In this document: one piece after another, positions 1 through 64,000 of the stretch
How the letters are laid out: each line of letters begins with the position of its first letter
How positions within the stretch are numbered: position 1 is the first letter of the stretch
NCBI RefSeq assembly: GCF_039537585.1
Contig: NZ_BAABAU010000003.1
Coordinates: forward strand, 62,001 to 126,000
Source: Frondihabitans peucedani
GTDB taxonomy: Bacteria; Actinomycetota; Actinomycetes; Actinomycetales; Microbacteriaceae
DNA: 64,000 bases
Direction of reading: 5' to 3'
Notes under the pieces: generated by a model
What the model saw: the letters and a program-made list of their open reading frames with translations, nothing else
The model's database searches: none
Told to the model about the DNA's origin: nothing
Program-made: the position numbers and the translations under genes

Positions 1-2196
1 GCGGATCTGCCTCGGACCGACGACCACGACCGAGTCGAACTCGAGGCCCTTCGACGTGGCGGGGCTCAGGACGCTGATCGGCGCGGTGAGCGAGCTCGTG
101 CCGAGCGCGACATCGCCGGGGAAGCGCTCCTCGAGTGCACCGGCCAACCCCTCCACGAGGGCCTCAGGGGCGATGACCGCCAGCGTGCCCACCGCGTCGA
201 TGCCGCGATCGAGAGCGACCGCCTCGACGACAGCCTCGCGGGCGTCATCACCCGCCTGGACCTCCCGCACCGGCCACTCGCTCGCGCGGACCGACCGGGA
301 CGCGGTGATCCGGAGCCCCGACTCGCGGGCGACCCGCTCGGCGTACTCGACGATCTGGCTCGGGGTGCGGTAGTTGACGGTCAGCTCTTCGAGGCGCCAC
401 GGGCCGGTCTCGCTGGACGCGGCCTGGCGGCGGCGACCGAGGAGGCTCTGCAGCGCGCGGTCCCACGAGTCGGCCGAGGCAGGCGAGGACGCCTGCGCGA
501 TGTCGCCGACGACCGTGAAGGACCGCAGCGGGCAGCGCCGGGCGAGGAGTCGCCACTGCATGGGCGAGAGCTCCTGCGCCTCGTCGACGACGACGTGGCC
601 GAACGCCCACGTCCGGTCGCCCGCAGCGCGCTCGGCGGTCGTCATCGACGCTGCCCGCTCGGCGAAGTTCCCGGCGATGTCGGACGCCGACACCATGCCC
701 TCGACCTGCATGTTCTCGATGGCGCGCTCGGCGTTCTCGATGTCGCGCTTCTGCTGCTGCTTGCGCGCCCGCTCCCCCGCATCGACGGCGACGTCGAACT
801 CGCCGAGGAGCTCGGCCGCCTCGTCGAGGAGCGGGACGTCGCTGATCGTCATGGCCGAGCCCCGCTCGCGCCGCAGCAGGGCGCGCTCCTCGTCGGTCCA
901 CTGGGGCGTGATGCTCCGGAGCCAGTTCGGGCGGGCGTAGAGGTCTTCGAGGAGCTTCTGCGGGGTGAGCGGCAGCCAGGCCGTGTTGAGGAGCACGCGG
1001 ACGTCGTACGACTGCCGGATGTCTTCGCGGAGGACGAGGACGTCGGCGTCGTCGATCGTCGTGCCGCGCGTGCGGAGCTGTGCGACGAGCTGCCGGGTGA
1101 GGGCGGCGAGCGCGTTCTTGTTGAAGGTGACGCGGCCCTCGTTGTGCGGCTTCCCGCGATCCTGCGCCCGCTTCATCGCGTCGACGACGAGCTGCGGCTG
1201 CACGACGAGACGCTCGCCGTCGATGTCGACGGTGGCCGGCTCGGTCGGCGGGATCTGCCGCGAGCGGACGGCTCGCCGGAGCAGGTCGGCCATGCGCGAC
1301 GCGCCCTTGAGAGCGGCGACGTCGGGAGCGTCGTCGGTCGTCGCCTCGACGCCCGGGTAGAGGCCGCCGACGCTCGACAGGACGACGCCCGACTCGCCGA
1401 GCGACGGGAGCACCTGCTCGATGTAGCGGAGGAACGAGCGCGACGGCCCGACGACGAGCACGCCCGAGCCCCGAAGCCGCTCGCGGTGCGAGTAGAGGAG
1501 GTAGGCGGCGCGGTGGAGCGCGACCGCGGTCTTGCCGGTGCCGGGGCCGCCCTGCACGACCAGGATGCCGTCGAGCGCCGACCGGATGATGCGGTCCTGC
1601 TCGCCCTGGATGGTCGCGACGATGTCGGTCATCCTGCCGGTGCGCTGCGCTGTGAGCGCTGCCATCAGGGCGCCCTCGCCCTGCAGCTGCGCGTCGCCCC
1701 GGTCGAGGAGCGCGGCGTCGAAGACCTCGTCCTCGATGCGGGTGACCGTGCGGCCCTCGAGGGTCAGGTGACGCCTGGCGCGGGCTCCCATCGGGGTCGC
1801 CGCGGTCGCCTGATAGAAGGCGCTCGCACCGGGCACGCGCCAGTCGAGCAGGATCGGGTGGTGGTCGGGATCGCGGAGACCGATGCGCCCGATGTAGCGG
1901 TAGTCGCCCGACGGAGCCCCGTGGACGGCGGTCAGCGACCGGGGGGACGTCGTCTCGTCGGGCTCCTCGAGCTCGAGGCGACCGAAGGCCAGGCGGTCGT
2001 CGACCTCGGACAGCTGCGCGAGGGTGTCCTCGTAGAGCCTCGCGTAGGCGTCGCGCTCGCTGCGGCTCTGGTGGTTGCCGCCGACCGTCTCGCGCCGGGT
2101 GGCGAGGAGCCGCTCGCGCGCCTCGTTCTTGAGGGTGTCGAGGCGCTCGTAGAGCGTGGACACGTAGTCGCGTTCGCGATCGAGTTCAGATGGCAA
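1..2196 (-). CDS. helD: HelD/HelR-like RNA polymerase-recycling ATPase (C-terminus cut by window edge)
   Basis: UvrD-like superfamily-1 ATPase of the actinobacterial HelD group. Known members bind RNA polymerase and strip it from nucleic acid; some (HelR) also dislodge rifamycins. The start of the protein has a charged, coiled-coil-like segment (ELDRERDYVSTLYERLDTL) typical of HelD and absent from UvrD. Walker A GGPGTGKTA is near residues 213-221, Walker B VVVDEAQE near 533, and the late motif KGLEFDSVVVVG lies at the window edge. About 731 residues are visible, so only a short C-terminal tail is missing. I chose the TTG at 2196: GAGGGG sits 10 bases upstream. The in-frame GTG at 2226 overlaps the -10 box and would precede the transcript. 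A role in drug tolerance is inference; no rifamycin-associated palindrome was seen upstream. Confidence 0.88.
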   Translation of the reverse strand, partial: MPSELDRERDYVSTLYERLDTLKNEARERLLATRRETVGGNHQSRSERDAYARLYEDTLAQLSEVDDRLAFGRLELEEPDETTSPRSLTAVHGAPSGDYRYIGRIGLRDPDHHPILLDWRVPGASAFYQATAATPMGARARRHLTLEGRTVTRIEDEVFDAALLDRGDAQLQGEGALMAALTAQRTGRMTDIVATIQGEQDRIIRSALDGILVVQGGPGTGKTAVALHRAAYLLYSHRERLRGSGVLVVGPSRSFLRYIEQVLPSLGESGVVLSSVGGLYPGVEATTDDAPDVAALKGASRMADLLRRAVRSRQIPPTEPATVDIDGERLVVQPQLVVDAMKRAQDRGKPHNEGRVTFNKNALAALTRQLVAQLRTRGTTIDDADVLVLREDIRQSYDVRVLLNTAWLPLTPQKLLEDLYARPNWLRSITPQWTDEERALLRRERGSAMTISDVPLLDEAAELLGEFDVAVDAGERARKQQQKRDIENAERAIENMQVEGMVSASDIAGNFAERAASMTTAERAAGDRTWAFGHVVVDEAQELSPMQWRLLARRCPLRSFTVVGDIAQASSPASADSWDRALQSLLGRRRQAASSETGPWRLEELTVNYRTPSQIVEYAERVARESGLRITASRSVRASEWPVREVQAGDDAREAVVEAVALDRGIDAVGTLAVIAPEALVEGLAGALEERFPGDVALGTSSLTAPISVLSPATSKGLEFDSVVVVGPRQIR

Positions 2197-2229
2197 CAGG
2201 CGGGCACCCCTCGGGAAAGACAGCACACG

Positions 2230-2235
2230 ATTCTA
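2230..2235 (-). promoter_or_regulatory. -10 box of the HelD gene
   Basis: On the minus strand this reads TAGAAT, a near-consensus -10 hexamer. Transcription would start about 7 bases downstream, giving a roughly 27-base leader that contains the GAGGGG ribosome site and the TTG start. No clear -35 is visible. Confidence 0.5.
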
Positions 2236-2288
2236 ATCACTCGCGCGCCTGACATTCCTCCGAGGGGCGACCGCCTGTCGTTCGGAGG

Positions 2289-3131
2289 CTAGAACTCCTC
2301 GTGCGTCTCGGGGTCGCCGTCCCAGAGGCGGCCGCGCTCGAGGCCGGAGATCGCCTCGACCTCGTCGCTCGTCAGCTCGAACCCGAACACGTCGAGGTTC
2401 TCGCGCTGCCGGCCGGCGTCGCCCGACTTCGGGAGCGGGACGGCGCCCAGCTGGACGTGCCAGCGGATGACGACCTGCGTCGGGGTCACCGAGTGCTCGC
2501 GAGCGATGCCGGTGATGACGTCCTCGGTGAGCAGCTCGCTCTGCTTGCCGATGGGGCTCCAGCTCTCCGTGACGACGCCGAGCTCGGCGTGCACGGCGCG
2601 GAGGGCCGCCTGCGGGAAGTACGGGTGCAGCTCGATCTGGTTGACCGCCGGCACGACGCCGGTCTCGTCGCGGACCCGCTCGAGGTGCTCCCTCGTGAAG
2701 TTGGAGACGCCGATGGAGGTGACGAGCCCGTCGTCCTGCAGCTTCTTGAACGCCCGGAACGACTCCACGTACTTGTCGATCCGCGGCAGAGGCCAGTGGA
2801 TCAGGTACAGGTCGACCCGGTCGAGGCCGAGGTTCTGGCGAGTCTCGTCGAAGCTCCGGAGCGTCTCGTCGTAGCCGTGGTGGCGGCCGGGCAGCTTCGA
2901 CGTGACGACGATCTCGTCGCGCGGCACGTCGGTCTCGCGGACCGCGCGCCCCACGGCGCCCTCGTTGCCGTAGTTCAGCGCCGTGTCGAGGAGGCGGTAC
3001 CCGGTGTCGAGGGCGTTCCGGACGGCCAGGGTGCCCTCGTCGCCGTCGAGCTTGTAGGTGCCGAGGCCGACGGCGGGGAACGCCGTCCCGTCGTTGAGCT
3101 GGAGGGTGGGGACGCTGACGGCCTCGGCCAT
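2289..3131 (-). CDS. Aldo/keto reductase (280 aa)
   Basis: NADPH-dependent carbonyl reductase of the AKR superfamily, similar to 2,5-diketo-D-gluconate reductases. The catalytic tetrad is visible as D49 (LLDTALNYGN), Y54, K79 (VVTSKL) and H112 (LYLIHWPL), close to the usual spacing, and the length of 280 residues is normal for the family. The ATG at 3131 overlaps the stop of the upstream FKBP gene as TGATG, so translation is probably coupled. An in-frame reading continues far upstream, but that part is the shadow of the FKBP gene. The natural substrate cannot be read from sequence. Confidence 0.92.
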   Translation of the reverse strand: MAEAVSVPTLQLNDGTAFPAVGLGTYKLDGDEGTLAVRNALDTGYRLLDTALNYGNEGAVGRAVRETDVPRDEIVVTSKLPGRHHGYDETLRSFDETRQNLGLDRVDLYLIHWPLPRIDKYVESFRAFKKLQDDGLVTSIGVSNFTREHLERVRDETGVVPAVNQIELHPYFPQAALRAVHAELGVVTESWSPIGKQSELLTEDVITGIAREHSVTPTQVVIRWHVQLGAVPLPKSGDAGRQRENLDVFGFELTSDEVEAISGLERGRLWDGDPETHEEF

Positions 3132-3505
3132 CAGCTGACGCCCAGGAGGTCGATCACGAAGATGAGCGTCTTGCCGCTCAGCGGGTGACCGCCGCCCTGA
3201 GGGCCGTAGGCCAGGTGCGGCGGGAGGACGAGCCGGCGGCGACCGCCGACGCGCATGCCGGGGATCCCCTCCTGCCAGCCGCGGACGAGAGCCGCGAGCG
3301 GGAAGTTGATCGACTCGCCGCGGCCCCAGGAGGAGTCGAACTCCTCGCCGGAGTCGTACTCGACCCCGACGTAGTGGACGTCGACCGTCGAGCCGGACTG
3401 GGCCTCGGCCCCGTCGCCCACGGTGATGTCGGTGATCTCGAGGCTCTCGGGGGCGGGGCCCTCGGGGGCGTCGATCTCGGGCTTGGTGGATGCATCGTGT
3501 GTCAT
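3131..3505 (-). CDS. FKBP-type peptidyl-prolyl cis-trans isomerase (124 aa)
   Basis: Small cytoplasmic FKBP-type prolyl isomerase. After a short acidic N-terminus the FKBP fold runs from about residue 20 to the end, with the family blocks VDVHYVGVEYDSGEEFDSSW, GWQEGIPGM, GGRRRLVLPPHLAYG and the closing LIFVIDLL. There is no signal peptide or lipobox. I use the ATG at 3505; a TTG four codons upstream (3517) is possible and neither has a good ribosome site. The gene is co-transcribed with the aldo/keto reductase through a TGATG overlap, an operon partnership with no obvious metabolic logic. Confidence 0.92.
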   Translation of the reverse strand: MTHDASTKPEIDAPEGPAPESLEITDITVGDGAEAQSGSTVDVHYVGVEYDSGEEFDSSWGRGESINFPLAALVRGWQEGIPGMRVGGRRRLVLPPHLAYGPQGGGHPLSGKTLIFVIDLLGVS

Positions 3506-3544
3506 GAGACCAGTCAAGCGCGTTTCGGGGCGTCTTGTGAGATG

Positions 3545-3600
3545 CGACGGGCCGGACGCTCGCGTCCTCCCTGCGAAGGAATCGAGTGCCCGGCCCGTCG
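3545..3600. repeat. Inverted repeat in the divergent FKBP/MFS promoter region
   Basis: Perfect 11-base arms: CGACGGGCCGG at 3545-3555 and its complement at 3590-3600, with a 34-base spacer. A second small hairpin (GGACGC, TC, GCGTCC) overlaps the left arm. The repeat lies between divergent genes, where no terminator is expected, so a regulatory role is possible. Confidence 0.6.
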
Positions 3601-3714
3601 TGTGACCGCACCGAGAGTCGTCATCGATACGAACGCATGCAGGCTACGCCCGGGGCGCGACTCTCCGCAAACGGGATGTGACCGCTCACTTCGATCCGCT
3701 GAGAGAATGGGATC

Positions 3715-5052
3715 TTGACCGCCACCGACCCGACTCCCCCAGCTCCCGCGCGGAAGCGCCTCTTCGTCGATCTCGAGCCGCTCAGGGCGTCGCCCGCCTT
3801 CGCCCGGATGTGGATCGGCTCGGCCGTCTCCGGGATCGGCGCGCAGCTCACCCTGGTCGCCGTCGGCCTCGAGATCTACGACATCACCCGCTCCACCTTC
3901 GCGGTGGCACTCGTCGGCGTGATCTCGCTCGTGCCGATGATCGTCGCCGGGCTCTACGGCGGCATGCTCGCCGACGCCTTCGATCGCAGGATCGTCGCCC
4001 TCCTCGCCGCGGTCGTCGCCTGGGCGACCACCGCGCTCATCGCCCTGCACTCCTACCTCGGCCTCGACAACGTCGCCCTGCTCTACGCGCTGACCACCGT
4101 CGACGCGGTCGCGGCGACGATCATCAACACGTCCAGGCAGTCGATCATCCCCCGCCTCATCCCGACGCGGCTGCTCCCGGCCGCGTCCGCGCTCAACGGG
4201 ATCTCCGGCGGCGTACAGCTCACCGTCGGCCCCGCGCTGGCCGGAGTGCTCGTCGCCTCGGTCGGCTTCAGCGCGACGTACACGGTCGACGTGGTGCTGT
4301 TCACCGCCGCGTTCCTCGGGATCGTGGCGCTCCCCGCGATCCTGCCCGAGGGCGAGATCCAGCGCCCGGGGCTCGAGTCGCTCCTCTTCGGCTACCGGTT
4401 CCTGAAGCGCTCGCCGAACATCCGGATGACCTTCGTCGTCGACATCATCGCGATGACCTTCGGGCAGCCGCGCGTCCTCTACCCGGTGGTCGGGGCCGTC
4501 CTGATCGGCGGCGGGGCGGTGACCGTCGGCGTGCTGACCGCCGCCTACGCGGTCGGCGCGCTCCTCTGCAGCCTCTTCTCCGGGCGGCTCGGCCAGGTCC
4601 GGCGGCAGGGAGCCGCTGTCAACTGGGCGATCGTCGCCTACGGCGCCTGCATCGCGGCGTTCGGGATCGTGCTCTGGGTCGCGCAGTCGGGCGGCTCCCG
4701 CGGGCTCGGGAGCCTGACCGAGGGGCTCGCCTCGGCGAACCTGCCGGCGCTCGCCGCGGCCGCCGTCGCTCTCGCAGCCGCCGGCGCGGCCGACAACGTC
4801 TCGTCGATCTTCCGCAACACGATCCTGCAGGCCGCCGCGCCCGACGCGATGCGCGGGAGGCTGCAGGGCATCTTCACGGTGGTCGTCACCGGCGGCCCGC
4901 GGGTCGGCGACCTCTTCGTCGGCCTGCTCGCCGCGGCGGGCACGGTCTGGCCGCCGCTCCTCGGCGGCGCGCTGATCGTGGTGCTGATCGGGCTGCTCGC
5001 GCGGCTGCAGCCGTCGTTCCGGCGCTACGACGCCGCGAACCCGACGCCGTAG
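3715..5052 (+). CDS. MFS exporter, EntS/MFS_3-like (445 aa)
   Basis: Major facilitator superfamily transporter with about 12 hydrophobic segments. The N-terminal half carries the family pattern between helices 2 and 3 (GGMLADAFDRR, about residues 82-92). The overall arrangement resembles the enterobactin exporter EntS and related MFS_3 proteins, which export siderophores or drugs. The start is the TTG at 3715; the hexamer GAGAAT lies exactly 6 bases before it and there is no Shine-Dalgarno, so the mRNA may be leaderless. The gene ends 11 bases before the convergent PrsW gene. The substrate is unknown; no siderophore genes are nearby. Confidence 0.88.
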   Translation: MTATDPTPPAPARKRLFVDLEPLRASPAFARMWIGSAVSGIGAQLTLVAVGLEIYDITRSTFAVALVGVISLVPMIVAGLYGGMLADAFDRRIVALLAAVVAWATTALIALHSYLGLDNVALLYALTTVDAVAATIINTSRQSIIPRLIPTRLLPAASALNGISGGVQLTVGPALAGVLVASVGFSATYTVDVVLFTAAFLGIVALPAILPEGEIQRPGLESLLFGYRFLKRSPNIRMTFVVDIIAMTFGQPRVLYPVVGAVLIGGGAVTVGVLTAAYAVGALLCSLFSGRLGQVRRQGAAVNWAIVAYGACIAAFGIVLWVAQSGGSRGLGSLTEGLASANLPALAAAAVALAAAGAADNVSSIFRNTILQAAAPDAMRGRLQGIFTVVVTGGPRVGDLFVGLLAAAGTVWPPLLGGALIVVLIGLLARLQPSFRRYDAANPTP

Positions 5053-5063
5053 CCGGTCGCCGG

Positions 5064-6284
5064 TCAGACGAGCGGGAACGGCGGCGGCTGCCGGAGGAGC
5101 GCGCGGTTCGCCGCCACCTGCGCGAGGAGCTCCGACTCGTCGCGAGTCGCGGCCGCACGGGCAGCCTCCGAGTGCCGCGACGACACGATCTTCTGGCGGG
5201 TCGAGGCGAGCCGCGTCGAGTCTGAGATGAACGCCCGCATGACGGGGCCCAGGCCGTTGCGCCTGGCCCAGCGGAGAGCCCGCTGCCTCGAGGAGCCCTG
5301 GGAGAGCATCCTGACCTCGTCGTCGTCGAACCAGCCGGCGCGCGCGTACTCGGCGAGCCGCACGCGGGTCACGCGCCGCTCGAGCCAGCGCAGCACGAAG
5401 ACACCCACCACGCAGGCCGCGAAGATCGGCACCTGCACGAGCACGTAGTACGAGAAGAAGCGGTCGCCGACGACGACGAGCGCGCCGTTCCAGAGGGCGT
5501 GCAGGAGCATCGCCGGGATCAGCCCCACGAAGAAGTAGCCGATGGCGCCGAAGGGCCCGGTGCGGCGGGCGGCGAGCCCGAGGGCGAAGCCGGTGCAGGC
5601 CGTGTAGATGATGTGGCCGAACGGCGCCATGACGGCCCGGACGAGGAACACGCCCGCGAGACTCGCGCCGCCGTACGCCTGGTCGACCACCTGCACCGAG
5701 AAGTACTGGATGTTCTCGACGAACGCGAAGCCCGCCGCGACGGTGGCCGCGTACACGACGCCGTCGACGGGGCCGTCGAAGTGCTTGCGGAAGATCCAGA
5801 GCACCAACAGCACGCCGAACCCCTTGGCGCCCTCCTCGACGATCGGCGCCTGGACGACGGCCCCCAGGATGTCGCTCAGCTCGCTCTTGCCCCCGCCGAA
5901 CACGCTCTGGACGGTCTGCACCGCGAAGTCGAAGAGCAGCGCCGCCCCGATCGAGACCCCGGCTCCCCAGAAGAACGCGAAGACCAGGACGAGCCGCGGC
6001 TCCGGCTCCCAGCGGTCGACGAGCCAGATGCCGAAGAGGACGATGCAGAGCGGCACGACCGCCAGCAGCAGGCCGATCACGAGCACCTGCGGCGGCAGGA
6101 CGAGGAGGAAGTACGCCACGACCGCGACCGCGAAGCAGGCGATGACGACGAACCCCACGGCGACCGCGGCGAGATTACCGGCCGGGCTGCGGCGCGGAGG
6201 CGCGATCGTCGCGGGCGGCGGCGTGGCGGAGGAGAAGGGCTCTCCCGGCTCGCGCCCGGAGCCAGGTGCACCGCCCCACGTCAT
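5064..6284 (-). CDS. PrsW-family intramembrane metalloprotease (406 aa)
   Basis: Polytopic membrane protein of the PrsW/CAAX-like protease family; the founding member cleaves an anti-sigma factor in Bacillus. All signature motifs are present: EEGAK (E150-E151), FAFVENIQYF (E190, N191), PFGHIIYT (H224) and LLHALWN (H262). About 35 proline-rich residues precede the first helix, and a soluble tail of roughly 100 residues follows the last. I chose the ATG at 6284 because ACTGTA (minus-strand TACAGT) sits exactly 6 bases upstream, a leaderless arrangement. A longer start at 6338 would run into the divergent gene. No anti-sigma partner is evident nearby, so the substrate is unknown. Confidence 0.9.
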   Translation of the reverse strand: MTWGGAPGSGREPGEPFSSATPPPATIAPPRRSPAGNLAAVAVGFVVIACFAVAVVAYFLLVLPPQVLVIGLLLAVVPLCIVLFGIWLVDRWEPEPRLVLVFAFFWGAGVSIGAALLFDFAVQTVQSVFGGGKSELSDILGAVVQAPIVEEGAKGFGVLLVLWIFRKHFDGPVDGVVYAATVAAGFAFVENIQYFSVQVVDQAYGGASLAGVFLVRAVMAPFGHIIYTACTGFALGLAARRTGPFGAIGYFFVGLIPAMLLHALWNGALVVVGDRFFSYYVLVQVPIFAACVVGVFVLRWLERRVTRVRLAEYARAGWFDDDEVRMLSQGSSRQRALRWARRNGLGPVMRAFISDSTRLASTRQKIVSSRHSEAARAAATRDESELLAQVAANRALLRQPPPFPLV

Positions 6285-6290
6285 GCCTCG

Positions 6291-6327
6291 ACTGTAGCGG
6301 GGTGTCGCGGTGGGGAACGCGGATACT
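6291..6327. promoter_or_regulatory. Divergent promoter pair for PrsW and YihY genes
   Basis: Minus-strand TACAGT (6291-6296) lies 6 bases from the PrsW ATG, and plus-strand GATACT (6322-6327) lies 9 bases from the YihY ATG. Only 52 bases separate the two start codons, so any regulator bound here would affect both genes. Confidence 0.45.
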
Positions 6328-6336
6328 CTTGACGAC

Positions 6337-7593
6337 ATGACCGGGATCGCGCGCAGGCCGGCCGAAGGCCTGATCCTGCGCGTCTGGCGGCCCCTGTGGG
6401 CGGCGCTCCGGGCCGCCGGCCGTCTCGTCTCGCGGCTGACCTGGCCGGTGCTCCGGCTCCTCGGGCATCTGGGCGCGGCACCGTTCGTCGCCGGCTGGAA
6501 CCGCTGGCTCGTCGTCGGCGCGCACGACCCGATCCCGTGGCGATACGCCCTCCGACGGACCTACCACGGCTTCTACCGGCACCGGACGATCGACTCCGGA
6601 GCCTCCCTTGCGTTCTTCTCCACGCTCGCCCTGTTCCCGGGCGCCCTCGCCGTCGTGTCGGCCGTGTCGCTCGGCCAGAGCGACGGGGACGCGGTCGCCG
6701 ACATCCTGCGCATCGCCACCATCGCGCTGGGGCCGAACACCGCCGAGTCGCTCCGCTCGCCGCTCGAGTCGCTCCTCAGCCTGTCGAGCCCGGGCGTCAC
6801 CCTCGGGATCGGCCTCGCGCTCACCCTGTGGTCGCTGTCGGGCTACACGTCGGCGTTCGGGCGGGCCATGAACACCATCTACGACATCCAGGAGGGGCGG
6901 CGCTTCGTGCGCTTCCGGTCGTCGATGCTGCTGCTCTCACTCGTGCTGATGGTCGTCTTCGGCGCCATCGCCGCGATCCTGCTGATCACGCCGTCGATCG
7001 CCCAGGCCATCGGCGACCAGTTCCGCTTCGGCGGCATCCTGGTCGCGCTCTGGAACGTGCTCAAGTGGCCGGTCCTCGTCGGACTGGTCGTGCTGGCGAT
7101 CGCGCTGCTCTACTACTTCACGCCGAACATCAAGCACCCGGAGGTGCGGTGGGTGTCGTACGGCGCCCTCTTCGCCATCGCAGGATGGGCCCTCGCCACC
7201 CTCGGCTTCGCGATCTACGTGGTGACCTTCACCCACTACGACCGCGTGTACGGGATCCTCGGCGGCGCCGTCGTCATGCTGCTCTACGCGTTCGTCTCGA
7301 ACTTCGTGCTCGTGCTCGGCGGGGAGCTCGACTCGCAGATCATCCGGGTCAGGTACCTGCAGTCGGGCGTCGAGGCCGAGGGGATGATCCCGCTGCCGGT
7401 GCGGTCGAGCGCCCGCACCCTCGCGATGGCGCGGCACCTCTCACTCGACCAGACCGACGGGCGCACGATGCGGCTGAAGGCGGTGCGCCTGTACGGCGAG
7501 CCGACGCTCGACGAGAGCGGCCGGCCGCACGTGCGGCCGCGGTTTCAGACGCTGAGCGGGCGCGAGCGGAAGGGTGCGCCGCCGGAGGAGTAG
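6337..7593 (+). CDS. YihY/BrkB (UPF0761) family membrane protein (418 aa)
   Basis: Inner-membrane protein of the YihY/BrkB family. Six or seven hydrophobic segments follow a soluble N-terminus of about 80 residues. The family blocks are visible: SGASLAFFSTLALFPG near residue 90, SGYTSAFGRAMNTIYDI near 170, YYFTPNIKHPEVRWVSYGA, and a final YAFVSNFVLVLGGELDSQI. BrkB was once called a ribonuclease (RNase BN), an assignment later withdrawn; the true role is not established. I use the ATG at 6337 rather than an upstream start because of the promoter at 6322-6327. The gene ends 12 bases from the convergent aspartase gene. Confidence 0.9.
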   Translation: MTGIARRPAEGLILRVWRPLWAALRAAGRLVSRLTWPVLRLLGHLGAAPFVAGWNRWLVVGAHDPIPWRYALRRTYHGFYRHRTIDSGASLAFFSTLALFPGALAVVSAVSLGQSDGDAVADILRIATIALGPNTAESLRSPLESLLSLSSPGVTLGIGLALTLWSLSGYTSAFGRAMNTIYDIQEGRRFVRFRSSMLLLSLVLMVVFGAIAAILLITPSIAQAIGDQFRFGGILVALWNVLKWPVLVGLVVLAIALLYYFTPNIKHPEVRWVSYGALFAIAGWALATLGFAIYVVTFTHYDRVYGILGGAVVMLLYAFVSNFVLVLGGELDSQIIRVRYLQSGVEAEGMIPLPVRSSARTLAMARHLSLDQTDGRTMRLKAVRLYGEPTLDESGRPHVRPRFQTLSGRERKGAPPEE

Positions 7594-7605
7594 CCGGCCG
7601 GAGCC

Positions 7606-9129
7606 TCAGCCGGCGGTCTCGTCGGCGTGCGAGGTGTCGAGCGACGCCAGGTGCGCCGTGATCTGCTCCGCCGTGACGACCGGGATCGACGACGTGATCG
7701 CCTCGAGGCCCGACAGCCGCGCCGGCGACAGGACATGCTCGACCTGCTCCTTCGACATGAGGCCGGCCGCGACGACGAGGGTCGCGATCGAGGTCTCGGT
7801 GGCGAGCGCGGTGTGGGCGATGGAGGCCGCTGCGGCGTAGCCGATGTAGGGGGTGAGCGCCGTGACGACGCCGATGTTCGTCTCGACCTGCTGCGCGAGG
7901 CGGGCGGTGTTCGCCTGGATGCCGTCGATGCAGTTCACCCGGAGCGTCTCGCAGGCGCGGGTCAGCCACTGGAGGCTCTGCAGCACCGAGTTCGCGATGA
8001 CGGGCTCGAACGCGTTGAGCTGCAGCTGCCCCGCCTCCGCCGCCATCGTCACGGTCACGTCGGCACCCGCCACGGCGAACGCGACCTGGTTGACCACCTC
8101 GGGGATCACCGGGTTCACCTTGCCGGGCATGATCGACGATCCTGCCTGACGCGGCGGCAGCGTGATCTCGCCGAGACCCGCCTGCGGCCCTGACGACAGC
8201 AGCCGCAGGTCGTTGCAGATCTTCGAGAGCTTGATGGCGCTCCGCTTGAGCGCGCCCGAGACCGTCATGTACACGCCGGCGTCACTGGTGGCCTCGATGA
8301 GGTCGGGCGCCGTCACCATCTCGATGCCGGAGATCTCCGAGAGGTGCCGCCTGACCGCCTCCGCGTAGTTCGGGTCGGCGGTGATCCCGGTGCCGATCGC
8401 GGTGGCGCCGAGGTTGATCTCGGCGAGGAGCGGCAGGGTGTCGCGGAGGCGCTGCTGGTCTTCGCCGAGGGTGTGGGCGAAGCCGGTGAACTCCTGGCCG
8501 AGGGTCATCGGGACGGCGTCCTGCAGCTGCGTCCGGCCGACCTTCAGGACGTCGCGGAACTCCGCGCCCTTGGCGGCGAACGCGTCGGCGACCCGGCCGA
8601 GCTCGTCGACGAGCGTCGCCAGCGTGAACGACATCGCCAGCTTGATCGCGGTCGGGTAGGTGTCGTTCGTGGACTGGCTGCGGTTGACGTCGTCGATCGG
8701 GTGCAGGAACTGGTACTCGCCCTTCTCATGACCCAGGATCTCGAGCGCCCGGTTGGCGATGACCTCGTTGCTGTTCATGTTGGTGCTGGTGCCCGCACCG
8801 CCCTGCATGACCCCGACCCGGAACTGGTCGTGCAGGGATCCTGCGCGGATCTCCTCGCAGGCCTGCTCGATCGCGCGGGCCTTCTCCCGGTCGAGGACGC
8901 CGATCTCGACATTGGCGCGCGCCGCCGCCTGCTTGACCACGGCCAGCGCGGTGACGAGGTCTGCGTACACCGAGATGGGCCGGTTGGCGATCGGGAAGTT
9001 CTCGAGGGCGCGGAGGGTGTGGATGCCCCAGTAGGCGTCGGCCGGGACGTCTCGCGAGCCGAGCGAGTCGGTCTCCCGGCGGAGCCTCCTGGTCGTCTCG
9101 TCCGGCAGAGTGGCGTCGTGATGCCCCAT
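7606..9129 (-). CDS. aspA: Aspartate ammonia-lyase (507 aa)
   Basis: Cytoplasmic lyase interconverting L-aspartate with fumarate and ammonia. The fumarase/aspartase signature GSSIMPGKVNP lies near residues 333-343. Further family blocks are GGAGTSTNMNSNEVIANRA and HPIDDVNRSQSTNDTYPTA. Aspartase is favoured over fumarase by the TSTNMNSNEV and SQSTNDTYPTA wording. The length is slightly above the usual 470, through an N-terminal extension of about 25 residues and a short acidic tail. A good ribosome site (GAGGAGAA) precedes the ATG at 9129. It is transcribed alone and convergent with the YihY gene. Confidence 0.95.
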   Translation of the reverse strand: MGHHDATLPDETTRRLRRETDSLGSRDVPADAYWGIHTLRALENFPIANRPISVYADLVTALAVVKQAAARANVEIGVLDREKARAIEQACEEIRAGSLHDQFRVGVMQGGAGTSTNMNSNEVIANRALEILGHEKGEYQFLHPIDDVNRSQSTNDTYPTAIKLAMSFTLATLVDELGRVADAFAAKGAEFRDVLKVGRTQLQDAVPMTLGQEFTGFAHTLGEDQQRLRDTLPLLAEINLGATAIGTGITADPNYAEAVRRHLSEISGIEMVTAPDLIEATSDAGVYMTVSGALKRSAIKLSKICNDLRLLSSGPQAGLGEITLPPRQAGSSIMPGKVNPVIPEVVNQVAFAVAGADVTVTMAAEAGQLQLNAFEPVIANSVLQSLQWLTRACETLRVNCIDGIQANTARLAQQVETNIGVVTALTPYIGYAAAASIAHTALATETSIATLVVAAGLMSKEQVEHVLSPARLSGLEAITSSIPVVTAEQITAHLASLDTSHADETAG

Positions 9130-9185
9130 GGGTTCTCCTCGTCGATGGTCCGCCGTCGAGCCTAACGGGCCGCTAGCGTCGACGC

Positions 9186-9656
9186 ATGACCGAGAGCGCC
9201 GTGCTGACCCGATTCGTGACCGCCTCCGACGAGGACGCCTGGAAGGCCCTCTACTCCGGCTACCGCGAGTTCTACCGCCTGGAGCGCGACGACCGGGTGG
9301 TCGACCGGGTGTGGGGCTGGATCCTGCGCGGCGAGCACTCTCTTCGCGGCCTCGTGGCGACCGGCGACGACGACGTGCCGATCGCGCTGGCCGACATCCG
9401 GACGTTCGCCAGACCCTCGAGCGGCACGACGGGGCTCTACCTCGACGACCTGTTCACGTCGCCTGCTGCGCGGGGCCGGGGCGCAGGATCGGCGCTCCTC
9501 GCCCGGATCGCGGACCTCGCGGGCGACGAGGGGCTGAGCGTGGTGCGGTGGATCACCGACCGGGAGAACGCTCCGGCGCGGCGCCTGTACGACCGGCACG
9601 CGACAGCGACCCGGTGGGTCACCTACGACCTGCCGCCTTCTGCCCTCACGTCGTGA
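9186..9656 (+). CDS. GNAT-family N-acetyltransferase (156 aa)
   Basis: Small acetyl-CoA-dependent acetyltransferase. The acetyl-CoA pyrophosphate loop RGRGAGSAL is at about residues 96-104, preceded by the beta-4 block LYLDDLFTSPAA and followed by the late TDRENAPARRLYDR helix typical of GNAT. The -10-like TAGCGT (9174-9179) lies exactly 6 bases before the ATG and there is no Shine-Dalgarno, so the mRNA is probably leaderless. The last 11 bases overlap the convergent oxidoreductase gene. The acceptor is unknown. Confidence 0.9.
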   Translation: MTESAVLTRFVTASDEDAWKALYSGYREFYRLERDDRVVDRVWGWILRGEHSLRGLVATGDDDVPIALADIRTFARPSSGTTGLYLDDLFTSPAARGRGAGSALLARIADLAGDEGLSVVRWITDRENAPARRLYDRHATATRWVTYDLPPSALTS

Positions 9657-10704
9657 CGACGAGCTTCCCGGCGCCGCCGCCCGCGAGCATCACCCCGTGG
9701 GCCTCGGCGATCTCGTCGAGCGTGAAGACACGCTGGATCGGCACGACGGCGTCCCCCGCGGCCACCGCGTCGAGGAACTCCTGGAGCACCCCGGGCGGCA
9801 GATCGCTGGCGTCGCCCGAGTAGCCGGCGAGCCGCACGCCGCGCGGCAGGTAGTCGTTCGGGTAGAAGTCGGGCAGGATCCACTCGTTCGAGAGCATCCC
9901 CGTGAAGCAGACGGTGCCGTGGTAGCCGACCGCCCGGAGGGTGTCGCGGACGGCGGGGGCGCCGACGAGCTCGAGCGCGGAGCCGACTCCCTCAGGCAGG
10001 ATCGCGCGCACCTGCGCCGCGACATCGCCGTCGTCGACGAGCACGTGGTCGACGCCGATCGCCGTCAACTGGTCGGCCTTGTCGGGGTTCCGGGTGGTGG
10101 AGAAGACCGTCATGCCGCGCTGCTTGCCGAGGACGGCGGCCGCCATGCCGATCGACGAGGTGCCGCCGCGGATCAGGATCGACGAGCCGGGCTGAGCGTC
10201 CATGCCGACGGTGAGCGACCCGTAGGCGGTCTGCAGCATCTCGCCGACCGCCCCGAGGGTCGACCAGGGAAGGTCGCTGGTGAAGGGGACGACCTGCGCG
10301 ACCGGGACGCTGGTGTACTCGGCGTAGCCGCCGTCGAAGGTGCGGCCCATGCCGCCCATCATCGCCACGACCTGCTGGCCGACCTCGAACTCGCCGCCCG
10401 GGGCTGCGGCTACGACGCCGGTCGCCTCGATCCCGAGAACCCGCGGGAACGTGACGCCGTCAGCGAGGCCCATTCGAGTGTGGAGCTCAGACCGGTTGAG
10501 GCCGAAGGCCCTCACGCGGATCAGGACCCGTCCGGGCTCGGGAGTCGGGACAGGCAGGTCGCGGACGGCGAGGCCACCGGGCTCCTCCTCGGTGCCGGGA
10601 GCGTCGAGGACCACGGCGCGCATCGTGGCCGGGATCGGCTCGGTGCCGGCCGGGGGTGTCGGGGTCGCAGGTGTCGGGGTCGCGGGCGTCGGGGTCGCGT
10701 TCAC
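9646..10704 (-). CDS. Zinc-independent quinone oxidoreductase-type MDR protein (352 aa)
   Basis: NAD(P)H-dependent medium-chain reductase. The Rossmann segment GGTSSIGMAAAVLGKQRG is near residue 180. The catalytic-zinc motif GHE is replaced by GIEATGVV, which points to the quinone/enone reductase branch rather than an alcohol dehydrogenase. The GTG at 10704 is preceded by GAGAGGA and overlaps the stop of the MarR gene as GTGA, so the two are coupled. The first 20 residues are a low-complexity ATPTP repeat encoded by 15-base tandem repeats; the conserved fold begins at MRAVVLDAP (10623). MarR-linked reductases of this kind often respond to electrophiles or quinones; that link is inferred. Confidence 0.9.
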   Translation of the reverse strand: MNATPTPATPTPATPTPPAGTEPIPATMRAVVLDAPGTEEEPGGLAVRDLPVPTPEPGRVLIRVRAFGLNRSELHTRMGLADGVTFPRVLGIEATGVVAAAPGGEFEVGQQVVAMMGGMGRTFDGGYAEYTSVPVAQVVPFTSDLPWSTLGAVGEMLQTAYGSLTVGMDAQPGSSILIRGGTSSIGMAAAVLGKQRGMTVFSTTRNPDKADQLTAIGVDHVLVDDGDVAAQVRAILPEGVGSALELVGAPAVRDTLRAVGYHGTVCFTGMLSNEWILPDFYPNDYLPRGVRLAGYSGDASDLPPGVLQEFLDAVAAGDAVVPIQRVFTLDEIAEAHGVMLAGGGAGKLVVTT

Positions 10705-11171
10705 GGGGTGGTCCTCTCGGGGCGGGGGGCGGCCGTCTGGCCGGTGGTGGAATGAGAGCGGCGCAGGATCGAGAGGGTGTCGCCGAGGGCATCGAGCCGC
10801 CGGTCACCGAGCGGGCCCAGGAGTCTCGTCGACAGCTCGTCGCGGAGGGTGTCGGTGGCCGCCGCGAGGGCTCCCTCGCCGGCGGTGGTCAGCCCGATGA
10901 GCGACGAGCGGCGGTCCTCCGGGTTGGCGCGGCGGAGGCAGAGGCCGGAGGACTCGAGGCGGTCGACCAGCTTGCTGGCGCCTCCGACGGTGATCACGAG
11001 GTCGTCGGCGATGTCGCCCACGCGGCAGCCGCCTCGCTCGGCGATCACGCGGAGCGGCTCGAAGGTGGCCGCGCCGAAGCCGTGGTCACGGCGGAGGCGG
11101 GCGTCGACGGCGTTCCAGAGTTCGATCTGCGCGCGGACGAGGTCGGAGAAGACCTGCTCGAGGGGGCCCAT
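10701..11171 (-). CDS. MarR-family transcriptional regulator (156 aa)
   Basis: Winged-helix MarR-type regulator. The recognition region reads GCRVGDIADDLVITVGGASKLVDRLESSGL and the wing RRANPEDRRSSLIGLTTAGE, both typical of the family. The start at ATG 11171 gives a normal MarR length. An upstream in-frame extension is very arginine-rich and lies over the operator and the neighbouring gene, so it is rejected. The gene is first in an operon with the oxidoreductase at 9646 (4-base GTGA overlap). A palindromic operator candidate is 14 bases upstream, so autorepression is likely. Confidence 0.92.
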   Translation of the reverse strand: MGPLEQVFSDLVRAQIELWNAVDARLRRDHGFGAATFEPLRVIAERGGCRVGDIADDLVITVGGASKLVDRLESSGLCLRRANPEDRRSSLIGLTTAGEGALAAATDTLRDELSTRLLGPLGDRRLDALGDTLSILRRSHSTTGQTAAPRPERTTP

Positions 11172-11184
11172 GGCGCTCCAAGTG

Positions 11185-11213
11185 GATTCTGCGGATGTAT
11201 CTTCCGTGGAATC
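11185..11213. promoter_or_regulatory. Candidate MarR operator
   Basis: Inverted repeat: GATTCTGCGGAT at 11185-11196 and TTCCGTGGAATC at 11202-11213, with a 5-base spacer. The arms match at 10 of 12 positions (half-site GATTCYRCGGA). It lies 14 bases upstream of the MarR start and 78 bases before the divergent kinase gene, the normal place for an autoregulatory MarR site. Confidence 0.65.
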
Positions 11214-11290
11214 TACATGACTCGGGGCCCGAGCGCCAGCGCCGAGGCGGGCGGACGGACGGAGGGACGGCCGCCTGCGACGATGGACGC

Positions 11291-12124
11291 ATGCGCTACG
11301 TCGAGCCCGAACCCGATGCCCCCGAGGTCCCGCTGCTCGGCGGCGACGTGACGGAGGGGCTCGTCCGGAAGGGCGGTACCGTGCGGCGCCCGGCCGCACC
11401 GACGTCGGCGGCCGTCGCGCGCCTGCTCCGCGAGTTGGAGGCAGCCGGGTTCGACGGCGCCCCGCGCCACCTCGGGACCGACGACGCGGGCCGGGAGGTC
11501 CTCACCTTCGTCGAGGGCGATGCGGCTGTGCGGCCGTGGCCCGAGTGGATCGGCGAGCCGGAGCGGGCGGGGAGCGTCGCACGGCTGGTGCGGCGGTACG
11601 ACGACGCGGCCGAGCGCCTCGGCGTGCCGGAGTGGTCTCGGGAGCTGGGGATGCCCGATCCTGCGGGGTCTCCCCCGACGCTCGCGGGCCCACCGACACT
11701 CATCGGGCACCTCGACGTGACGCCCGAGAACGTGGTGTTCCGCGACGGAGCCGCCGTGTCACTGATCGACTTCGACCTCGCACGGCCCGCGACGCGCGTG
11801 GAGGAGCTGGCGAACGTGCTGCTCTGGTGGGCGCCGTGGATGCCGGCCGAGGACCGCGAGGAGGCGCTCCGCGACGCCGACCCGTTCGAGCGGGGACGCC
11901 TGATCGTCGACGAGTACGGGATGAGCGCTGCCGGGCGAGCGCAGCTGGTGCGCGTCTCGCAGAGCATCGCGGTGCGCTCGTGGCACTCGATGCGGCACCG
12001 GGCCGAGACCCTCGGCGGGGGCTGGGCGCGAATGTGGCAGGAGGGGGTCGGCGACAGGATCGTGCGGCGTCAGGAGTGGCTCGAGAGTCAGGCCGACGCC
12101 CTCGAGGCGGCCGTCCGGTTCTGA
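11291..12124 (+). CDS. APH-family phosphotransferase (277 aa)
   Basis: Kinase-like protein of the aminoglycoside phosphotransferase/choline kinase superfamily. The Brenner-type catalytic block HLDVTPENVVF is near residues 138-148 and the metal-binding DFD (LIDFDLA) near 160. A glycine-poor nucleotide loop and the KGG of LVRKGGTVRRP fit the N-lobe. I start at ATG 11291, where clear homology-like sequence begins; GACGAT 6 bases upstream is a weak -10. The last 37 bases overlap the convergent permease gene. The substrate could be a sugar, amino alcohol or antibiotic; the sequence does not decide. Confidence 0.85.
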   Translation: MRYVEPEPDAPEVPLLGGDVTEGLVRKGGTVRRPAAPTSAAVARLLRELEAAGFDGAPRHLGTDDAGREVLTFVEGDAAVRPWPEWIGEPERAGSVARLVRRYDDAAERLGVPEWSRELGMPDPAGSPPTLAGPPTLIGHLDVTPENVVFRDGAAVSLIDFDLARPATRVEELANVLLWWAPWMPAEDREEALRDADPFERGRLIVDEYGMSAAGRAQLVRVSQSIAVRSWHSMRHRAETLGGGWARMWQEGVGDRIVRRQEWLESQADALEAAVRF

Positions 12125-14913
12125 CGTCGGCCGCCCGGGCGACTCAGGCGGCCGCGGAGTCCGCCGCCGGTGCGGCCGGAGCCGCCGGTGCGGCCAGAGC
12201 CGCCGGTCAGCCAGGCGACAGCAGCGATGACCAGCGGCATGACGACGGCCGTCAGCCCCAGCTGGAGCCAGGGCGGGTCGAAGGGCACGACGCCGCGGGT
12301 GCTCCCGACCGGCCGGATGCCGAGCGCGAAGGCCGGGACGAGACCGAGGCCGACACCGATGAGCGCGCCGAGCCCGACGAGGAGGACGGCCTGCCAGAAT
12401 CCGTACGCGCGTTGCAGCCGGGGAGGCGCTCCGATCGAGTCGAGCACCTCGCGGTCGCGCCGTGCGTCGGCCCGGGCCAGGGCGAGGGCGACTCCGGACG
12501 CTGCGATGGCGATCAGCGTCGTCAGCAGGAGGAGCGTCCAGGAGGTCGTCTGGGCGAAGTCGTCGGGCCCCGTCTCGATCTGGACGTTCAGCGAGTCGTC
12601 GATGACGGAGAGCCTCGCGGCGGCGGCCTCCCGCTCGGCGCTCGTCGGCGGACCGTCGAGGGTCGCCAGCACCATCGACGGCGCCGGATGCAGGCCGAGC
12701 CGAGCCGCGGTCGACGGCAGGAGGAAGAGCCCGAAGGACATGTCGTGGGGCGGGCGCTGCACCGTCGCGGGGACGGAGACGGATCTCGTCGCAGGGCCGG
12801 CCGATCCGTCGGCGGCGGGCTTCGCCGGGACCGTGTCGAGCGTCACATGCCCCTTCGCGACGTACTGCGGGTAGAGCGAAACGACGCCGCCCGCGCGGAG
12901 CGTCGCCTCGGACTCCGGAGAGACGCTCTCGCCCAGGATCGCGCGGAGGTCGCTCTCCGAGCCGACGAGGACGTGGTCTCCGCTCCCCGTCGAGTCGAGG
13001 TAGATCGGGCGCTGCGTGTTTGGCTCGGCAGGCAGCCGAGGCACGACGTAGCTCGACACCGCCTCGTCGCCCAGCTCGCCGAAGTCGGGCAGGCCGGAGA
13101 GGACGCGGGCGCGGGACCCCGGGAAGGCCTGCTCGAGGGCGGTCGGGATCGAGCCGGCCGTCCGGCGGACGGCCACGGGGCTCTGCGAGCCCGAGGTCGC
13201 GTTGTCGTAGGTGTAGAGGCCGACCGCGGCGGTGTCGAGCGGCGAGTTCCACTGGTGATCGCGGATCGTGAGCGCCTGGCCGCCGGAGACGAGGCACATG
13301 ACGAACGCGGAGACGAACACCGTGCTCATGATCGCGGCGAGCGCCGGGACGCTCCGGGACGGGTTGCGGGAGGCGTCGCGCGTGCCGAGCCGGGCCGCGC
13401 TGCCCAGCGTCGACAGGATCGACGTCGCCCAGCGGAGGAGCCGCGGCGCGAGGAGGACCGCGCCGACCTGCATGAGGACTGGGCCCGCGACGAGGAGCGC
13501 GACGCCTCCGGAGAAGGCGTGCTGGTTGACCTGATCGCCCTGCTGGCTCGCGATGACGACGAGCCCGCCCATGAGAGCGACGATCGAGCCGCCGACGGCG
13601 ATGAAGAACCCGACGATCGGCCTCTTGAGGGTCGCCCGGGGCGGACGGAGGGCGCCTCGGAGTGCCGCGACGACGTCGACCCGCGAGGCCGCGCGGGCGG
13701 GCACGGCCGCCGCGATCCAGCCCGAGACGGTCGCCCCGAGCACGATGAGAGCGAGGACGGGCAGGTCGACGTGGAAGCCGGGGTACTGCGAAGCGACGCC
13801 GTCGGCCAGGATCGGGAGCGCCACCCGGGCGGCGAGGACGCCGATCCCCGTGCCGACGAGCCCACCGACGAAGCCGAGCAGGATGCCCTCGAACGACATC
13901 ACCGCGAAGATCGTGCGCCGCTCCGCTCCCACGCTGGAGAGGATGGCGAGCTCGCGCTGCCGGCGCTTGGCCCCGACGGCGAAGGCGGCGCCGGCGAGGA
14001 GGCAGACCTCGAACATGCCGAAGGCGCCGACCAGTGCCACCGCGAGGACTCCGAAGAGATTGCCTTGCTCGATGCCGTCGGTGCGGGGTGCCACCCGCTC
14101 GGAGGGCGGATCGAGCAGCACGCTCCGCGACAGGACGGTGACGCCCTGCGCGTTGAGCCGCCGGACCTCGCTCCACGGCACCGACCGGTCGGTGGCGTAG
14201 AAGGTCGTCTCGGTCAGAGCACTCCGAGCCGTCGCGTCGTCGAAGGCGCCGTCGTCGCCGAAGACGACGACTGTCGCGGTCGCCGCGTCGACGTCGCTGA
14301 GGGTGCCGACGACGCGCAGGTCGCGCGGCTCGGGCTTCGTCAGACGGATCGTGCCGCCGAGGGGGATGCCGAAGTGGGCGAGGCCCGCGGGCGTGACCAT
14401 CACCTCGCCCGGGGACGTCGGCCGCCGACCGTCGACGAGGTCGAACCTCCCGGCGAAGGCGGGATCGAAGGCCTGCCCCTCGACGGCCTGGAACGAGCCC
14501 AGGCCGTCGGGCGTCCGGGCCACGACGCTGGCGGGACGGAGCGTCAGGAGGTGCGTCCCCGACGGGAACAGCGAGGCCGGGTCGCGGAGCGAGCCGGTGA
14601 CCGGATCGGTCGCGCCACTCGAGTACATGGTCGGATTCAGGGGATCCTGCGTGAGCGTGGCGTCGGGCGCGGAGACGACGGTGAGAGCCGCCTCGGTCTG
14701 CCCGAGCGCGATGCGCGCCTGCTCGCTCGACGTGGCCGTGCGGCTCGCCTCGACGGTGTCGATGCCGCTCACCCCGATGATCGGCACCGCGATCAGCGCG
14801 GCCACCAGGATGCTCCGGCCCGGCCACTGCAGGAGCATCCTCCGGGACATCCGGAAGCCGAGTCGGACCACCCCGCGACTCGACTCCGGAAGCCCTCCCC
14901 CCGCGGCCCTCAC
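12088..14913 (-). CDS. FtsX/MacB-like ABC transporter permease with two FtsX domains (941 aa)
   Basis: Large ABC permease. The first helix is near the N-terminus (GRSILVAALIAVPIIGVSG) and is followed by a large extracytoplasmic domain. A first FtsX helix bundle lies near residues 280-420, a second extracytoplasmic domain follows, and a second bundle lies near the C-terminus (WTLLLLTTLIAIAASGVALAL onward). The GTG at 14913 overlaps the ATPase stop as GTGA. The family moves lipids or peptides, or drives wall enzymes mechanically, rather than importing solutes. With the PadR regulator and ATPase it forms a three-gene operon resembling antimicrobial-peptide response exporters. The very end overlaps the convergent kinase gene. 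Confidence 0.9.
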   Translation of the reverse strand: MRAAGGGLPESSRGVVRLGFRMSRRMLLQWPGRSILVAALIAVPIIGVSGIDTVEASRTATSSEQARIALGQTEAALTVVSAPDATLTQDPLNPTMYSSGATDPVTGSLRDPASLFPSGTHLLTLRPASVVARTPDGLGSFQAVEGQAFDPAFAGRFDLVDGRRPTSPGEVMVTPAGLAHFGIPLGGTIRLTKPEPRDLRVVGTLSDVDAATATVVVFGDDGAFDDATARSALTETTFYATDRSVPWSEVRRLNAQGVTVLSRSVLLDPPSERVAPRTDGIEQGNLFGVLAVALVGAFGMFEVCLLAGAAFAVGAKRRQRELAILSSVGAERRTIFAVMSFEGILLGFVGGLVGTGIGVLAARVALPILADGVASQYPGFHVDLPVLALIVLGATVSGWIAAAVPARAASRVDVVAALRGALRPPRATLKRPIVGFFIAVGGSIVALMGGLVVIASQQGDQVNQHAFSGGVALLVAGPVLMQVGAVLLAPRLLRWATSILSTLGSAARLGTRDASRNPSRSVPALAAIMSTVFVSAFVMCLVSGGQALTIRDHQWNSPLDTAAVGLYTYDNATSGSQSPVAVRRTAGSIPTALEQAFPGSRARVLSGLPDFGELGDEAVSSYVVPRLPAEPNTQRPIYLDSTGSGDHVLVGSESDLRAILGESVSPESEATLRAGGVVSLYPQYVAKGHVTLDTVPAKPAADGSAGPATRSVSVPATVQRPPHDMSFGLFLLPSTAARLGLHPAPSMVLATLDGPPTSAEREAAAARLSVIDDSLNVQIETGPDDFAQTTSWTLLLLTTLIAIAASGVALALARADARRDREVLDSIGAPPRLQRAYGFWQAVLLVGLGALIGVGLGLVPAFALGIRPVGSTRGVVPFDPPWLQLGLTAVVMPLVIAAVAWLTGGSGRTGGSGRTGGGLRGRLSRPGGRRQNRTAASRASA

Positions 14914-15635
14914 CGATCCGCTCCCTCGAAGAGCGTCGCGATCGGTGCGGGCTCGGACTGGTCGACGATGCGGCCGTCGCGCAGGAACACGATCCGGTCG
15001 GCCCAGGCGGCGTGCCTGGCATCGTGGGTGACCAGGATGCCGCCTGCTCCCGCGTCGACCCGGCCCCGGAGCATCCTGAGCACGATCTCGCCCGTGCTCG
15101 AGTCGAGCGCGCCGGTCGGCTCGTCGGCCAGGATCAGCGACCGGCCGCCGACGACGGCGCGAGCGATGGCCACCCGCTGCTGCTGACCGCCCGACAGGTC
15201 GGCCGGATACCGGTCGCCCTTGCCCTGGAGCTCGACCACGGCGAGCGCGTCGAGCGCCGGACGCCGGGCGCGCCTGGACGGGAAGCCGTCGAGCTCGAGC
15301 GGGAGGGAGACGTTCTCGAGCGCGGTCAGGGACGGGATCAGGTTGAAGTCCTGGAAGACGAAGCCCAGGCTGCGCCTGCGGAGGGTCGCCACCTGCCGCG
15401 GTGAGAGCTGGCTGAGCCAGTGCCCCTCGACGACGACCTCGCCGCTGGTCGGCTGCCGGAGCCCGCCCGCGACGGTCAGGAGGGTCGACTTGCCCGAGCC
15501 GGAGGCGCCCATGACAGCCACCAGCTCGCCTCGCGAGACGGTGAGGTCGACGCCCGAGAGTGCTGTGACGCTCGTCTCGCCCCGGCCGTACTGCACCGAG
15601 ACGCCGTCGAGACGCAGGAGCTCGTCGCCGTTCAC
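14910..15635 (-). CDS. ABC transporter ATP-binding protein, MacB/LolD type (241 aa)
   Basis: ATPase of the FtsX-type export family. Walker A GASGSGKST is at residues 43-51, the Q-loop FVFQDFNLIPSLTALENVSLP has the wording typical of LolD/MacB ATPases, the signature LSGGQQQRVAIARA is near 145, and Walker B LILADEPTGALDS near 163. The H-loop THDARHA follows. It starts at GTG 15635, which overlaps the PadR stop as GTGA, and its own stop overlaps the permease start in the same way. The three genes are therefore translationally coupled. Confidence 0.95.
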   Translation of the reverse strand: MNGDELLRLDGVSVQYGRGETSVTALSGVDLTVSRGELVAVMGASGSGKSTLLTVAGGLRQPTSGEVVVEGHWLSQLSPRQVATLRRRSLGFVFQDFNLIPSLTALENVSLPLELDGFPSRRARRPALDALAVVELQGKGDRYPADLSGGQQQRVAIARAVVGGRSLILADEPTGALDSSTGEIVLRMLRGRVDAGAGGILVTHDARHAAWADRIVFLRDGRIVDQSEPAPIATLFEGADR

Positions 15636-16246
15636 GCCGGCCCCCCGCCCCGGACACGCGCGGGCCTCCCCCGGCGCACCGGGGTGTCGTCGATCGGCAG
15701 CGGTTCGGCGAGGCCCTCCGCCGCGGCGCGCACGAGGCGCGTCTCGGAGTGGTCGAGCCAGCGGATCTCGGCCTCCGCCTGGAACAGCATGCTGTCGACC
15801 ACGAGCTGCCAGGCGAGATCGTCGGACGTGAGCGGTTCGCCGCCCGCGTTCTTGGTGCGGGTGAGCTCCTGCAGGGTGCGGAAGGTCGACGCCCGCTGCG
15901 CCTGGATGATGGCGACGATGTCGACGCCTGGCAGAGTCACGGCGATCGCGAGCTTCATCGCGAGCTCGTCGCGGTTCGCTGCGGCGGAGCGGACGACGGG
16001 GGCGGTGAGCCACTGCCGCACCTCGGCGCTGCCCGCCTCGGTGATCGTGTAGTAGATCTGGTCGCCCTCGGACGACTCGTCGCGGGCGACGAGGCCGTCT
16101 CGCACCAGCCGGTCGAGCGTCGAGTAGATCTGGCCGATGTTGAGGGGCCAGGTGGAGCCGGTGCGCCGCTCGAACTCGGTGCGCAGCTGATAGCCGTAGC
16201 ACGCTCCCTGGTCGAGGATCGCGAGGAAGCTCTGGCGGATGGACAC
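15632..16246 (-). CDS. PadR-family transcriptional regulator (204 aa)
   Basis: PadR regulator with the N-terminal winged helix (SFLAILDQGACYGYQLRTEF, then IGQIYSTLDRLVRDGLV) and a C-terminal helical dimerisation domain (WLDHSETRLVRAAAEG). PadR proteins commonly repress the exporter operon they head, releasing DNA on binding phenolic or peptide ligands. The GTGA overlap with the ATPase and the twin palindromes at 16280-16302 support autoregulation of the whole operon. The start is ATG 16246 with a G-rich ribosome site. Confidence 0.93.
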   Translation of the reverse strand: MSIRQSFLAILDQGACYGYQLRTEFERRTGSTWPLNIGQIYSTLDRLVRDGLVARDESSEGDQIYYTITEAGSAEVRQWLTAPVVRSAAANRDELAMKLAIAVTLPGVDIVAIIQAQRASTFRTLQELTRTKNAGGEPLTSDDLAWQLVVDSMLFQAEAEIRWLDHSETRLVRAAAEGLAEPLPIDDTPVRRGRPARVRGGGPA

Positions 16247-16279
16247 GGACGGTACCCCCTGATCGTCGTGGGTAGTGCT

Positions 16280-16302
16280 TACTCAGTATTGCATACCCGG
16301 TA
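16280..16302. promoter_or_regulatory. Candidate PadR operator: two 9-base palindromes
   Basis: TACTCAGTA (16280-16288) and TACCCGGTA (16294-16302) share the pattern TACYSRGTA, and their centres are 14 bases apart. They are 34-56 bases upstream of the PadR ATG. The surrounding 38 bases also form a looser inverted repeat (GGGTAGTGCT facing GGTACTGCCC). Twin sites this close suggest binding by a dimer of dimers. Confidence 0.6.
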
Positions 16303-16597
16303 CTGCCCGAACAGATCGTTCTGCCAGGAGTTTGGCCGTGCCTGTCCAGAAACGGCAGCCATACTCGCTGCTTCGCCTGCTGCGCGGCCTCCGGGTCCGG
16401 CGGGCAGGGGCCGAGACAGCGCCCCACCGATAAGCCACCGGCCCATCACCCGCCCGTCTCGCGACCGGATCCGTCTCTTCCGGATCGCACGGGCACGGTC
16501 CGGCGCGCCCGCCGCGAGACCGCAGCGCGCGTGCCCGGACTCGACGTCGCCCTGCCTTCGTCGAGGTGCCTGGACCCCGGTCGACCCTTTGGACAGA

Positions 16598-17596
16598 ATG
16601 CGCTTCCGCCCCTCCTCCACGCCCTCCGACAGATCCAAGCCCTCCGACAGATCCACGCCCTCCGCCACATCCACGCCCTCCGCCAGCCCCGCCACGACGG
16701 CCGACACTGCCGCCACGCCGCCCGAGGCGTTCACCCGCCGCGACCTCGCGGCCCGCAGGCGCCGCTCGCGCCGCGCCCGCATCATCGGCGTCACCGGCAT
16801 GGCGGCCACGGCCGCCGTCGCCTGCACCGGCTTCGTCGGCGCCACCCTCTCCGGCGGCTCCGCCCTCGCCCTCCCGACTCCGACCGCCACGGCGAGCCAC
16901 GACGTCACCGTGACGGAGGTGGGCGGCGACCGCCTCTCGATCCACGCGGGCTCTGCGATCCCCCGCGAGACCGCCGACACCGTCGCCCGGCTCGCCCTCG
17001 CCTCCGGCAGGCAGATCGCCGAGGAGGCGCAGGGCAAGGTCGCAACCGGCGCACTGACGACGTCGCTCGCCTCGCTGAAGGACTACCGGGAGATGAACGC
17101 CGACACGGTCCTCGCCCGGGTAGCCACGACGCAGGATGCCGCGGAGTCGGTCGGCGCCGCGTCCATCGCGGCCGACCAGCGGGCAGCGGCAGCCCTCCAG
17201 GCGGCCGCTGCGAAGGCCGCCGCAGAGAAGGCGGCAGCCCAGGCCGCGGCCCGGGCTGCGGCCGACGCCGCTCGGCAGGCCGCCGCGAACACCCCGGCGG
17301 GCGCGAAGGCGACCGCCCAGGCCCTGATGGCCTCCGAGTACGGCTGGGGCTCCGACCAGTACTCCTGCCTCGTCTCGCTCTGGACCAAGGAGTCCGGCTG
17401 GAACTACAAGGCGTACAACCCCTCCGGCGCGACCGGGATCCCGCAGGCCCTCCCCGGCAGCAAGATGGCGACCGTCGCGTCCGACTGGTCGACCAACGCC
17501 ACGACGCAGGTGATCTGGGGCCTCCGCTACATCTCCGGCTCCTACGGCACCCCGTGCGCCGCGTGGGGTCACTCGCAGGCGGTCAACTGGTACTGA
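16598..17596 (+). CDS. Anchored or secreted transglycosylase-like protein of the aggregation-promoting-factor type (332 aa)
   Basis: Cell-wall protein with four parts: a serine/proline repeat-rich N-terminus (about residues 5-30), a basic stretch and one hydrophobic helix (ARIIGVTGMAATAAVACTGF, about residues 62-82), an alanine-rich coiled-coil segment (about 205-240), and a C-terminal lysozyme-like domain. The latter has the block SLWTKESGWNYKAYNPSGA with a likely catalytic glutamate, then GIPQALPGSKMA and the closing WGHSQAVNWY, as in aggregation-promoting factors and related muralytic enzymes. The start at ATG 16598 is the best available; no strong ribosome site is seen. The 295 bases between 16303 and this start hold nothing recognisable. 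The last 14 bases overlap the convergent lipid kinase gene. Confidence 0.82.
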   Translation: MRFRPSSTPSDRSKPSDRSTPSATSTPSASPATTADTAATPPEAFTRRDLAARRRRSRRARIIGVTGMAATAAVACTGFVGATLSGGSALALPTPTATASHDVTVTEVGGDRLSIHAGSAIPRETADTVARLALASGRQIAEEAQGKVATGALTTSLASLKDYREMNADTVLARVATTQDAAESVGAASIAADQRAAAALQAAAAKAAAEKAAAQAAARAAADAARQAAANTPAGAKATAQALMASEYGWGSDQYSCLVSLWTKESGWNYKAYNPSGATGIPQALPGSKMATVASDWSTNATTQVIWGLRYISGSYGTPCAAWGHSQAVNWY

Positions 17597-18533
17597 TCGG
17601 CGCGTAGACCAGGAGCGCCTCGGGCACGACCTCGATCTCGATCGGGAGCGGCCCGAGGCGTTCCCCGTCCCCGTACGCGACCACGCCGGGAGCCGAGATC
17701 GTGACCGTCTTCGCGCGCGACATCCTGACCCTGGGGTCGTCGCCGTGCGTGCCCTTCGACACGCGAGGGAACAGCCGGAGGAACGCCCGGCGTGACAGGC
17801 GGTCGACGATGAGGAGGTCGAGGAGCCCGTCGTCGACGACCGCGTCGGGGAGCAGCGTGATCCCGCCTCCGACGCTCCGCGCGTTCCCGACCGAGACGAG
17901 GGTCCCGGCCACCTCCTGAGGCACGCCGTCGACCACGACCTCGTAGTCGACCTGCCGCAGGCGCAGGAGCTCGAGGGCGAGCGCGATGTCGTAGCGCGCG
18001 CGGCCCCGCGGCCTCCGCATCCGGTTGGCGCGCTCGTTCACGAGGGCGTCGAAGCCCGCCGACACCCCGCCGGCCACCCAGGTCTCGCCCTGGGATCCCC
18101 GGGCGAGGAGCGCGTCGACGGGGCGCGGTGATCCGTCGAGCAGGGTGACGAGCTGAGCGATCGCCCGCGCAGGATCGTCGAAGGGCAGCCCGAGCGCGCG
18201 GGCGAAGTCGTTCCCGGTGCCGGTCGGCACGAGCGCGAGCGGGATCCCGGTCGACGCGACGAGCCCGGTGCCGAGGCTGACCATCCCGTCGCCGCCGACC
18301 ACGACGAGGGCGTCGGGGCGGGCTGCACCGCCGGCGTCTCCGAGCGCGCCGCCTCCGAGCGCGACGCGCAGCGCCTCCCGGAGCTCGCCCTCCGAGGAGC
18401 GCTCGAGCGCGTGGACGTCGTGACCGGCCTTAGTCAGAGCGTCGACGACGACGGGGCCGACCGGCCGGTGACGGCCGAACGAGGCGCTGGGGTTCACGGC
18501 GACCAGGAGCCGCTTCGGGTCGTGCGTCGACAT
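17583..18533 (-). CDS. Diacylglycerol/lipid kinase family protein (316 aa)
   Basis: Member of the DagK/YegS/BmrU lipid kinase family, which phosphorylates diacylglycerol or related lipids at the inner membrane face. The nucleotide site VVVGGDGMVSLG is at residues 77-88 and the following PTGTGNDFARALG at 103-115. The C-terminal beta-sandwich contains the GNARSVGGGITLLPDAVVDDGLLD block. I use the ATG at 18533; an upstream in-frame extension is arginine-rich and overlaps the divergent gene. Actinobacterial DgkB-type enzymes recycle diacylglycerol into phosphatidic acid; a precise substrate is not shown here. Confidence 0.9.
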   Translation of the reverse strand: MSTHDPKRLLVAVNPSASFGRHRPVGPVVVDALTKAGHDVHALERSSEGELREALRVALGGGALGDAGGAARPDALVVVGGDGMVSLGTGLVASTGIPLALVPTGTGNDFARALGLPFDDPARAIAQLVTLLDGSPRPVDALLARGSQGETWVAGGVSAGFDALVNERANRMRRPRGRARYDIALALELLRLRQVDYEVVVDGVPQEVAGTLVSVGNARSVGGGITLLPDAVVDDGLLDLLIVDRLSRRAFLRLFPRVSKGTHGDDPRVRMSRAKTVTISAPGVVAYGDGERLGPLPIEIEVVPEALLVYAPISTS

Positions 18534-18620
18534 GGTCCGATCATGGCAGAGCCCCGCTCCGGCGAGCGCTACGCTCGGGCCACGGACGCGGTGTCGCGCC
18601 CGCCGGAGCGAAGAGGTGCC

Positions 18621-19631
18621 ATGGAGGCCGGAGGCCACGGGTCGGCAGCGGCGGCAGCCGCCGCCGCGTCGCACGACGACGACTTCCGCGCCCGGTTCCA
18701 GGCGGCGTTCCACGCGGCGGGCGGGGAGGGCGACGCCTTCGACGAGCTGCTGGCCCGGGTGCCGGCCGCGGGCTTCCCGCCTGCCGGGGCCGCGGATCCT
18801 GCGCTCGAGCGCGCCGCCCTGGCCGAGGCGGCCTTCTCGGGAGTCGGGAGCGACCAGGATGCACGGGCCTCGGCTGCCAGGCTCGCCGCGTTCGACGCCC
18901 GCCGACGTCAGCAGTCGCGCGCGCTCGACGCGGCCCTCGCGGCCACCCCCCTCGTCGCCCCGCCCGAGTCACCCGAGCTGCCCGCGTCGCCCGAGCCGCC
19001 CGCGTCACCCGTGTCGCCCGAGCCGCTCGGAGCCGCCGCCGCGTACGCCCCGACTCCCGCCCCGACACGGGCACCGGCCAGCGCCGTCGCACGCCCGCAG
19101 CGAGCGCCCCTCCGATTCGCCCGCCGCCACCCGGTCGCGCTGACGGCAGCGGCCCTCGTCGCCGCTGTCGTCCTCGGGGCGGCGCTCGGTCGGGCGACCA
19201 CGTCCAGGCCCGCGGCGGACTCGCCTCCGTCGTCCGCGTCGTCCGCCGTGTCGACGCCCGATCCCGGCGCGACGGCCTTCACCGAGTTCGGCGGCTCGGT
19301 GCTGGCTCGCGCGATCAACCGGGTCCAGGTGCCGACCGACGCCCTGCCCGACGGCCTCCGCGACGCCGTCTCGCCGCCGTCGAGCCGCCTGCTCTACGAC
19401 GACTCGCCCTCCTCACAGCCGTCGCAGCACCGCTGGCGCCTCTGGGCCGGCACGGGCGAGAACCCGCGGCAGCTCTGCTACGTCATGTCGTTCGACGGCG
19501 TGCGCGACTCGGTCTCGTGCCTGCCCCGCGCCGAGGCCTTCGTCGGGCGCTACGTCGTCTCGGAGTCCACTCCGGACGGCGTGTTCACGGCCCTCGTCGT
19601 CGACGGCGCCATCGCGGTCCAGATCGACTAG
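18621..19631 (+). CDS. Single-pass membrane protein of unknown function (336 aa)
   Basis: No family recognised. The N-terminal third (to about residue 110) is acidic and helical, followed by a proline-rich linker with PEPPASPVSPEP-type repeats. A basic stretch and one transmembrane helix (ALTAAALVAAVVLGAALG, about 172-190) lead to an extracytoplasmic domain of about 140 residues ending in YVVSESTPDGVFTALVVDG. The topology (inside head, outside domain) recalls anti-sigma-like or sensory proteins, but no zinc-binding HxxxCxxC is present. The ATG at 18621 has GAGGT 5 bases upstream. It diverges from the lipid kinase gene. Confidence 0.75.
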   Translation: MEAGGHGSAAAAAAAASHDDDFRARFQAAFHAAGGEGDAFDELLARVPAAGFPPAGAADPALERAALAEAAFSGVGSDQDARASAARLAAFDARRRQQSRALDAALAATPLVAPPESPELPASPEPPASPVSPEPLGAAAAYAPTPAPTRAPASAVARPQRAPLRFARRHPVALTAAALVAAVVLGAALGRATTSRPAADSPPSSASSAVSTPDPGATAFTEFGGSVLARAINRVQVPTDALPDGLRDAVSPPSSRLLYDDSPSSQPSQHRWRLWAGTGENPRQLCYVMSFDGVRDSVSCLPRAEAFVGRYVVSESTPDGVFTALVVDGAIAVQID

Positions 19632-19706
19632 CGGCGTCTGGATCGCGGAGCGGCATCCCCGCGCCGACCAGCAACGGCCGGACCGACCAGCGGCCGTCCG
19701 GACCGC

Positions 19707-19916
19707 CTAGTGGAAGGTCGGCACGATCAGGTAGATGCCGAAGAGCACGCCGACGGCGCACAGCGCGAAGCAGGCGTAGGCGCCCGCCACCGCCGCGGTC
19801 GGTCGCCCGTCGATGGCCAGGAGCCGCAGACCGGCGGCGTAGAGGCTGACGAGCGCTGCCGCGGCGCCGAGCGACACGGCGGCGACCAGGAGGAATGCGC
19901 CCCAGTCGATGCTCAT
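19707..19916 (-). CDS. Small two-helix membrane protein coupled to the phosphate transporter (69 aa)
   Basis: Short hydrophobic protein with two predicted helices (FLLVAAVSLGAAAALVSLY and AGAYACFALCAVGVLFGIYL). The ATG at 19916 overlaps the stop of the phosphate transporter gene (ATGA), so it is translated from the same mRNA. Its role is unknown; co-translation suggests an accessory or stability subunit. The 75-base convergent gap downstream holds tandem CCGACCAGC / GGCCGGA-like repeats. Confidence 0.8.
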   Translation of the reverse strand: MSIDWGAFLLVAAVSLGAAAALVSLYAAGLRLLAIDGRPTAAVAGAYACFALCAVGVLFGIYLIVPTFH

Positions 19917-21163
19917 CGGACCTCCTCCTCGGCGCCGAGGCCGAACAGGGGCGACTCGTCGCTCATCCTGCGACGCTCGGCCAGGAGCTCGTCGCTCCGC
20001 TTCTTGGCGAGCACGCGCCGGTCGTGCCGCGTGAGGACGGAGTTCATGGCGACGTCGACCTCCAGGGCGTTCGACTGGACGGCGGGCTTGCGGCGCGAGG
20101 CGACGAAGATCCCGACGATGACCGCGACGCCGAGCGCCGCGTCGATGATGAGCCCGGCGACGCCGAGGCGGGCGATCAGCTCGCAGACCGCGCCGACCGC
20201 GCCGGCGGCGGGGAGCGTGATGAACCAGGCGATCACGATCTTGCCGGCGGTCCCCCACTGGATGGTCGAGCCGCGACGGCCGAGGCCGGCGCCGATGATC
20301 GATCCGGACGAGACCTGCGTGGTGGACAGGGCGAACCCGAGGTGGCTCGAGGCGAGGACGGTCGCGGCGGTCGACGCCTCGGCGGAGAAGCCCTGGGTCG
20401 CCTTGATGTCGGTGAGGCCGCCGCCCATGGTCTGGATGATGCGCCAGCCGCCCGTGTAGGTGCCCGCGGCGATCGCGCAGGCGCAGACCAGGATCACCCA
20501 GAACGGCGGCTCGGCGTCGGCGGTGAGGAAGCCGCCCGCGATGAGGGTGAGCGTGATGACGCCCATCGTCTTCTGCGCGTCGTTCGTGCCGTGCGCGAGC
20601 GCGACCAGCGACGAGGTGAAGATCTGACCGACCCGGAATCCGCCGCGCTGGTTCTTGCCGACCGGGCGCCTCGTGATCCGGTACGCCAGGCGGCTCGCGA
20701 CGAAGGCGACGAGCCCCGCGACGAGCGGCGCCAGGACGGCCGGGAACACGACCTTCGACAGCACGACCGAGAAGTCGACGCTGCCGGTGCCCGCCCCGAC
20801 GAGGGCCGCGCCGATGAGGCCGCCGAAGAGCGCGTGCGACGACGACGACGGCAGTCCGCGGAGCCAGGTGATCATGTTCCAGATCACGGCGCCGATGAGC
20901 CCGGCGAAGATCATGGTCGGGGTGATCTCGACGCCGCCGGGGCCCTCGCGGATGATTCCGCCCGAGATCGTCTTGGCCACCTCCGTCGAGAGGAAGGCGC
21001 CGACGAGGTTCAGGAGCGCGGCGACGGTGACCGCGACCTTCGGCCTCATCGCGCCGGTCGCGATCGGAGTCGCCATCGCGTTGGCAGTGTCGTGAAAACC
21101 GTTTGTGAAGTCGAAGAAGACGGCCAACGCGATGACCAGGACGACTATGACTGTGAGATCCAC
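19913..21163 (-). CDS. pit: PiT-family inorganic phosphate transporter (416 aa)
   Basis: Low-affinity, proton- or cation-coupled phosphate permease of the PiT family. The duplicated signature is visible: FDFTNGFHDTANAMATPIATG near the N-terminus, and ALAHGTNDAQKTMGVITL in the second half. About ten hydrophobic segments are present, with a charged cytoplasmic tail of about 60 residues. The start is GTG 21163. A perfect 6-base inverted repeat begins only two bases upstream of the start. The downstream 69-residue protein is co-translated. Confidence 0.93.
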   Translation of the reverse strand: MDLTVIVVLVIALAVFFDFTNGFHDTANAMATPIATGAMRPKVAVTVAALLNLVGAFLSTEVAKTISGGIIREGPGGVEITPTMIFAGLIGAVIWNMITWLRGLPSSSSHALFGGLIGAALVGAGTGSVDFSVVLSKVVFPAVLAPLVAGLVAFVASRLAYRITRRPVGKNQRGGFRVGQIFTSSLVALAHGTNDAQKTMGVITLTLIAGGFLTADAEPPFWVILVCACAIAAGTYTGGWRIIQTMGGGLTDIKATQGFSAEASTAATVLASSHLGFALSTTQVSSGSIIGAGLGRRGSTIQWGTAGKIVIAWFITLPAAGAVGAVCELIARLGVAGLIIDAALGVAVIVGIFVASRRKPAVQSNALEVDVAMNSVLTRHDRRVLAKKRSDELLAERRRMSDESPLFGLGAEEEVR

Positions 21164-21165
21164 CG

Positions 21166-21181
21166 CCTGGAGTCTTCCAGG
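21166..21181. promoter_or_regulatory. Inverted repeat at the phosphate transporter start
   Basis: CCTGGA (21166-21171), GTCT, TCCAGG (21176-21181): perfect arms with a 4-base loop, two bases before the GTG start. In the mRNA it would hide the ribosome-binding region; as DNA it could be an operator. Confidence 0.4.
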
Positions 21182-21235
21182 CCGGGTGAACAGAGGTCAA
21201 CTCGGAGATGAACTCCCGGCGTGGCGGAGGCGCTC

Positions 21236-22759
21236 CTAGAGGTGCGGGACGAAGTCCTGCCAGACCCGTCGGCGCTCTCCGCGCGGGTCGAACTCGACCC
21301 GGTCGACGGTGTCGATGATGAGCGTCCGGCGGCGGTGCGGGTCGTAGGACGGCCAGTCGGCGACCTCGCCGGTGCGGATGAACTCCAGCCAGCGCCGTCG
21401 CATCCTGCCGGCCGTCCGGAGGAACGCCCGTCGCCCGCCGAGGGAGCTCATGGCCCAGCCGAACGCGGAGTCCATCCGGTCGAACAGGGCCCAGAGCTCG
21501 AGGCCGTGGAAGGCGTCGACGCGGGCGAGACGCAGGATGCGCGGGGCTGCGTCGAACCGGTAGGAGTACACCCGCGCGAAGCGGGCGTGCCGCTCGGCGA
21601 CCTTGATCGAGGGGTACCAGAACGAGAAGTCGCCCCCGAAGTCGAGGGAGGCGCGGCGCGCGGGAAGCCCCGGGTACTGCGCGGTGATCGCCTTCCTGGC
21701 CTTCTTCTTCGTGTTGGCGAAGATGGAGCGGATGCGCAGCGGCGTCGTGGCCAGGATGTCGCGGCGCCCGGTGAACACGGAGCCCTCCCGGTCGTTCGTC
21801 CCGATGATCAGCGGGACGCGGTGCGCCCGGCCGGACTTGAACGCGTCGAGCGGGCGCTCGGGCAGGAAGTCGCCGTCGATGACGGGCGACAGGAAGATCG
21901 AGCCGGGCTGGTCGTCGGGCGTCCGGAGGAACAGCCGCGCCGTCGCCCGCACGACGTCGTGCGTCGAGGCCCGGCGCAGGAGGTCGACGGCCCCGTCGTG
22001 CGAGGTCGACTCGAGGTCGTCGTCCCGGACCACGCGGCTCAGGATCTCGAGGAAGTCGCCCGCCCAGCGCTCGGTGACGTCGGGAGGATAGACCGCGTTC
22101 GTCGGAGCCGACTGCGCGATCGCCCGGGCGAAGAGCCCCTCGGCCCGCGGCACGGTCATCAGCGTGGTGACGGCGTTCGCGCCGGAGGACTCCCCGCAGA
22201 CGGTCACCTGCCCGGGGTCGCCGCCGAAGGCCTCGATGTTGTCGCGGACCCACTCGAGCGCCTGCACCTGGTCGCGGAGGCCGAGGTTCGACTCGATCGG
22301 GCGCTCGGGAGTCGACCAGGCCGTGAAGTCGACGTAGCCGAACCCGCCGAGCCGGTAGTTGAACGAGACGTAGACGATGCCGCCGTCCCGCACCAGGGAC
22401 TCGCCCTGCCGGGGGAACTCCCGCGACGAGCCGACCGCGTAGGCGCCGCCGTGGACGTAGACGAGCACCGGCAGGCCGTCGCCCGGGGACGACCCCTCGG
22501 GCGCGGTCACGTTGATCGTGAGGCAGTCCTCGCTCTGCGGCGTGGTGGCATCGATCCCGACGAACTGGCCGCGATCCTGCGGGGCGGCCGGACCGAAGTG
22601 GCGGGCGTTCCGCACCCCTCTCCACTCCGCCGGAGGCCTGGGCGCCCGGAAGCGCAGGTCACCGACCGGTGGCTGCGCAAACGGGATCCCCCGCCAGGCC
22701 ACGATGCCGCGCTCGGCCACGCCGCGGACCTCGCCGCTCGTCGTCGTCCGCCGGATCAC
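21236..22759 (-). CDS. Type-B carboxylesterase/lipase (507 aa)
   Basis: Alpha/beta hydrolase of the carboxylesterase type-B family (para-nitrobenzyl esterase-like). The serine motif GESSGAN places the nucleophile at S191, the oxyanion loop YVHGGAY is at 101-107, and EDCLTINVTAP (about 77-87) is the second family signature. The late DAFHGLELWALF holds the probable catalytic histidine. There is no signal peptide, so it should be cytoplasmic. The start is GTG 22759 with minus-strand TACGAT (22766-22771) exactly 6 bases upstream. It is transcribed alone. Confidence 0.93.
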   Translation of the reverse strand: MIRRTTTSGEVRGVAERGIVAWRGIPFAQPPVGDLRFRAPRPPAEWRGVRNARHFGPAAPQDRGQFVGIDATTPQSEDCLTINVTAPEGSSPGDGLPVLVYVHGGAYAVGSSREFPRQGESLVRDGGIVYVSFNYRLGGFGYVDFTAWSTPERPIESNLGLRDQVQALEWVRDNIEAFGGDPGQVTVCGESSGANAVTTLMTVPRAEGLFARAIAQSAPTNAVYPPDVTERWAGDFLEILSRVVRDDDLESTSHDGAVDLLRRASTHDVVRATARLFLRTPDDQPGSIFLSPVIDGDFLPERPLDAFKSGRAHRVPLIIGTNDREGSVFTGRRDILATTPLRIRSIFANTKKKARKAITAQYPGLPARRASLDFGGDFSFWYPSIKVAERHARFARVYSYRFDAAPRILRLARVDAFHGLELWALFDRMDSAFGWAMSSLGGRRAFLRTAGRMRRRWLEFIRTGEVADWPSYDPHRRRTLIIDTVDRVEFDPRGERRRVWQDFVPHL

Positions 22760-22876
22760 CCCCTGATCGTACGAGGCCGGCCTCGACCGCGGCCGGGAGC
22801 GCGCACCCTCCTCGCTGAGAGGTGCGGCGGGACGCCTGGCAGAATGACTATCCAGAACACGACGGACGGATCCGCC

Positions 22877-24700
22877 ATGGAACTACTCGAACTCCTCCTC
22901 CTGCTCGCCGGATCTCTCGCCATCACGGCGTTCGCCCGGTGGCGCGGACTGCCCGCGCCCCTCCTCGTCGTCGCCGTCGCCCTCCTGGTGTCGTTCATCC
23001 CCGGTGTCCCCGACATCAGGATCGACTCCGAGGTGATCCTGACGGTGATCCTGCCGCCGCTGCTCTACTCGGCGTCGCTCGACGTGTCGTTCCAGAACTT
23101 CCGCGAGAGCCTGGTCCAGATCCGGCGCCTCGGCATCATCCTGGTGATCGTGACGGCGCTCGTCGTCGGCTGGGTGGCCTACGTGCTCATCCCCGACATG
23201 ACGCTGCCCGCCGCGATCCTGGTGGGCGCCGTCGTCGCCCCGCCCGACGCCGTGTCGGCCGCGTCCATCGGCCGGAAGCTCGGCCTCCCCCGCAAGATGA
23301 TGGCCGTCATCTCCGGAGAGAGCCTCATCAACGACGCCGCCTCGCTGACGCTCGTGAAGGTGTTCCTCGCCATCGTCGGCGGGGCCGCGCTGACCGTCTG
23401 GCAGGATCTCGGGATCTTCGGCCTCGCGATCGGGGTCGGCGTCGTCGTGGGCCTCGTCCTCGGCATCCTGGCGCACTACCTGCGCATGAAGGTCAAAGAC
23501 CCCGTGGTCGAGATCGTGATCGGGCTGATCCTGCCGTTCCTCGCCTACATCACCGCCGAGCAGCTGCAGGGCTCGGGCGTGCTCGCGGTCGTCGCGGCCG
23601 GCCTCTACGTCGGCTACAACTCGCCCAAGGAGGGCTACGCGTCGAGGCTGCAGGAGCGCCCCATCTGGGCCGCGGCCGACGTGACCCTCGAGGGCTTCGT
23701 GTTCGCCCTGATCGGGCTGCAGCTCTCGACGGTCGTCCGCGACGTCGTGGAGTCGAACCGCGACCTCGGCCAGAGCCTCGGGGTCGCCTTCATCGTGCTC
23801 GGCGTCGTCATCGTGGTGCGGCCGGTCTTCATCTTCACGTCGTACTACTGGTCGCGCGGCATGCGGCGGTTCGTCATCTCGAGGTTCCGGAGGTTCCGGC
23901 GGGCGCGGGTGGCGCGGGTCATGTGGGGCAGGCGCGATCCGAAGCTCAGCTGGCAGCAGCTGGTGGTCCTGTCGTGGACGGGCATGCGGGGCGTGGTGAC
24001 GCTCGCCGCCGCCGTGTCGATCCCCCTGGTCACGTCGAGCGGCAAGGAGGTCCCGGCCCGCGACACCATGTTCCTCATCGCGTTCGTCGTGACGGTCGGC
24101 ACCCTGCTCCTCCAGGGGCTGACGCTGCCCTGGCTCATCCGGAGGCTCGGCGTGCAAGACCTGACGCAGGCCGAGCGCGACGTGCAGGCCGAGCTGCGGC
24201 TGGTCAGCAACAGCACGCAGGAGGCCCTCGAGTACCTCGACAAGCGCCGCGACGCGTGGGCCGAGCAGTGGGGCTCCGAGCCGATCGACCGCGGCATCAC
24301 GATCCTGAAGGAGCGCCTCCAGCGGCAGGATCAGGCGTTCCGCCAGGGGCTCCGCGAGGACGCCGACCAGGCCGAGGAGGACCAGGCGGACGGCGGCTCG
24401 GCTGCGGGCGCGGAGGAGGTCGACGCGACTCCCCCGGAGCGCGAGACCGACATGCGGAGCACCCCGCACATCGTGATCCCCGACATCACGCCCGACCCGA
24501 GGCTCGTGAAGCCGACCCGCAACAACGCGCGGGCGCTCGCGAGCATCCGGCGGGAGCTCCTGCAGAAGCGGCGCGACGTCGTCCTCCGCGAGCGCGACAA
24601 CGGCAACCTCGACGAGGAGGTCATGCGGCGCGTGCTGCTCGGCCTCGACGCCGAGGAGCTCGCGATGGACACCTCGGCGGTGTCGCGCACCCGGTCCTGA
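22877..24700 (+). CDS. CPA1-family Na+/H+ (cation/proton) antiporter (607 aa)
   Basis: Membrane antiporter of the NhaP/CPA1 family. About 12 helices occupy residues 1-420. The ion-binding region GAVVAPPDAVSAASIGRKL and the block ISGESLINDAASL carry the family's conserved aspartates. A hydrophilic tail of about 180 residues follows, rich in acidic and basic residues, which may be regulatory. I chose ATG 22877, where the first helix starts directly; CAGAAT at 22840-22845 would then serve as the -10, with ACGGA as ribosome site. An ATG at 22844 would add 11 residues but overlaps that box. Confidence 0.92.
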   Translation: MELLELLLLLAGSLAITAFARWRGLPAPLLVVAVALLVSFIPGVPDIRIDSEVILTVILPPLLYSASLDVSFQNFRESLVQIRRLGIILVIVTALVVGWVAYVLIPDMTLPAAILVGAVVAPPDAVSAASIGRKLGLPRKMMAVISGESLINDAASLTLVKVFLAIVGGAALTVWQDLGIFGLAIGVGVVVGLVLGILAHYLRMKVKDPVVEIVIGLILPFLAYITAEQLQGSGVLAVVAAGLYVGYNSPKEGYASRLQERPIWAAADVTLEGFVFALIGLQLSTVVRDVVESNRDLGQSLGVAFIVLGVVIVVRPVFIFTSYYWSRGMRRFVISRFRRFRRARVARVMWGRRDPKLSWQQLVVLSWTGMRGVVTLAAAVSIPLVTSSGKEVPARDTMFLIAFVVTVGTLLLQGLTLPWLIRRLGVQDLTQAERDVQAELRLVSNSTQEALEYLDKRRDAWAEQWGSEPIDRGITILKERLQRQDQAFRQGLREDADQAEEDQADGGSAAGAEEVDATPPERETDMRSTPHIVIPDITPDPRLVKPTRNNARALASIRRELLQKRRDVVLRERDNGNLDEEVMRRVLLGLDAEELAMDTSAVSRTRS

Positions 24701-24791
24701 GCGGGCCCGGCAGCCCGGCTCCTCACGGCCCTCTCCCTCGCACCCAGCCGCCGCTCGCTATCGTGAGGGTGAGCAAGAGGGAGGCGCCGCC

Positions 24792-26123
24792 ATGGGTCGG
24801 AGCGAGAGGATCGTGTCGACGAGCGACTCGCAGCACAAGTCGGCGTTCCGCCTCTGGTACGGACGACTGCACCCGTCGCTGCAGCTGATCGGCCTGCAGC
24901 TCTGGCTCCCGCTGTTCTTCATCGTGATGTTCTGCCTCTGCTACGTGGCGGCGTTCCACGCCCCGCACCCGCACGAGGTGCCGGTGGCGATGGTGGGCGT
25001 GCCCGACTCGGTCCGGCAGGCGATCGGCAAGGCGCTGCCCGGGGTGCTCGACCCGCAGAGCTACTCGTCGCTCCAGGCGGCCAAGCAGGCCGTGCTGCAC
25101 GGCCGCGTCGCCGTCGCCTACGACGGCGCCAGCCACGAGATCTTCAAGGCCAGCGCGCACCAGTACCAGGTGTCGGCCCTCATCCCGGCGATGCTGACGC
25201 CGGTCCTCGCGGCGGCCGGCGTGACGGCGACCGTCACCGACCTCGCGCCGCTGCCCGCCTGGGACGAGTACGGCACGGTCTCGCTGTACCTCATGCTCTC
25301 GTGGTGCATCGGCGGCTACATGGTCGCCATGTTCATCGGCCTGATGGGGGCTCCTCTCCGGCACCGGACCAGGGTGCTCGTGATCCTGGGCGGCGGCGTC
25401 ATCATCTCGCTCGTCACCAACGTGCTCGCCGGCCCCGTGATCGGCGCCGTGCACGGTCACTTCGGCATGCTGTTCCTGATCGCGTGGGGCTGGATCACCG
25501 CCATCGGCCTCGCGGTCAACGGCTTCAGCTACTTCGCCGGGCGCTTCATCGCCCTGCCCGCGATGGTGGTCTTCATCTTCCTGTCGATGCCGTCGTCGGG
25601 GGCGGCGTACCCGGCCTGGTTCATGACGCAGCCGTTCGCCTGGCTGAACAACGTCGTCGTCGGCAGCGGCATCACCGAGATGCTGAAGCGCGAGCTCTAC
25701 GGCACGGGGCCCGGGTTCTCGCGCGGCATCACCATGATGGCGAGCTACGTCGTGGGCGGGCTGATCCTGATGGTGGTCGGCAAGAGGGTGTGGGAGGCGC
25801 GCAGGATCCGGGCCATCACGACCGGACGCACCACGATGTTCCAGGACGCCCAGGCGGCCAACCGCGACTTCCTGATCCAGGAGCGCGACGACGTCCTGGC
25901 CAGGCACCACCTGTCGAGGACCGAGACCGGGACGATCCGGACGCTGCCGGACGCGGAGCGCGACGACCGCGACTTCGACGACCGCGACTTCGAGGACCCG
26001 TCCACGAGCGACATGTTCCTCGGCTCCCCGTCGGGACTCGAGGCGACGGCGCCCAGGACGCGCCCGACCCGGACGCAGGTAGACGAACGCGGCGAGGGCG
26101 GTTCCTCGGGCGGCGTATCCTGA
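24792..26123 (+). CDS. ABC-2/YhgE-like membrane protein of unknown substrate (443 aa)
   Basis: Topology: one helix at about residues 32-52, an extracytoplasmic domain of about 100 residues, then five further helices (from YLMLSWCIGGYMVAMFIGLM to MMASYVVGGLILMVVG) and a hydrophilic tail of about 110 residues. This 1+5 arrangement matches YhgE/Pip- and DUF3533-type ABC-2 permeases. The tail contains a DDRDF direct repeat and is strongly acidic. TATCGT upstream and GAGGG ahead of ATG 24792 give a normal promoter and ribosome site. The next gene starts 4 bases after the stop. No ATPase gene is adjacent, so transport is not proven. Confidence 0.75.
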   Translation: MGRSERIVSTSDSQHKSAFRLWYGRLHPSLQLIGLQLWLPLFFIVMFCLCYVAAFHAPHPHEVPVAMVGVPDSVRQAIGKALPGVLDPQSYSSLQAAKQAVLHGRVAVAYDGASHEIFKASAHQYQVSALIPAMLTPVLAAAGVTATVTDLAPLPAWDEYGTVSLYLMLSWCIGGYMVAMFIGLMGAPLRHRTRVLVILGGGVIISLVTNVLAGPVIGAVHGHFGMLFLIAWGWITAIGLAVNGFSYFAGRFIALPAMVVFIFLSMPSSGAAYPAWFMTQPFAWLNNVVVGSGITEMLKRELYGTGPGFSRGITMMASYVVGGLILMVVGKRVWEARRIRAITTGRTTMFQDAQAANRDFLIQERDDVLARHHLSRTETGTIRTLPDAERDDRDFDDRDFEDPSTSDMFLGSPSGLEATAPRTRPTRTQVDERGEGGSSGGVS

Positions 26124-26127
26124 GGGC

Positions 26128-26379
26128 GTGACCCGCCTGCAGCTGCACCGACTCCTCCTCGGACTCGTCGTCCTGTTCGTCGTCGGCGCTGCGGTGCTCT
26201 ACGTGCTGTCGATCGCGCTGGCGTCCGGCGGCGGAGGCGTGGCGAGGCACTTCGACCAGCTGGCGATGCTCTCGTTCCTCGGCGCGGTGCTCTTCGGCAT
26301 CGTCGACTTCTTCGTGCGGCCGGTCATGCACCGCACGGCCGACGGCTCGCGAGACGTCCACACGCCGCTGAACGGCTGA
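26128..26379 (+). CDS. Small two-helix membrane protein (83 aa)
   Basis: Two predicted helices (LLLGLVVLFVVGAAVLYVLSIAL and LAMLSFLGAVLFGIVDFFV) and a short polar tail. No family recognised. The GTG at 26128 is 4 bases after the stop of the larger membrane protein. It also has its own -10-like TATCCT (26116-26121) exactly 6 bases upstream, so it may be made both from the operon and as a leaderless mRNA. Confidence 0.7.
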   Translation: MTRLQLHRLLLGLVVLFVVGAAVLYVLSIALASGGGGVARHFDQLAMLSFLGAVLFGIVDFFVRPVMHRTADGSRDVHTPLNG

Positions 26380-26388
26380 CTCCGAGGA

Positions 26389-26440
26389 CGTGCCGGGCGG
26401 CTGACGCCGCAGGGCGTGCCGGGCGGCTGACGCCGCAGGG
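26389..26440. repeat. Perfect 26-base tandem duplication in a convergent gap
   Basis: Two identical 26-base units (26389-26414 and 26415-26440), each beginning CGTGCCGGGCGG and containing GGCTGA. That hexamer matches the stop-codon context of the upstream gene (26374-26379), and a decayed third copy joins them. The array fills nearly all of the gap between convergent genes. Confidence 0.85.
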
Positions 26441-26443
26441 CGC

Positions 26444-26752
26444 TCAGTACTGGATGCGGCCGGAGCCCTCGGCACCGGGGGCGCCGTCGATCACGAGGTT
26501 GGCGTGGCGCACGCGGCGACCGACGACCTTGGCTCCCTGGCGGATCAGCATGGCGGCGACGCCGGCGATGCCGAACCAGAGCAGGAGGCGACCGGAGTCG
26601 CCGAGGAGGGAGCCCGCCACGACGGCGGTCCAGACGGCGGGCCAGACGAGGGCGGCGACCCAGCCGACCTGGCTGGCCGACGAACCCGGGGTACGATACT
26701 GCTCCCCCGAAATGCGGACTCTGGCCGACACGCGGCTGTCGAAGACGGTCAT
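26444..26752 (-). CDS. Small membrane protein of unknown function (102 aa)
   Basis: A polar N-terminus of about 30 residues is followed by two helices (VGWVAALVWPAVWTAVVAGSLL and LLLWFGIAGVAAMLIRQGA) and a tail ending in GSGRIQY. No family recognised. Two consecutive ATG codons (26755, 26752) follow GGGAG; spacing favours the second. The gene is convergent with the small membrane protein at 26128. Confidence 0.6.
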   Translation of the reverse strand: MTVFDSRVSARVRISGEQYRTPGSSASQVGWVAALVWPAVWTAVVAGSLLGDSGRLLLWFGIAGVAAMLIRQGAKVVGRRVRHANLVIDGAPGAEGSGRIQY

Positions 26753-26875
26753 CATGCTCCCTACGGCACCTGGCTCTGTCACCCGGCGGGTGGCATGCCA
26801 CAAAAGTACCGATCAGATCGGGAAGCCGCGTCCCCCTTTCGTAGTGCCACCCGTTCGGGGGCGCTTCCTGCGGGG

Positions 26876-27400
26876 TCAGGGGCCGACAGGGCCGACGGGC
26901 CGCTCGGACGCCACGGTCGAGAGGTCGCTCGCGAACACGAACTCCCGCGACACCTGTCCCCCGACGAGCACTCCGGGCAGCCACTGCCTGGCGTCGTCCC
27001 ACATCTCGTCGAGGGGCAGGTCGTCGATGTCGAACCAGACCGGGTCGAGCTCGTCACTGGGGGACGCCTCGCCCTCCCAGCGCGTCACCACGAACACGGT
27101 CGACCGCTGGCTCCACGCCTCGCGGTCGGGGAACAGGTAGAAGAGGTCGCCGCGCCGGTCGAGGTCGGCAGGATCGACGCGCAGCCCCGACTCCTCCTCG
27201 ATCTCGCGCACCGACGCGAGCCGCTCGGTCTCGCCGGCCTCGAACTTGCCGCCGAGCCCCACGAACAGCCCCTCGCCGAGTCCGCGCTTCTTCCGTCCGA
27301 GGAGCACCTGCCTGCGCCCCTCGCTCGTCCGGCAGAGGTAGGCGACGGTGACCCGCGGCAGGTCGTCTCGCGAGGGGCCGGGCAGCGCGGGTGGGATCAC
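26876..27400 (-). CDS. Nudix hydrolase, MutT type (174 aa)
   Basis: Nudix pyrophosphohydrolase. The complete Nudix box (GGKFEAGETERLASVREIEE followed by ESGL) is at about residues 50-73, with all catalytic glutamates. The N-terminal strand TVAYLCRTSEGRRQVLLGRKKRGLG and the later VFVVTRWEGEASPSDELDPVWF resemble mammalian MTH1-like 8-oxo-dGTPases (ODELRPVWF region), so nucleotide sanitation is plausible but not proven. The start is GTG 27400, preceded by TGAGGG. Confidence 0.9.
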   Translation of the reverse strand: MIPPALPGPSRDDLPRVTVAYLCRTSEGRRQVLLGRKKRGLGEGLFVGLGGKFEAGETERLASVREIEEESGLRVDPADLDRRGDLFYLFPDREAWSQRSTVFVVTRWEGEASPSDELDPVWFDIDDLPLDEMWDDARQWLPGVLVGGQVSREFVFASDLSTVASERPVGPVGP

Positions 27401-27457
27401 GCCCTCAGCATGCCAGGCGTACCATCGCTCGCGTGAACGAGACCGGAGCGCCCATCC

Positions 27458-27796
27458 GTGGCTGACCTCCGCCGACCCTCCTTCCGCGGGGCCGGGCGGA
27501 GCCTCGAGATCCTGCGCGCCGAGGCCCACGACGAGCTCCACACCCTGATCGAGCTCCGCTGCCGGGCCGGCGAGGACCCGTGGGAGGTCATCCCCGACCT
27601 CCCGAGCGTCGACGAGCAGGTCGTCATCTCGCTCCGGGCCGACGCCCTCGGACACGCCGGCACGGGCTCGGCCTCCGGGCTCGACCTCGACGACGAGCTC
27701 GGGTTCCTCCGCGAGATCGCCCTCTGGCATCCGGAGCTGTCGCGCGCCGTCTGGTCGCTCATGGGACGCCTGCAGGATGTCGGCGGCCTCGCCTAG
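27458..27796 (+). CDS. Hypothetical protein (112 aa)
   Basis: Small soluble acidic protein, no family recognised; no membrane segment or signal. The GTG at 27458 has CGGAG about 10 bases upstream. A possible 10-codon leaderless reading frame (27433-27465) begins 7 bases after TACCAT and stops inside the start of this gene, so re-initiation may be involved. The stop is 9 bases before the next start. Confidence 0.6.
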   Translation: MADLRRPSFRGAGRSLEILRAEAHDELHTLIELRCRAGEDPWEVIPDLPSVDEQVVISLRADALGHAGTGSASGLDLDDELGFLREIALWHPELSRAVWSLMGRLQDVGGLA

Positions 27797-27805
27797 CCTT
27801 CCGGC

Positions 27806-28339
27806 ATGACCTTCTGGAGCACCCTCGTCACGGTGGCCGTCGGCGCCTTTCTCGGCTCCGGTGCGGCGTTCGCCAGCAACCTCCTCGCCGGCCGCATCGG
27901 CGACCGCCGCCGCGAGGCAGCGGCACTCAACGAGCTCGTCCACGAGATCCACTTCCGGCGGGTGCTCCGCCGTATCGAGCCGCGGCTCGTCCCGCGCGCC
28001 GACGTGCTCGACCCCGGGTACGAGAAGGCGCGGCACTCCGCCGCGACGCTCCGGAGCGAGATCCGCACGGCGAGACGGGCCCTGGTGCCGGGGTCCGCAG
28101 CGCACCCGCTGCTCGACGCCATGACGCTCGCCTGCAACCGGTTCCTCGACGAGAGCGAGGCCGATCCTGCCCGGTACCAGCTGTTCGTCATGCAGCTGCA
28201 GGCGCGCCTCAGCGACGCCGTCGGGCGGGTGGCCGACCTGTCGCGCGGCGTCGACGACCTCGAGCCCGGCAACGCCGAGCTCCAGCCGACGGTGCGGGGA
28301 CTCGAGCCGCCGACCGCGATCGGCGAGCCGCTGCTCTGA
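27806..28339 (+). CDS. Membrane-anchored hypothetical protein (177 aa)
   Basis: One N-terminal hydrophobic helix (WSTLVTVAVGAFLGSGAAFASNLL) is followed by an all-helical, charged domain (DRRREAAALNELVHEIHFRR onward), so the bulk of the protein is probably cytoplasmic and tethered. No family recognised. TAGCCT (27794-27799) is exactly 6 bases before the ATG and there is no ribosome site: a leaderless mRNA. Confidence 0.7.
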   Translation: MTFWSTLVTVAVGAFLGSGAAFASNLLAGRIGDRRREAAALNELVHEIHFRRVLRRIEPRLVPRADVLDPGYEKARHSAATLRSEIRTARRALVPGSAAHPLLDAMTLACNRFLDESEADPARYQLFVMQLQARLSDAVGRVADLSRGVDDLEPGNAELQPTVRGLEPPTAIGEPLL

Positions 28340-28372
28340 CCCGCGACGGCTGCGACCGGGTACCGTCGGGGC

Positions 28373-28531
28373 ATGAGTGATCGCGACCAGAAAGCCGACG
28401 ACGAGGCGGTGCGCCGGGCGAAGGGCGCCGACGTCGACGGGCTGAAGACCCTGCCCGACGTCTGGACTCCTCAGGCGACCGAGAAGGCCGGCACCGGCGA
28501 GCCCGTCGACGACGGCGGCACCGCCGACTGA
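28373..28531 (+). CDS. Small acidic protein (52 aa)
   Basis: Short soluble protein rich in Asp and Glu (starts MSDRDQKADDEAVRRAKG, ends GEPVDDGGTAD), with a central LKTLPDVWTPQ. No family recognised. It is supported as a real gene by third-position GC bias and by TACCGT (28361-28366) exactly 6 bases before the ATG. Confidence 0.65.
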   Translation: MSDRDQKADDEAVRRAKGADVDGLKTLPDVWTPQATEKAGTGEPVDDGGTAD

Positions 28532-28572
28532 GGCGTTCCACGACCTGCGAGGGGCGTCAGTAGGCTTGGCCC

Positions 28573-30705
28573 ATGGCACTCCCGGAAGCACCGCGCGCTG
28601 CGAAGAGACCCTCCATCCGCTCCCACCACGGCCGGGAGTTCGTCGACGACTACGAGTGGCTCCGTGAGAAGGAGAGCCCCGAGGTCATCACCCACCTCGA
28701 GGCCGAGAACGCCTACACCGAGCTGAGTGCGAGGCACCTCGAGGGCCTCCGCGAGAGCGTCTTCGAGGAGATCAAGGGCCGCGTCCAGGAGACAGACCTC
28801 GGTGTCCCGACGCGCGAGGGCGGCTACTGGTACTACTCCCGGACGGCCGAGGGCAAGCAGTACGGCATCCAGTGCCGCCTGCCGATCCGGAGCACCGACG
28901 ACTGGACCCCGCCGAGCATCGAGCCGGGCGTCGACGCCCCCGGCGAGGAGGTCGTCTTCGACGGCAACGTCGAGGCCCAGGGCCACGACTTCTTCTCGCT
29001 CGGCAGCTTCGACGTCTCCGCCGACGGCCGGCTCCTGGCCTACGCCGTCGACCTCGAGGGCGACGAGCGGTACACGCTCCGCATCCGCGACCTGGCGACG
29101 GGCGAGAACCTCCCCGACGAGATCGCCGAGACCGCCCCGGGCGCGACCTTCGACGCGTCGGGCCGCTACCTCTTCTATCCCACGGTCGACGAGTCGTGGC
29201 GGCCCGACACCATCTGGCGTCACGAGGTCGGCACCACCGGCGACGACGTGAGTGTCTTCCATGAGGACGACGACCGCTACTGGATCGGCGTGGGCCTCAC
29301 CCGCAGCCGCCAGTACCTCCTCATCGAGGCGGGCTCGAAGATCACGAGCGAGACCTGGCTGCTCGACTCCGCCGACCCGACCGGCGAGTTCCGGGTCGTC
29401 TGGCCTCGCCGCGAGGGCGTCGAGTACGAGATCGACCACGCGATCGTCGACGGCAGCGACCGCCTCCTCATCCTGCACAACGACGGAGCCGTCGGCTTCG
29501 AGCTAGTCGACGTGCCCGCCGACCGACCCGACTCGACCGACGACCGCCGCGTGGTCCTCGAGCACCGGCCCAGCCGCCGCCTGGAGTCGGTCGAGGCGTT
29601 CGCCGGCCACCTCCTCGTCGACTTCCGCGCCGACGGCCTCTCGCAGATCGGCGTGATCCGGCTCCCGGGCGGAGGCGCCGGGTTCGGCGAGCTCGACGTT
29701 CTGGCCTTCGACGAGGCACTCTTCACGGCGGGCTGGTCGTCGAACCCCGAGTTCACGCAGGCGACCGCGCGCTTCGGCTTCACCTCGTTCGTCACGCCGT
29801 CGACCGTGCTCGACCTCGACGTTTCGAGCGGCGAGCGCCACCTGCTGAAGCAGCAGACGGTCCTCGGCGACTACTCCCCCGACGACTACGACCAGAGCCG
29901 CGAGTGGGCGACGGCCGACGACGGCACCCGCGTGCCGGTCTCGCTGGTCTGGAAGAAGGGTCTCGTCGAGCCGGGAGTCCCGGCGCCCGTGCACCTCTAC
30001 GGCTACGGCTCGTACGAGCACAGCATCGACCCGGGGTTCAGCGTCGCGCGCCTGTCGCTCCTCGACCGCGGCGTGGTCTTCGCGGTCGCGCACGTCCGCG
30101 GCGGCGGCGAGTTGGGCCGGGAGTGGTACGAGGACGGCAAGACGCTCACGAAGCGCAACACCTTCACCGACTTCGTCGCGGTGGCCGACCACCTGATCGC
30201 CGAGGGGCGGACGACGCCCGAGCGGCTCGTCGCCGAGGGCGGGAGCGCCGGCGGGCTCCTCATGGGCGCTGTGGCCAACCTCGCGCCCGACCGGTTCGCG
30301 GGGATCCTGGCGGCCGTGCCCTTCGTCGACGCGCTCACGAGCATCCTCGACCCCGACCTGCCGCTCACCGTGATCGAGTGGGACGAGTGGGGCGACCCGC
30401 TCCACGACCCCGAGGTCTACGACTACATGGCGGGCTACACGCCCTACGAGAACGTCGCCGACGACGCATCCGGCTACCCGAGGATCCTCGCCGTCACGAG
30501 CCTCAACGACACCCGCGTGCTCTACGTCGAGCCGGCGAAGTGGGTGGCGCGGCTCCGCGACGCAGGGGCTCCCGTGAACCTCAAGATCGAGATGCAGGCC
30601 GGTCACGGCGGTGTCTCGGGCCGGTACGAGTCGTGGAAGGAGCGCGCGTTCGAGATCGCATGGCTCCTGGAGGTCCTGGGGCTCGCCGACGCACCGGTCC
30701 GATGA
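28573..30705 (+). CDS. ptrB: Oligopeptidase B (S9A serine peptidase, 710 aa)
   Basis: Cytoplasmic oligopeptidase cutting after basic residues in short peptides. An N-terminal seven-bladed propeller (about residues 70-420) precedes the alpha/beta-hydrolase domain. The nucleophile lies in GGSAGGLLMGAVAN (about S559), the aspartate in SLNDTRVLYVEPAKW (about 646) and the histidine in QAGHGGVSGRY (about 678). The length and the FAVAHVRGGGELGREWYEDGK block are those of oligopeptidase B. TAGGCT (28561-28566) is exactly 6 bases before the ATG: leaderless. The stop overlaps the next gene as ATGA. Confidence 0.95.
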   Translation: MALPEAPRAAKRPSIRSHHGREFVDDYEWLREKESPEVITHLEAENAYTELSARHLEGLRESVFEEIKGRVQETDLGVPTREGGYWYYSRTAEGKQYGIQCRLPIRSTDDWTPPSIEPGVDAPGEEVVFDGNVEAQGHDFFSLGSFDVSADGRLLAYAVDLEGDERYTLRIRDLATGENLPDEIAETAPGATFDASGRYLFYPTVDESWRPDTIWRHEVGTTGDDVSVFHEDDDRYWIGVGLTRSRQYLLIEAGSKITSETWLLDSADPTGEFRVVWPRREGVEYEIDHAIVDGSDRLLILHNDGAVGFELVDVPADRPDSTDDRRVVLEHRPSRRLESVEAFAGHLLVDFRADGLSQIGVIRLPGGGAGFGELDVLAFDEALFTAGWSSNPEFTQATARFGFTSFVTPSTVLDLDVSSGERHLLKQQTVLGDYSPDDYDQSREWATADDGTRVPVSLVWKKGLVEPGVPAPVHLYGYGSYEHSIDPGFSVARLSLLDRGVVFAVAHVRGGGELGREWYEDGKTLTKRNTFTDFVAVADHLIAEGRTTPERLVAEGGSAGGLLMGAVANLAPDRFAGILAAVPFVDALTSILDPDLPLTVIEWDEWGDPLHDPEVYDYMAGYTPYENVADDASGYPRILAVTSLNDTRVLYVEPAKWVARLRDAGAPVNLKIEMQAGHGGVSGRYESWKERAFEIAWLLEVLGLADAPVR

Positions 30706-31241
30706 CCGACCGCGTGGCGCTCCTCCGCGGCATCAACGTGGGGGTCGCCAAGCGCATCGCGATGGCCGACCTGCGGGCGGTCTACGAGGGCCTCGGGTTC
30801 ACTCGCGTCGCGACGCTGCTGAACAGCGGCAACGTGGTGTTCTCCTCCGACGCGGCGCCCGATCCTGCCGTCGTCCGCGCGGCCGTCCGAGCGGCGACCG
30901 GCGTCGACAGCGAGGTCGTGCTGCTCGACGGCGACACGGTGCGCAGGATCGCCGCCGACAATCCCCTGCGGCGGCCGGGCCGAGACCCGAGGCGCCTCAG
31001 CGTGGCGTTCGCCGCCGCGCCCCTCGATCCTGACACGGCCGTCGTCCCGCCGCCGGAGTCGCTCGGCGCGGAGGAGCTCGTCGTCTCGCGCGACGCCGTC
31101 TACCAGTGGCTGCCGGACGGCGTGACGGCGAGCCGCGTGCCGCCGGCGTTCTGGAAGGCGCTCGGCCCCACCGTGACGGCGCGGAACGACGCGACGGTGC
31201 TGCGGATCGTCGAGCTGCTGAGCGCCCGGGCGGCGATGTAG
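30702..31241 (+). CDS. DUF1697 family protein (179 aa)
   Basis: Matches the DUF1697 family, known by its N-terminal ALLRGINVG and following LLNSGNVVF blocks (residues about 6-14 and 38-47) and the late VPPAFWKALGPTVTARNDATV. The fold is ferredoxin-like and the function is unknown. The ATG at 30702 overlaps the oligopeptidase B stop, so the two are coupled. It ends 13 bases from the convergent CYTH-CHAD gene. Confidence 0.9.
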   Translation: MTDRVALLRGINVGVAKRIAMADLRAVYEGLGFTRVATLLNSGNVVFSSDAAPDPAVVRAAVRAATGVDSEVVLLDGDTVRRIAADNPLRRPGRDPRRLSVAFAAAPLDPDTAVVPPPESLGAEELVVSRDAVYQWLPDGVTASRVPPAFWKALGPTVTARNDATVLRIVELLSARAAM

Positions 31242-31254
31242 CGCTCCCTCCGGG

Positions 31255-32784
31255 TCAGAGCTTCTCGGCCAGCTTCGGCAGACGCGCGAGGGCGGCCTCC
31301 CGCCGACCCGAGGCGAGCGTCGCCAGCGCTCCGTAGCCGAACGTGTCCTCGCCGGCCCAGCGCGCCGTGTGGGCCGCGGCGACGAACCGCTCCGCCGCCG
31401 CCTGCGCGTCGAGAGCGTCGCCGAGGGCGTCCTGCAGGGCGTGCGCCGCCTTCGGCGAGACGGCGCCCTTCAGCTCGGCGTCGCGCTGCGCCTCGACGGC
31501 GTAGCGGAGGCGCCGCGCCGCCTTCCGGACGGTGTGGAGCGTCTCGCGGTCGGCGTCGCCGGTCTCGCGGTACAGCTTCGAGGCGGCGGCGGCGCGCTTC
31601 CGGGCCCGCTTGGACTCCTTCGCGATCCTGGCGGCCACGAACTTCACCGCCGGGTCGTCGGCCTTCGGGCCCTCGGGCCGGGTGGCGAGGAGAACGTCGA
31701 GCCGGTCGAGCAGCTCGAAGTACGACGGGTCGCCGAGGTCGCGCTCGAGGTCGCGGGCCGCCTCGCGGGCGCCCTCCCGGAAGCCCGCCTGCAGGCGCCC
31801 GACCGTCTCGTGGAGCACGTAGCCCTCCGGGGCGGCGTCGAGGTCGACGTCGAGCTCGTCGCGGGCCACCTGCAGGTCGCGTGCCGCGCCGGCCGCACGG
31901 CCAACCCGCCCCAGGGCCTTCTCGACGGTCGCCGCATCGTCGGCGTCGACGACACCGCGGAAGACCCGCAGGATGCTCCGGAGCCGCCGGGCGGTGATCC
32001 TGAACCGGTGCACCGCCTCCGGGTCGGCGTCGCGCACGCCCGGGTCGAGTCGCTGCAGAGCGTCGACGAGGGAGCCGACCGCGTCGAGCACGAAGCGGGC
32101 GGCGGTGCCCTCGTCGGCCTCGTGCCGGGCCAGGAGCGGTACCGTCGTGACGTCGCCGAGACCGCGGGCGAGCTTCGACTTGGACGACGAGACGGAGGCT
32201 CCGGCCCGCTCGAGGACGTCGCCGACCTCGTCGAGCAGGGCCTCGCCGTCGGTGCGCGACACCCCGGGGGCGAGCTCGACCTCCCACTCGCGCCAGGACC
32301 GCGACGATCCTGCGCTCGGATCGGTCGCCGTCACCTCGTCGTCGGCCAGCTCCGCGAGATCGGCACCGTCAGCGTCGCGGAGCATCGTGATGCTGCGCTC
32401 CGTCTCGAGCACGAGCACGGGGCGGAGCGGGCGGCCGCGGAGGACCGCCTCGACGACCCGGCGGAGCGCTGCCGGGACGCCGTCGTCGGGGCTCTCGCCG
32501 AGCGGGGCGTGGACCTCGCGCCGGGCGCCCTCGTCGGCGGGGAGCTTCGCGTGCCAGCCCGAGTCGTGTCCGCCCTCGCGGCGCCGCAGCGTGATCCGGT
32601 TCGACAGGAGGGTGTGCTCGACCGTGTCGAAGTACACGGCGCGGAGCGACACCGCGGGGAATGACTCGACGCTCGCGACGACGCCGGTGCCGCCGAGGTC
32701 CGGCAGCCGCGCCTCGGAGTCGACGTCGTACTTCCGCTCGATCTCGAGCTGCTCGGAACGGGGGGACGGCGAGGAGGCGCTCAT
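31255..32784 (-). CDS. CYTH and CHAD domain protein (509 aa)
   Basis: The N-terminal CYTH domain (about 1-210) carries the signature EIERK at residues 14-18 and basic triphosphate-tunnel residues (SNRITLRRREGG, WHAKLP). The C-terminal CHAD domain (about 225-500) is helical with conserved histidines and lysines (AVHRFRITARRLRSILRVF, ETLHTVRKAARRLRYAVE). CYTH proteins hydrolyse triphosphates and CHAD domains bind polyphosphate, so a link to polyphosphate metabolism is likely. TAGAAC on the minus strand (32791-32796) lies exactly 6 bases from the ATG; AGAGGG in the gap could also serve as a ribosome site. Confidence 0.93.
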   Translation of the reverse strand: MSASSPSPRSEQLEIERKYDVDSEARLPDLGGTGVVASVESFPAVSLRAVYFDTVEHTLLSNRITLRRREGGHDSGWHAKLPADEGARREVHAPLGESPDDGVPAALRRVVEAVLRGRPLRPVLVLETERSITMLRDADGADLAELADDEVTATDPSAGSSRSWREWEVELAPGVSRTDGEALLDEVGDVLERAGASVSSSKSKLARGLGDVTTVPLLARHEADEGTAARFVLDAVGSLVDALQRLDPGVRDADPEAVHRFRITARRLRSILRVFRGVVDADDAATVEKALGRVGRAAGAARDLQVARDELDVDLDAAPEGYVLHETVGRLQAGFREGAREAARDLERDLGDPSYFELLDRLDVLLATRPEGPKADDPAVKFVAARIAKESKRARKRAAAASKLYRETGDADRETLHTVRKAARRLRYAVEAQRDAELKGAVSPKAAHALQDALGDALDAQAAAERFVAAAHTARWAGEDTFGYGALATLASGRREAALARLPKLAEKL

Positions 32785-32875
32785 CCCTCTGTTCTACAGG
32801 TGTCGGTGTACCCCCTGTGCAAACGGGAGGAGAATCGTCAGGGTCGAGGCCGCAGCCGGAGCGTAGGGTCGGCTC

Positions 32876-34228
32876 ATGAGCACAGTTGCCCCCTCCCTGG
32901 CCGGCTGGATGGCGCGTCAGCGCTGGTACGCCACGAAAGGGCGGACACCCGCGATCCGCGTCATCGGGAGCATGGAGGCCATGCTCGACGAGGGCCTCGT
33001 CATGACGCTCCTGGTGATCGACGAGGCGCCCGACAAGCCGGTCCTGTACCAGATCCCGGTCGTCGCCCGCACGTCGCCGCTGCCGGGCGGCGACGGCGCC
33101 TTCATCGGGTCGAGCGACGGCCTGTATCTCTACGACGGGCCGCACGACCCCGCGTACGCCGAGTACCTCCTCCGCTCCCTCGCGACCGAGAGCCACATCC
33201 AGGGCTCCGACATCGTCGCCGACGGGCACCGCGTGAGCGACCCCGGCCGCGTCCTCCGCTCGAAGGTGCTCGAGGGCGAGCAGTCGAACACGTCGATCAT
33301 CTACGACGTCGACGGCGACTCCCCCAAGGTCATCACGAAGGTCTTCCGCGTGCTCCACCACGGCGACAACCCCGACGTCACCTCGCAGGCGGCTCTGACC
33401 CAGGGGCACTCCACGCGCGTGCCGGCCTCCCTCGGCTACCTCACCGCCACCTGGTCCGACCCGGGCCGCGACGAGGGCCGGGCGTTCGGGCACCTGGCCT
33501 TCGCGCAGGAGTTCCTCGCCGGCAGCGAGGACGCCTGGCGCGTCGCCCTCCAGGCGGCCCGGCGGGGGCAGGACTTCACCGCCGAGGCCCGCGACCTCGG
33601 CCGCGCGACCGCCGAGGTGCACGCGACCCTGGCCCGAGAGCTCGGCACGACCGCGGCCGGCGACGACGAGGTCCAGGGCGCCCTCACCAGCATGAGGCGC
33701 AGGATCGAGACCGCCTCGCGCGAGGTCCCGGAGGTCGCCGAGTACGAGACCGCCATCCGCGCCGTGTACGACGTCGTCGGAGACCTCCCGTGGCCCGATC
33801 TCCAACGCATCCACGGCGACCTCCACCTCGGGCAGGCCCTCCAGTCGCCCGCGCGCGGCTGGGTGCTCCTCGACTTCGAGGGCGAGCCGCTCCGCCCGAT
33901 GCCCGAGCGGTCGCGCCCCGACGTGACGCTCCGCGACGTCGCCGGCATGCTCCGCTCCTTCGACTACGTCTCCGGCTCGCTCGCGCAGGAGCACCCCCGC
34001 GTCGACGCGGCCGACTGGGCGAGCGCCGCGCGCCGCGCCTTCGTCGACGGCTACATCGCCGAGTCGGGTGTCGACATCCGGGCGCACCGCGCCCTGCTCG
34101 ACGCGTTCGAGATCGACAAGGCCGTCTACGAGGCGATCTACGAGTCCCGCAACCGTCCCGACTGGATCGGGATCCCGCTCGGAGCCATCGGTCGGCTCGT
34201 CGCCCGGAGCGCGCCGAAGCCGGCGTGA
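32876..34228 (+). CDS. mak: Maltokinase (450 aa)
   Basis: Phosphorylates maltose to maltose-1-phosphate, the donor for GlgE in the actinobacterial TreS-Mak-GlgE route to alpha-glucan. The N-terminal cap (LAGWMARQRWYATKGR) is characteristic of Mak/Pep2. The kinase C-lobe has the catalytic IHGDLHLGQAL (near 311) and the metal motif LLDFEGEP (near 331), then ERSRPDVTLRDVAGMLRSFDY, all as in maltokinases. Neither treS nor glgE is adjacent, so this copy stands alone. TAGGGT (32864-32869) is exactly 6 bases before the ATG: leaderless. Confidence 0.92.
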   Translation: MSTVAPSLAGWMARQRWYATKGRTPAIRVIGSMEAMLDEGLVMTLLVIDEAPDKPVLYQIPVVARTSPLPGGDGAFIGSSDGLYLYDGPHDPAYAEYLLRSLATESHIQGSDIVADGHRVSDPGRVLRSKVLEGEQSNTSIIYDVDGDSPKVITKVFRVLHHGDNPDVTSQAALTQGHSTRVPASLGYLTATWSDPGRDEGRAFGHLAFAQEFLAGSEDAWRVALQAARRGQDFTAEARDLGRATAEVHATLARELGTTAAGDDEVQGALTSMRRRIETASREVPEVAEYETAIRAVYDVVGDLPWPDLQRIHGDLHLGQALQSPARGWVLLDFEGEPLRPMPERSRPDVTLRDVAGMLRSFDYVSGSLAQEHPRVDAADWASAARRAFVDGYIAESGVDIRAHRALLDAFEIDKAVYEAIYESRNRPDWIGIPLGAIGRLVARSAPKPA

Positions 34229-34280
34229 TCCTGCGCGTTCGCCCTGCCGGTGGCGAGGCCGGTCGACGTAGAGTGGACGC

Positions 34281-34553
34281 ATGACCTCGACCGCTGCTCC
34301 CACCGCCTACATCCCTGAAGCCGGCACCATCACGATGTTCTCGACGGGGTGGTGCGGCTACTGCGCTCGTCTGAAGCAGCAGCTGACGAAAGACGGCATC
34401 GGCTTCACCGAGGTGAACATCGAGGAGGTCGACGGCACCGCCGCGATCGTCGAGAGCGTCAACGGCGGCAATCAGACCGTGCCGACCGTGATCTTCCCCG
34501 ACGGCTCCACCGCGACGAACCCGTCGCTGGCCGAGGTCAAGTCGCGCCTCTAG
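34281..34553 (+). CDS. mrx: Mycoredoxin/glutaredoxin-like protein (90 aa)
   Basis: Small thioredoxin-fold oxidoreductase with the redox motif WCGYC (C25, C28), the cis-proline TVPTVIF (P68) and the closing GSTATNP. CGYC and the flanking wording are those of mycoredoxin-1, which reduces mycothiol mixed disulfides in actinobacteria, so it implies mycothiol metabolism in this organism. TAGAGT (34269-34274) lies exactly 6 bases before the ATG, with no ribosome site. Confidence 0.92.
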   Translation: MTSTAAPTAYIPEAGTITMFSTGWCGYCARLKQQLTKDGIGFTEVNIEEVDGTAAIVESVNGGNQTVPTVIFPDGSTATNPSLAEVKSRL

Positions 34554-34572
34554 CCGCCTGGCGGCTCCCGCC

Positions 34573-35295
34573 TCACGAGTAGTCGTCGGGGTGGTCGGTG
34601 CCGAGCACCCGGTACGGCCGGCTCGGCTTCGCCGCAGGCTCCCGTGCAGTCGCCGCGGCGATCTCCTCGGCGCTCGGCCCGGTCTCGAGGGCGGCCGTCG
34701 TGCGTCCGATCGCGACGAGGGTCGACAGCGTTCCGAACACGCCCCAGAAAATCGTGAGTGCGCCGACGAACGGCCCTCGGTCGAAGAATCCTGCTGCGAC
34801 GGCGACTCCGAGAGGGACGACGAGGGCCGCGACGGCGACCTCCATCAGCACCACGCGGGGGTGGTTCCGGCGGATCTCCCTCGCCATGTCGGCCGCGGCC
34901 GCGCGGTCCAGGACGGACACCGCAGGATCCCGCCCCGCGCGCCACGCCGACGCGATCTCGCGGTTCACGGCGTCCGGCGAGGCGAGCCGGCTGAAGCGTC
35001 GATCCGGCTCCCCCGGAGCCGAGGCCGGGCGTGGGCTCCGCGTGCCGACGACGAGCAGCACGCCCGCCACGACGACCCCGGCGAGGAGTCCGACCGCGAG
35101 GGAGCTCAGCGCGGGGTGACGGTCGGCCGATCCTGCGCCGGCCAGCCGGAGGCCCGCCCAGAGGGCGCTCAGACCCGCCGCGACCGCCGACGCGATCGAG
35201 ATGATCAGAACGCGCCGCGCCACCGGGATGCGGTCGTCGCACCAGTCGCCGAACACGACCCAGCCCGACGCCAGGGCGCTCCTGCGTCTCTGCAC
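34573..35295 (-). CDS. Membrane protein of unknown function (240 aa)
   Basis: Four predicted helices in two pairs (VLIISIASAVAAGLSALWAGL, LSSLAVGLLAGVVVAGVLLVV; then VVLMEVAVAALVVPLGVAVAA and ALTIFWGVFGTLSTLVAIG), separated by a cytoplasmic helical segment of about 60 residues, with a polar C-terminal tail of about 40. No family recognised. The start is GTG 35295, preceded by GGGGGGAG. Confidence 0.7.
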   Translation of the reverse strand: MQRRRSALASGWVVFGDWCDDRIPVARRVLIISIASAVAAGLSALWAGLRLAGAGSADRHPALSSLAVGLLAGVVVAGVLLVVGTRSPRPASAPGEPDRRFSRLASPDAVNREIASAWRAGRDPAVSVLDRAAAADMAREIRRNHPRVVLMEVAVAALVVPLGVAVAAGFFDRGPFVGALTIFWGVFGTLSTLVAIGRTTAALETGPSAEEIAAATAREPAAKPSRPYRVLGTDHPDDYS

Positions 35296-35319
35296 CGCCG
35301 ACTCCCCCCGGGCCCGGTG

Positions 35320-35718
35320 TTACTCGGCGCTCTTGGCGGCGGCGAAGAACTCGATCTGGTTGCCGTCCGGGTCCTTGATGTTCAGCACGGTGCCGTAGGC
35401 GGCCTCGACGAGGTCGCCCGCGATGCCCGCGTCGGCCAGGCGGTTCTGCAGCCGCGCCACGTCGGCCGCCGTCGGGACGGCGAAGCTCACGTGGTCGAGG
35501 CCGGCGACGAGCGGGTCGAAGCGGCCCTCGCGCTTCTCGACGTACTGCGTGACGCCGAAGACCTGGCCCTCGCCCGCCGGGAAGATCTTCCGGTCGAAGT
35601 CGTCGGTGACGAGCTCGCCGACCGGCGCCGTCTCGAACACCTTCTCGTAGAAGGGCAGGCTGGCTCCGTGGTCGGTGACGGTGACGGCGACGTGGGCGTA
35701 TCCACTGAATTCGGGCAT
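35320..35718 (-). CDS. VOC-family (glyoxalase/bleomycin-resistance fold) protein (132 aa)
   Basis: Vicinal-oxygen-chelate protein made of two beta-alpha-beta-beta-beta units (GYAHVAVTVTDHGASLPFYEK at the start; LDHVSFAVPTAADVARLQ in the second half; closing VLNIKDPDGNQIEFFA). Such proteins include lactoylglutathione lyases, dioxygenases and antibiotic-binding proteins; the substrate is not predictable. The ATG at 35718 is preceded by GAGAGAGA. Confidence 0.9.
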   Translation of the reverse strand: MPEFSGYAHVAVTVTDHGASLPFYEKVFETAPVGELVTDDFDRKIFPAGEGQVFGVTQYVEKREGRFDPLVAGLDHVSFAVPTAADVARLQNRLADAGIAGDLVEAAYGTVLNIKDPDGNQIEFFAAAKSAE

Positions 35719-35854
35719 GACTCGGCTCTCTCTCGGATGCGCTCAGTCAACACCGTCGGCTGAGTCTTCTCCCCAGGATGGCCGCCGGCACCGTCTGTCC
35801 ACCGGCCGCGACGCCCTCCCCGCCTCGCCCGGGCCGAGACGGCAGGATCGCCGG

Positions 35855-36796
35855 ATGCCCCGCCCCGCCCTCGGCCCCGAGCTCCTCGTGGTCTCGTCGT
35901 TCGACGACACGGCCGTGCGTCGCGCCCACCGCGGCGGCGACCTCGTCCGTCTGGCGCCCGGCCGCTACGTCCGCGCCGGCCTCTGGGCGCTGCTCGACGC
36001 CCCCGACCGTCACGCCCTCCGTGCCGTGGCCGTCATCTCCGCCAGCGCGTACCCGCTCGTCGCCTGCCGAGAGACCGCTGCCTCCGTGTGGGGGCTCGCG
36101 TCGCTCGGACTGCCGCCCGAGCGGGTGCACCTGCTGGACACGCGGGCGTCGACGACGCAGACGACACGTCACGCCGTGAAGCACCGCGGCGCGCTCGAGG
36201 AGTCGGAGGTGCACGAGCGCTGCGGGATCCTGGTCACGTCGCCCGCCCGGACCGCTCTCGACCTCGCGGCGCATTCCGCCCGGCGTCCCGCCGTCGTCGC
36301 ACTGGACGACGGGTACCGCCAGGGGCTGTTCACGGCCGCCGAGCTCCTCGAGGGTCTCGGTCGCCGGGGGGAGCACCGAGGGGCGGTACGGGCTGAGGCG
36401 GCGATCCGGTTCGCCGACGGGCGAGCGGACAGCCCCGGCGAGTCGCTCAGCAGGCTCGTCTTCGACGAGGCCGGACTCGAGCCGCCGACGCTCCAGCAGC
36501 CCTTTCAGACCCGGCGCGGCCGGTTCCTGGTCGACTTCTGTTGGGAGCGTGCCGGCGTCGTTGGCGAGTTCGACGGCGAGGTGAAGTACCGCGACCGGTC
36601 AATGCGGCAGGGACGCTCGGCAGAGGACGTCGTCGTCGACGAGAAACGCCGCGAGGACGCCATCCGCGAAGACCCTCGCGTTCGGCGCTTCGTCCGCTGG
36701 ACGTGGGCGGATGTCCGGCGTCCCGGCCTCGTGCCCGCCCTCCTTCGCGAGGCCGGCGTCGCTGTCCTCGGCAGCACCGCGTCACGCGTGACGTAG
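35855..36796 (+). CDS. AbiEi-like N-terminus with Vsr/DUF559-like nuclease fold (313 aa)
   Basis: Two-part protein of a type common in actinobacteria. The N-terminal half resembles the AbiEi antitoxin-like winged-helix proteins (LVRLAPGRYVRAGLW, then a CRETAASVWGLASLG block). The C-terminal part has a PD-(D/E)XK-like core: FLVDFCWERAGVVGEFDGEVKY, KRREDAIREDP, RFVRWTW. No AbiEii-type nucleotidyltransferase toxin is next to it, so it is probably not half of a standard toxin-antitoxin pair. CAGGAT lies 6 bases before the ATG. The stop codon lies inside the arm of the following inverted repeat. Confidence 0.7.
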   Translation: MPRPALGPELLVVSSFDDTAVRRAHRGGDLVRLAPGRYVRAGLWALLDAPDRHALRAVAVISASAYPLVACRETAASVWGLASLGLPPERVHLLDTRASTTQTTRHAVKHRGALEESEVHERCGILVTSPARTALDLAAHSARRPAVVALDDGYRQGLFTAAELLEGLGRRGEHRGAVRAEAAIRFADGRADSPGESLSRLVFDEAGLEPPTLQQPFQTRRGRFLVDFCWERAGVVGEFDGEVKYRDRSMRQGRSAEDVVVDEKRREDAIREDPRVRRFVRWTWADVRRPGLVPALLREAGVAVLGSTASRVT

Positions 36797-36826
36797 CGCG
36801 TCCCGCCATGGCGAGACGCGCTACGT
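36791..36826. terminator. Convergent-gap inverted repeat (probable bidirectional terminator)
   Basis: Perfect 12-base arms: ACGTAGCGCGTC (36791-36802) and GACGCGCTACGT (36815-36826), with a 12-base loop that contains the palindrome GCCATGGC. The stop codon of the upstream gene is within the left arm. A third partial copy, GGCGAGACGC, follows at 36829-36838. Confidence 0.7.
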
Positions 36827-36862
36827 GAGGCGAGACGCAGTGCTAGCCCGCGAGCGGTAGGG

Positions 36863-39037
36863 CTAGCGGCGGCGCTGCGGCGCAGCCTTGCGCGCGGACG
36901 GCGACGCGGCCAGCGCGTCGGTCAGCAGCGCGACGAGCGCGCCGAGCTGCACGTCGCTCGACGACGTGATCTCGGCGTCCGACCCGTCGAGGGCGCGGGC
37001 GGCGAGCCCGGCCTTCGAGTCGATCAGCTCGGCGATCTTCGTGTCGATGGTCTGCGCGGCGATGACGCGCCACGCGGTGACGGGCTCCTCCTGGCCGATG
37101 CGGTGCACGCGGTCGATGGCCTGCGTCTGCTCGGCGTCGGTCCACGACAGCTCGGCGAGCACGACGTTCGAGGCGACCTGGAGGTTCAGGCCGACGCCGG
37201 CGGCGGTCAGCGAGCAGACGACGATCTCGACCGAGGGGTCGTTCACGAAGGCGTCGATGTTCTTCTGCCGGACGGTCGGCGTCTGGTCGCCGCGGATGGA
37301 CGCGTACTTGATGCCGCGCTTCTCGAACGTCTCGGACGCGGTGTCCATGACGTCGATGTGCTTCGCGAAGAACACGACCTTGCCGACGTTCCGGGCCAGC
37401 TGAGCGGTGTAGTCGGCGGCGAGACCGGCCTTGGCCTGGCCGATCCTGCGGACCATCGAGAACACGTTCTCGCCGGTCTTCTGGCTGTCGCCGTCTTCGA
37501 GCTCCCACTTGGCGACCTGGCGCACCAGGTCGTGGTCGATGCCCTCGACTCGCACGCCGGAGGTGCGGGTGGCGAGAGCCGTCTGGTAGCGCGCCACGAG
37601 CTTCTTGGCGAGCTCGCGCTCGGCCTCCCGGATGGAGCGGCCGACCTCGTCGTCGAGCTCGACGGGCAGGTCGGCGATGCGGCGGGCCGGGATGTCGGCG
37701 GCCACGTCGACCTTGCGGCGGCGGACGATGCCGAGGTCGATGACGGAGGCGCGGGCCGAGGCGAAGAAGCCGGGCTCGGCCGGGGTGAGGCCGGTCTCTT
37801 CGAGGGCCTCCATCAGCTCGGGGCCGGGCTTCTTGTCGTCGATCCAGCCGAGGAACTGCCAGATGGCGCGGAAGTCCTCGATGTCGTTGATGAGCGGGGT
37901 GCCGGTGAGCGCCATCAGGAGCGGGTGCGCCATCCGCGCGCGGATGCGGGCCGACAGCTGGAGCACGTTGCGCGAGCGCTGCGACTCCTTGTTCTTGATG
38001 AAGTGCGCCTCGTCGACGACCATGCCGCGGAACCCGAGGTCGCCCAGCCAGCCGACGTGCCGGTCGAGGACCTCGTAGTTGACGATGACGATGTCGGCGA
38101 ACCCGTCGATGGTGTCGCCGTCGCCGTGGATCACCGTGGCGGTGCGGTTCGGGGTCCAGAGGCCGACCTCGCGGGCCCAGTTCGTCTTGACGACGTTGGG
38201 GACGACGACGAGCAGCGGGTAGGCGTCGGCAGCCTGGGCCGCGAGCAGCGACTGCGCTGTCTTGCCGAGGCCGGGCTCGTCGGCGAGCAGGAACGTCCGG
38301 TGGCCTTCGGCCGCGGCCTCGACCACCTGCGCCTGGTGGCGCATCATCTCGGCACCGCCGGGGGCGCGGAGCGTGGTCGGCTCGGGGAGGTCCATGCACG
38401 CCGAGACGCCGCCGGCGCCGTACTCGAACGACTTGAACAGGGGGCCGAAGAGCTCCCAGTTCGCCAGGCGGACGGGGTGGACCTCGCGCTGCTCGGCCAG
38501 CGAGAAGTCGGGGGCCAGGAACGGGTTCGCGAGCTGGCGGGAGATCACCGACTGCGGGACCACCTGCCGCTCGGTGGTCGGCGCCGAGACGGGCGCCTCG
38601 GTGGTGATGATGAGGTCGTCGGGGCTGAGCTGGACCCCCGCGGCGATCAGCATGTCGCGCTTCAGCGACTTCGCCGTCTCAGAGACGACGGCCTCCTCCG
38701 CGAGGAGCGCGATCAGCGACGTGTCGCGGGCGGCGGCCTTGGCCAGGATCGTGGCGACCCCGTCGAGGCGCTTGAGCTGCTCGGCGCGGTCGGCGTCGCT
38801 GATGGTCTTGTCGGCCTTGACGCGGGCGCGCTCCTCGCGCATGAGCAGCGCGACGACCTGGAACTTCGTGCGGCCCGACGGCTTCACGGGGCCGCGCTGA
38901 GCGCCGGCCTCGACCTCGCGGACGGCCTTCGCGAGGACGGGGATGATGCCGTCGTTGTCGAGGTCGCGGACGCGCCGGTGATTCGAGCGGGAGGCGGTTC
39001 GAGTACCGCCGGACTGGCGCTGGCCTGGTCGAGCCAA
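36863..39037 (-). CDS. SNF2-family DEAD/DEAH-box ATPase (724 aa)
   Basis: SF2 ATPase of the SNF2/SMARCAL1-like group, which translocates on double-stranded DNA. An N-terminal domain of about 200 residues, with no recognised family, is followed by helicase lobe 1 (Walker A DEPGLGKTAQS near 248, VVDEAHF near 338, LTGTPLIND) and lobe 2 (VVFFAKHIDVMDTA, DAEQTQAIDRVHRIGQ near 640). The tail is basic and ends KAAPQRRR. Start TTG 39037 has a near-perfect ribosome site, AGGAGGA. The likely role is repair or remodelling of stalled forks; this is inferred from the family. Confidence 0.92.
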   Translation of the reverse strand: MARPGQRQSGGTRTASRSNHRRVRDLDNDGIIPVLAKAVREVEAGAQRGPVKPSGRTKFQVVALLMREERARVKADKTISDADRAEQLKRLDGVATILAKAAARDTSLIALLAEEAVVSETAKSLKRDMLIAAGVQLSPDDLIITTEAPVSAPTTERQVVPQSVISRQLANPFLAPDFSLAEQREVHPVRLANWELFGPLFKSFEYGAGGVSACMDLPEPTTLRAPGGAEMMRHQAQVVEAAAEGHRTFLLADEPGLGKTAQSLLAAQAADAYPLLVVVPNVVKTNWAREVGLWTPNRTATVIHGDGDTIDGFADIVIVNYEVLDRHVGWLGDLGFRGMVVDEAHFIKNKESQRSRNVLQLSARIRARMAHPLLMALTGTPLINDIEDFRAIWQFLGWIDDKKPGPELMEALEETGLTPAEPGFFASARASVIDLGIVRRRKVDVAADIPARRIADLPVELDDEVGRSIREAERELAKKLVARYQTALATRTSGVRVEGIDHDLVRQVAKWELEDGDSQKTGENVFSMVRRIGQAKAGLAADYTAQLARNVGKVVFFAKHIDVMDTASETFEKRGIKYASIRGDQTPTVRQKNIDAFVNDPSVEIVVCSLTAAGVGLNLQVASNVVLAELSWTDAEQTQAIDRVHRIGQEEPVTAWRVIAAQTIDTKIAELIDSKAGLAARALDGSDAEITSSSDVQLGALVALLTDALAASPSARKAAPQRRR

Positions 39038-39387
39038 GGCTCCTCCTAAGTGGTGCCGCCGCGCTGCGAGAGCGCGAGCCGCGGCAGGATGACTGCGTCG
39101 GGCCGGTGGAGACGGCCGGACGCGGTGGTGGTGCGAGAACTGGTGTCGCTGACGAACGGTGCAGGACCACCCCTGGGAGGGGATCCCGGATGCGACGAGA
39201 CGGGGCTTCGGAGAGCCCCCGCTCGGCCGGCGGCGCGACGCGAGAGCGTGTCGGGTGCCGGGCGACCTGATCGTCGCAGCACGTGACCCGTCGGAGAAGA
39301 CCTGTCGGGGGCCGTGCAGCGCCTAGTTTACGCCCCGCGGCGGGCCGCATGCCACCGCGGGCGGCGGCGCGCCGCGCCCCGGGCGTG
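39038..39387 (-). promoter_or_regulatory. Promoter and long structured leader of the SNF2 ATPase gene
   Basis: Minus-strand TAAACT (39325-39330) is the best -10 box in this 350-base gap and would give a leader of about 280 bases. The leader holds hairpins (GGGGCT TCGGAG AGCCCC; CCCCT GGG AGGGG). It also holds a reading frame of 78 codons (39046-39282) whose TAG stop lies within the ribosome site of the SNF2 gene. Coding evidence for that frame is only moderate. Confidence 0.4.
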
Positions 39388-40869
39388 TCAGAGCGGCCGC
39401 GGCGTCATCCCTCGCGTGGCGGGACCCTCGATGACCTCGCCGCGCGGGGTGAACCGGGAGCCGTGCAGCGGGCAGTCCCAGGTGGACTCCTGGTCGTTCC
39501 ACGAGACGATCCCGCCGAGGTGCGGGCAGACGGCCGAGAGGGCGCAGGACTCCCCCGCGACCGTCGACCGCGCCACCGGCGACAGGCCCTCGGAGCCGAC
39601 CACGCCCTCGCCCTCGCCGGGCAGCTCGCCGGCCGAGACGGGCGTCGCGAGCGCCTTCGTCCAGCCGCGGGCGAAGTGCCAGGCGACCGCGGCGTTCGCG
39701 CCGAGGCCCCAGCCGATCGCGGCAGGCAGCGTGACGCGGTGATGGAGGGTCGTCATCCAGGGCGAGTCGTCGCCGATCACGTCGGCCACGAGCATCCTGG
39801 CGGCGCTCACCGCGTTCGTCATCCCCCACGAGTCGTAGCCGGTCGCGACGAAGACGCGGCCGCGGCCGCGCGGCAGGAAGCCGACGAACGGGACGCCGTG
39901 CAGGGTCGCGTAGTCCTGCCCGCTCCAGGCCCGGCGCCTGCGGGCCGCCGGCCAGTGCGCCGTCGTCCAGTCCTCGAGATCCTGCGCGAGCGCCGTCTCG
40001 GAGGCCGCCCGGCCGGTGCCGTGCGTGTTCCCGCTGACGATCAGGTCGCCTCGGTGCCGCCGGATGCTCCGCGACGGCGCGTCGACCGAGCGGTAGAGGG
40101 CGCCCGGGAGGTCGTCGTCGTCGACGCCGGAGAACGCCATGCCGAGCGAGCGGCGCGGGGTCGTCTTGGCGAAGTAGAGGCCGCGGTCCAGGATCGGCGC
40201 CCCTGTCGTCAGGTGCACCCGCTCGCTCCGGACGTCCCCCTGCGAGGTGTGCGTCGTCGCGGGATCGCCCGCCTCGACCCCGGTCACATGCGCGTTCTCG
40301 ACGATGATCCCGCCGAGGGCCCGGACGTCGGCCGCGAGCGCCGCCACGAGCTCGCGCGGGTCGAGCTGCGCCTGGTCGCGGAGGCGCACGGCGCCGAGCG
40401 TGTTGAAGGGGACGTCGACCTTGAGGGTCTTGACGAGGTCGAGGCCGGCGCGCCGGCCGACGAAGTACTCGGAGTCGACGCGCTCGAGCCCCCGCCTCGT
40501 GGTCGCGTAGCTGTAGGCGTCGCGCCGCTCGACGTCGACCCCGGCGCCCTCGGTGTAGTCGAGGAGCCACGAGAACGCCTCCCGGCTGCCCTCCGCGTAG
40601 GCGTCGACGACACCCTGGTAGGTGCGCTGCCGGATCTTCTGCAGCTGCGCGCCCTGCAGGAGGCTGACGAGCCCGGACGAGCTGCCCGTGGCGAGCCCGC
40701 CGACCGTGCCGGCCTCGAGCACGGCGACGGTGTGCCCGCGCCGGGCGAAGAGGAGCGCGGTGACGAGGCCGGTGAGGCCTGCTCCGACAATCACGTCGTC
40801 GTAGCTCGCCAGCGGCTCGAAGTCGTCGGTGGGGATGGGGCGGAGCACGTCGAGCCAGAGCGACGTCAT
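39388..40869 (-). CDS. FAD-dependent oxidoreductase with C-terminal Rieske domain (493 aa)
   Basis: DAO-type flavoprotein: FAD dinucleotide motif VIVGAGLTGL near residues 27-36 and a late GYDSWGMTNAVSAARML. A Rieske [2Fe-2S] domain is fused at the C-terminus, with ligands CPH (448-450) and CPLH (466-469). This DAO-Rieske fusion is widespread but its substrate is not settled; amine oxidation is the family theme. The ribosome site AGGAGG precedes ATG 40869. It follows the kinase gene by 20 bases on the same strand. Confidence 0.92.
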   Translation of the reverse strand: MTSLWLDVLRPIPTDDFEPLASYDDVIVGAGLTGLVTALLFARRGHTVAVLEAGTVGGLATGSSSGLVSLLQGAQLQKIRQRTYQGVVDAYAEGSREAFSWLLDYTEGAGVDVERRDAYSYATTRRGLERVDSEYFVGRRAGLDLVKTLKVDVPFNTLGAVRLRDQAQLDPRELVAALAADVRALGGIIVENAHVTGVEAGDPATTHTSQGDVRSERVHLTTGAPILDRGLYFAKTTPRRSLGMAFSGVDDDDLPGALYRSVDAPSRSIRRHRGDLIVSGNTHGTGRAASETALAQDLEDWTTAHWPAARRRRAWSGQDYATLHGVPFVGFLPRGRGRVFVATGYDSWGMTNAVSAARMLVADVIGDDSPWMTTLHHRVTLPAAIGWGLGANAAVAWHFARGWTKALATPVSAGELPGEGEGVVGSEGLSPVARSTVAGESCALSAVCPHLGGIVSWNDQESTWDCPLHGSRFTPRGEVIEGPATRGMTPRPL

Positions 40870-40889
40870 CGGGGCCTCCTGGTGGATCG

Positions 40890-42167
40890 TCAGTCGGACG
40901 GGGAGCTTGCCGCCACGCTAGGCGCGCCGCCTGGATCGTGGTCGGACGACGGCGCCTCGGGGCGTCTCGGCCAGAGCGTGAAGGCGGCCGCGTCGACCAG
41001 CTGGAGGGCCTTTGTGCGTCCGGTCTCGGTGCCGAGGGTCGCCTGGCCGCCGGCGTGCGCGAGCAGCTGCGAGGCGATCGTCGGCGCCAGGCGGTCGGCG
41101 AGCGCGGGGTTCCTGGCGGTCCACGCCTCGACGACGTGGTCGGCGATGACCTCGCAGGATCGCGCCTGGGTCTGGTCGCCGTTGCCCCGGTGCCACTGCG
41201 CCGTGACGACGAGGTGCGCCACCAGCGCGCCGGCGTCGCGCGCCGGGTGGCCCCAGCCCGCGGTGTCGATGTCGAGGAGTCCGGTGATCCTGCCGGCCTC
41301 CTCCGGGTCGACGAAGAGCTGCTCGAGGTGGAGGTCTCCGTGGACGACCTGCCGCTCGTCGGGCGACCACCGCGAGACGCGGGCCTCGATCTCGTCGTAG
41401 ACGCCGTGGATCTCGCGGGCCCGGTCGGGCAGCGAGGAGGCGAGGCTGGTGCGGTGCCAGGCGCCGTTGTCGAGCGCGTCGGCCTGGGCGCGCTGGGTCA
41501 GCTCGACGGAGGCGACCGCCTGCGACAGCGAGACGAGGTTGTCGACGAAGGCGGTGCCCTCCGCGAGCTCGACGACCCGGGTGCCGGCGGCGACGCCGCG
41601 GACCGCCTCCAGCACGAGGAGCCCGTCGGGCTGCACGGCGAGCACCCGCGGCACCGGCAGCCCGCGGGCCTCGAAGGCCGCGTGCTGCGTGGCGATCGGC
41701 TCGGCGCGGGAGGGCCGGACGACCTTCAGGAAGAGCGTCGTGGTGCCGCTCCGCAGCTTGACGACGGCGCGCTTGCCGGGGCGGTAGGCGGCGACGCTGA
41801 GCTCGGGGTCGACGACGTCGATCCCGAAGCGGGCGAGGAGCGGCACGACCCGCTCCGGGTAGGTCACCGAGGCCAGGGCGGGCAGCGCAGGATCGGACGG
41901 GTAAGCCCACACGCGCACCGGCAGGCCGGTCGCGGGGTCGGTCAGCACCGCGCCCTCGCCCGCCCGCGCCGCTTCGACGGACGCGGGGTCGGTGTCGATG
42001 AACGTCAGGACGGTCGACTCCGCCCCGTCGGGATCGACCGTGTCGACCTCGTAGCCGAAGAGGTAGCCGCCGCCCGACGGCTCGACCGAGTGCGGTCGGA
42101 ACGCCACCACCCGCGCCCCGCTCTCGGCGAAGGCCGCGGGGAGGATCTCGCCGGAGGTGGGCCACAC
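40890..42167 (-). CDS. APH-family kinase-like protein (425 aa)
   Basis: Phosphotransferase of the aminoglycoside/choline-kinase superfamily. The N-terminal domain of about 120 residues is unlike standard APH proteins. The kinase core has RPGKRAVVKLRSG with a nucleotide lysine, FLKVVRPSRAEPI, the catalytic VVHGDLHLEQLFVD and the metal motif LLDIDTAGWGHP. The N-terminal extension and overall plan resemble maltokinase-like proteins. It lies 20 bases upstream of the FAD/Rieske gene in a probable operon, so its substrate may be related to that enzyme's product. The start is GTG 42167. Confidence 0.85.
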   Translation of the reverse strand: MWPTSGEILPAAFAESGARVVAFRPHSVEPSGGGYLFGYEVDTVDPDGAESTVLTFIDTDPASVEAARAGEGAVLTDPATGLPVRVWAYPSDPALPALASVTYPERVVPLLARFGIDVVDPELSVAAYRPGKRAVVKLRSGTTTLFLKVVRPSRAEPIATQHAAFEARGLPVPRVLAVQPDGLLVLEAVRGVAAGTRVVELAEGTAFVDNLVSLSQAVASVELTQRAQADALDNGAWHRTSLASSLPDRAREIHGVYDEIEARVSRWSPDERQVVHGDLHLEQLFVDPEEAGRITGLLDIDTAGWGHPARDAGALVAHLVVTAQWHRGNGDQTQARSCEVIADHVVEAWTARNPALADRLAPTIASQLLAHAGGQATLGTETGRTKALQLVDAAAFTLWPRRPEAPSSDHDPGGAPSVAASSPSD

Positions 42168-42238
42168 AGCCCACAGTCAACTACCCGCACGGCCGTTCGC
42201 CGCCTCTTCGGCTCCCGGCGCGCCGTACCCTGGTCGTC

Positions 42239-43303
42239 GTGGCAGCCATCGGATCGAGCGTCGTCGGACGACTCCGCCAGCCGTCGAGACTCCCACTGCT
42301 GCAGGTGGTGAAGACGTCGCTGGCCGTCATCGTGGCCTGGGTCCTCGCGTTCCTGCTGCTCGGGCAGGGCCTGCCGATCTTCGCCGCGATCGCCGCGCTC
42401 CTCGTCGTGCAGCCGAGCGTCAACCAGTCGTTCGGGCGCGGGCTCGAGCGGAGCGCCGGCGTCGTCCTCGGCGTCGCGCTGGCCTACGTGGTCGGCGCGG
42501 TGCTCGGCCACGAGCAGACCTTCGTCGTGCTGGTGGCCGTGATCCTGGCCCTCGTCGTCGCCTGGGCGATCCGGCTCACGCCGACCTCCACGACCCAGGT
42601 GCCGATCTCGGCCATGCTCGTCCTGTCGGTCGGCGTCGTCACGCCGAACTACGCGTTCGACCGGATCATCGAGACGGTCATCGGAGCCGTGGTGGCGCTC
42701 GCGGTCAACGCGCTGATCGTGCCGCCGGTGCTCCTCGGGCCGGCCCACCTCGCTGTCGGACGCCTCGCGCGCGACCTCGCCACCGCTCTCGACTCCCTCG
42801 CGCAGGCCCTCGATGAGCCGACGCCGAGGCCGGAGCTCGACGCCGTCCTCGGTCGGGCCCGCGAGCTCCGCGACCAGGTCGCGAAGGCGTCGGCGGCCGT
42901 GAAGACCGGAGAAGAGAGCCTGACGCTCAACCCGAGGGCGAAGCAGCAGCGCCGCGTCCTGGAGGCCGACCGCGCGATCCTGCACACCCTCTCGAACCTC
43001 GTGCACCGGGTGGTCGCCATGACCCGGACCCTCCGCGACAACTACGAGGCCCGCCTGGTCGACGATCCCGTCGTGGAGGGCATCGCCGACGAGCTCCGCC
43101 GCGCCGCCCACGACGTCCGGCTCCTCGTCCTCGAGCGCGAGGAGGAGGCTGCTTCGGGAGAGGCGGTCCCGGTCACCACCGACGATCTCCCGGCGCTCAC
43201 GGCGCCGCTCCTCGTGGTGACCCCCGACCCCGAGCACTGGATCCTGATCGGGTCGATGCTCGAAGACCTCCGCCGCGTCCGCGAGGAGCTCCAGGGCTCC
43301 TGA
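42239..43303 (+). CDS. FUSC-family aromatic acid exporter-like membrane protein (354 aa)
   Basis: Six hydrophobic segments in the first 165 residues (LAVIVAWVLAFLLLG onward, with the IAALLVVQPSVNQSFGRGLERSAG block typical of FUSC) are followed by a cytoplasmic helical domain of about 190 residues. FUSC proteins export aromatic acids or related anions; many in actinobacteria lack known substrates. TACCCT (42226-42231) is 7 bases before the GTG start. It diverges from the kinase gene and ends 12 bases from the convergent hydrolase. Confidence 0.88.
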   Translation: MAAIGSSVVGRLRQPSRLPLLQVVKTSLAVIVAWVLAFLLLGQGLPIFAAIAALLVVQPSVNQSFGRGLERSAGVVLGVALAYVVGAVLGHEQTFVVLVAVILALVVAWAIRLTPTSTTQVPISAMLVLSVGVVTPNYAFDRIIETVIGAVVALAVNALIVPPVLLGPAHLAVGRLARDLATALDSLAQALDEPTPRPELDAVLGRARELRDQVAKASAAVKTGEESLTLNPRAKQQRRVLEADRAILHTLSNLVHRVVAMTRTLRDNYEARLVDDPVVEGIADELRRAAHDVRLLVLEREEEAASGEAVPVTTDDLPALTAPLLVVTPDPEHWILIGSMLEDLRRVREELQGS

Positions 43304-43315
43304 GGCGGCTCCGGC

Positions 43316-44011
43316 CTAGACGTCGATCGCAGCCAGGATGAGGGCTCGGCCCGCCGGGTGGCCGAGCGGGCGGAAGTGCCCGTCGAGCGGGAACGTGACG
43401 TTGCGGGCGCCGGGCAGGATCGTCCCCTCCGGCACGTGCAGGTCGGCGCGCGACCCGAGCGACGTGATCCTGGCGTTCACCTCGAGCTGCTCGGCGAGCC
43501 GCAGCAGGTCGGCGTCGTCCGTCCGGAACACCCGGATGCTCGGGTCGGGGATGAACCTCGCCCAGCGCGATCCCGAGAACGGCGAGTTGACGGTGACCAT
43601 CCGGTCGATCCGGCCCGACGCGTCGGTGTCGAGCATCATCGTCTTGCCGATGATGCCGCCCTTCGAGTGCCCCAGGATCACCACCCCCCGCAGGTCGTGC
43701 GCGTCGAGGATCGCCTGCGCGAGCAGCGCCGTGGCCGCGATCGGCTTGCGGTTGTGCGCCATGCCGGGCACCACCACCACCGGGTGGCCGCGCTCGTTCA
43801 GGTAGTCGCCGAACCAGCGGAGGTACCGCCACGACTCGTAGACGCCGGGGAGCAGCAGGATCGGCGCCCGGTCGCCCTCCAGATACCTCTTCGGCACCGA
43901 CGCGTTCCCGAGCAGCGAGCGCAGGTGGCTGCGCCAGACGAACGCGTAGTCGAGCGGGAGCGCGCGGAGGTAGCGCAGGATCCCGCCGGGGAAGGAGCCG
44001 GGAGAGGTCAC
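43316..44011 (-). CDS. Alpha/beta hydrolase, lipase-like (231 aa)
   Basis: Serine hydrolase with the elbow ILGHSKGGIIGK (S near residue 116), an upstream ILLLPGVYESW oxyanion strand and a late PLDGHFRPLGHP block that could supply the histidine. The plan resembles class-1 triacylglycerol lipase-like or PGAP1-type hydrolases. There is no signal peptide. The start GTG 44011 overlaps the stop of the preceding gene (GTGA), so the two are coupled. Confidence 0.85.
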   Translation of the reverse strand: MTSPGSFPGGILRYLRALPLDYAFVWRSHLRSLLGNASVPKRYLEGDRAPILLLPGVYESWRYLRWFGDYLNERGHPVVVVPGMAHNRKPIAATALLAQAILDAHDLRGVVILGHSKGGIIGKTMMLDTDASGRIDRMVTVNSPFSGSRWARFIPDPSIRVFRTDDADLLRLAEQLEVNARITSLGSRADLHVPEGTILPGARNVTFPLDGHFRPLGHPAGRALILAAIDV

Positions 44012-44400
44012 GCCCCGATCGTAGGCGGCGGCACCTCGGAGTGGTCCGCCGCCGCTGTCGCGTCGCTGCACTCGGCCGCCGCTATCGCGTCGAGACACGC
44101 GGCGAGCAGGTCGGCCCACCCGGGCGTGACGCCGGCACACGCGGGGCGCCGCCCGCCGGCCCGCCAGACGGCTCGGACGGCGGCCTGGCCGTGGCCCGAC
44201 CGCCCTGCGGCGCTGGCCGCGTCGAGGACCGCACCCGTGGCGTCGGCGATCATGCGGTCGCGGTGCTCGGCCGACATCCCCTCGTGCTCCGCGAACGCGT
44301 GGAATGCCGTCGCCAGGTCGCACTCCAGCCGGCGGACCCCGGCCGGCTCGTCGACGGTCTCGCACTCCGGATCGATCGCCGGGCAGTCGGTGTCGGTCAT
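44008..44400 (-). CDS. Hypothetical cysteine-containing protein (130 aa)
   Basis: No family recognised. It is a soluble, mostly helical protein with six cysteines (CPAIDPECE near the start, then CDLA, CAGV, CLDA, ECSD) and several histidines, which could bind metal or disulfides. GAGGGG precedes ATG 44400. It is coupled to the hydrolase by GTGA and diverges from dps across a metal-operator-like palindrome. Confidence 0.65.
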   Translation of the reverse strand: MTDTDCPAIDPECETVDEPAGVRRLECDLATAFHAFAEHEGMSAEHRDRMIADATGAVLDAASAAGRSGHGQAAVRAVWRAGGRRPACAGVTPGWADLLAACLDAIAAAECSDATAAADHSEVPPPTIGA

Positions 44401-44420
44401 GGTCGCCCCCCTCAAGGCCA

Positions 44421-44459
44421 GTGCTCAGGAACACTACCCCAGCGGGGGTACAGGAGCAC
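44421..44459. promoter_or_regulatory. Nested palindrome between dps and the divergent operon
   Basis: Outer arms GTGCTC (44421-44426) and GAGCAC (44454-44459) enclose TACCCC (44435-44440), AGCG, GGGGTA (44445-44450). The core resembles CsoR/FrmR-family operators (TACCC, short spacer, GGGTA). The outer arms recur at 45156-45188 in front of the next exporter gene. Confidence 0.5.
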
Positions 44460-44523
44460 GGCCCCGGTCGAGGCGGCAGGCGTACCGTGCACGACGACGT
44501 CCACGACCTGAGAAGGAGACACC

Positions 44524-45063
44524 ATGTTCCAGGGATCCGAGAAACTCCGCGACGACCTGCAGAAGGTCCTCGTCGACCTCATCGAGCTGCACATCCAGGG
44601 CAAGCAGGCGCACTGGAACCTGCTGGGCACCAACTTCCGCGACCTGCACCTCCAGCTCGACGAGATCGTCGACGCCGCCCGCGGCTTCTCCGACGAGGTC
44701 GCCGAGCGCATGCGCGCCATCTACCTCGTCCCCGACGGCCGCTCCAGCACGGTCTCGAAGGGCACCAGCCTCGAGGAGTTCCCCGAGGGCCCCGTCGAGA
44801 CCACCGACGTGGTCGACCTGATCGTCGACCGCATGTACGCCGTCACCGAGACCATGCGCACGGTCCACGACGACGTCGACGACGAGGACCCGACGACCGC
44901 CGACGTCCTGCACGGCATCCTCGAGCGCCTCGAGCAGCTCGCCTGGATGACCGGCGCCGAGAACCGCCACCCGCAGGCTGACCAGAAGAACAAGGCCACC
45001 CGGGACCGCGACGCCGAGGCCGAAGAGGCCGGGCTCGACCGAGTGGGCGCCATCGCCAACTGA
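44524..45063 (+). CDS. dps: Dps-family DNA-binding ferritin-like protein (179 aa)
   Basis: Starvation/oxidative-stress protein that stores iron and protects DNA as a dodecamer. The ferroxidase region KQAHWNLLGTNFRDLHLQLD is at residues 27-46 with H31 and D43-type ligands. The rest is the four-helix bundle, and the charged C-terminal tail (QKNKATRDRDAEAEEAG) may bind DNA. A strong ribosome site, AGAAGGAGA, precedes the ATG. A good hairpin terminator follows. Confidence 0.94.
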   Translation: MFQGSEKLRDDLQKVLVDLIELHIQGKQAHWNLLGTNFRDLHLQLDEIVDAARGFSDEVAERMRAIYLVPDGRSSTVSKGTSLEEFPEGPVETTDVVDLIVDRMYAVTETMRTVHDDVDDEDPTTADVLHGILERLEQLAWMTGAENRHPQADQKNKATRDRDAEAEEAGLDRVGAIAN

Positions 45064-45085
45064 CGCTGAACCACCCCGAGCGACG

Positions 45086-45121
45086 GGGCCACGACCGTTT
45101 CATCCCGAGCGGCCGTGGCCC
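45086..45121 (+). terminator. Rho-independent-type hairpin after dps
   Basis: GGGCCACGACCG (45086-45097) pairs with CGGCCGTGGCCC (45110-45121) at 11 of 12 positions. The loop is 12 bases and no U-tract follows, as is common in GC-rich actinobacteria. It begins 23 bases after the dps stop. Confidence 0.7.
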
Positions 45122-45155
45122 TTCGTCATGTCGATGCGGCCGCGACGGCAGGACG

Positions 45156-45188
45156 GTGCTCTTCTCGTGCACGTCGTAGTCTGAGCAC
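45156..45188 (+). promoter_or_regulatory. Promoter and candidate operator of the DHA2 exporter at 45221
   Basis: GTGCTC (45156-45161) and GAGCAC (45183-45188) form an inverted repeat that covers the -10-like TAGTCT (45177-45182). The palindrome CGTGCACG is at its centre. A repressor bound here would block transcription. The same arms flank the palindrome in front of dps. Confidence 0.45.
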
Positions 45189-45220
45189 GACTGCGACCCC
45201 GCAGCGGGAGGACGTGACCC

Positions 45221-46612
45221 ATGGCCGACGGCAAGCGGATCGTCCTCCTGGTCGCGATCCTGGCCTCCTTCGTCGCGTTCCTCGACGGCTCGATCGTCAC
45301 GGTCGCGCTCCCGGCGCTCGCCCGCGATCTCGGCGGGGGCGTCACCCTCCAGCAGTGGGTGGTCGACGCCTACCTGCTGACGCTCGGTTCGCTCATGCTG
45401 GTGGCGGGCTCGCTCTCCGACACCTTCGGCAGACTCAGGATCCTGCGCGCCGGTCTCATCGGGTTCGGCCTCACCTCGCTGCTGGCGGCCGTCGCCCCGA
45501 ACGCCGAGCTCCTCATCGCGGCGCGTGCCCTGCAGGGGGTCGCGGGCGCCCTGCTGGTGCCGTCGAGCCTGGCGCTCATCACGGCGACGTTCACCGGCAC
45601 CGCGATGGCGAGGGCCATCGGCACCTGGACGGCCTGGACCGGCGTCGCCTTCCTGATCGGCCCGCTCGCCGGCGGAGCGCTCGTCGACACGGTGGGCTGG
45701 CGCTGGGTGTTCGGCATCGTCGTGCTGCCGGTCGTCGTGACGCTCGTGCTGCTGATGCGGCTCCCCCGCGACTCCCACCGAGGGACGGCGGAGGACGGCG
45801 CCCACGTCGACGTCGTCGGCGCGGTCCTCGGCGCGCTGGGCCTCGCCGGCCCGGTGTTCGCGCTGATCGAGGGTCAGCGCGTCGGCTTCGGCACTCCGTT
45901 CATCGTCGCCGCGCTCGTGATCGGCCTCGCCTGCCTCGTCGCCTTCGTGCTCTGGGAGCGACGCGCGCCTCACCCGATGATGCCGCTCCGGCTGTTCGCG
46001 GTCCGCGCCTTCTCGGTCGGCAACCTCGCCACCGTCGGCATCTACGCCTCGGTCAGTCTCGGGACCCTCCTGCTGCCGCTCGTCGTGCAGGAGGTGGGGC
46101 ACCTCCCGGCGACCGTGTCCGGGCTCATCACTCTGCCGACGACGATCGTGTCGATCCTGCTCAGCCGCACCGTCGGCGGCCTCGCCGGCCGCTTCGGGCC
46201 GCGTCCGTTCATGACCGCGGGGCCGCTCGTCAGCGCGGCGGGCTTCGCCTGGATGCTGACCACCCGGGAGCCGCTCGACGTCTGGTGGCAGCTGCTGCCG
46301 GGCGTGATCCTGTTCGGTCTCGGCATGACCATCACGGTCACACCGCTGACCTCGACCGTCCTGGCGCAGATCGCTCCCGCCGAGGCGGGTATCGCGTCGG
46401 CGGTCAACAACGCGATCTCGCGCGTGGCCGGCCTGGTCGCCGTCGCCTTCGTCGGGGTGATCACGGGGGCGAGCCTCGACATCGCCGGCTTCCACCGGGT
46501 GCTGATCGTCGTCGTGGTGCTGCTCGTCATCAGCGCCGGGGTGTCGCTGGTGGGGCTGCCGCGCGGGGTCCCGGCCGGGCGGGATGCCGAGGGCCAGCTC
46601 TCAGGGGACTGA
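45221..46612 (+). CDS. MFS drug exporter, DHA2 (EmrB/QacA) type (463 aa)
   Basis: Proton-driven multidrug exporter with about 14 hydrophobic segments. Motif D1-like LDGSIVTVALPALARDL is at residues 20-36, motif A GSLSDTFGRLRIL near 64, the RALQGVAGALLVPSSLALI block near 100, and motif C GPLAGGALVD near 147. The ribosome site GGGAGG precedes the ATG. It ends 23 bases before a tiny convergent gene. The substrate is unknown; the operator-like repeat upstream suggests regulated expression. Confidence 0.92.
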   Translation: MADGKRIVLLVAILASFVAFLDGSIVTVALPALARDLGGGVTLQQWVVDAYLLTLGSLMLVAGSLSDTFGRLRILRAGLIGFGLTSLLAAVAPNAELLIAARALQGVAGALLVPSSLALITATFTGTAMARAIGTWTAWTGVAFLIGPLAGGALVDTVGWRWVFGIVVLPVVVTLVLLMRLPRDSHRGTAEDGAHVDVVGAVLGALGLAGPVFALIEGQRVGFGTPFIVAALVIGLACLVAFVLWERRAPHPMMPLRLFAVRAFSVGNLATVGIYASVSLGTLLLPLVVQEVGHLPATVSGLITLPTTIVSILLSRTVGGLAGRFGPRPFMTAGPLVSAAGFAWMLTTREPLDVWWQLLPGVILFGLGMTITVTPLTSTVLAQIAPAEAGIASAVNNAISRVAGLVAVAFVGVITGASLDIAGFHRVLIVVVVLLVISAGVSLVGLPRGVPAGRDAEGQLSGD

Positions 46613-46635
46613 CGCAGAGCCCGACGGAGTGACTC

Positions 46636-46761
46636 CTACGGCGTGACGGGCGACGTCACGAGGGGCACGGTGGGTCGACGGGTCTCGGCTCCGTCGAGGA
46701 AGGCGTCGTCGAAGGACTCGTTCCCGAAGTCCTCGAAGATGCTCGGCTGCGCGTGTTCCAT
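46636..46761 (-). CDS. Very small acidic protein (41 aa)
   Basis: Starts MEHAQPSIFEDFGNESFDDA and ends TVPLVTSPVTP: an acidic, aromatic-spaced N-terminus and a Thr/Pro/Val tail. No family recognised. Existence is supported by minus-strand TACCGT (46768-46773) exactly 6 bases before the ATG, the spacing used by many genes here. The plan superficially recalls a leader-core peptide, but no modifying enzyme is near. Confidence 0.5.
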   Translation of the reverse strand: MEHAQPSIFEDFGNESFDDAFLDGAETRRPTVPLVTSPVTP

Positions 46762-46864
46762 GGGACCACGGTAGGGCCTGGTGCGCCCCCGCCACGAACC
46801 CGCGTTCGGGCCGCGCCCGTTCGGGGGTGCGGGAGCCGAGTGGAAAGCAGGCGGGAAGTGGGCC

Positions 46865-46895
46865 GTGCGGCGGCCAGTAGGGGTGACCGCCGCAC
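46865..46895 (-). terminator. Hairpin downstream of the 45-residue protein gene
   Basis: Perfect 9-base arms GTGCGGCGG (46865-46873) and CCGCCGCAC (46887-46895), with a 13-base loop, starting 18 bases after the stop of the small gene at 46914. Confidence 0.65.
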
Positions 46896-46913
46896 GACGT
46901 CTCGCCGGATGAG

Positions 46914-47051
46914 TCAGTCGGAGCCGTACTGACGGACCTGCTCTTCGAGCCAGGCGTCGCCCACGACGGACAGTCCGTAGTCTCGGGCCTCGAGGGCCTG
47001 ACCGTAGGGCTGGGCATAGCCGGCCTGGCCGCCGAGCTGGTCGTTGTCCAT
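46914..47051 (-). CDS. Very small protein (45 aa)
   Basis: Starts MDNDQLGGQAGYAQPYGQAL and ends WLEEQVRQYGSD. It has Gly/Gln/Tyr spacing in the first half and an amphipathic helix in the second. No family recognised. Strong support: an excellent ribosome site (CAGGAGGT) 5 bases before ATG 47051, and its own terminator. It is too short to be an enzyme; it could be a regulatory or secreted peptide. Confidence 0.65.
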   Translation of the reverse strand: MDNDQLGGQAGYAQPYGQALEARDYGLSVVGDAWLEEQVRQYGSD

Positions 47052-47195
47052 CGGAGCACCTCCTGAACACACGATAAAAGCCCCGGTCAAACAGGCACGA
47101 GCCCGCTTTCGGGTAGCGCTCCTTCGGGGGCAGACCGAGCCGATCCCCCCATCCTGCGGGGTGCCGGGCCTCGCCCGCTCGTCTAGGGTCGTGGC

Positions 47196-47468
47196 ATGGC
47201 CAGAGAGCGCGACCCCCGGAGGATCGCCCTCGTCGTGTGCGCCGCGATCGGTGTGGCCGGGGTGGCGGTCACGGTCGTCGTGCGGGTCGCCGTCAGCCGG
47301 ATGTTCGAGTCGGGGTCGCCCGTCCGCTACTCGACCCGGCCGCCCGGTCTCGACGTCTTCGAGCGGATCAACATCCTGTCGTCGGTCGGCCTGGCCGCCC
47401 TGGTCGTGGCGATCGCCGCTCTCACGGCCGTCGTCGTCCTGGCGCTCAGGATCGCGCGCTCCCGCTGA
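47196..47468 (+). CDS. Small two-helix membrane protein (90 aa)
   Basis: Two helices (ALVVCAAIGVAGVAVTVVVRV and SSVGLAALVVAIAALTAVVVLAL) flank a polar extracytoplasmic loop of about 25 residues. No family recognised. TAGGGT (47184-47189) lies exactly 6 bases before the ATG: leaderless. It ends 8 bases from the convergent TetR gene. Confidence 0.7.
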   Translation: MARERDPRRIALVVCAAIGVAGVAVTVVVRVAVSRMFESGSPVRYSTRPPGLDVFERINILSSVGLAALVVAIAALTAVVVLALRIARSR

Positions 47469-47476
47469 CCGGCCGC

Positions 47477-48154
47477 TCAGGCTCCGCTCGAGCCGGGGGC
47501 GCGCAGCCCGCAGGCCGGCAGGATCACGCCGTCGATCAGCGAGACGAGGAACGCGCGGTCGACCGTCTTCTTCAGGATCAGGGTGCGGTACGCAGCCATC
47601 GAGGACGACACCATCGACAGCGTCTCGATGTCGACGTCGGGCGAGATCTCGCCGCGCTCGATGGCCCGGGTGAAGAAGGTGCGGTTGATCCGGACGCGGG
47701 GCTCGACGATGGCGCTGTTCACGACCTCGGCGAGCTCGGGGTTCTTGGCGAGAAGGGAGGCGAGCCCTGACATGACGCGCAGCTTCTTCTCGGCGTCGTC
47801 GATCGAGTGGGGCCTGATCATGCCCACGAGGTCGCCGCGGAGGCTCCCGGTGTCGGGGATCGACTCCAGGGTCTGGTCGCCCTTCTTCATGCAGGCGACC
47901 GCGTCGATGACGAGGTCGTTCTTCGACGCCCAGCGGCGGTAGAGGGTGGCCTTGCCGGCCTTGGCGCGGGCTGCCACCATCTCGATGGTCATGCCCTCGT
48001 AGCCCTCCTCGGCGAGGACGTCGAGCGCGCAGCGCAGGATCTCGGGGTCGCGGGTGTGGTCGCGCTTGCGGCCGAGCCTCGCGGGCTCGGCGGCCTGAGC
48101 TCTGTCTGCTTCCGTCGTCGGTTCGACCTGCGTGACGGGTGCGGCCTGCTCCAT
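47477..48154 (-). CDS. TetR-family regulator (225 aa)
   Basis: TetR-type repressor with a polar N-terminal extension of about 30 residues. The helix-turn-helix domain reads ILRCALDVLAEEGYEGMTIEMV followed by AGKATLYRRWASKNDLV, and a ligand-binding helical domain follows. It diverges from the DHA2 exporter at 48256, the classic repressor-pump layout. The shared gap contains a palindrome next to its own -10 (minus-strand TAGAAT, 48187-48192). Confidence 0.92.
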   Translation of the reverse strand: MEQAAPVTQVEPTTEADRAQAAEPARLGRKRDHTRDPEILRCALDVLAEEGYEGMTIEMVAARAKAGKATLYRRWASKNDLVIDAVACMKKGDQTLESIPDTGSLRGDLVGMIRPHSIDDAEKKLRVMSGLASLLAKNPELAEVVNSAIVEPRVRINRTFFTRAIERGEISPDVDIETLSMVSSSMAAYRTLILKKTVDRAFLVSLIDGVILPACGLRAPGSSGA

Positions 48155-48186
48155 CGCTGCCGACCCCCTTTCCTAGAGACGCCCCT

Positions 48187-48246
48187 ATTCTACGACTCCC
48201 CCAATGGGAGAATCAACAGTTCCGAAACTCGTGAGAACCGTATAGA
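48187..48246. promoter_or_regulatory. Divergent TetR/exporter control region
   Basis: It holds minus-strand TAGAAT (48187-48192) for tetR, the inverted repeat CTCCC (48196-48200), CCAAT, GGGAG (48206-48210) directly beside it, and plus-strand TATAGA (48241-48246) 9 bases before the exporter ATG. The word GA(C/G)TCCCCCA occurs at both 48194 and 48245, which suggests a second binding half near the exporter promoter. Confidence 0.55.
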
Positions 48247-48255
48247 GTCCCCCAC

Positions 48256-49839
48256 ATGTCACAAACCTCATCCCTCCCTGGCGCCGCCGGCGCCGTCGCG
48301 GCCCCGCGCCGCTGGTGGACCCTCACGACCGTCGCGCTCGCGCAGCTGATGGTCGTGCTCGACTCCACGGTCGTCAACATCGCGCTCCCGAGTGCCCAGA
48401 CCGACCTCGGATTCAGCAACGGCGAGCGCCAGTGGATCGTCACCGCGTACTCGCTGGCCTTCGGCAGCCTGCTCCTCCTGGGCGGCCGCCTCTCCGACCT
48501 GATCGGGCGCAAGCGCACGTTCATCATCGGCCTCATCGGCTTCGCTCTGGCGTCCGCCCTCGGCGGGGCCGCCGGCAGCTTCGGCATGCTCGTCTTCGCC
48601 CGCGCTCTGCAGGGGGCCTTCGGCGCGCTGCTCGCCCCGACCGCCCTCGCGGTCCTGACCACCACCTTCACCGTCCCGAAGGAGCGCGCTCGCGCGTTCG
48701 GCGTGTTCGGCGCGATCGCCGGCGCCGGCGGGGCCATCGGCCTCCTGCTCGGCGGCTTCCTGACCGAGAAGCTCGACTGGCGCTGGAACCTCTACATCAA
48801 CGTCGTCATCGCGATCGTCGCCGTGATCGGGGCGCTCGTGTTCGTCAAGACGGTTCCTCGCGAGGGCGCTCGTCCGAGGCTCGACGTGCCCGGCACGATC
48901 CTGGTCTCCGGCGCTCTGTTCTCCCTCGTCTACGGGTTCTCGAACGCCGAGACCGACGGCTGGGGCTCCGGTCTCACCTGGGGCTTCCTGGCGGCCGCCG
49001 GCATCCTGTTGGTCGCGTTCGTCCTCTGGCAGCGCCGCGCCGCGCACCCGCTCCTCCCCCTCCACATCGTGCTCGACCGCAACCGCGGCGCCGCGTACGC
49101 CTCGGTCACGATCGCCGGTGCCGGCATGTTCGGCGTCTTCCTCTTCGTCACGTACTACCTGCAGACGTCGCTCGACTACACGCCGATCCGCACGGGTCTG
49201 TCGTTCCTGCCGATGATCGGCATGCTGGTCCTCGCCGCGCAGCTCTCGACGAACATCTTCGTGCCGCGCTTCGGTCCGAAGATCATGGTGCCGTTCGGCA
49301 TGACGCTGGCAGCCCTCGGGATGTTCCTGCTCACCAACCTGGGCGTCCACAGCACCTACGCCGCGAACGTCCTCCCTGCGCTCATGGTCCTGGGCTTCGG
49401 CATGGGCTCGATCATGCCGGCGTCGATCCAGACCGCGACCCTCGGCGTCGACCGCGGTCACGCGGGCGTCGCATCGGCCATGGTCAACACGAGCCAGCAG
49501 GTCGGCGGCTCGATCGGCACGGCGCTCCTCAACACGCTCGCGGCGACCGCTGCCGCGAACTACCTGACGTCGCACGTCGCCGGTGCCACCACCACCGCCG
49601 CTCGGGCGTCGATCGCCGCCGAGGCCGCCGTGCACAGCTACGCGACGGCGTACTGGTACGGGGCCGCGTTCTTCGCCTTCGGGGCGATCCTCGCTGCGCT
49701 GCTCTTCCGCACGAAGTCCGACACGGCTGCGCGTGCTGCTGCTGCCGCGTCGCTGCACGGGGCTGGTGCTGGGGCCGGGGCTGGTTCCGGGACTGGTTCC
49801 GGGTCTGCCGAGGCGCCCGAGCCCGTCGTCGCGCACTAG
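48256..49839 (+). CDS. MFS drug exporter, DHA2 (EmrB/QacA) type (527 aa)
   Basis: Fourteen-helix multidrug exporter. LDSTVVNIALPSAQTDLGF (about 35-53) is the DHA2 signature, followed by GGRLSDLIGRKRTF (about 77-90), RALQGAFGALLAPTALAVL and the motif-C region GAGGAIGLLLGGFL. The C-terminus is an unusual low-complexity run of Gly, Ala and Ser (GAGAGAGSGTGSGS), encoded by near-repeats. It is controlled from the divergent TetR region; the mRNA has almost no leader. Confidence 0.93.
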   Translation: MSQTSSLPGAAGAVAAPRRWWTLTTVALAQLMVVLDSTVVNIALPSAQTDLGFSNGERQWIVTAYSLAFGSLLLLGGRLSDLIGRKRTFIIGLIGFALASALGGAAGSFGMLVFARALQGAFGALLAPTALAVLTTTFTVPKERARAFGVFGAIAGAGGAIGLLLGGFLTEKLDWRWNLYINVVIAIVAVIGALVFVKTVPREGARPRLDVPGTILVSGALFSLVYGFSNAETDGWGSGLTWGFLAAAGILLVAFVLWQRRAAHPLLPLHIVLDRNRGAAYASVTIAGAGMFGVFLFVTYYLQTSLDYTPIRTGLSFLPMIGMLVLAAQLSTNIFVPRFGPKIMVPFGMTLAALGMFLLTNLGVHSTYAANVLPALMVLGFGMGSIMPASIQTATLGVDRGHAGVASAMVNTSQQVGGSIGTALLNTLAATAAANYLTSHVAGATTTAARASIAAEAAVHSYATAYWYGAAFFAFGAILAALLFRTKSDTAARAAAAASLHGAGAGAGAGSGTGSGSAEAPEPVVAH

Positions 49840-50009
49840 GGGCCTCGCTCCCGCTCACTCCGCAGCCCCCGTCCGCGCGTTCACCGTGCGGGCGGGGGCT
49901 GCGTCTGTCTGTGCTGGTTCGGCCGGATCCTGCGCTCGGTCTGTGCTGTGTCTGCCCTGCCCCCGTGCATGCCAGCTGGCGTGTCTCCGTGCTCAGCCCC
50001 TGCGCGAAC

Positions 50010-50260
50010 ATATGGACGGAGATTCTCGAGCAATACCCCTCCGATCCGCATGAATCGTCGCAGGATCGAAGTATCTCCGTCGTTCTGCACCCCGCACGCC
50101 CCGTGGAGCCCGATCTCCGTCGTTATGGACGGAAAAACGCACGAGCGCTCAGGATCTCCGTTCATATGTTCGGAGCAGCAGCGCGAGCGAAGAATCTCCG
50201 TCGGTGTGGACGGAGAAACGCCTCAGCGCCGAGGATCTCCGTCCATATGCACGGATTCAC
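50010..50260. repeat. Array of about five degenerate 40-41-base repeats, each a stem-loop
   Basis: Units begin with ATCTCCGT at 50073, 50113, 50154, 50194 and 50235, a spacing of 40, 41, 40 and 41 bases. Most continue into a facing ACGGA or CGGA, often around TATG or CATATG, so each can fold. A reversed copy (CATATGGACGGAGAT) is at 50009-50023. The array lies in the 469-base gap between convergent genes; the rest of that gap (49840-50008) has nothing recognisable. Confidence 0.8.
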
Positions 50261-50308
50261 GCACGCACGCACGCGCACACGCACCGGCACACGCACACGC
50301 ACCCCCAC

Positions 50309-51451
50309 CTACGCCCCGACGGGCTCGTAGATCTCGCTCACGACGCGGTCGGCGAGGCCGAGCCCGGTCGTCATCCCGATGCCGGTGGTGACCGAGACGA
50401 CGTGCACTCCGTCGAGGGGCTCCTCCACGAGGAACTCCTCGGGCGCAGTCGCGTAGACGCCCTGCCAGCGCTCGACGACCTGGAGGGAGGCGCGATCCTG
50501 CCCGAAGAAGTCGGCGGTGGCGTCGAGGAGCACGTCGAACGACGACTCCTGCTGGAACGGCGTCACGGCCGTGTCGCGGTAGTGCGTGTCGCCGACGATC
50601 ACGGATCCGTCGGGCAGCTGCGTGTACATCTGGTTGATGTCGAGCGCGGCGAACGCAGGATTCTCGTCGTGCAGACGAGCGCGCACGGCCCGCAGCGAGG
50701 GCGAGACGCCGAATCCGGAGTAGCGGAGCATCGACCAGCCGGTGAGGACGGGTCCGGCGAGTGGCGCGCGGAGCCCGGGCATCGCGACGCGGAGCATGTC
50801 GAGGCCGCAGCGGCGCACCTCGTAGGCGGCGGAGAGCTCGGGGAACAGCTGATCCACGTCGTAGTTGACGGCCACGACGATCTGGTCGGCACCGAATCGG
50901 CCGCGGGTCGTGTGCAGTCGGCCGGAGCGGATCGTGCGGACGGCCGTGCCGAACAGGAACTCGACACCGCGCGACTCCAGGTAGGCGGTGATCGCGGACA
51001 CCGCCTCACGCGGGTTCACCTGGAGGTCGTCCAGGAGGTGCGCGCCGCCGAGGGCGAGCTGCGGCGCGACGCCGGTGGCTGCGACGACCGCCTCGGCATC
51101 GAGCATCTGGACGGTCGCCGGGCGCCGAGCGGCGAACTCGCCCAGCGCCTGGAGCTCGTCGGCGTGCTGGGCGACCACGAAGCCGCCCCCGTCGCGCATC
51201 CACAGCCCGGCCTCCTCGCGGAGGCGCAGCCAGAGCTCGCGCGACCGGTCGGCGTAGACCTGCGCCGCCCCGGACTGCACGGTGATGCAGGCGTGCCCGA
51301 AGTTGCGGATCGTGGAGCCGATCTGCCTGGTCGTCCGGTCCACCACGAGCACTCGCAGCCCGCGGTCGACGGCGGCGAGCGCGTGCCCGAGGCCGACGAT
51401 GCCGGCTCCGACGATTGCGACGTCCACGGTGCGGTCGAGATCCTTGGCCAT
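50309..51451 (-). CDS. TIGR03364-type FAD-dependent oxidoreductase (380 aa)
   Basis: DAO-fold flavoprotein with the FAD motif VAIVGAGIVGLGHALAA (about 13-29) and RTTRQIGSTIRNFGHACI, a block matching the TIGR03364 group, whose members often sit with 2-aminoethylphosphonate genes. It probably oxidises an amine such as a methylated aminophosphonate. No phnW, phnX or phosphonate transporter is nearby, so this copy is an orphan. Minus-strand TACGGT (51458-51463) is exactly 6 bases before ATG 51451; longer starts are rejected. Confidence 0.85.
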   Translation of the reverse strand: MAKDLDRTVDVAIVGAGIVGLGHALAAVDRGLRVLVVDRTTRQIGSTIRNFGHACITVQSGAAQVYADRSRELWLRLREEAGLWMRDGGGFVVAQHADELQALGEFAARRPATVQMLDAEAVVAATGVAPQLALGGAHLLDDLQVNPREAVSAITAYLESRGVEFLFGTAVRTIRSGRLHTTRGRFGADQIVVAVNYDVDQLFPELSAAYEVRRCGLDMLRVAMPGLRAPLAGPVLTGWSMLRYSGFGVSPSLRAVRARLHDENPAFAALDINQMYTQLPDGSVIVGDTHYRDTAVTPFQQESSFDVLLDATADFFGQDRASLQVVERWQGVYATAPEEFLVEEPLDGVHVVSVTTGIGMTTGLGLADRVVSEIYEPVGA

Positions 51452-51557
51452 GTCGGCACCGTACGACGGCCCGGTAGCCGGGCGGTGAACAGGGCAGGCG
51501 GCGCAGCCTGCGTCGGCACTCGGCGATCGCACCAGCGACTCCGCCTACGCTCGGGGC

Positions 51558-52139
51558 ATGGCCCCGTCTCTCCGTCCGCCGTCCTCGTCGCTCAGCCCGA
51601 GCATCCTGCCGTCCCGTGTCGTCGATCTCGATCGCAGGGCCGGGCGCAGGATCAACGCCCTCGTCAGCTCGGAGCGGGCCGACCGCGTGCTCCTCGCCCT
51701 CTCGACCGCCGCCAACAACGGCGCGCTCTGGTACGGCGTCGCGGGTGTCCTGGCGCTGACCGGACCCCGAGGGCGGCGGTCGGCGATCCGCGGACTCCTG
51801 TCGCTGGCGGGTGCGAGCGCGGTCGCGAACCTCGTCGCGAAGCCGATCTTCGGAGGTCCGCGACCGCTGGCCGCCGACATCCCGCTGCGTCGGCAGCTGA
51901 AGGTGTTCCCGCAGTCGGCGTCGTTCCCCTCGGGGCACACGGCGAGCGCGTTCGCCTTCGCCACGGGGGTAGCCGTCGAGAGTCCGCTCCGCGCCGCGGT
52001 CGTCGCACCGCTGGCGCTCACGCTCGGCTACTCGCGCCTCCACGTCGGGGCCCACTGGCTCTCCGACGTCGCCGGCGGCGGAGTGATCGGCAGCGGCGTG
52101 GCGCTCCTCGGCCGGCTGGTGCTCACGCCGCGGCGCTGA
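51558..52139 (+). CDS. PAP2-family phosphatase (193 aa)
   Basis: Membrane or membrane-associated lipid phosphatase of the PAP2 superfamily with all three motifs: KPIFGGPRP (K95 to R102-P103), FPSGHTAS (123-130) and SRLHVGAHWLSD (159-170, H166 and D170). It could act on phosphatidic acid, undecaprenyl pyrophosphate or decaprenylphosphoryl-sugar intermediates. TACGCT (51546-51551) lies exactly 6 bases before the ATG: leaderless. Confidence 0.92.
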   Translation: MAPSLRPPSSSLSPSILPSRVVDLDRRAGRRINALVSSERADRVLLALSTAANNGALWYGVAGVLALTGPRGRRSAIRGLLSLAGASAVANLVAKPIFGGPRPLAADIPLRRQLKVFPQSASFPSGHTASAFAFATGVAVESPLRAAVVAPLALTLGYSRLHVGAHWLSDVAGGGVIGSGVALLGRLVLTPRR

Positions 52140-52173
52140 GCCGGGCGGTCGACCGCACTGGCAGACTGGCCGG

Positions 52174-52629
52174 GTGCCTCACTTCCTCGAAGACCTCGAG
52201 GCCGGGCAGAGCTTCGTCTCCCCCGGCCGCACCATCACCGAAGCCGACGTCGTGTCGTTCGCCGCGTGGACGGGCGACAACAACCAGGTCCACACCGACG
52301 CGGAGTTCGCGAAGTCGACCCGCTACGGCCAGCGCATCGTGCACGGGATGCTCGGCGCCTCGCTGTGTCTCGGGCTGATCTCCCGCACCGGGGTCTTCGA
52401 GGGCTCCGCGGTCGCGCTCCTCGGAATCGACGGCTGGACGTTCGAGAAGCCGGTGTTCATCGGCGACACGCTCACCTGCGCCGTCGAGATCCTGTCGACG
52501 CGACTGACGTCCAGCGGGACGACCGGGATCGTCGAGAGGCGCGTGATCCTGCGGAACCAGCACGGCGAGACGGTTCAGTCGGGGCGCATGGACCTGATGG
52601 TGCTGACCCGGGCCGCGGCGCTGGGCTGA
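52174..52629 (+). CDS. MaoC-like (R)-specific hydratase (151 aa)
   Basis: Hot-dog-fold hydratase/dehydratase. The hydratase-2 signature region reads TITEADVVSFAAWTGDNNQVHTD (D34, N36, H39 likely catalytic), followed by IVHGMLGASLCLGLIS. It acts on enoyl-CoA-type thioesters; pathway unknown. The start is GTG 52174 with CAGACT 6 bases upstream. A hairpin terminator follows. Confidence 0.9.
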   Translation: MPHFLEDLEAGQSFVSPGRTITEADVVSFAAWTGDNNQVHTDAEFAKSTRYGQRIVHGMLGASLCLGLISRTGVFEGSAVALLGIDGWTFEKPVFIGDTLTCAVEILSTRLTSSGTTGIVERRVILRNQHGETVQSGRMDLMVLTRAAALG

Positions 52630-52657
52630 GACGCCTGGCGCGGCGCTGAAGTGAAGC

Positions 52658-52675
52658 GCCCGAACGGCGTCGGGC
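52658..52675 (+). terminator. Hairpin after the MaoC gene
   Basis: GCCCGA (52658-52663), ACGGCG, TCGGGC (52670-52675), in the 85-base gap before the convergent HxlR gene. Confidence 0.5.
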
Positions 52676-52714
52676 TGACACCCGCCGGTGCGGTGCTTCG
52701 ACTCCCGGCCCCGC

Positions 52715-53089
52715 TCACCGCCCGCCGACGATGTCGTCGGCGTTGTCCGCGATCCAGTCCATCAGCGGCACCAGGCGCGCGGCGATCTCGTGGCCGCGCT
52801 CGGTCAGCGAGTAGTCGACGCGCGGCGGGATCGTCGCCTGCGCCTGGCGGTCGACGATGCCGTCGGCTGCGAAGGTGCGGAGGGTCGACGCGAGCATCTT
52901 CTCGCTGATCCCCTCGATCTCGCGGTGCAGCTCGCCCCAGCGGAGCGGTCCGCTCTCGAGGGCCAGCAGGATCAGGACTCCCCAGCGGCTCGTGATTTGC
53001 GTCAAGACCGTCCGGGTCGGGCAGTCGGCCGGGTACTTCCCGCCGCTCAGGCCGGGGCGGGTGCGGGAGATGTCGAAACTGACGCTCAT
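52715..53089 (-). CDS. HxlR-family regulator, QorR-like (124 aa)
   Basis: Winged-helix HxlR protein with the family start CPTRTVLTQITSRWGVLILLAL and GPLRWGELHREIEGISEKML. The N-terminal cysteine (C23) is the position used for redox sensing in QorR-type members. It diverges from an NmrA-type quinone reductase, the qorR-qor2 arrangement known from Corynebacterium glutamicum, where oxidation of the cysteine relieves repression. Minus-strand TAAGCT (53096-53101) is exactly 6 bases before the ATG. Confidence 0.92.
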   Translation of the reverse strand: MSVSFDISRTRPGLSGGKYPADCPTRTVLTQITSRWGVLILLALESGPLRWGELHREIEGISEKMLASTLRTFAADGIVDRQAQATIPPRVDYSLTERGHEIAARLVPLMDWIADNADDIVGGR

Positions 53090-53178
53090 GTCAGCAGCTT
53101 ACAAAAAAGTGCGTACCTGCCGATGGGAAGCAAAGGGCGGCAGCGCCCGTTTGCCCGGGTACGACCGAAAGGAACACC

Positions 53179-54033
53179 ATGCCCATCATCGTCACCGCCG
53201 CCTCCGGCAAGCTCGGCCGCCTCGTCGTCGAGGCCCTCCTCGCCCGCGGCGCCGCCCCCTCGTCCGTCGTCGCCACCGCGCGCGACACCTCCCGGCTGTC
53301 GGACCTCGCCGAGCGCGGCGTCGCCACCGCGCCCCTCGACTACACGAAGCCCGAGACGATCTCCGCCGTGATCGGCGAGGGCGACACCGTCGTCCTGATC
53401 TCGAGCGACGCCGTCGGGCAGCGCATCGACCAGCACCGCGCGGTCATCGACGCCGCGAAGGCCGCGGGGGCCGCCCGGGTCGTCTACACGAGCGCGCCGA
53501 AGGCCACCACCTCCGACCTGATCCTCGCTCCCGAGCACAAGGCGACCGAGGAGTACCTCACCGCCTCCGGCGTCCCGTTCACGATCCTGCGGAACGGCTG
53601 GTACACCGAGAACTACGCCGGCGAGGTGGCCAAGGCCCGCGAGAGCGGCGAGATCACCTCCAGCACCGGAGACGGCCGCGTCGCGAGCGCCAGCCGCTCC
53701 GACTACGCCGAGGCTGCGGCGGTGGCCGCCCTCGACGACTCGACCGCGGGCGCGACCTACGAGCTCTCCGGCGACCGCGCCTGGGACTGGGACGAGCTGG
53801 CCGCCGCGATCTCCGAGATCACCGGCACGCCCGTCGCCTACCGCCGCCTCTCCCCCGCCGAGCACGCCGCGCAGCTCGCGGGCTTCGGCCTCGACGAGGG
53901 GACCGTCGGCTTCGTGGTCGGGCTCGACGGCAACATCCGCGACGGACTCCTCGGCGAGACGTCCGGCGAGCTCCGCGAGCTCATCGGGCACCCGACCGTG
54001 CCGCTGGTCGAGGGGCTGCGGGCAGCGCAGTAG
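53179..54033 (+). CDS. NmrA/QorB-like NAD(P)-binding oxidoreductase (284 aa)
   Basis: Atypical short-chain dehydrogenase with the N-terminal dinucleotide motif VTAASGKLGRLVVEAL (about 5-20), then TILRNGWYTENYAG and YELSGDRAWDWDELA, as in QorB/YtfG NAD(P)H:quinone reductases. It probably reduces quinones under disulfide or quinone stress and is likely repressed by the divergent HxlR protein. The ribosome site AAAGGA precedes ATG 53179. A strong bidirectional hairpin follows. Confidence 0.92.
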   Translation: MPIIVTAASGKLGRLVVEALLARGAAPSSVVATARDTSRLSDLAERGVATAPLDYTKPETISAVIGEGDTVVLISSDAVGQRIDQHRAVIDAAKAAGAARVVYTSAPKATTSDLILAPEHKATEEYLTASGVPFTILRNGWYTENYAGEVAKARESGEITSSTGDGRVASASRSDYAEAAAVAALDDSTAGATYELSGDRAWDWDELAAAISEITGTPVAYRRLSPAEHAAQLAGFGLDEGTVGFVVGLDGNIRDGLLGETSGELRELIGHPTVPLVEGLRAAQ

Positions 54034-54045
54034 CGAGACCCGGGC

Positions 54046-54090
54046 GCGCAGGATCAGCGGGAGGCCGGCGGCTGCCGCGTGATCCTGCGC
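54046..54090. terminator. Bidirectional terminator built from an inverted pair of GATCCTGC words
   Basis: GCGCAGGATCA (54046-54056) and TGATCCTGCGC (54080-54090) are perfect 11-base arms. The stem extends inward through GCGG facing CCGC, with one bulged base. It lies between convergent genes, 12 bases after one stop and 2 bases before the other. Confidence 0.8.
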
Positions 54091-54091
54091 C

Positions 54092-54316
54092 CTAGGCGGT
54101 CAGCGGCAGCAGCAGCCCGCGGATGTGCTGGAACTCGGCTTCGGCGGACTCGGCATCGAGGCGGCCGGCCTCGACGGCGCTCGACACCCGCAGGAGCTCG
54201 ATGCGGCGTTCGGCGCGCTCCCGCGGCGTCGACTCGGTGTCGTGGTCGATCGCGTCGGAGGCTGCCAGGCGCGCGAGGATCGCGGACCTCGTCCAGCGCT
54301 GTGTCACCGTGCTCAT
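54092..54316 (-). CDS. Small helical protein (74 aa)
   Basis: Charged, helical soluble protein (SAILARLAASDAIDHDTESTP, then RERAERRIELLRVSSAVEAG). No family recognised. A good ribosome site, GAGAGGAG, precedes ATG 54316. It is transcribed alone toward the bidirectional terminator. Confidence 0.65.
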   Translation of the reverse strand: MSTVTQRWTRSAILARLAASDAIDHDTESTPRERAERRIELLRVSSAVEAGRLDAESAEAEFQHIRGLLLPLTA

Positions 54317-54492
54317 GTGGTGCTCCTCTCCCGTGCCCGTGGTCGATCTGACGCAACAGTAGGCCGGGCCGGCGGCGCTCCGGCATCCCCCGAACGGGCC
54401 GGACGGTGAACGTCGGACGAAGACGCAGGATCGACTTCCGCCGCGCCACCGGGCCGAGTAGCGTGCTGTCTCACCGCGAAGAGGAGACGACG

Positions 54493-54594
54493 ATGCCCCG
54501 CTGCTTCACCGGGATGTGCCGGCCGGACGGCACCTCTGCGCGCCTCGAGACCGGCCGGGCCGCCGAGGCCCGCCTCGTCGCCGGCAGGAGCTGA
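54493..54594 (+). CDS. Tiny protein upstream of the cysteine hydrolase (33 aa)
   Basis: MPRCFTGMCRPDGTSARLET and 13 further residues, with a CFTGMC pair and a basic tail. No family recognised. It has a strong ribosome site (AAGAGGAG) and stops 2 bases before the GTG of the hydrolase gene, so it may serve mainly to couple or tune translation of that gene. Confidence 0.5.
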   Translation: MPRCFTGMCRPDGTSARLETGRAAEARLVAGRS

Positions 54595-54596
54595 CC

Positions 54597-55094
54597 GTGA
54601 GCGACGCAGCGCTCGTCGTCATGGACGCTCAGCGCGCCATGCTCGAAGGGCCGGACGCACTGCCGAACGCCGAGATCATGATCGCCCGCCTGCGGACCGC
54701 CATCGATCTCGCCCGGCGCTCGGACCGCCTCGTCGTCTTCGTGCAGAACGACGGGCCGCCCGGCTCCGTCGACGAACCGGACTCGATCGGCTGGGAGCTG
54801 TTCTTCGACCCGCTGCCGGAGGACTGGGTCGTGCGGAAGACGACTCCGGACGTCTTCGACTCCAACCCCGCCCTCGCCGCCGAACTCGCGGCCGCCGGGA
54901 TCACGCGGCTCGTCGTCGTCGGGATGCAGTCGGAGTACTGCGTCCAGGAGACCAGCCTCGGAGCCGTCGACGCCGGCTTCGACGTGCAGGTGCCGTCGGC
55001 GCTCCACGCCACGTTCGACGACGGCCGTCCCGCGGTGGACATCGCGACCGACGTCGAGCTGCTGCTCACTGCCGCGGGTGTGACGATCACGTAG
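54597..55094 (+). CDS. Cysteine hydrolase, isochorismatase-like (165 aa)
   Basis: Isochorismatase-fold hydrolase with the catalytic triad visible: D10 (VVMDAQ), K81 (VVRKTTPDVF) and C115 (MQSEYCVQET). Members hydrolyse isochorismate, nicotinamide, ureido compounds or N-carbamoyl amines. The substrate is not predictable, though the short length fits the YcaC/amidase group. The start is GTG 54597, two bases after the small upstream gene. Confidence 0.9.
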   Translation: MSDAALVVMDAQRAMLEGPDALPNAEIMIARLRTAIDLARRSDRLVVFVQNDGPPGSVDEPDSIGWELFFDPLPEDWVVRKTTPDVFDSNPALAAELAAAGITRLVVVGMQSEYCVQETSLGAVDAGFDVQVPSALHATFDDGRPAVDIATDVELLLTAAGVTIT

Positions 55095-55127
55095 GGCTCC
55101 CGCTGTGCTGCCTGCACGCGGGCTGCG

Positions 55128-55276
55128 CGAGATCGCAGTACCTGTCGCGCCGGGGCACGCGGAGGCGACACATACTGCGATCTCGGCGCCCCGTGCCCGG
55201 GCCGACGCGCGCGCCCGCCCGAGATCGCACTTCGACACGCCCCACCGCCCGAAACCCCTGTCGAACTGCGATCTCG
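55128..55276. repeat. Two tandem inverted repeats sharing one word, in a convergent gap
   Basis: Four alternating copies: CGAGATCGCAGTA (55128-55140) with its exact complement (55173-55185), then an 18-base copy starting CGAGATCGCAC (55220-55237) facing TGTCGAACTGCGATCTCG (55259-55276), which match at 17 of 18. The gap lies between the convergent hydrolase and exporter genes. Confidence 0.85.
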
Positions 55277-55310
55277 GCACGCGCGGCGGCACGCACGCAC
55301 GCACCGCGAC

Positions 55311-56750
55311 CTACCGCCGCGTCAGCGACCCTCCCGCAGCCGCGGGCAGCCGCCACGCGGGCACGAGCGCGACCAGCAGGATCGCGGCGATCACGACGAA
55401 CGCGAAGTCGTAGGCGTAGTCGCCACCCGCCCCGAGGCCGCGCCCGACGGCGAGCCCCGCGGAGATCGCGATCGCTCCGAGGGCGATCCCGCTGCCGACG
55501 GCGATCTGCTGGATCGTGGAGTCGAGCACGTTCGCCCCGGTCATCTGCGGCTTCTCGACGTCGGCGTAGGTGATCGTGTTGTAGGCGGTGAAGCCGACCG
55601 AGCGGGCGGCGCCCGAGATCACGAGGACGACGACCATCAGTCCGAACGGCGTGTCGGCCCGGAAGAACGCCATCGCGACGAGGCAGGCGACGCCGACCAG
55701 GTGCGCGGCGACGAGCAGGCGGCGGAACCCGAAGGTGCGGAGCATCCGGGTGGTGGTCGGCTTGATCGCCAGGTTGCCGGCGAACAGGAACAGCACCGCG
55801 CTGCCCGCCTGCACCGGCGTCCAGCCGAAGGCGGCCTGGTAGAGCAGCGGCAGCACGAACGGGATCGCGCTGATCACGAAACGGTAGACCGAGCCGCCGC
55901 CGAGCGCGACGCCGTAGGTGTGGATCCGGAGGAGGCGGAGGTCGACGAACGGCTTCGGGGCGCGCAGCAGGTGGCGCACGGCGAGCCCGAGCAGGATCAG
56001 CCCCACCACCGCAGCGATCACGGTCTGCACCAGGTCGACCGGCGTGATGGTCAGCAGCGTCGTCGCCCAGACGAGCGAGGCGATGCCGACCGACGTGAGT
56101 GAGAGGCCGAGCCAGTCGGGCGGTGTGGGCACGCGCTCGGGATCGACCTCGTCGGCCCGCCTCGGCACGATCCGCATCGCGAACGCGAACCCGATGATGC
56201 CGAGCGGCACGTTCACCAGGAAGATCCAGTGCCAGGAGGCGTAGGTCGTCAGGAGGCCGCCGACGAACGGGGCCAGGATCGGCGCCACCAGCGCCGGCCA
56301 GGTGAGGAGCGCCACCGCGCGGATCAGGTCTTCTTTCGCCGTGACACGCAGCACGGTCATCCGCCCGACGGGCACCATCATGGCCCCGCCGACGCCCTGG
56401 ACGATCCGCGCGACGACCAGCATCGGCAGCGATCCGCTCAGAGCGCACGCGACGGACGCGAGCGTGAACAGCGCGATGGCCGTGAGCAGGATCGTGCGGC
56501 TGCCGAACCGGTCGGCGAGCCACCCACTGACCGGGATCAGCACCGCCACGGTCATGACGTACGCGGTGATGGCGACACCGACGCTCGCAGCGTCGACGTG
56601 CAGGTCGCGGGAGATGCTCGGCACGGCGGTCGTGACGATCGTCGAGTCGAGGTTCTCCATGAAGAAGCAGCCCGCGACGAGCAGGGCGAGGGCCTGGGTG
56701 CCCCTCGAGGCGGTGCGGATCGCTCTCGGGCTCTGGTCTGCCGTGCTCAC
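55311..56750 (-). CDS. MFS drug exporter, DHA2 type (479 aa)
   Basis: Multidrug-type exporter with about 14 helices: MENLDSTIVTTAVPSISRDL (about 30-49), SGWLADRFGSRTILL (about 73-87), RIVQGVGGAMMVPVGRMTVL and the motif-C segment LAPFVGGLLTTY. It starts at GTG 56750, overlapping the stop of the phosphatase gene as GTGA. It is the last of three translationally coupled genes (phospholipase D, phosphatase, exporter), an odd combination. Confidence 0.92.
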   Translation of the reverse strand: MSTADQSPRAIRTASRGTQALALLVAGCFFMENLDSTIVTTAVPSISRDLHVDAASVGVAITAYVMTVAVLIPVSGWLADRFGSRTILLTAIALFTLASVACALSGSLPMLVVARIVQGVGGAMMVPVGRMTVLRVTAKEDLIRAVALLTWPALVAPILAPFVGGLLTTYASWHWIFLVNVPLGIIGFAFAMRIVPRRADEVDPERVPTPPDWLGLSLTSVGIASLVWATTLLTITPVDLVQTVIAAVVGLILLGLAVRHLLRAPKPFVDLRLLRIHTYGVALGGGSVYRFVISAIPFVLPLLYQAAFGWTPVQAGSAVLFLFAGNLAIKPTTTRMLRTFGFRRLLVAAHLVGVACLVAMAFFRADTPFGLMVVVLVISGAARSVGFTAYNTITYADVEKPQMTGANVLDSTIQQIAVGSGIALGAIAISAGLAVGRGLGAGGDYAYDFAFVVIAAILLVALVPAWRLPAAAGGSLTRR

Positions 56751-57469
56751 GCTCCGGAGCCCTCGGGCGCGGTGGCCGGGTCGGCGACGTCGCGGCCGGT
56801 GGGGTCGTCGGCGGCCTCGTCGACGAGCCCCGCGCCTCCTGCCGGCTCGCGGACCCACGAGACGAGGCGCCACCGTCTGCCGCGCTCGTCGGGCTCCCGG
56901 AGGCTCTCGAGGTGGGCGAGCCCGGTGTTGAGGAGCTGGTGGGTCTCGGCGAAGTGGTCGACGGCCCCGGCCGCCCGCTGGGCCACCCAGACGCGGATGG
57001 CCGCCCCGTGACTGACGACGGCGACGCGGGAGACCCCCTCGCCCGATGCGGTCGACCGCAGGATGGCGTCGTCGAACCGGGCGAAGAAGTCGCGCCCGCT
57101 CTCGCCCCCGGGCATCTCGGTGTCGAGGTCGCCTCGGCCCCAGGCGAGCGTGGTCGCGTTGTACAGGCCCTGCGAGTGCGGGTCGGAGCGCAGCTCGAGG
57201 TCGCCGGCCTGGATCTCCTTGAGCCCGTCGAGGACGTCGGGCGTCAGACCGGTGGCGGCGGCCAGCGGGGCAGCCGTGAGCTGCGTGCGGAGCAGGGTCG
57301 ACACGACGATCCGCTCGGGGAGCTCGACTCCGCGCGTCTCGAGGCCCGCGGGCAGAGCCGCGGCCTGACGCTCGCCGAGATCCGTGAGCGGCGCGCCGGG
57401 CACCAGCGTGTCGAGCTGGCCGAGGACGTTGGCGGGCGTCTGGCCGTGCCGGATGAGCAGCAGGCGCAT
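56747..57469 (-). CDS. Histidine phosphatase family protein (240 aa)
   Basis: Phosphoglycerate-mutase-like phosphatase with the catalytic LLIRHGQTPAN (R7, H8), acidic TLLRTQLTAAPLA block and the second histidine in AVVSHGAAIRVW (about 149). A proline/acid-rich tail of about 40 residues is appended. Its ATG overlaps the phospholipase D stop as TGATG, and its stop overlaps the exporter start as GTGA. The substrate is unknown. Confidence 0.9.
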   Translation of the reverse strand: MRLLLIRHGQTPANVLGQLDTLVPGAPLTDLGERQAAALPAGLETRGVELPERIVVSTLLRTQLTAAPLAAATGLTPDVLDGLKEIQAGDLELRSDPHSQGLYNATTLAWGRGDLDTEMPGGESGRDFFARFDDAILRSTASGEGVSRVAVVSHGAAIRVWVAQRAAGAVDHFAETHQLLNTGLAHLESLREPDERGRRWRLVSWVREPAGGAGLVDEAADDPTGRDVADPATAPEGSGA

Positions 57470-59076
57470 CAGTCGTTCCTCGCCTTCTGACCGGCGAGGT
57501 GGGCCCAGTCGTGCTCGAAGATCGTATCGAAGTAGGTCGCGGCGGTGACGCTGTCGAGGATGACGCCGGCGTCGCGATTGCTCAGGACCCCTGCCGTGGA
57601 CCAGTTCTGGCTGCTCACGAGGACGCGGCGACCGTCGACGACGATCCCCTTGTTGTGGACGTTCGACTGGAGACGCACCCGCGTCATGACGTCGAGGCCT
57701 GCCGCCTGGAGCTGCTCGAGGAACCCGGCCGTCTCGAACTGGCTCATGATGATCCGCACGTCGACGCCCGCCTTCTGCCGGTCGACGACGGCGGCGACGA
57801 GGTCGGCGAACGGCTTCGAGGCGTCGGACGCCGTCTTCGGCAGCTCGATGTACTGGAACTGCAGGTGGAGGCTCGTCTCGGCCGACTCGATGAGCTCGCG
57901 GACGGCTGTCACGTAGACGCCGGCGTCGGGCGTGAGGACCGGAGTGACACGGGTGACGTCGGTCGCGGTCCCGGCTGCGAAGAACTGCTGGAACGGCGGC
58001 GTGGACGCCGCGGGCACCAGCACCTCGGGGGCGGGCAGCCTCTCGGCCTGAGCCGATGCGACCGCGGTGACGTCGTGAGCCTCGGCCGTCGAGAGGTCGT
58101 TCGCGAGGAAGGCCTCGAACGTCGAGGCGAGACCCTCGTCGTGGATGACGACGTGCCAGTCGCGGTCGCGGGTACGGGCCTCGTCAGCATCCGAGGGCAC
58201 GGTGACAGGGTCGATGTCGGGCTGGTTGGAGTTGTTCCAGTTGCCGCTCGAGAGCCACACGCTGGCCGAGTCCCGGACCGCGACCTTGATGTGATAAGCC
58301 GTCGGGAAGATCCAGGCCGCGGCGAGGGGGTCCATGCGGTCGAGGGCCCAGGCCTGCTCGAGACCGTCGCCGAGGTTCTTTGCCAGATCGACGACCGTCG
58401 CCTCGTCGGTCTGGTCGGCAGTCGGGTTCTTCGCCGGGTGATCGAGGACGAGGCGGAGCCTCTTCCCGGCCAGCTCTCGCTCGACCGTCTGGAGGACGTG
58501 CGCGGAGGTGAAGTCGTAGAGGCCGACCGTGAGCGAGCTCTCGGTGCCGTGGAGGAAGGCCGCGAGCGTCGGCCAGCCGGAGTCGGGGCTCGCGCTGAGC
58601 TCGACCGTCGTGCCCGGCGCGAGGTCGACGGGTGCCAGGCTCGCTCCGGCGGGCGGCTGGTAGGGCAGCTGCGGCTTGGAGGCCTCGGGCTGGGCGAAGC
58701 CCGAAGCACTGTGCTCCGTCGGCGCCTCGATCCGGTGAAGCGCCGGCGAGGGGCCAGCGACGACCCGCAGCTCGGAGGCGAACGCGGGGACGGCGCCGAG
58801 ATCGGGCGTCGGACCGGTCACGCGGGCGTAGGCGACGGGATCCTGCACCTGCAGCGCCTTGCTCTCGGTCGCCGCCCGGACGTCGAGCGGCACGCCCTCC
58901 AGCTCGGCGGGCAGCGCCGGCGGCTCGCCGACGACGGTCACGACGACGGCGCGCTCGGTCGTGATCCAGCCGTCGCGGAACACGTACCCGGGCCGGACGC
59001 TCAGGACCCCCGGCAGCGCGAGGATCGCGGCGCTCCGCTCGATGACGCTCTGGATGTCGCTCGTGGTGATGGCCAT
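57469..59076 (-). CDS. Phospholipase D-like domain protein with two HKD motifs (535 aa)
   Basis: Two PLD catalytic repeats: YHIKVAVRDSASVWLSSGNWN (near 261) and VHNKGIVVDGRRVLVSSQNWS (near 471). Both are HxK(x)4D with the following SxNW, so a complete two-half active site is present. The N-terminal 130 residues (RPGYVFRDGWITTERAVVVTV onward) form an extra domain found in other PLD proteins of unknown role. There is no signal peptide. Minus-strand TAGCGT (59083-59088) is exactly 6 bases before the ATG. It could be a nuclease, phospholipase or phosphatidyltransferase. Confidence 0.88.
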   Translation of the reverse strand: MAITTSDIQSVIERSAAILALPGVLSVRPGYVFRDGWITTERAVVVTVVGEPPALPAELEGVPLDVRAATESKALQVQDPVAYARVTGPTPDLGAVPAFASELRVVAGPSPALHRIEAPTEHSASGFAQPEASKPQLPYQPPAGASLAPVDLAPGTTVELSASPDSGWPTLAAFLHGTESSLTVGLYDFTSAHVLQTVERELAGKRLRLVLDHPAKNPTADQTDEATVVDLAKNLGDGLEQAWALDRMDPLAAAWIFPTAYHIKVAVRDSASVWLSSGNWNNSNQPDIDPVTVPSDADEARTRDRDWHVVIHDEGLASTFEAFLANDLSTAEAHDVTAVASAQAERLPAPEVLVPAASTPPFQQFFAAGTATDVTRVTPVLTPDAGVYVTAVRELIESAETSLHLQFQYIELPKTASDASKPFADLVAAVVDRQKAGVDVRIIMSQFETAGFLEQLQAAGLDVMTRVRLQSNVHNKGIVVDGRRVLVSSQNWSTAGVLSNRDAGVILDSVTAATYFDTIFEHDWAHLAGQKARND

Positions 59077-59154
59077 GACCTCACGCTAGGCCGAGCGGCC
59101 GACACACGGGCGGCTTCTCCACAGATCGATCGACCGAGTCCACAGGTGACCGCC

Positions 59155-59883
59155 TCAGGCGACGAAGACGTCCGCTCCGCGGTCGAAGTTCTCGAGGAAA
59201 CGCGGGTGGAGCATCGGGAGCGAGCCGTCTGCGGGCGCGATCTGCGAGACGAAGCGGGCCCGGGCATCCTGCGCTCGCGACCTGTCGTCTGCGTCGAGCG
59301 GGACGGCGACCAGCTGCTCCCAGGGGACGTCGGGGTGCGCCGGCGAGCCCCAGTGCCAGAGCCAGACCGGGTACTGCCAGAGCGCGAGGCCGAGCGCGTC
59401 GGCGACCTCGAGCCCGATCTCGCCGAGGACCCGGTGGTCGCGGTGCCCGTCGCCGATCCAGGGCGCGAGCACGAGGGTGTCAGCCGGGCACTCGCCGAGG
59501 AGACCGGCCAGGCTCTCGACGATCGCTGTGCGGTCCTCTCGGACGCGGCCGTCCGCGAAGCCGAGGAGGGCCGGGGGCCGCCGCACGCCGAGGCTGCCGA
59601 GCGCATCCCGGAGCTCGTCGGCCCGCTCGCCGGCCACCTGGCCGCGCGCCTCCCCCTCGAGGCCGGCCCCGCCGTCGGTGACGCAGACGACCAGGACGTC
59701 GAGCCCGGACGCAGCAAATCGCGCCATCGTGCCACCGGCGCCCAGGGTCTCGTCGTCGGGGTGCGCGGCGAGGACGACGAGCGACGTGAAGGCCGCCAGC
59801 GACGCCTCGGGGAGGGCTGCGAGGCGGTCGGAGCCGAGCCACTCGGACCGCGAGGTCCCGGGCGCCGACGCGTCGAACGTCAC
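59155..59883 (-). CDS. PIG-L family deacetylase (242 aa)
   Basis: Zinc-dependent N-acetylglucosamine-type deacetylase of the LmbE/PIG-L family. The metal motif AAHPDDETLGAGG is at residues 39-51 (H41, D44) and the third ligand lies in GDGHRDH (H150). It is last in a four-gene operon; its GTG overlaps the acyl-CoA dehydrogenase-like stop (GTGA). A second in-frame GTG is one codon earlier. MshB, the mycothiol deacetylase, belongs to the same family, but the operon context argues for a different amino-sugar or acyl-amine substrate. Confidence 0.92.
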   Translation of the reverse strand: MTFDASAPGTSRSEWLGSDRLAALPEASLAAFTSLVVLAAHPDDETLGAGGTMARFAASGLDVLVVCVTDGGAGLEGEARGQVAGERADELRDALGSLGVRRPPALLGFADGRVREDRTAIVESLAGLLGECPADTLVLAPWIGDGHRDHRVLGEIGLEVADALGLALWQYPVWLWHWGSPAHPDVPWEQLVAVPLDADDRSRAQDARARFVSQIAPADGSLPMLHPRFLENFDRGADVFVA

Positions 59884-60899
59884 CACGTGTCGTCGGAGTC
59901 CCGGACCGTGCGCCCGAGCGACAGGTCGTCCCGCTCGCCGTGGTGCTGCCGGACGTAGAGGGCGAGGTCGGCGACCCGCTTGCCGTGCTCGGCGTCCTTG
60001 GCGAGCGGCGCCGGGCCGAGCGCGTGCCCGACCTCGTGCACGACCGCCTCGGCGCAGCGGGCGACGGTCGACCGGACGCGCTTGGCGAGGAGGCTGCCGC
60101 GCGACCCCTCGGCCTCACCGGCGTCGACGGCGCGGGCAGCTGTCGCGAGCGCCGTGCGCGCCTCCGCCAGGCGGGCGTCGACGGTGCCGACGTGCATGAG
60201 CAGGATCGAGTCCCCCTCGCGCTCCGGTCGCCTCGACGCGTCGAGGAGGGCCCGGGCCACGCCGACCGCGCCGCCGAACCAGCACGCGGCGACGCTCATG
60301 CCGCCCCAGGCGAAGCCGGCCCGGTCGAGGTACCACTGCGCCTCGCCCACCGGCTGGCACGGGGCGTCGTCGAACACGACGTCGCCGCTCGGGATCTCGG
60401 ACAGTCCCCGGGCCGACCAGCCCGCATCGGGCACGGTGACGCAGGGGCCTTCGAGGGGGACCCGGAAGAGCCGACGCCGGGAGTCGTCGACCCACGCGGT
60501 CACGAGCGCGTCGGAGAGCGATCCGGCGAGCGAGCACCACGGCTTGGTGCCGTTCAGTCGCCAGCCCGCGGGGGTCTCCCGGGCATCGACCCGGAGCCCC
60601 GGAGCCTCCGCCGCGTAGACGCCCCAGGTGCCGCCCCGGACGTGCGTGACGCCGGCCTGGTCGAGGATCGTCAGGGCGTCGAGGTGCGGCTCGACAGTGC
60701 GGGCGAGAGCGAGGTCGGAGGCGGCGAGACTCGCGAGCGCCTCCCAGACGTCGAGCGTCGCGCCGTTGCCCACGAACGGCCGCAGCGGACCGAGGGCGAC
60801 GCCGAGGTCGAGGGCCTCGCGGACGTTCTTCGGATCGGTCTCGAGCGTGGTCTGCGTGACCGGGCCCGGCTCGCCGTCGGCGAGCGCCACGCGTCTCAC
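59880..60899 (-). CDS. Acyl-CoA dehydrogenase-like protein (339 aa)
   Basis: Acyl-CoA dehydrogenase fold: an ALASLAASDLALARTVEPHLDAL N-terminal helix, the middle beta region (GWRLNGTKPWCSLAGSLSDALVTAW, like the family's G-K-x-W/F-I-T-N-A block) and C-terminal helices ending HGERDDLSLG. At 339 residues it is shorter than the usual 380-400. The catalytic glutamate cannot be placed with confidence. GTG 60899 overlaps the glycosyltransferase stop. It may act on a carrier-bound or glycan-linked acyl group rather than in beta-oxidation. Confidence 0.82.
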   Translation of the reverse strand: MRRVALADGEPGPVTQTTLETDPKNVREALDLGVALGPLRPFVGNGATLDVWEALASLAASDLALARTVEPHLDALTILDQAGVTHVRGGTWGVYAAEAPGLRVDARETPAGWRLNGTKPWCSLAGSLSDALVTAWVDDSRRRLFRVPLEGPCVTVPDAGWSARGLSEIPSGDVVFDDAPCQPVGEAQWYLDRAGFAWGGMSVAACWFGGAVGVARALLDASRRPEREGDSILLMHVGTVDARLAEARTALATAARAVDAGEAEGSRGSLLAKRVRSTVARCAEAVVHEVGHALGPAPLAKDAEHGKRVADLALYVRQHHGERDDLSLGRTVRDSDDTW

Positions 60900-61597
60900 A
60901 GCGTCCTCGCGAGGTAGGCGGCGTATCCCCCGGGGGTGCGCCCGGAGGCTCGCCCGGACGTCACCACCTCGGCCGAGTCGGAGGCCGTGATCGCCGCGCC
61001 CGCGTCCTGGAGGCGCCGGACGAGCAGGTTGTCCTCGTGCTCCTCGACCGCGTCGAAGCCGCCCGCGCCGAGGTGGGCAGAGGCCCGCAGCCCGAGGTTC
61101 GCGCCGTGCACGTGGCCGTTCGGGCGTCCGCGCTCGTGCGTGGCGAGCCACGCGGCATCCTGCTCGGCCGTCAGGTCCGCAGGATCGGGCCGCACGGTCC
61201 CGACCAAGACGTCGGTCCCCTCGTCGGCGAGGTCGAGCTGGTGCGTGAGCCAGTTGTCGGGGACGGCCGAGTCGGCGTCGGTGTTGGCGATCCAGATCTC
61301 CGCCGGGTCGATGCGGCCGAAGGAGGCCAGCCCGAGGCGGACCCCGTGCTCCCGGGCGGCGCCCACGCGACCGGCATCCGACACGACGAGCTCCGCGGTC
61401 CCGCTCGACCGGACGATGCCCTCCGTGTCGTCGGTGCAGGCGTCGGCGACGATCAGGGTGCGGACGACGACCTGGGGGTGGGTCGCGCGGACGGACGCGA
61501 CCGCGCGGTCGAGGGCGTCGAGGCAGCGGCCGATGAGTGTCTCCTCGTCGCGCGCGGGCACGACCACGAGGGCGTGGGTGATCCTGCTCGGGCTCAA
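60896..61597 (-). CDS. Family-2 glycosyltransferase (233 aa)
   Basis: GT-A glycosyltransferase: VVVPARDEETLIGRCLDAL (about 11-29), the nucleotide strand LIVADACTDDTEGI (about 48-61), the DxD motif ANTDADSAVPDNWL (D107, D109) and a late EEHEDNLLVRRLQDAG, as in GT2 enzymes. No membrane helix. The start is TTG 61597 in a TTGA overlap with the methyltransferase stop. It probably transfers a sugar or aminosugar to the compound handled by its three operon partners. Confidence 0.9.
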   Translation of the reverse strand: MSPSRITHALVVVPARDEETLIGRCLDALDRAVASVRATHPQVVVRTLIVADACTDDTEGIVRSSGTAELVVSDAGRVGAAREHGVRLGLASFGRIDPAEIWIANTDADSAVPDNWLTHQLDLADEGTDVLVGTVRPDPADLTAEQDAAWLATHERGRPNGHVHGANLGLRASAHLGAGGFDAVEEHEDNLLVRRLQDAGAAITASDSAEVVTSGRASGRTPGGYAAYLARTL

Positions 61598-62202
61598 CGG
61601 AGCTCCGTCCGCTCGGCCACCGACCGCTGATCGCGGCCGACGACGTCGAGGACGAAGTCGGCCTCGACGTGGTGGACCAGCGTCGTGAAGCCGTCGAGCT
61701 CCGTCACCGCGCGGTGCACGTCGTCGCCCGACTGGAGGAAGTCGCCCTCCACCGGACGCCAGTGGCACGCAGCGATCGTGCCCGTCGCCGACAGGATTCC
61801 GCGGGCCCGCTCGAGCAGGACTCCGAGGCTCTCCAGCGAGAGGTAGTAGCCGACCTCCGAGAGGACCACGAGGTCGAACTCGCCCTCCGGGAGACCGTCG
61901 GTCACGTCCCAGCGCTCGACGCGGGCGTGCGAGACCGCGGCGAGGCGCTCGCGAGCCGTGCGCACCGCCTCTCCGGACACGTCGACGGCGAGGATCGAAT
62001 CGCTCCGCTCGGCGAGGTCGAGCGTCGAGATGCCGACCGAGCAGCCGATCTCGAGGACCCGGCCGAGGCGCTCCTCCGGCAGAGACGCGAGCAGGATCCT
62101 GCGCTTCCTGATCTCGTACCAGCGCCGCTCGAGCCCCCACGGGTCGCCCTTCCCCTCGTGCCGAGCGTCGAAGTGGGCTTCCGCGGCATCGAGGGCGATC
62201 AT
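61594..62202 (-). CDS. SAM-dependent methyltransferase, NodS-like (202 aa)
   Basis: Class-I methyltransferase. The SAM motif VLEIGCSVGISTLDLAE is at residues 49-65 and the acidic strand end ILAVDVSGEA at D74. The N-terminus (HFDARHEGKGDPWGLERRWYE onward) resembles the NodS group, which N-methylates the deacetylated sugar of Nod factors. It is the first gene of the four-gene operon. Minus-strand TACCGT (62210-62215) is 7 bases before the ATG: probably leaderless. Confidence 0.88.
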   Translation of the reverse strand: MIALDAAEAHFDARHEGKGDPWGLERRWYEIRKRRILLASLPEERLGRVLEIGCSVGISTLDLAERSDSILAVDVSGEAVRTARERLAAVSHARVERWDVTDGLPEGEFDLVVLSEVGYYLSLESLGVLLERARGILSATGTIAACHWRPVEGDFLQSGDDVHRAVTELDGFTTLVHHVEADFVLDVVGRDQRSVAERTELR

Positions 62203-62254
62203 TCTGCCGACGGTAGACGCCCCTACCGGATGCGGGCCGCGAAGGCCAAGGGGA

Positions 62255-62324
62255 TTGACAGATCGTCCCCCTGGATGAGAATCACGGGCCTCCGGGATGA
62301 GAAACGCCCCCGCTCAGCTATTCT
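62255..62324 (+). promoter_or_regulatory. Promoter region of the LCP gene with direct repeats
   Basis: TTGACA (62255-62260) is a perfect -35, with GAGAAT 16 bases further on; TATTCT (62319-62324) is a second -10 candidate. The word GGATGAGAA occurs at 62273-62281 and 62295-62303, 22 bases apart (two helical turns), a layout that suits paired regulator binding. Confidence 0.45.
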
Positions 62325-62361
62325 TCGGGTCGATCACTGTTTTCGATGATTGGGTTCCGGA

Positions 62362-63843
62362 ATGTCCGACACGCCCCGAACCCGCCTGCGGGTCCGTCCG
62401 CGCCACGTCGTCCGCTGGATCGCCATCGTCGTGGTGCTGATCCTGGTCGCGACGATCGGCTACGCCGTCTACAACTACCAGCACTTCGTCTCCGGGGTGA
62501 CGCACATCGACGCGCTGCCGGCGTCGACGAGCCAGGCGAAGACGAGCGGTGAGAACATCCTGCTCGTCGGAGACGACCACCGGCCGGCGAACGCGTCCGC
62601 TGCGGAGCTGGCCGAGCTCGGAACGACGTCCGACGGCGGGGGCACCAACACCGACTCGATGCTGATCCTGCACATCCCCGACGGCGGCGGCAAGGCCACT
62701 CTCATCTCACTGCCGCGCGACTCGTGGGTGTCGATCCCCGGCTACGGCATGGGCAAGCTGAACGCCGCGTTCGCCTACGGGAGCGCGAAGGGCGGCGACT
62801 CGGGCGGGGCGAAGCTGCTCGTCGAGACGATCCAGAACCTCACCACCCTGCACATCGACCACTTCGTCCGGATCTCGATGGTCGGGTTCTACGACGTCGC
62901 GAAGGCTCTCGGACCCCTGAAGGTGTGCCTCGTCGACGCGGTGGACGATTCGTACTCCACCTTCACGGCACCAGCAGGCGTCTCGACGCTCGACGCGCAG
63001 CAGGCCCTCGCATTCGTCCGGCAGCGGCACGGGCTGCCGAACGGCGACCTCGACCGCGAGGCCCGGCAGCGGTACTTCCTGAGCGCCGAGGCGAAGAACT
63101 TCCTGAAGCCGTCGACCCTGCTGAATCCGGGCCGGCTGAATGCCGCGCTCACAGCGGTCGGATCCGCCATCCAGACCGACAAGGGCCTGAACTGGCTGAC
63201 GCTCGCCACCCAGCTCAAGGACATCGCGGGTGGGAACCTCGACTCGACGACGATCCCGGTCTCCGGCACCCCGACGATCTACTCGGGCGGCACGGCCATC
63301 TCGATCGTGCAGGTCGACACGGCGAAGATGCCGGCCTTCGTGGCCGCGCTCGACGCCGCACCCGCGTCGACGAGCGGAAAGTCCACCGGCAGTGGCTCGG
63401 GCGCCGCCGCGTCCACCGTCACGCCGTCCCAGGTCAGCGTGACCGTCCTCAACGGCAGCGGGGTGGCGGGCGCCGCAGGAACCAGCACCGCGACCCTCGC
63501 GACCGCCGGCTTCACGACCTCGACGCCGTCGACCGTCAGCACCCGCGCGGCCAGCACGATCCAGTACCCGTCGTCGATGGCCGCGGAGGCGAGGACCCTC
63601 GCCGCCTATGTGCCAGGCGCGACGCTCGAGGCCGTGACCGGGGTGGCCGGGGTGACGCTCGTTCTCGGGACCGACGGGGCGACGGCGAAGGCGAAGCCGA
63701 GCACGGCAGGTTCGGGGTCGGGGTCGGGCTCGGGGTCTTCAGGCACCTCGGGGTCGTCCGGCTCGTCCGGCTCGTCCCGCTCTGGCAGCTCCCCCGCCGC
63801 CACGAAGACGGCCGCGACCGACGGGATCACCTGCGTCCACTAG
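62362..63843 (+). CDS. LytR-CpsA-Psr family cell-wall ligase (493 aa)
   Basis: Membrane-anchored enzyme that transfers wall polymers from lipid carriers to peptidoglycan. One helix (VVRWIAIVVVLILVATIGYAVY, about 16-37) is followed by the LCP domain (about 55-260) with GGTNTDSMLILHI, LISLPRDSWVSIPGYG (catalytic arginine) and LAFVRQRHGLPNGDLDREARQ. A LytR_C domain follows (VSVTVLNGSGVAGAAGT, about 355-440), then a Gly/Ser/Thr tail with GSGSGS repeats and a single C-terminal cysteine (ITCVH). ATG 62362 is preferred; an in-frame TTG at 62350 is possible. Confidence 0.93.
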   Translation: MSDTPRTRLRVRPRHVVRWIAIVVVLILVATIGYAVYNYQHFVSGVTHIDALPASTSQAKTSGENILLVGDDHRPANASAAELAELGTTSDGGGTNTDSMLILHIPDGGGKATLISLPRDSWVSIPGYGMGKLNAAFAYGSAKGGDSGGAKLLVETIQNLTTLHIDHFVRISMVGFYDVAKALGPLKVCLVDAVDDSYSTFTAPAGVSTLDAQQALAFVRQRHGLPNGDLDREARQRYFLSAEAKNFLKPSTLLNPGRLNAALTAVGSAIQTDKGLNWLTLATQLKDIAGGNLDSTTIPVSGTPTIYSGGTAISIVQVDTAKMPAFVAALDAAPASTSGKSTGSGSGAAASTVTPSQVSVTVLNGSGVAGAAGTSTATLATAGFTTSTPSTVSTRAASTIQYPSSMAAEARTLAAYVPGATLEAVTGVAGVTLVLGTDGATAKAKPSTAGSGSGSGSGSSGTSGSSGSSGSSRSGSSPAATKTAATDGITCVH

Positions 63844-63860
63844 CGCGTCGCTGCGCCAGT

Positions 63861-63894
63861 GCATGAAATCCTCGCCTCGCGCTCCGTTTCATGC
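63861..63894. repeat. Inverted repeat in a probable convergent gap
   Basis: GCATGAAA (63861-63868) and TTTCATGC (63887-63894), with an 18-base loop, starting 17 bases after the LCP stop. A degenerate reversed copy (GTTTCTCCTGCAT) is at 63917-63929. The stop codon of the probable minus-strand gene lies in the right arm. Confidence 0.6.
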
Positions 63895-64000
63895 CGATCG
63901 GGGCGCCTCCGCCGACGTTTCTCCTGCATTAGGCGTCCCACCGTGGCCTCGCGCCCGCGCGAGCGCCACGAGCGCCCCGCCGAGGAGCGCCCCGGCCGTG
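63889..64000 (-). CDS. C-terminal end of a probable membrane protein (cut by window edge)
   Basis: An open minus-strand frame enters from the right edge and encodes TAGALLGGALVALARARGHG and a polar tail ending EAPRSA before a TGA at 63889-63891. The hydrophobic stretch followed by a polar tail suggests the last helix of a membrane protein. Only 36 codons are visible, so this is tentative. Confidence 0.35.
   Translation of the reverse strand, partial: TAGALLGGALVALARARGHGGTPNAGETSAEAPRSA

Follow-up and report, generated by a model that had tools for sequence, protein, structure and literature searches.

A strongly over-represented DNA word of Frondihabitans belongs to a family-wide set of dialects in Microbacteriaceae and looks most like a DNA uptake sequence

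The DNA uptake sequences (DUS) of Neisseriaceae occur about once per kb on both strands, and inverted pairs of DUS are known at terminators. The uptake signal sequence (USS) of Pasteurellaceae is AAGTGCGGT. A density of about one per kb is also that of HIP1, the abundant word of cyanobacteria. Another point of reference is Micrococcus luteus, an actinobacterium of the same order as Microbacteriaceae. To our knowledge, no uptake sequence has been reported in bacteria without an outer membrane, and a case in Microbacteriaceae would be the first. One account describes such sequences for Pasteurellaceae and Neisseriaceae (PMC7811141). Eight DUS dialects sharing a CTG core, reported to follow phylogeny, are listed for Neisseriaceae in another (PMC3630211). 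In M. luteus, according to PMC4322843, transformation needs the tad genes and is lost with comEC. No report of a word of this kind in actinobacteria was found in the literature, among the matches listed.

The window, i.e. the whole stretch of DNA analyzed here, comprises 64,000 nt of Frondihabitans peucedani (GCF_039537585.1, NZ_BAABAU010000003.1, positions 62,001-126,000), a soil actinobacterium whose genus belongs to Microbacteriaceae. By exact count, it contains GATCCTGC 35 times on the plus strand and 33 times on the minus strand, i.e. 68 copies. About 60 copies (roughly 33 plus and 26 as the complement) had been counted in the original prediction; these figures are superseded, and the over-representation is real and even larger than first claimed. 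Chance expectation from the window base composition, given before as about 2, was recomputed as about 2.1, and an order-2 Markov model predicts about 5.4 copies on both strands together. Ranked by z-score, GATCCTGC leads all 8-mers of the window, and ATCCTG (143 versus about 23 expected) leads the 6-mers. GATCCTGCGC is present in 25 copies in the window, and CATCCTGC is 2.3-fold above synonymous shuffles. In the whole genome (3,692,699 bases) there are 1,629 forward and 1,579 reverse copies of GATCCTGC, 3,208 in total or 869/Mb, as opposed to 22 copies of the reversed word over the 3.69 Mb. The genome-wide count is thus not near the Markov expectation, the outcome named beforehand as refuting.

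On the plus strand, the word is located at 1158-1165, 4338-4345, 4821-4828, 6372-6379, 6975-6982, 8138-8145, 8837-8844, 9320-9327, 14643-14650, 22573-22580, 23047-23054, 23527-23534, 27508-27515, 32306-32313, 37442-37449, 39978-39985, 41286-41293, 42976-42983, 45439-45446, 46153-46160, 50494-50501, 52545-52552, 53583-53590, 58839-58846 and 62664-62671. The four plus-strand copies at 11657-11664, 18795-18802, 28163-28170 and 30861-30868 read GAT CCT GC in frame, as had been proposed. Minus-strand copies are found at 1848-1855, 3986-3993, 9483-9490, 9873-9880, 9996-10003, 10763-10770, 18169-18176, 23401-23408, 24325-24332, 25801-25808, 27168-27175, 30943-30950, 33699-33706, 41154-41161, 41887-41894, 43414-43421, 43855-43862, 43975-43982, 47518-47525, 48034-48041, 52966-52973, 55376-55383, 55991-55998, 56486-56493, 60200-60207 and 61179-61186. 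In the minus-strand gene 34573-35295, the word at 35129-35136 (plus strand) reads GCA GGA TC, in agreement with the earlier reading, and a second one at 34922-34929 (minus strand) reads GAT CCT GC in frame. According to our own gene calls, eight copies lie in gaps, at 49926-49933, 54081-54088 and 61580-61587 on the plus strand and at 35842-35849, 50060-50067, 51646-51653, 54048-54055 and 54425-54432 on the minus strand. Gap copies had been announced too, but the one placed at 34226 (34227-34234, plus strand) overlaps the end of gene 32909-34228. The coordinates first cited hold within two bases, except for the word given as 50051, which sits at 50060.

The gap copies at 54048 and 54081 face each other as the left and right arms of a terminator-like hairpin at 54046-54090, 3' of gene 53179-54033. 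The inverted pair had been described as terminator-forming, and this agrees with its predicted folding energy of -34.7 kcal/mol (z -2.74), equalled by 1 of 200 shuffles. Inverted word pairs in gaps are few: nine gap pairs lie within 80 nt, of which seven face each other, and three of these seven are the palindrome GCAGGATCCTGC, made of two overlapping words. In the window, its left and right halves are the words at 62091-62098 (minus strand) and 62095-62102 (plus strand). Eleven copies of this palindrome are present in the 40 stretches sampled, 39 of which contain 668 words.

The phenomenon is family-wide in Microbacteriaceae, and GATCCTGC is one dialect in a family-wide set, which goes beyond the original prediction. 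Depending on the lineage, the word is GATCCTGC, CGGATCCT, GCATCCTGC, GTTCCTGC, GGATCCTG, GCGGATCC, GGCATCCG, CGCATCCG or CGCCTCCT. TCC is the core common to every word found, and ATCC is shared by most. GGCATCCG reaches at least 300/Mb in 110 of 299 genomes and is replaced by GCGGATCC or GATCCTGC in other lineages; in the 13 of 299 genomes with more than 400/Mb of GATCCTGC or GCGGATCC, it falls to 41-127/Mb. Replacement occurs even within genus g85, where species G164 has 313 copies of GGCATCCG versus 2,309-3,329 in its four siblings, and 2,514 copies of GCGGATCC versus 285-551. The same word is also found in lineages distant on the ComEC tree: GCGGATCC, at about 760-920/Mb, in six sampled members of g34, G151 and G164, and GATCCTGC in Frondihabitans and G047. 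No clear word was detected in 48-88 kb of coding sequence from G178, G014 and G017, which carry pilB or at least one of a T2SSE ATPase and ComEC. The reduced genome G010 has ComEC and only about 28/Mb of GGCATCCG.

Conservation in orthologues, suggested earlier as a check, was compared with three same-dialect and three other-dialect relatives. The word is kept at orthologous places in 40 of 113 same-dialect versus 18 of 109 other-dialect comparisons (p 0.002). One of the same-dialect relatives, G087, behaves no better than controls (10/38 versus 26%). Named pilB loci constitute a weak test: 41 of 80 loci were hand-chosen by length and genus, and they share rpoBC-fusA. In these loci, GGCATCCG ranks first in Microterricola and Leifsonia sp. 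Root4, and second after GCATCCGC in Cryobacterium; CGGCATCC comes first in pooled MAG loci, CGCGCCTC and GCGCCTCC appear in Frigoribacterium, and GCGCATCC is second in Diaminobutyricibacter. GATCCTGC is outside the top five words of the three Frondihabitans loci, and none of the words established by the other analyses is among the top five for the other Leifsonia, Curtobacterium, Mycetocola, Lacisediminihabitans and Galbitalea. No entry was obtained for Okibacterium.

The search for com/pil genes, also proposed earlier, was positive. ComEC and a T2SSE-family (pilus-type) ATPase are each present in 32 of 32 genomes (12/12 and 20/20). G000 also encodes a type IVa pilus cluster and, next to comEC, a ComEA-like protein (HHH_3, SLBB). 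Trees were built from 29 ComEA and 31 ComEC sequences of 31 genomes, and the ComEC tree does not match dialect. ComEA and ComEC of the dialect-switching G164 cluster with their own genus, away from genomes that share its word. We rejected a comEC transfer as the origin of this switch because the ComEC tree follows genus.

Codon or codon-pair preference, or a sequence resembling a ribosome-binding site, would account for the excess with no DNA-level function. The commonest frame, G-ATC-CTG-C, encodes Ile-Leu with ordinary codons, the complement of GATCCTGC holds AGGA, and our synonymous shuffles leave codon-pair preference unpreserved. However, coding sequence contains 276 copies versus 35 in these shuffles, on both strands, and gaps contain 32 versus 3.2 expected. 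Each of the six frames exceeds expectation (in the sixth, 6 copies versus 0.3), and the one in which the word imposes the rare codons GAT CCT has 61 versus 1.0. Codon shuffling does not explain the excess, which is found in every frame and in gaps and so acts at the DNA level. The other outcome named beforehand as refuting, an excess due to codon-pair preference and missing from gaps and other frames, was not found. Moreover, nine other genera were sampled apart from G047; in eight of them GATCCTGC stands at only 0.7-2.7 times what their own codon usage predicts, the ninth, G045, having 5 copies versus 0.8. We consider this explanation hardly credible. A Chi-like recombination signal or a KOPS-like replication-oriented word would likewise be a non-palindromic over-represented 8-mer, mainly genic. 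Across 24 samples of contig C1, the orientation of words correlates with that of genes (0.56), as the favoured Ile-Leu frame would predict, and with GC skew (-0.40). Against this reading, the leading strand carries 108 of 199 words (54%, 95% interval 47-61%) in G047, whose contig begins at dnaA, and 204 of 391 when G047 is pooled with G063, G028 and G034, whose origins were assumed. The strand neutrality earlier held against Chi and KOPS is thereby confirmed. As the words also differ among species of one genus, a role of this type appears improbable.

A more serious alternative is a HIP1-like, genome-architecture word, made or kept by a cytoplasmic protein that recognizes it (an orphan methylase, a nucleoid protein or a mismatch-repair protein). 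HIP1 is also very frequent and is linked to methylases, and alternate HIPs take its place in some species (PMC4390886). We only infer that the reader is at the cell surface, and a HIP1-like role agrees with the plasmid contig C2 (TrwC relaxase; one plasmid, 40 kb), where GATCCTGC is at chance level (3 versus 2.6) as against 69 versus 5.6 in four hand-picked chromosomal stretches. However, HIPs are palindromic and none of GATCCTGC, GGCATCCG and GCGGATCC is self-complementary. The D12 methylase class (Dam and FokI type) gave matches in 5 of 35 genomes, of which 4 exceeded the cut-off, and none in G000. A single directed repair reaction should furthermore deplete one near-word, i.e. a word one base off GATCCTGC, in every context. 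We sorted near-words by whether their route to the word is synonymous or changes an amino acid. Those one synonymous change away are depleted (183 versus 301.7 in G000, 78 versus 113.1 in G047), and those requiring an amino acid change are in excess (1,323 versus 732.4 and 444 versus 287.6), none of the better-populated classes of the latter (28 and 16, respectively) being below 0.6 of expectation. The synonymous deficit stems mainly from Leu CTC in G-ATC-CTC-C (22 versus 84.0; 0 versus 21.1 in G047) and, on both strands, from Asp GAC (1 versus 13.7 and 18 versus 53.1). Depletion thus affects several near-words and is restricted to synonymous contexts, some of which escape it: there is none for Pro CCC (17 versus 9.6) and CCG (15 versus 11.2) after GAT or for synonymous Ala codons (4 versus 4.5, 7 versus 7.5). 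Such a pattern is compatible with selection, or with replacement by recombination, acting within the limits set by the protein. Vsr-like mismatch repair was also rejected: GATCCTCC looked depleted only in GATCCTGC genomes, but by frame this holds for synonymous contexts only. A HIP1-like role, put forward at first as the main alternative, is weakened by the non-palindromic words and by the 30 of 35 genomes with no D12 match, and we now regard it as rather unlikely, while keeping it in consideration. Finally, the type IVa pilus cluster could specifically read the word, as ComP reads DUS. In its favour, pilB is found in all seven Frondihabitans genomes and in G047, and median GGCATCCG is higher with pilB than without (303 versus 157/Mb among the 247 genomes measuring 2 Mb or more; p 0.001, uncorrected for relatedness). 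Yet 36 pilB-negative genomes, 29 of them at least 98% complete, have at least 300/Mb of GGCATCCG, and no pilB match at E 1e-60 was obtained in the eight GCGGATCC-richest genomes (the six of g34, G151 and G164). G034, whose word is strong, has neither a pilB nor an N_methyl pilin match. Type IVa pili as the required reader were rejected because the word is strong in lineages without pilB, and a specific reading by them has little chance of being correct.

We favour the view that the family shares a self-identity word, probably an uptake sequence, and that GATCCTGC is its dialect in Frondihabitans. The DUS-dialect model fits better than Chi, KOPS or HIP1: like an uptake sequence, the word is non-palindromic, strand-neutral, present about once per kb in gaps and in all frames, and at chance level on the plasmid. 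The reading as an uptake word is thus supported in part, in its sequence features; competence, uptake, binding and a receptor we infer. A candidate surface DNA receptor of a putative competence apparatus, pairing ComEA/ComEC with a filament of the Tad/Flp or type IV kind, would prefer word-bearing DNA, and preferential uptake and recombination of such DNA could keep spreading alleles with the word. The ATPases of pilB-negative genomes are probably Tad ATPases. More tentatively, this may be a many-dialect uptake system which in many lineages is read by a Tad/Flp-type apparatus rather than by type IVa pili, and whose dialects switch within genera and form barriers to gene exchange.

If true, a set of words structured in dialects throughout one family of actinobacteria would mean that DNA self-recognition evolved again; natural competence would then be expected in bacteria of soil and plants for which we found no report of it. 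G164 and its four siblings, together with the Frondihabitans dialects, would be natural experiments for the receptor and for dialect limits on gene flow. Should the cause be other than uptake, Microbacteriaceae possess a type of genome-wide identity word unmatched in the literature searched, which would be equally surprising.

Among known systems, HIP1 and alternate HIPs of cyanobacteria share a very high density and substitution by alternates in some species, but are palindromic with cognate methylases, whereas the words here are asymmetric and the D12 class is mostly absent. Chi and KOPS are also over-represented asymmetric octamers, but here there is no replication-strand bias and words vary within a genus. 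M. luteus competence (Tad/Flp pili, ComEA/ComEC) offers an actinobacterial uptake machine, in line with ComEC and a T2SSE ATPase in all tested Microbacteriaceae, but the term 'uptake sequence' has 0 occurrences in the 2015 paper (PMC4322843). The closest likeness is to the 'take up own DNA' tags, recognized to date in two Gram-negative families, although the resemblance first proposed holds in some respects and fails in others. USS have a similar density, strand neutrality and asymmetric core; unlike them, GATCCTGC has no AT-rich flanks in base frequencies 20 bases either side. Compared with DUS (GCCGTCTGAA and further dialects), Microbacteriaceae belong to another phylum and lack an outer membrane, the core is ATCC/TCC instead of CTG in words of 8-9 bases, and inverted pairs at terminators are few. 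Words also occur here in lineages that lack pilB, and one dialect occurs in distant lineages, whereas DUS dialects are reported to follow phylogeny (PMC3630211). What both families have in common is an asymmetric word about once per kb on both strands, in dialects that differ by lineage around a shared short core.

The exact count of GATCCTGC in the window is 68 (35 on the plus strand and 33 on the minus strand), and the whole 3.69 Mb genome of Frondihabitans peucedani holds 3,208 copies versus 22 for the reversed word, which bears out the massive over-representation claimed in the original prediction. When synonymous codons were shuffled gene by gene over a 384-kb sample of the genome, 35 coding copies were expected and at most 47 were obtained in 50 shuffles, versus 276 observed, and the frame that forces GAT CCT GC was found 61 times versus 1.0 expected. 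As had been predicted, the word occurs in all frames and in gaps: with genes called by our own simple gene caller, 6 of 6 reading frames exceeded expectation, even the sixth, where a cysteine codon is required (just 6 copies versus 0.3), and intergenic gaps held 32 copies versus 3.2 expected under a Markov model. The shuffles preserve each gene's protein sequence and codon usage, not codon-pair preference; this weakness is covered by the excess in gaps and in many frames. A larger sample of 37 stretches (784 kb) contained 542 copies in genes versus 69 expected, plus 88 in gaps, and in a de novo scan GATCCTGC ranked first among all 8-mers by z.

Sequences that differ from the word by a single base were informative as to what maintains it. 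Near-words separated from it by one synonymous change are depleted, both in F. peucedani (183 versus 301.7 expected) and in G047, a word-rich genome of another genus (78 versus 113.1), whereas those needing an amino acid change are in excess (1,323 versus 732.4 and 444 versus 287.6, respectively). Among classes with at least 6 expected, none of the amino-acid-changing ones fell below 0.6 of expectation (0/28 and 0/16). Most of the synonymous deficit is due to Leu CTC in G-ATC-CTC-C (22 versus 84.0 expected; 0 versus 21.1 in G047) and to Asp GAC on both strands (1 versus 13.7 and 18 versus 53.1). No depletion was seen for the synonymous neighbours at Pro (17 versus 9.6 and 15 versus 11.2) or Ala (4 versus 4.5 and 7 versus 7.5). 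A force acting at the DNA level thus converts sites where the protein permits, via several different substitutions. A single directed repair reaction is unlikely to be the cause.

The spacing of the word is near exponential (mean 1,123, sd 1,293), and its density per kb is 0.96 in convergent gaps, 0.97 in divergent gaps and 0.72 between co-directional genes. Word pairs preferentially face each other; GCAGGATCCTGC, the palindrome that two overlapping words form, was counted 11 times. The inverted pair at 54046-54090, proposed to form a terminator, does fold as a terminator-like hairpin. Flanking bases are biased just weakly, towards C on the 5' side and, on the 3' side, towards the GC said to follow the word. 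Last-base variants of the word are enriched (O/E 2.5-3.7), as is CATCCTGC (O/E 2.3). Elsewhere in the window, 10 of the 63 called proteins were scanned and correspond to ordinary enzymes and transporters, apart from an SNF2-type helicase encoded at 36863-39037; neither tRNA nor Rfam matches were found across the window.

At orthologous positions, the word was kept in 40 of 113 comparisons with relatives of the same dialect (G285, G087 and G246) versus 18 of 109 with relatives using another one (G201, G004 and G150), a contrast with a p value of 0.002 that comes from small numbers and non-independent sites. Control 8-mers of the same composition were conserved at 26-31% in all six relatives, so this contrast combines a modest gain, seen in two same-dialect relatives, with a loss in the other-dialect ones. 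The third same-dialect relative, G087, showed no gain over controls (10/38 kept versus 26%).

Within the 299 genomes of the family set, over which our tests ignore relatedness, just five have GATCCTGC above 400/Mb: four of the seven Frondihabitans (869, 634, 534 and 436/Mb) and G047 (538/Mb). It reaches at most about 230/Mb in every other genome outside Frondihabitans, and 222-298/Mb in the remaining three Frondihabitans, which carry words of their own: CGGATCCT in one (38 versus 5.6 expected), GCATCCTG in another (24 versus 6.6) along with GGCTCCTG, and GTTCCTGC in the third (21 versus 5.2, based on 71 kb of coding sequence). In other lineages we found GGCATCCG (G063 and G002), CGCATCCG (G028), GCGGATCC (G034) and CGCCTCCT (G110), the latter being the weakest among the larger samples (66 versus 24.8 expected) and overlapping a ribosome-binding-like sequence; no clear word was seen in G178, G014 and G017. 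Family-wide, GGCATCCG is present at 300/Mb or more in 110 of the 299 genomes (38 of 85 genera), where it is strand-balanced (100,333 forward, 99,628 reverse). GCGGATCC exceeds 400/Mb in eight genomes, namely G151, G164 and all six sampled from genus g34 (805-879/Mb). One word appears to replace another: in the 13 genomes where GATCCTGC or GCGGATCC passes 400/Mb, GGCATCCG is at just 41-127/Mb, versus a median of 276/Mb among the remaining genomes of 2 Mb or more. G164 has 2,514 copies of GCGGATCC and 313 of GGCATCCG, versus 285-551 and 2,309-3,329 in its four siblings of genus g85. This exclusion is not absolute, as G126 (genus g57) has both (1,269 and 3,548, respectively) and is possibly a genome caught in the middle of a dialect change. 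In F. peucedani, four hand-picked chromosomal stretches contained 69 words versus 5.6 expected, and a low-GC stretch of contig C4 contained 3 versus 1.5. The 94-kb contig C2 (L008, L068), plasmid-like with 64% GC and a TrwC-type relaxase gene, is probably a plasmid; its 3 words in 40 kb versus 2.6 expected are at chance level.

F. peucedani possesses a type IVa pilus cluster at C1:2144568-2158213 (L129 19568 to L130 13213), between rpoBC and rpsL-rpsG-fusA-tuf. Its Pfam matches fit pilB, pilT, pilC, two pilins, a prepilin peptidase, PilM and PilO; the pilV/W/X-like and pilN-like designations are our own labels, outside the Pfam-matched set. The pilB marker is found in 148 of the 299 genomes. 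Its being required for the words is ruled out by 36 pilB-negative genomes with at least 300/Mb of GGCATCCG, 29 of which are at least 98% complete. ComEC and a T2SSE-family ATPase were each present in 32 of 32 genomes searched, chosen rather than random, with 23 genomes common to both sets; the ATPase of pilB-negative genomes is taken to be of the Tad type. Comparisons of ComEC and of ComEA track genus and not dialect. The comEC of the word-rich Frondihabitans G246 (C1:2981383-2982173) is divided between two reading frames, possibly a pseudogene or a sequencing error. In G285, a second replicon (contig C2) carries a pilB/pilT-like pair of its own and accounts for 15 of the 18 N_methyl pilin matches of that genome.

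Uptake sequences, HIP1, Chi and KOPS were the known kinds of word weighed. A Chi or KOPS-type signal is argued against by the balanced leading-strand share: in G047, where dnaA stands at the contig start, 108 of 199 copies are on the leading strand, in line with the predicted absence of strand bias, and over four genomes the share is 204 of 391, the origin being assumed in three. A HIP1-type word fits poorly with the asymmetry of the Microbacteriaceae words and with the scarcity of D12 methylases, the one class searched (5 of 35 genomes). Strand balance, asymmetry and few D12 methylases, together with the presence of ComEC and the T2SSE-family ATPase, make it slightly more likely than not that these words are DNA uptake sequences. 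Two known systems point the same way. In Micrococcus luteus, transformation requires tad genes and is abolished without comEC, according to an excerpt of PMC4322843. The DUS dialects of Neisseriaceae have a common CTG core, as excerpted from PMC3630211; likewise, TCC is common to all dialect words found here, and ATCC to most.
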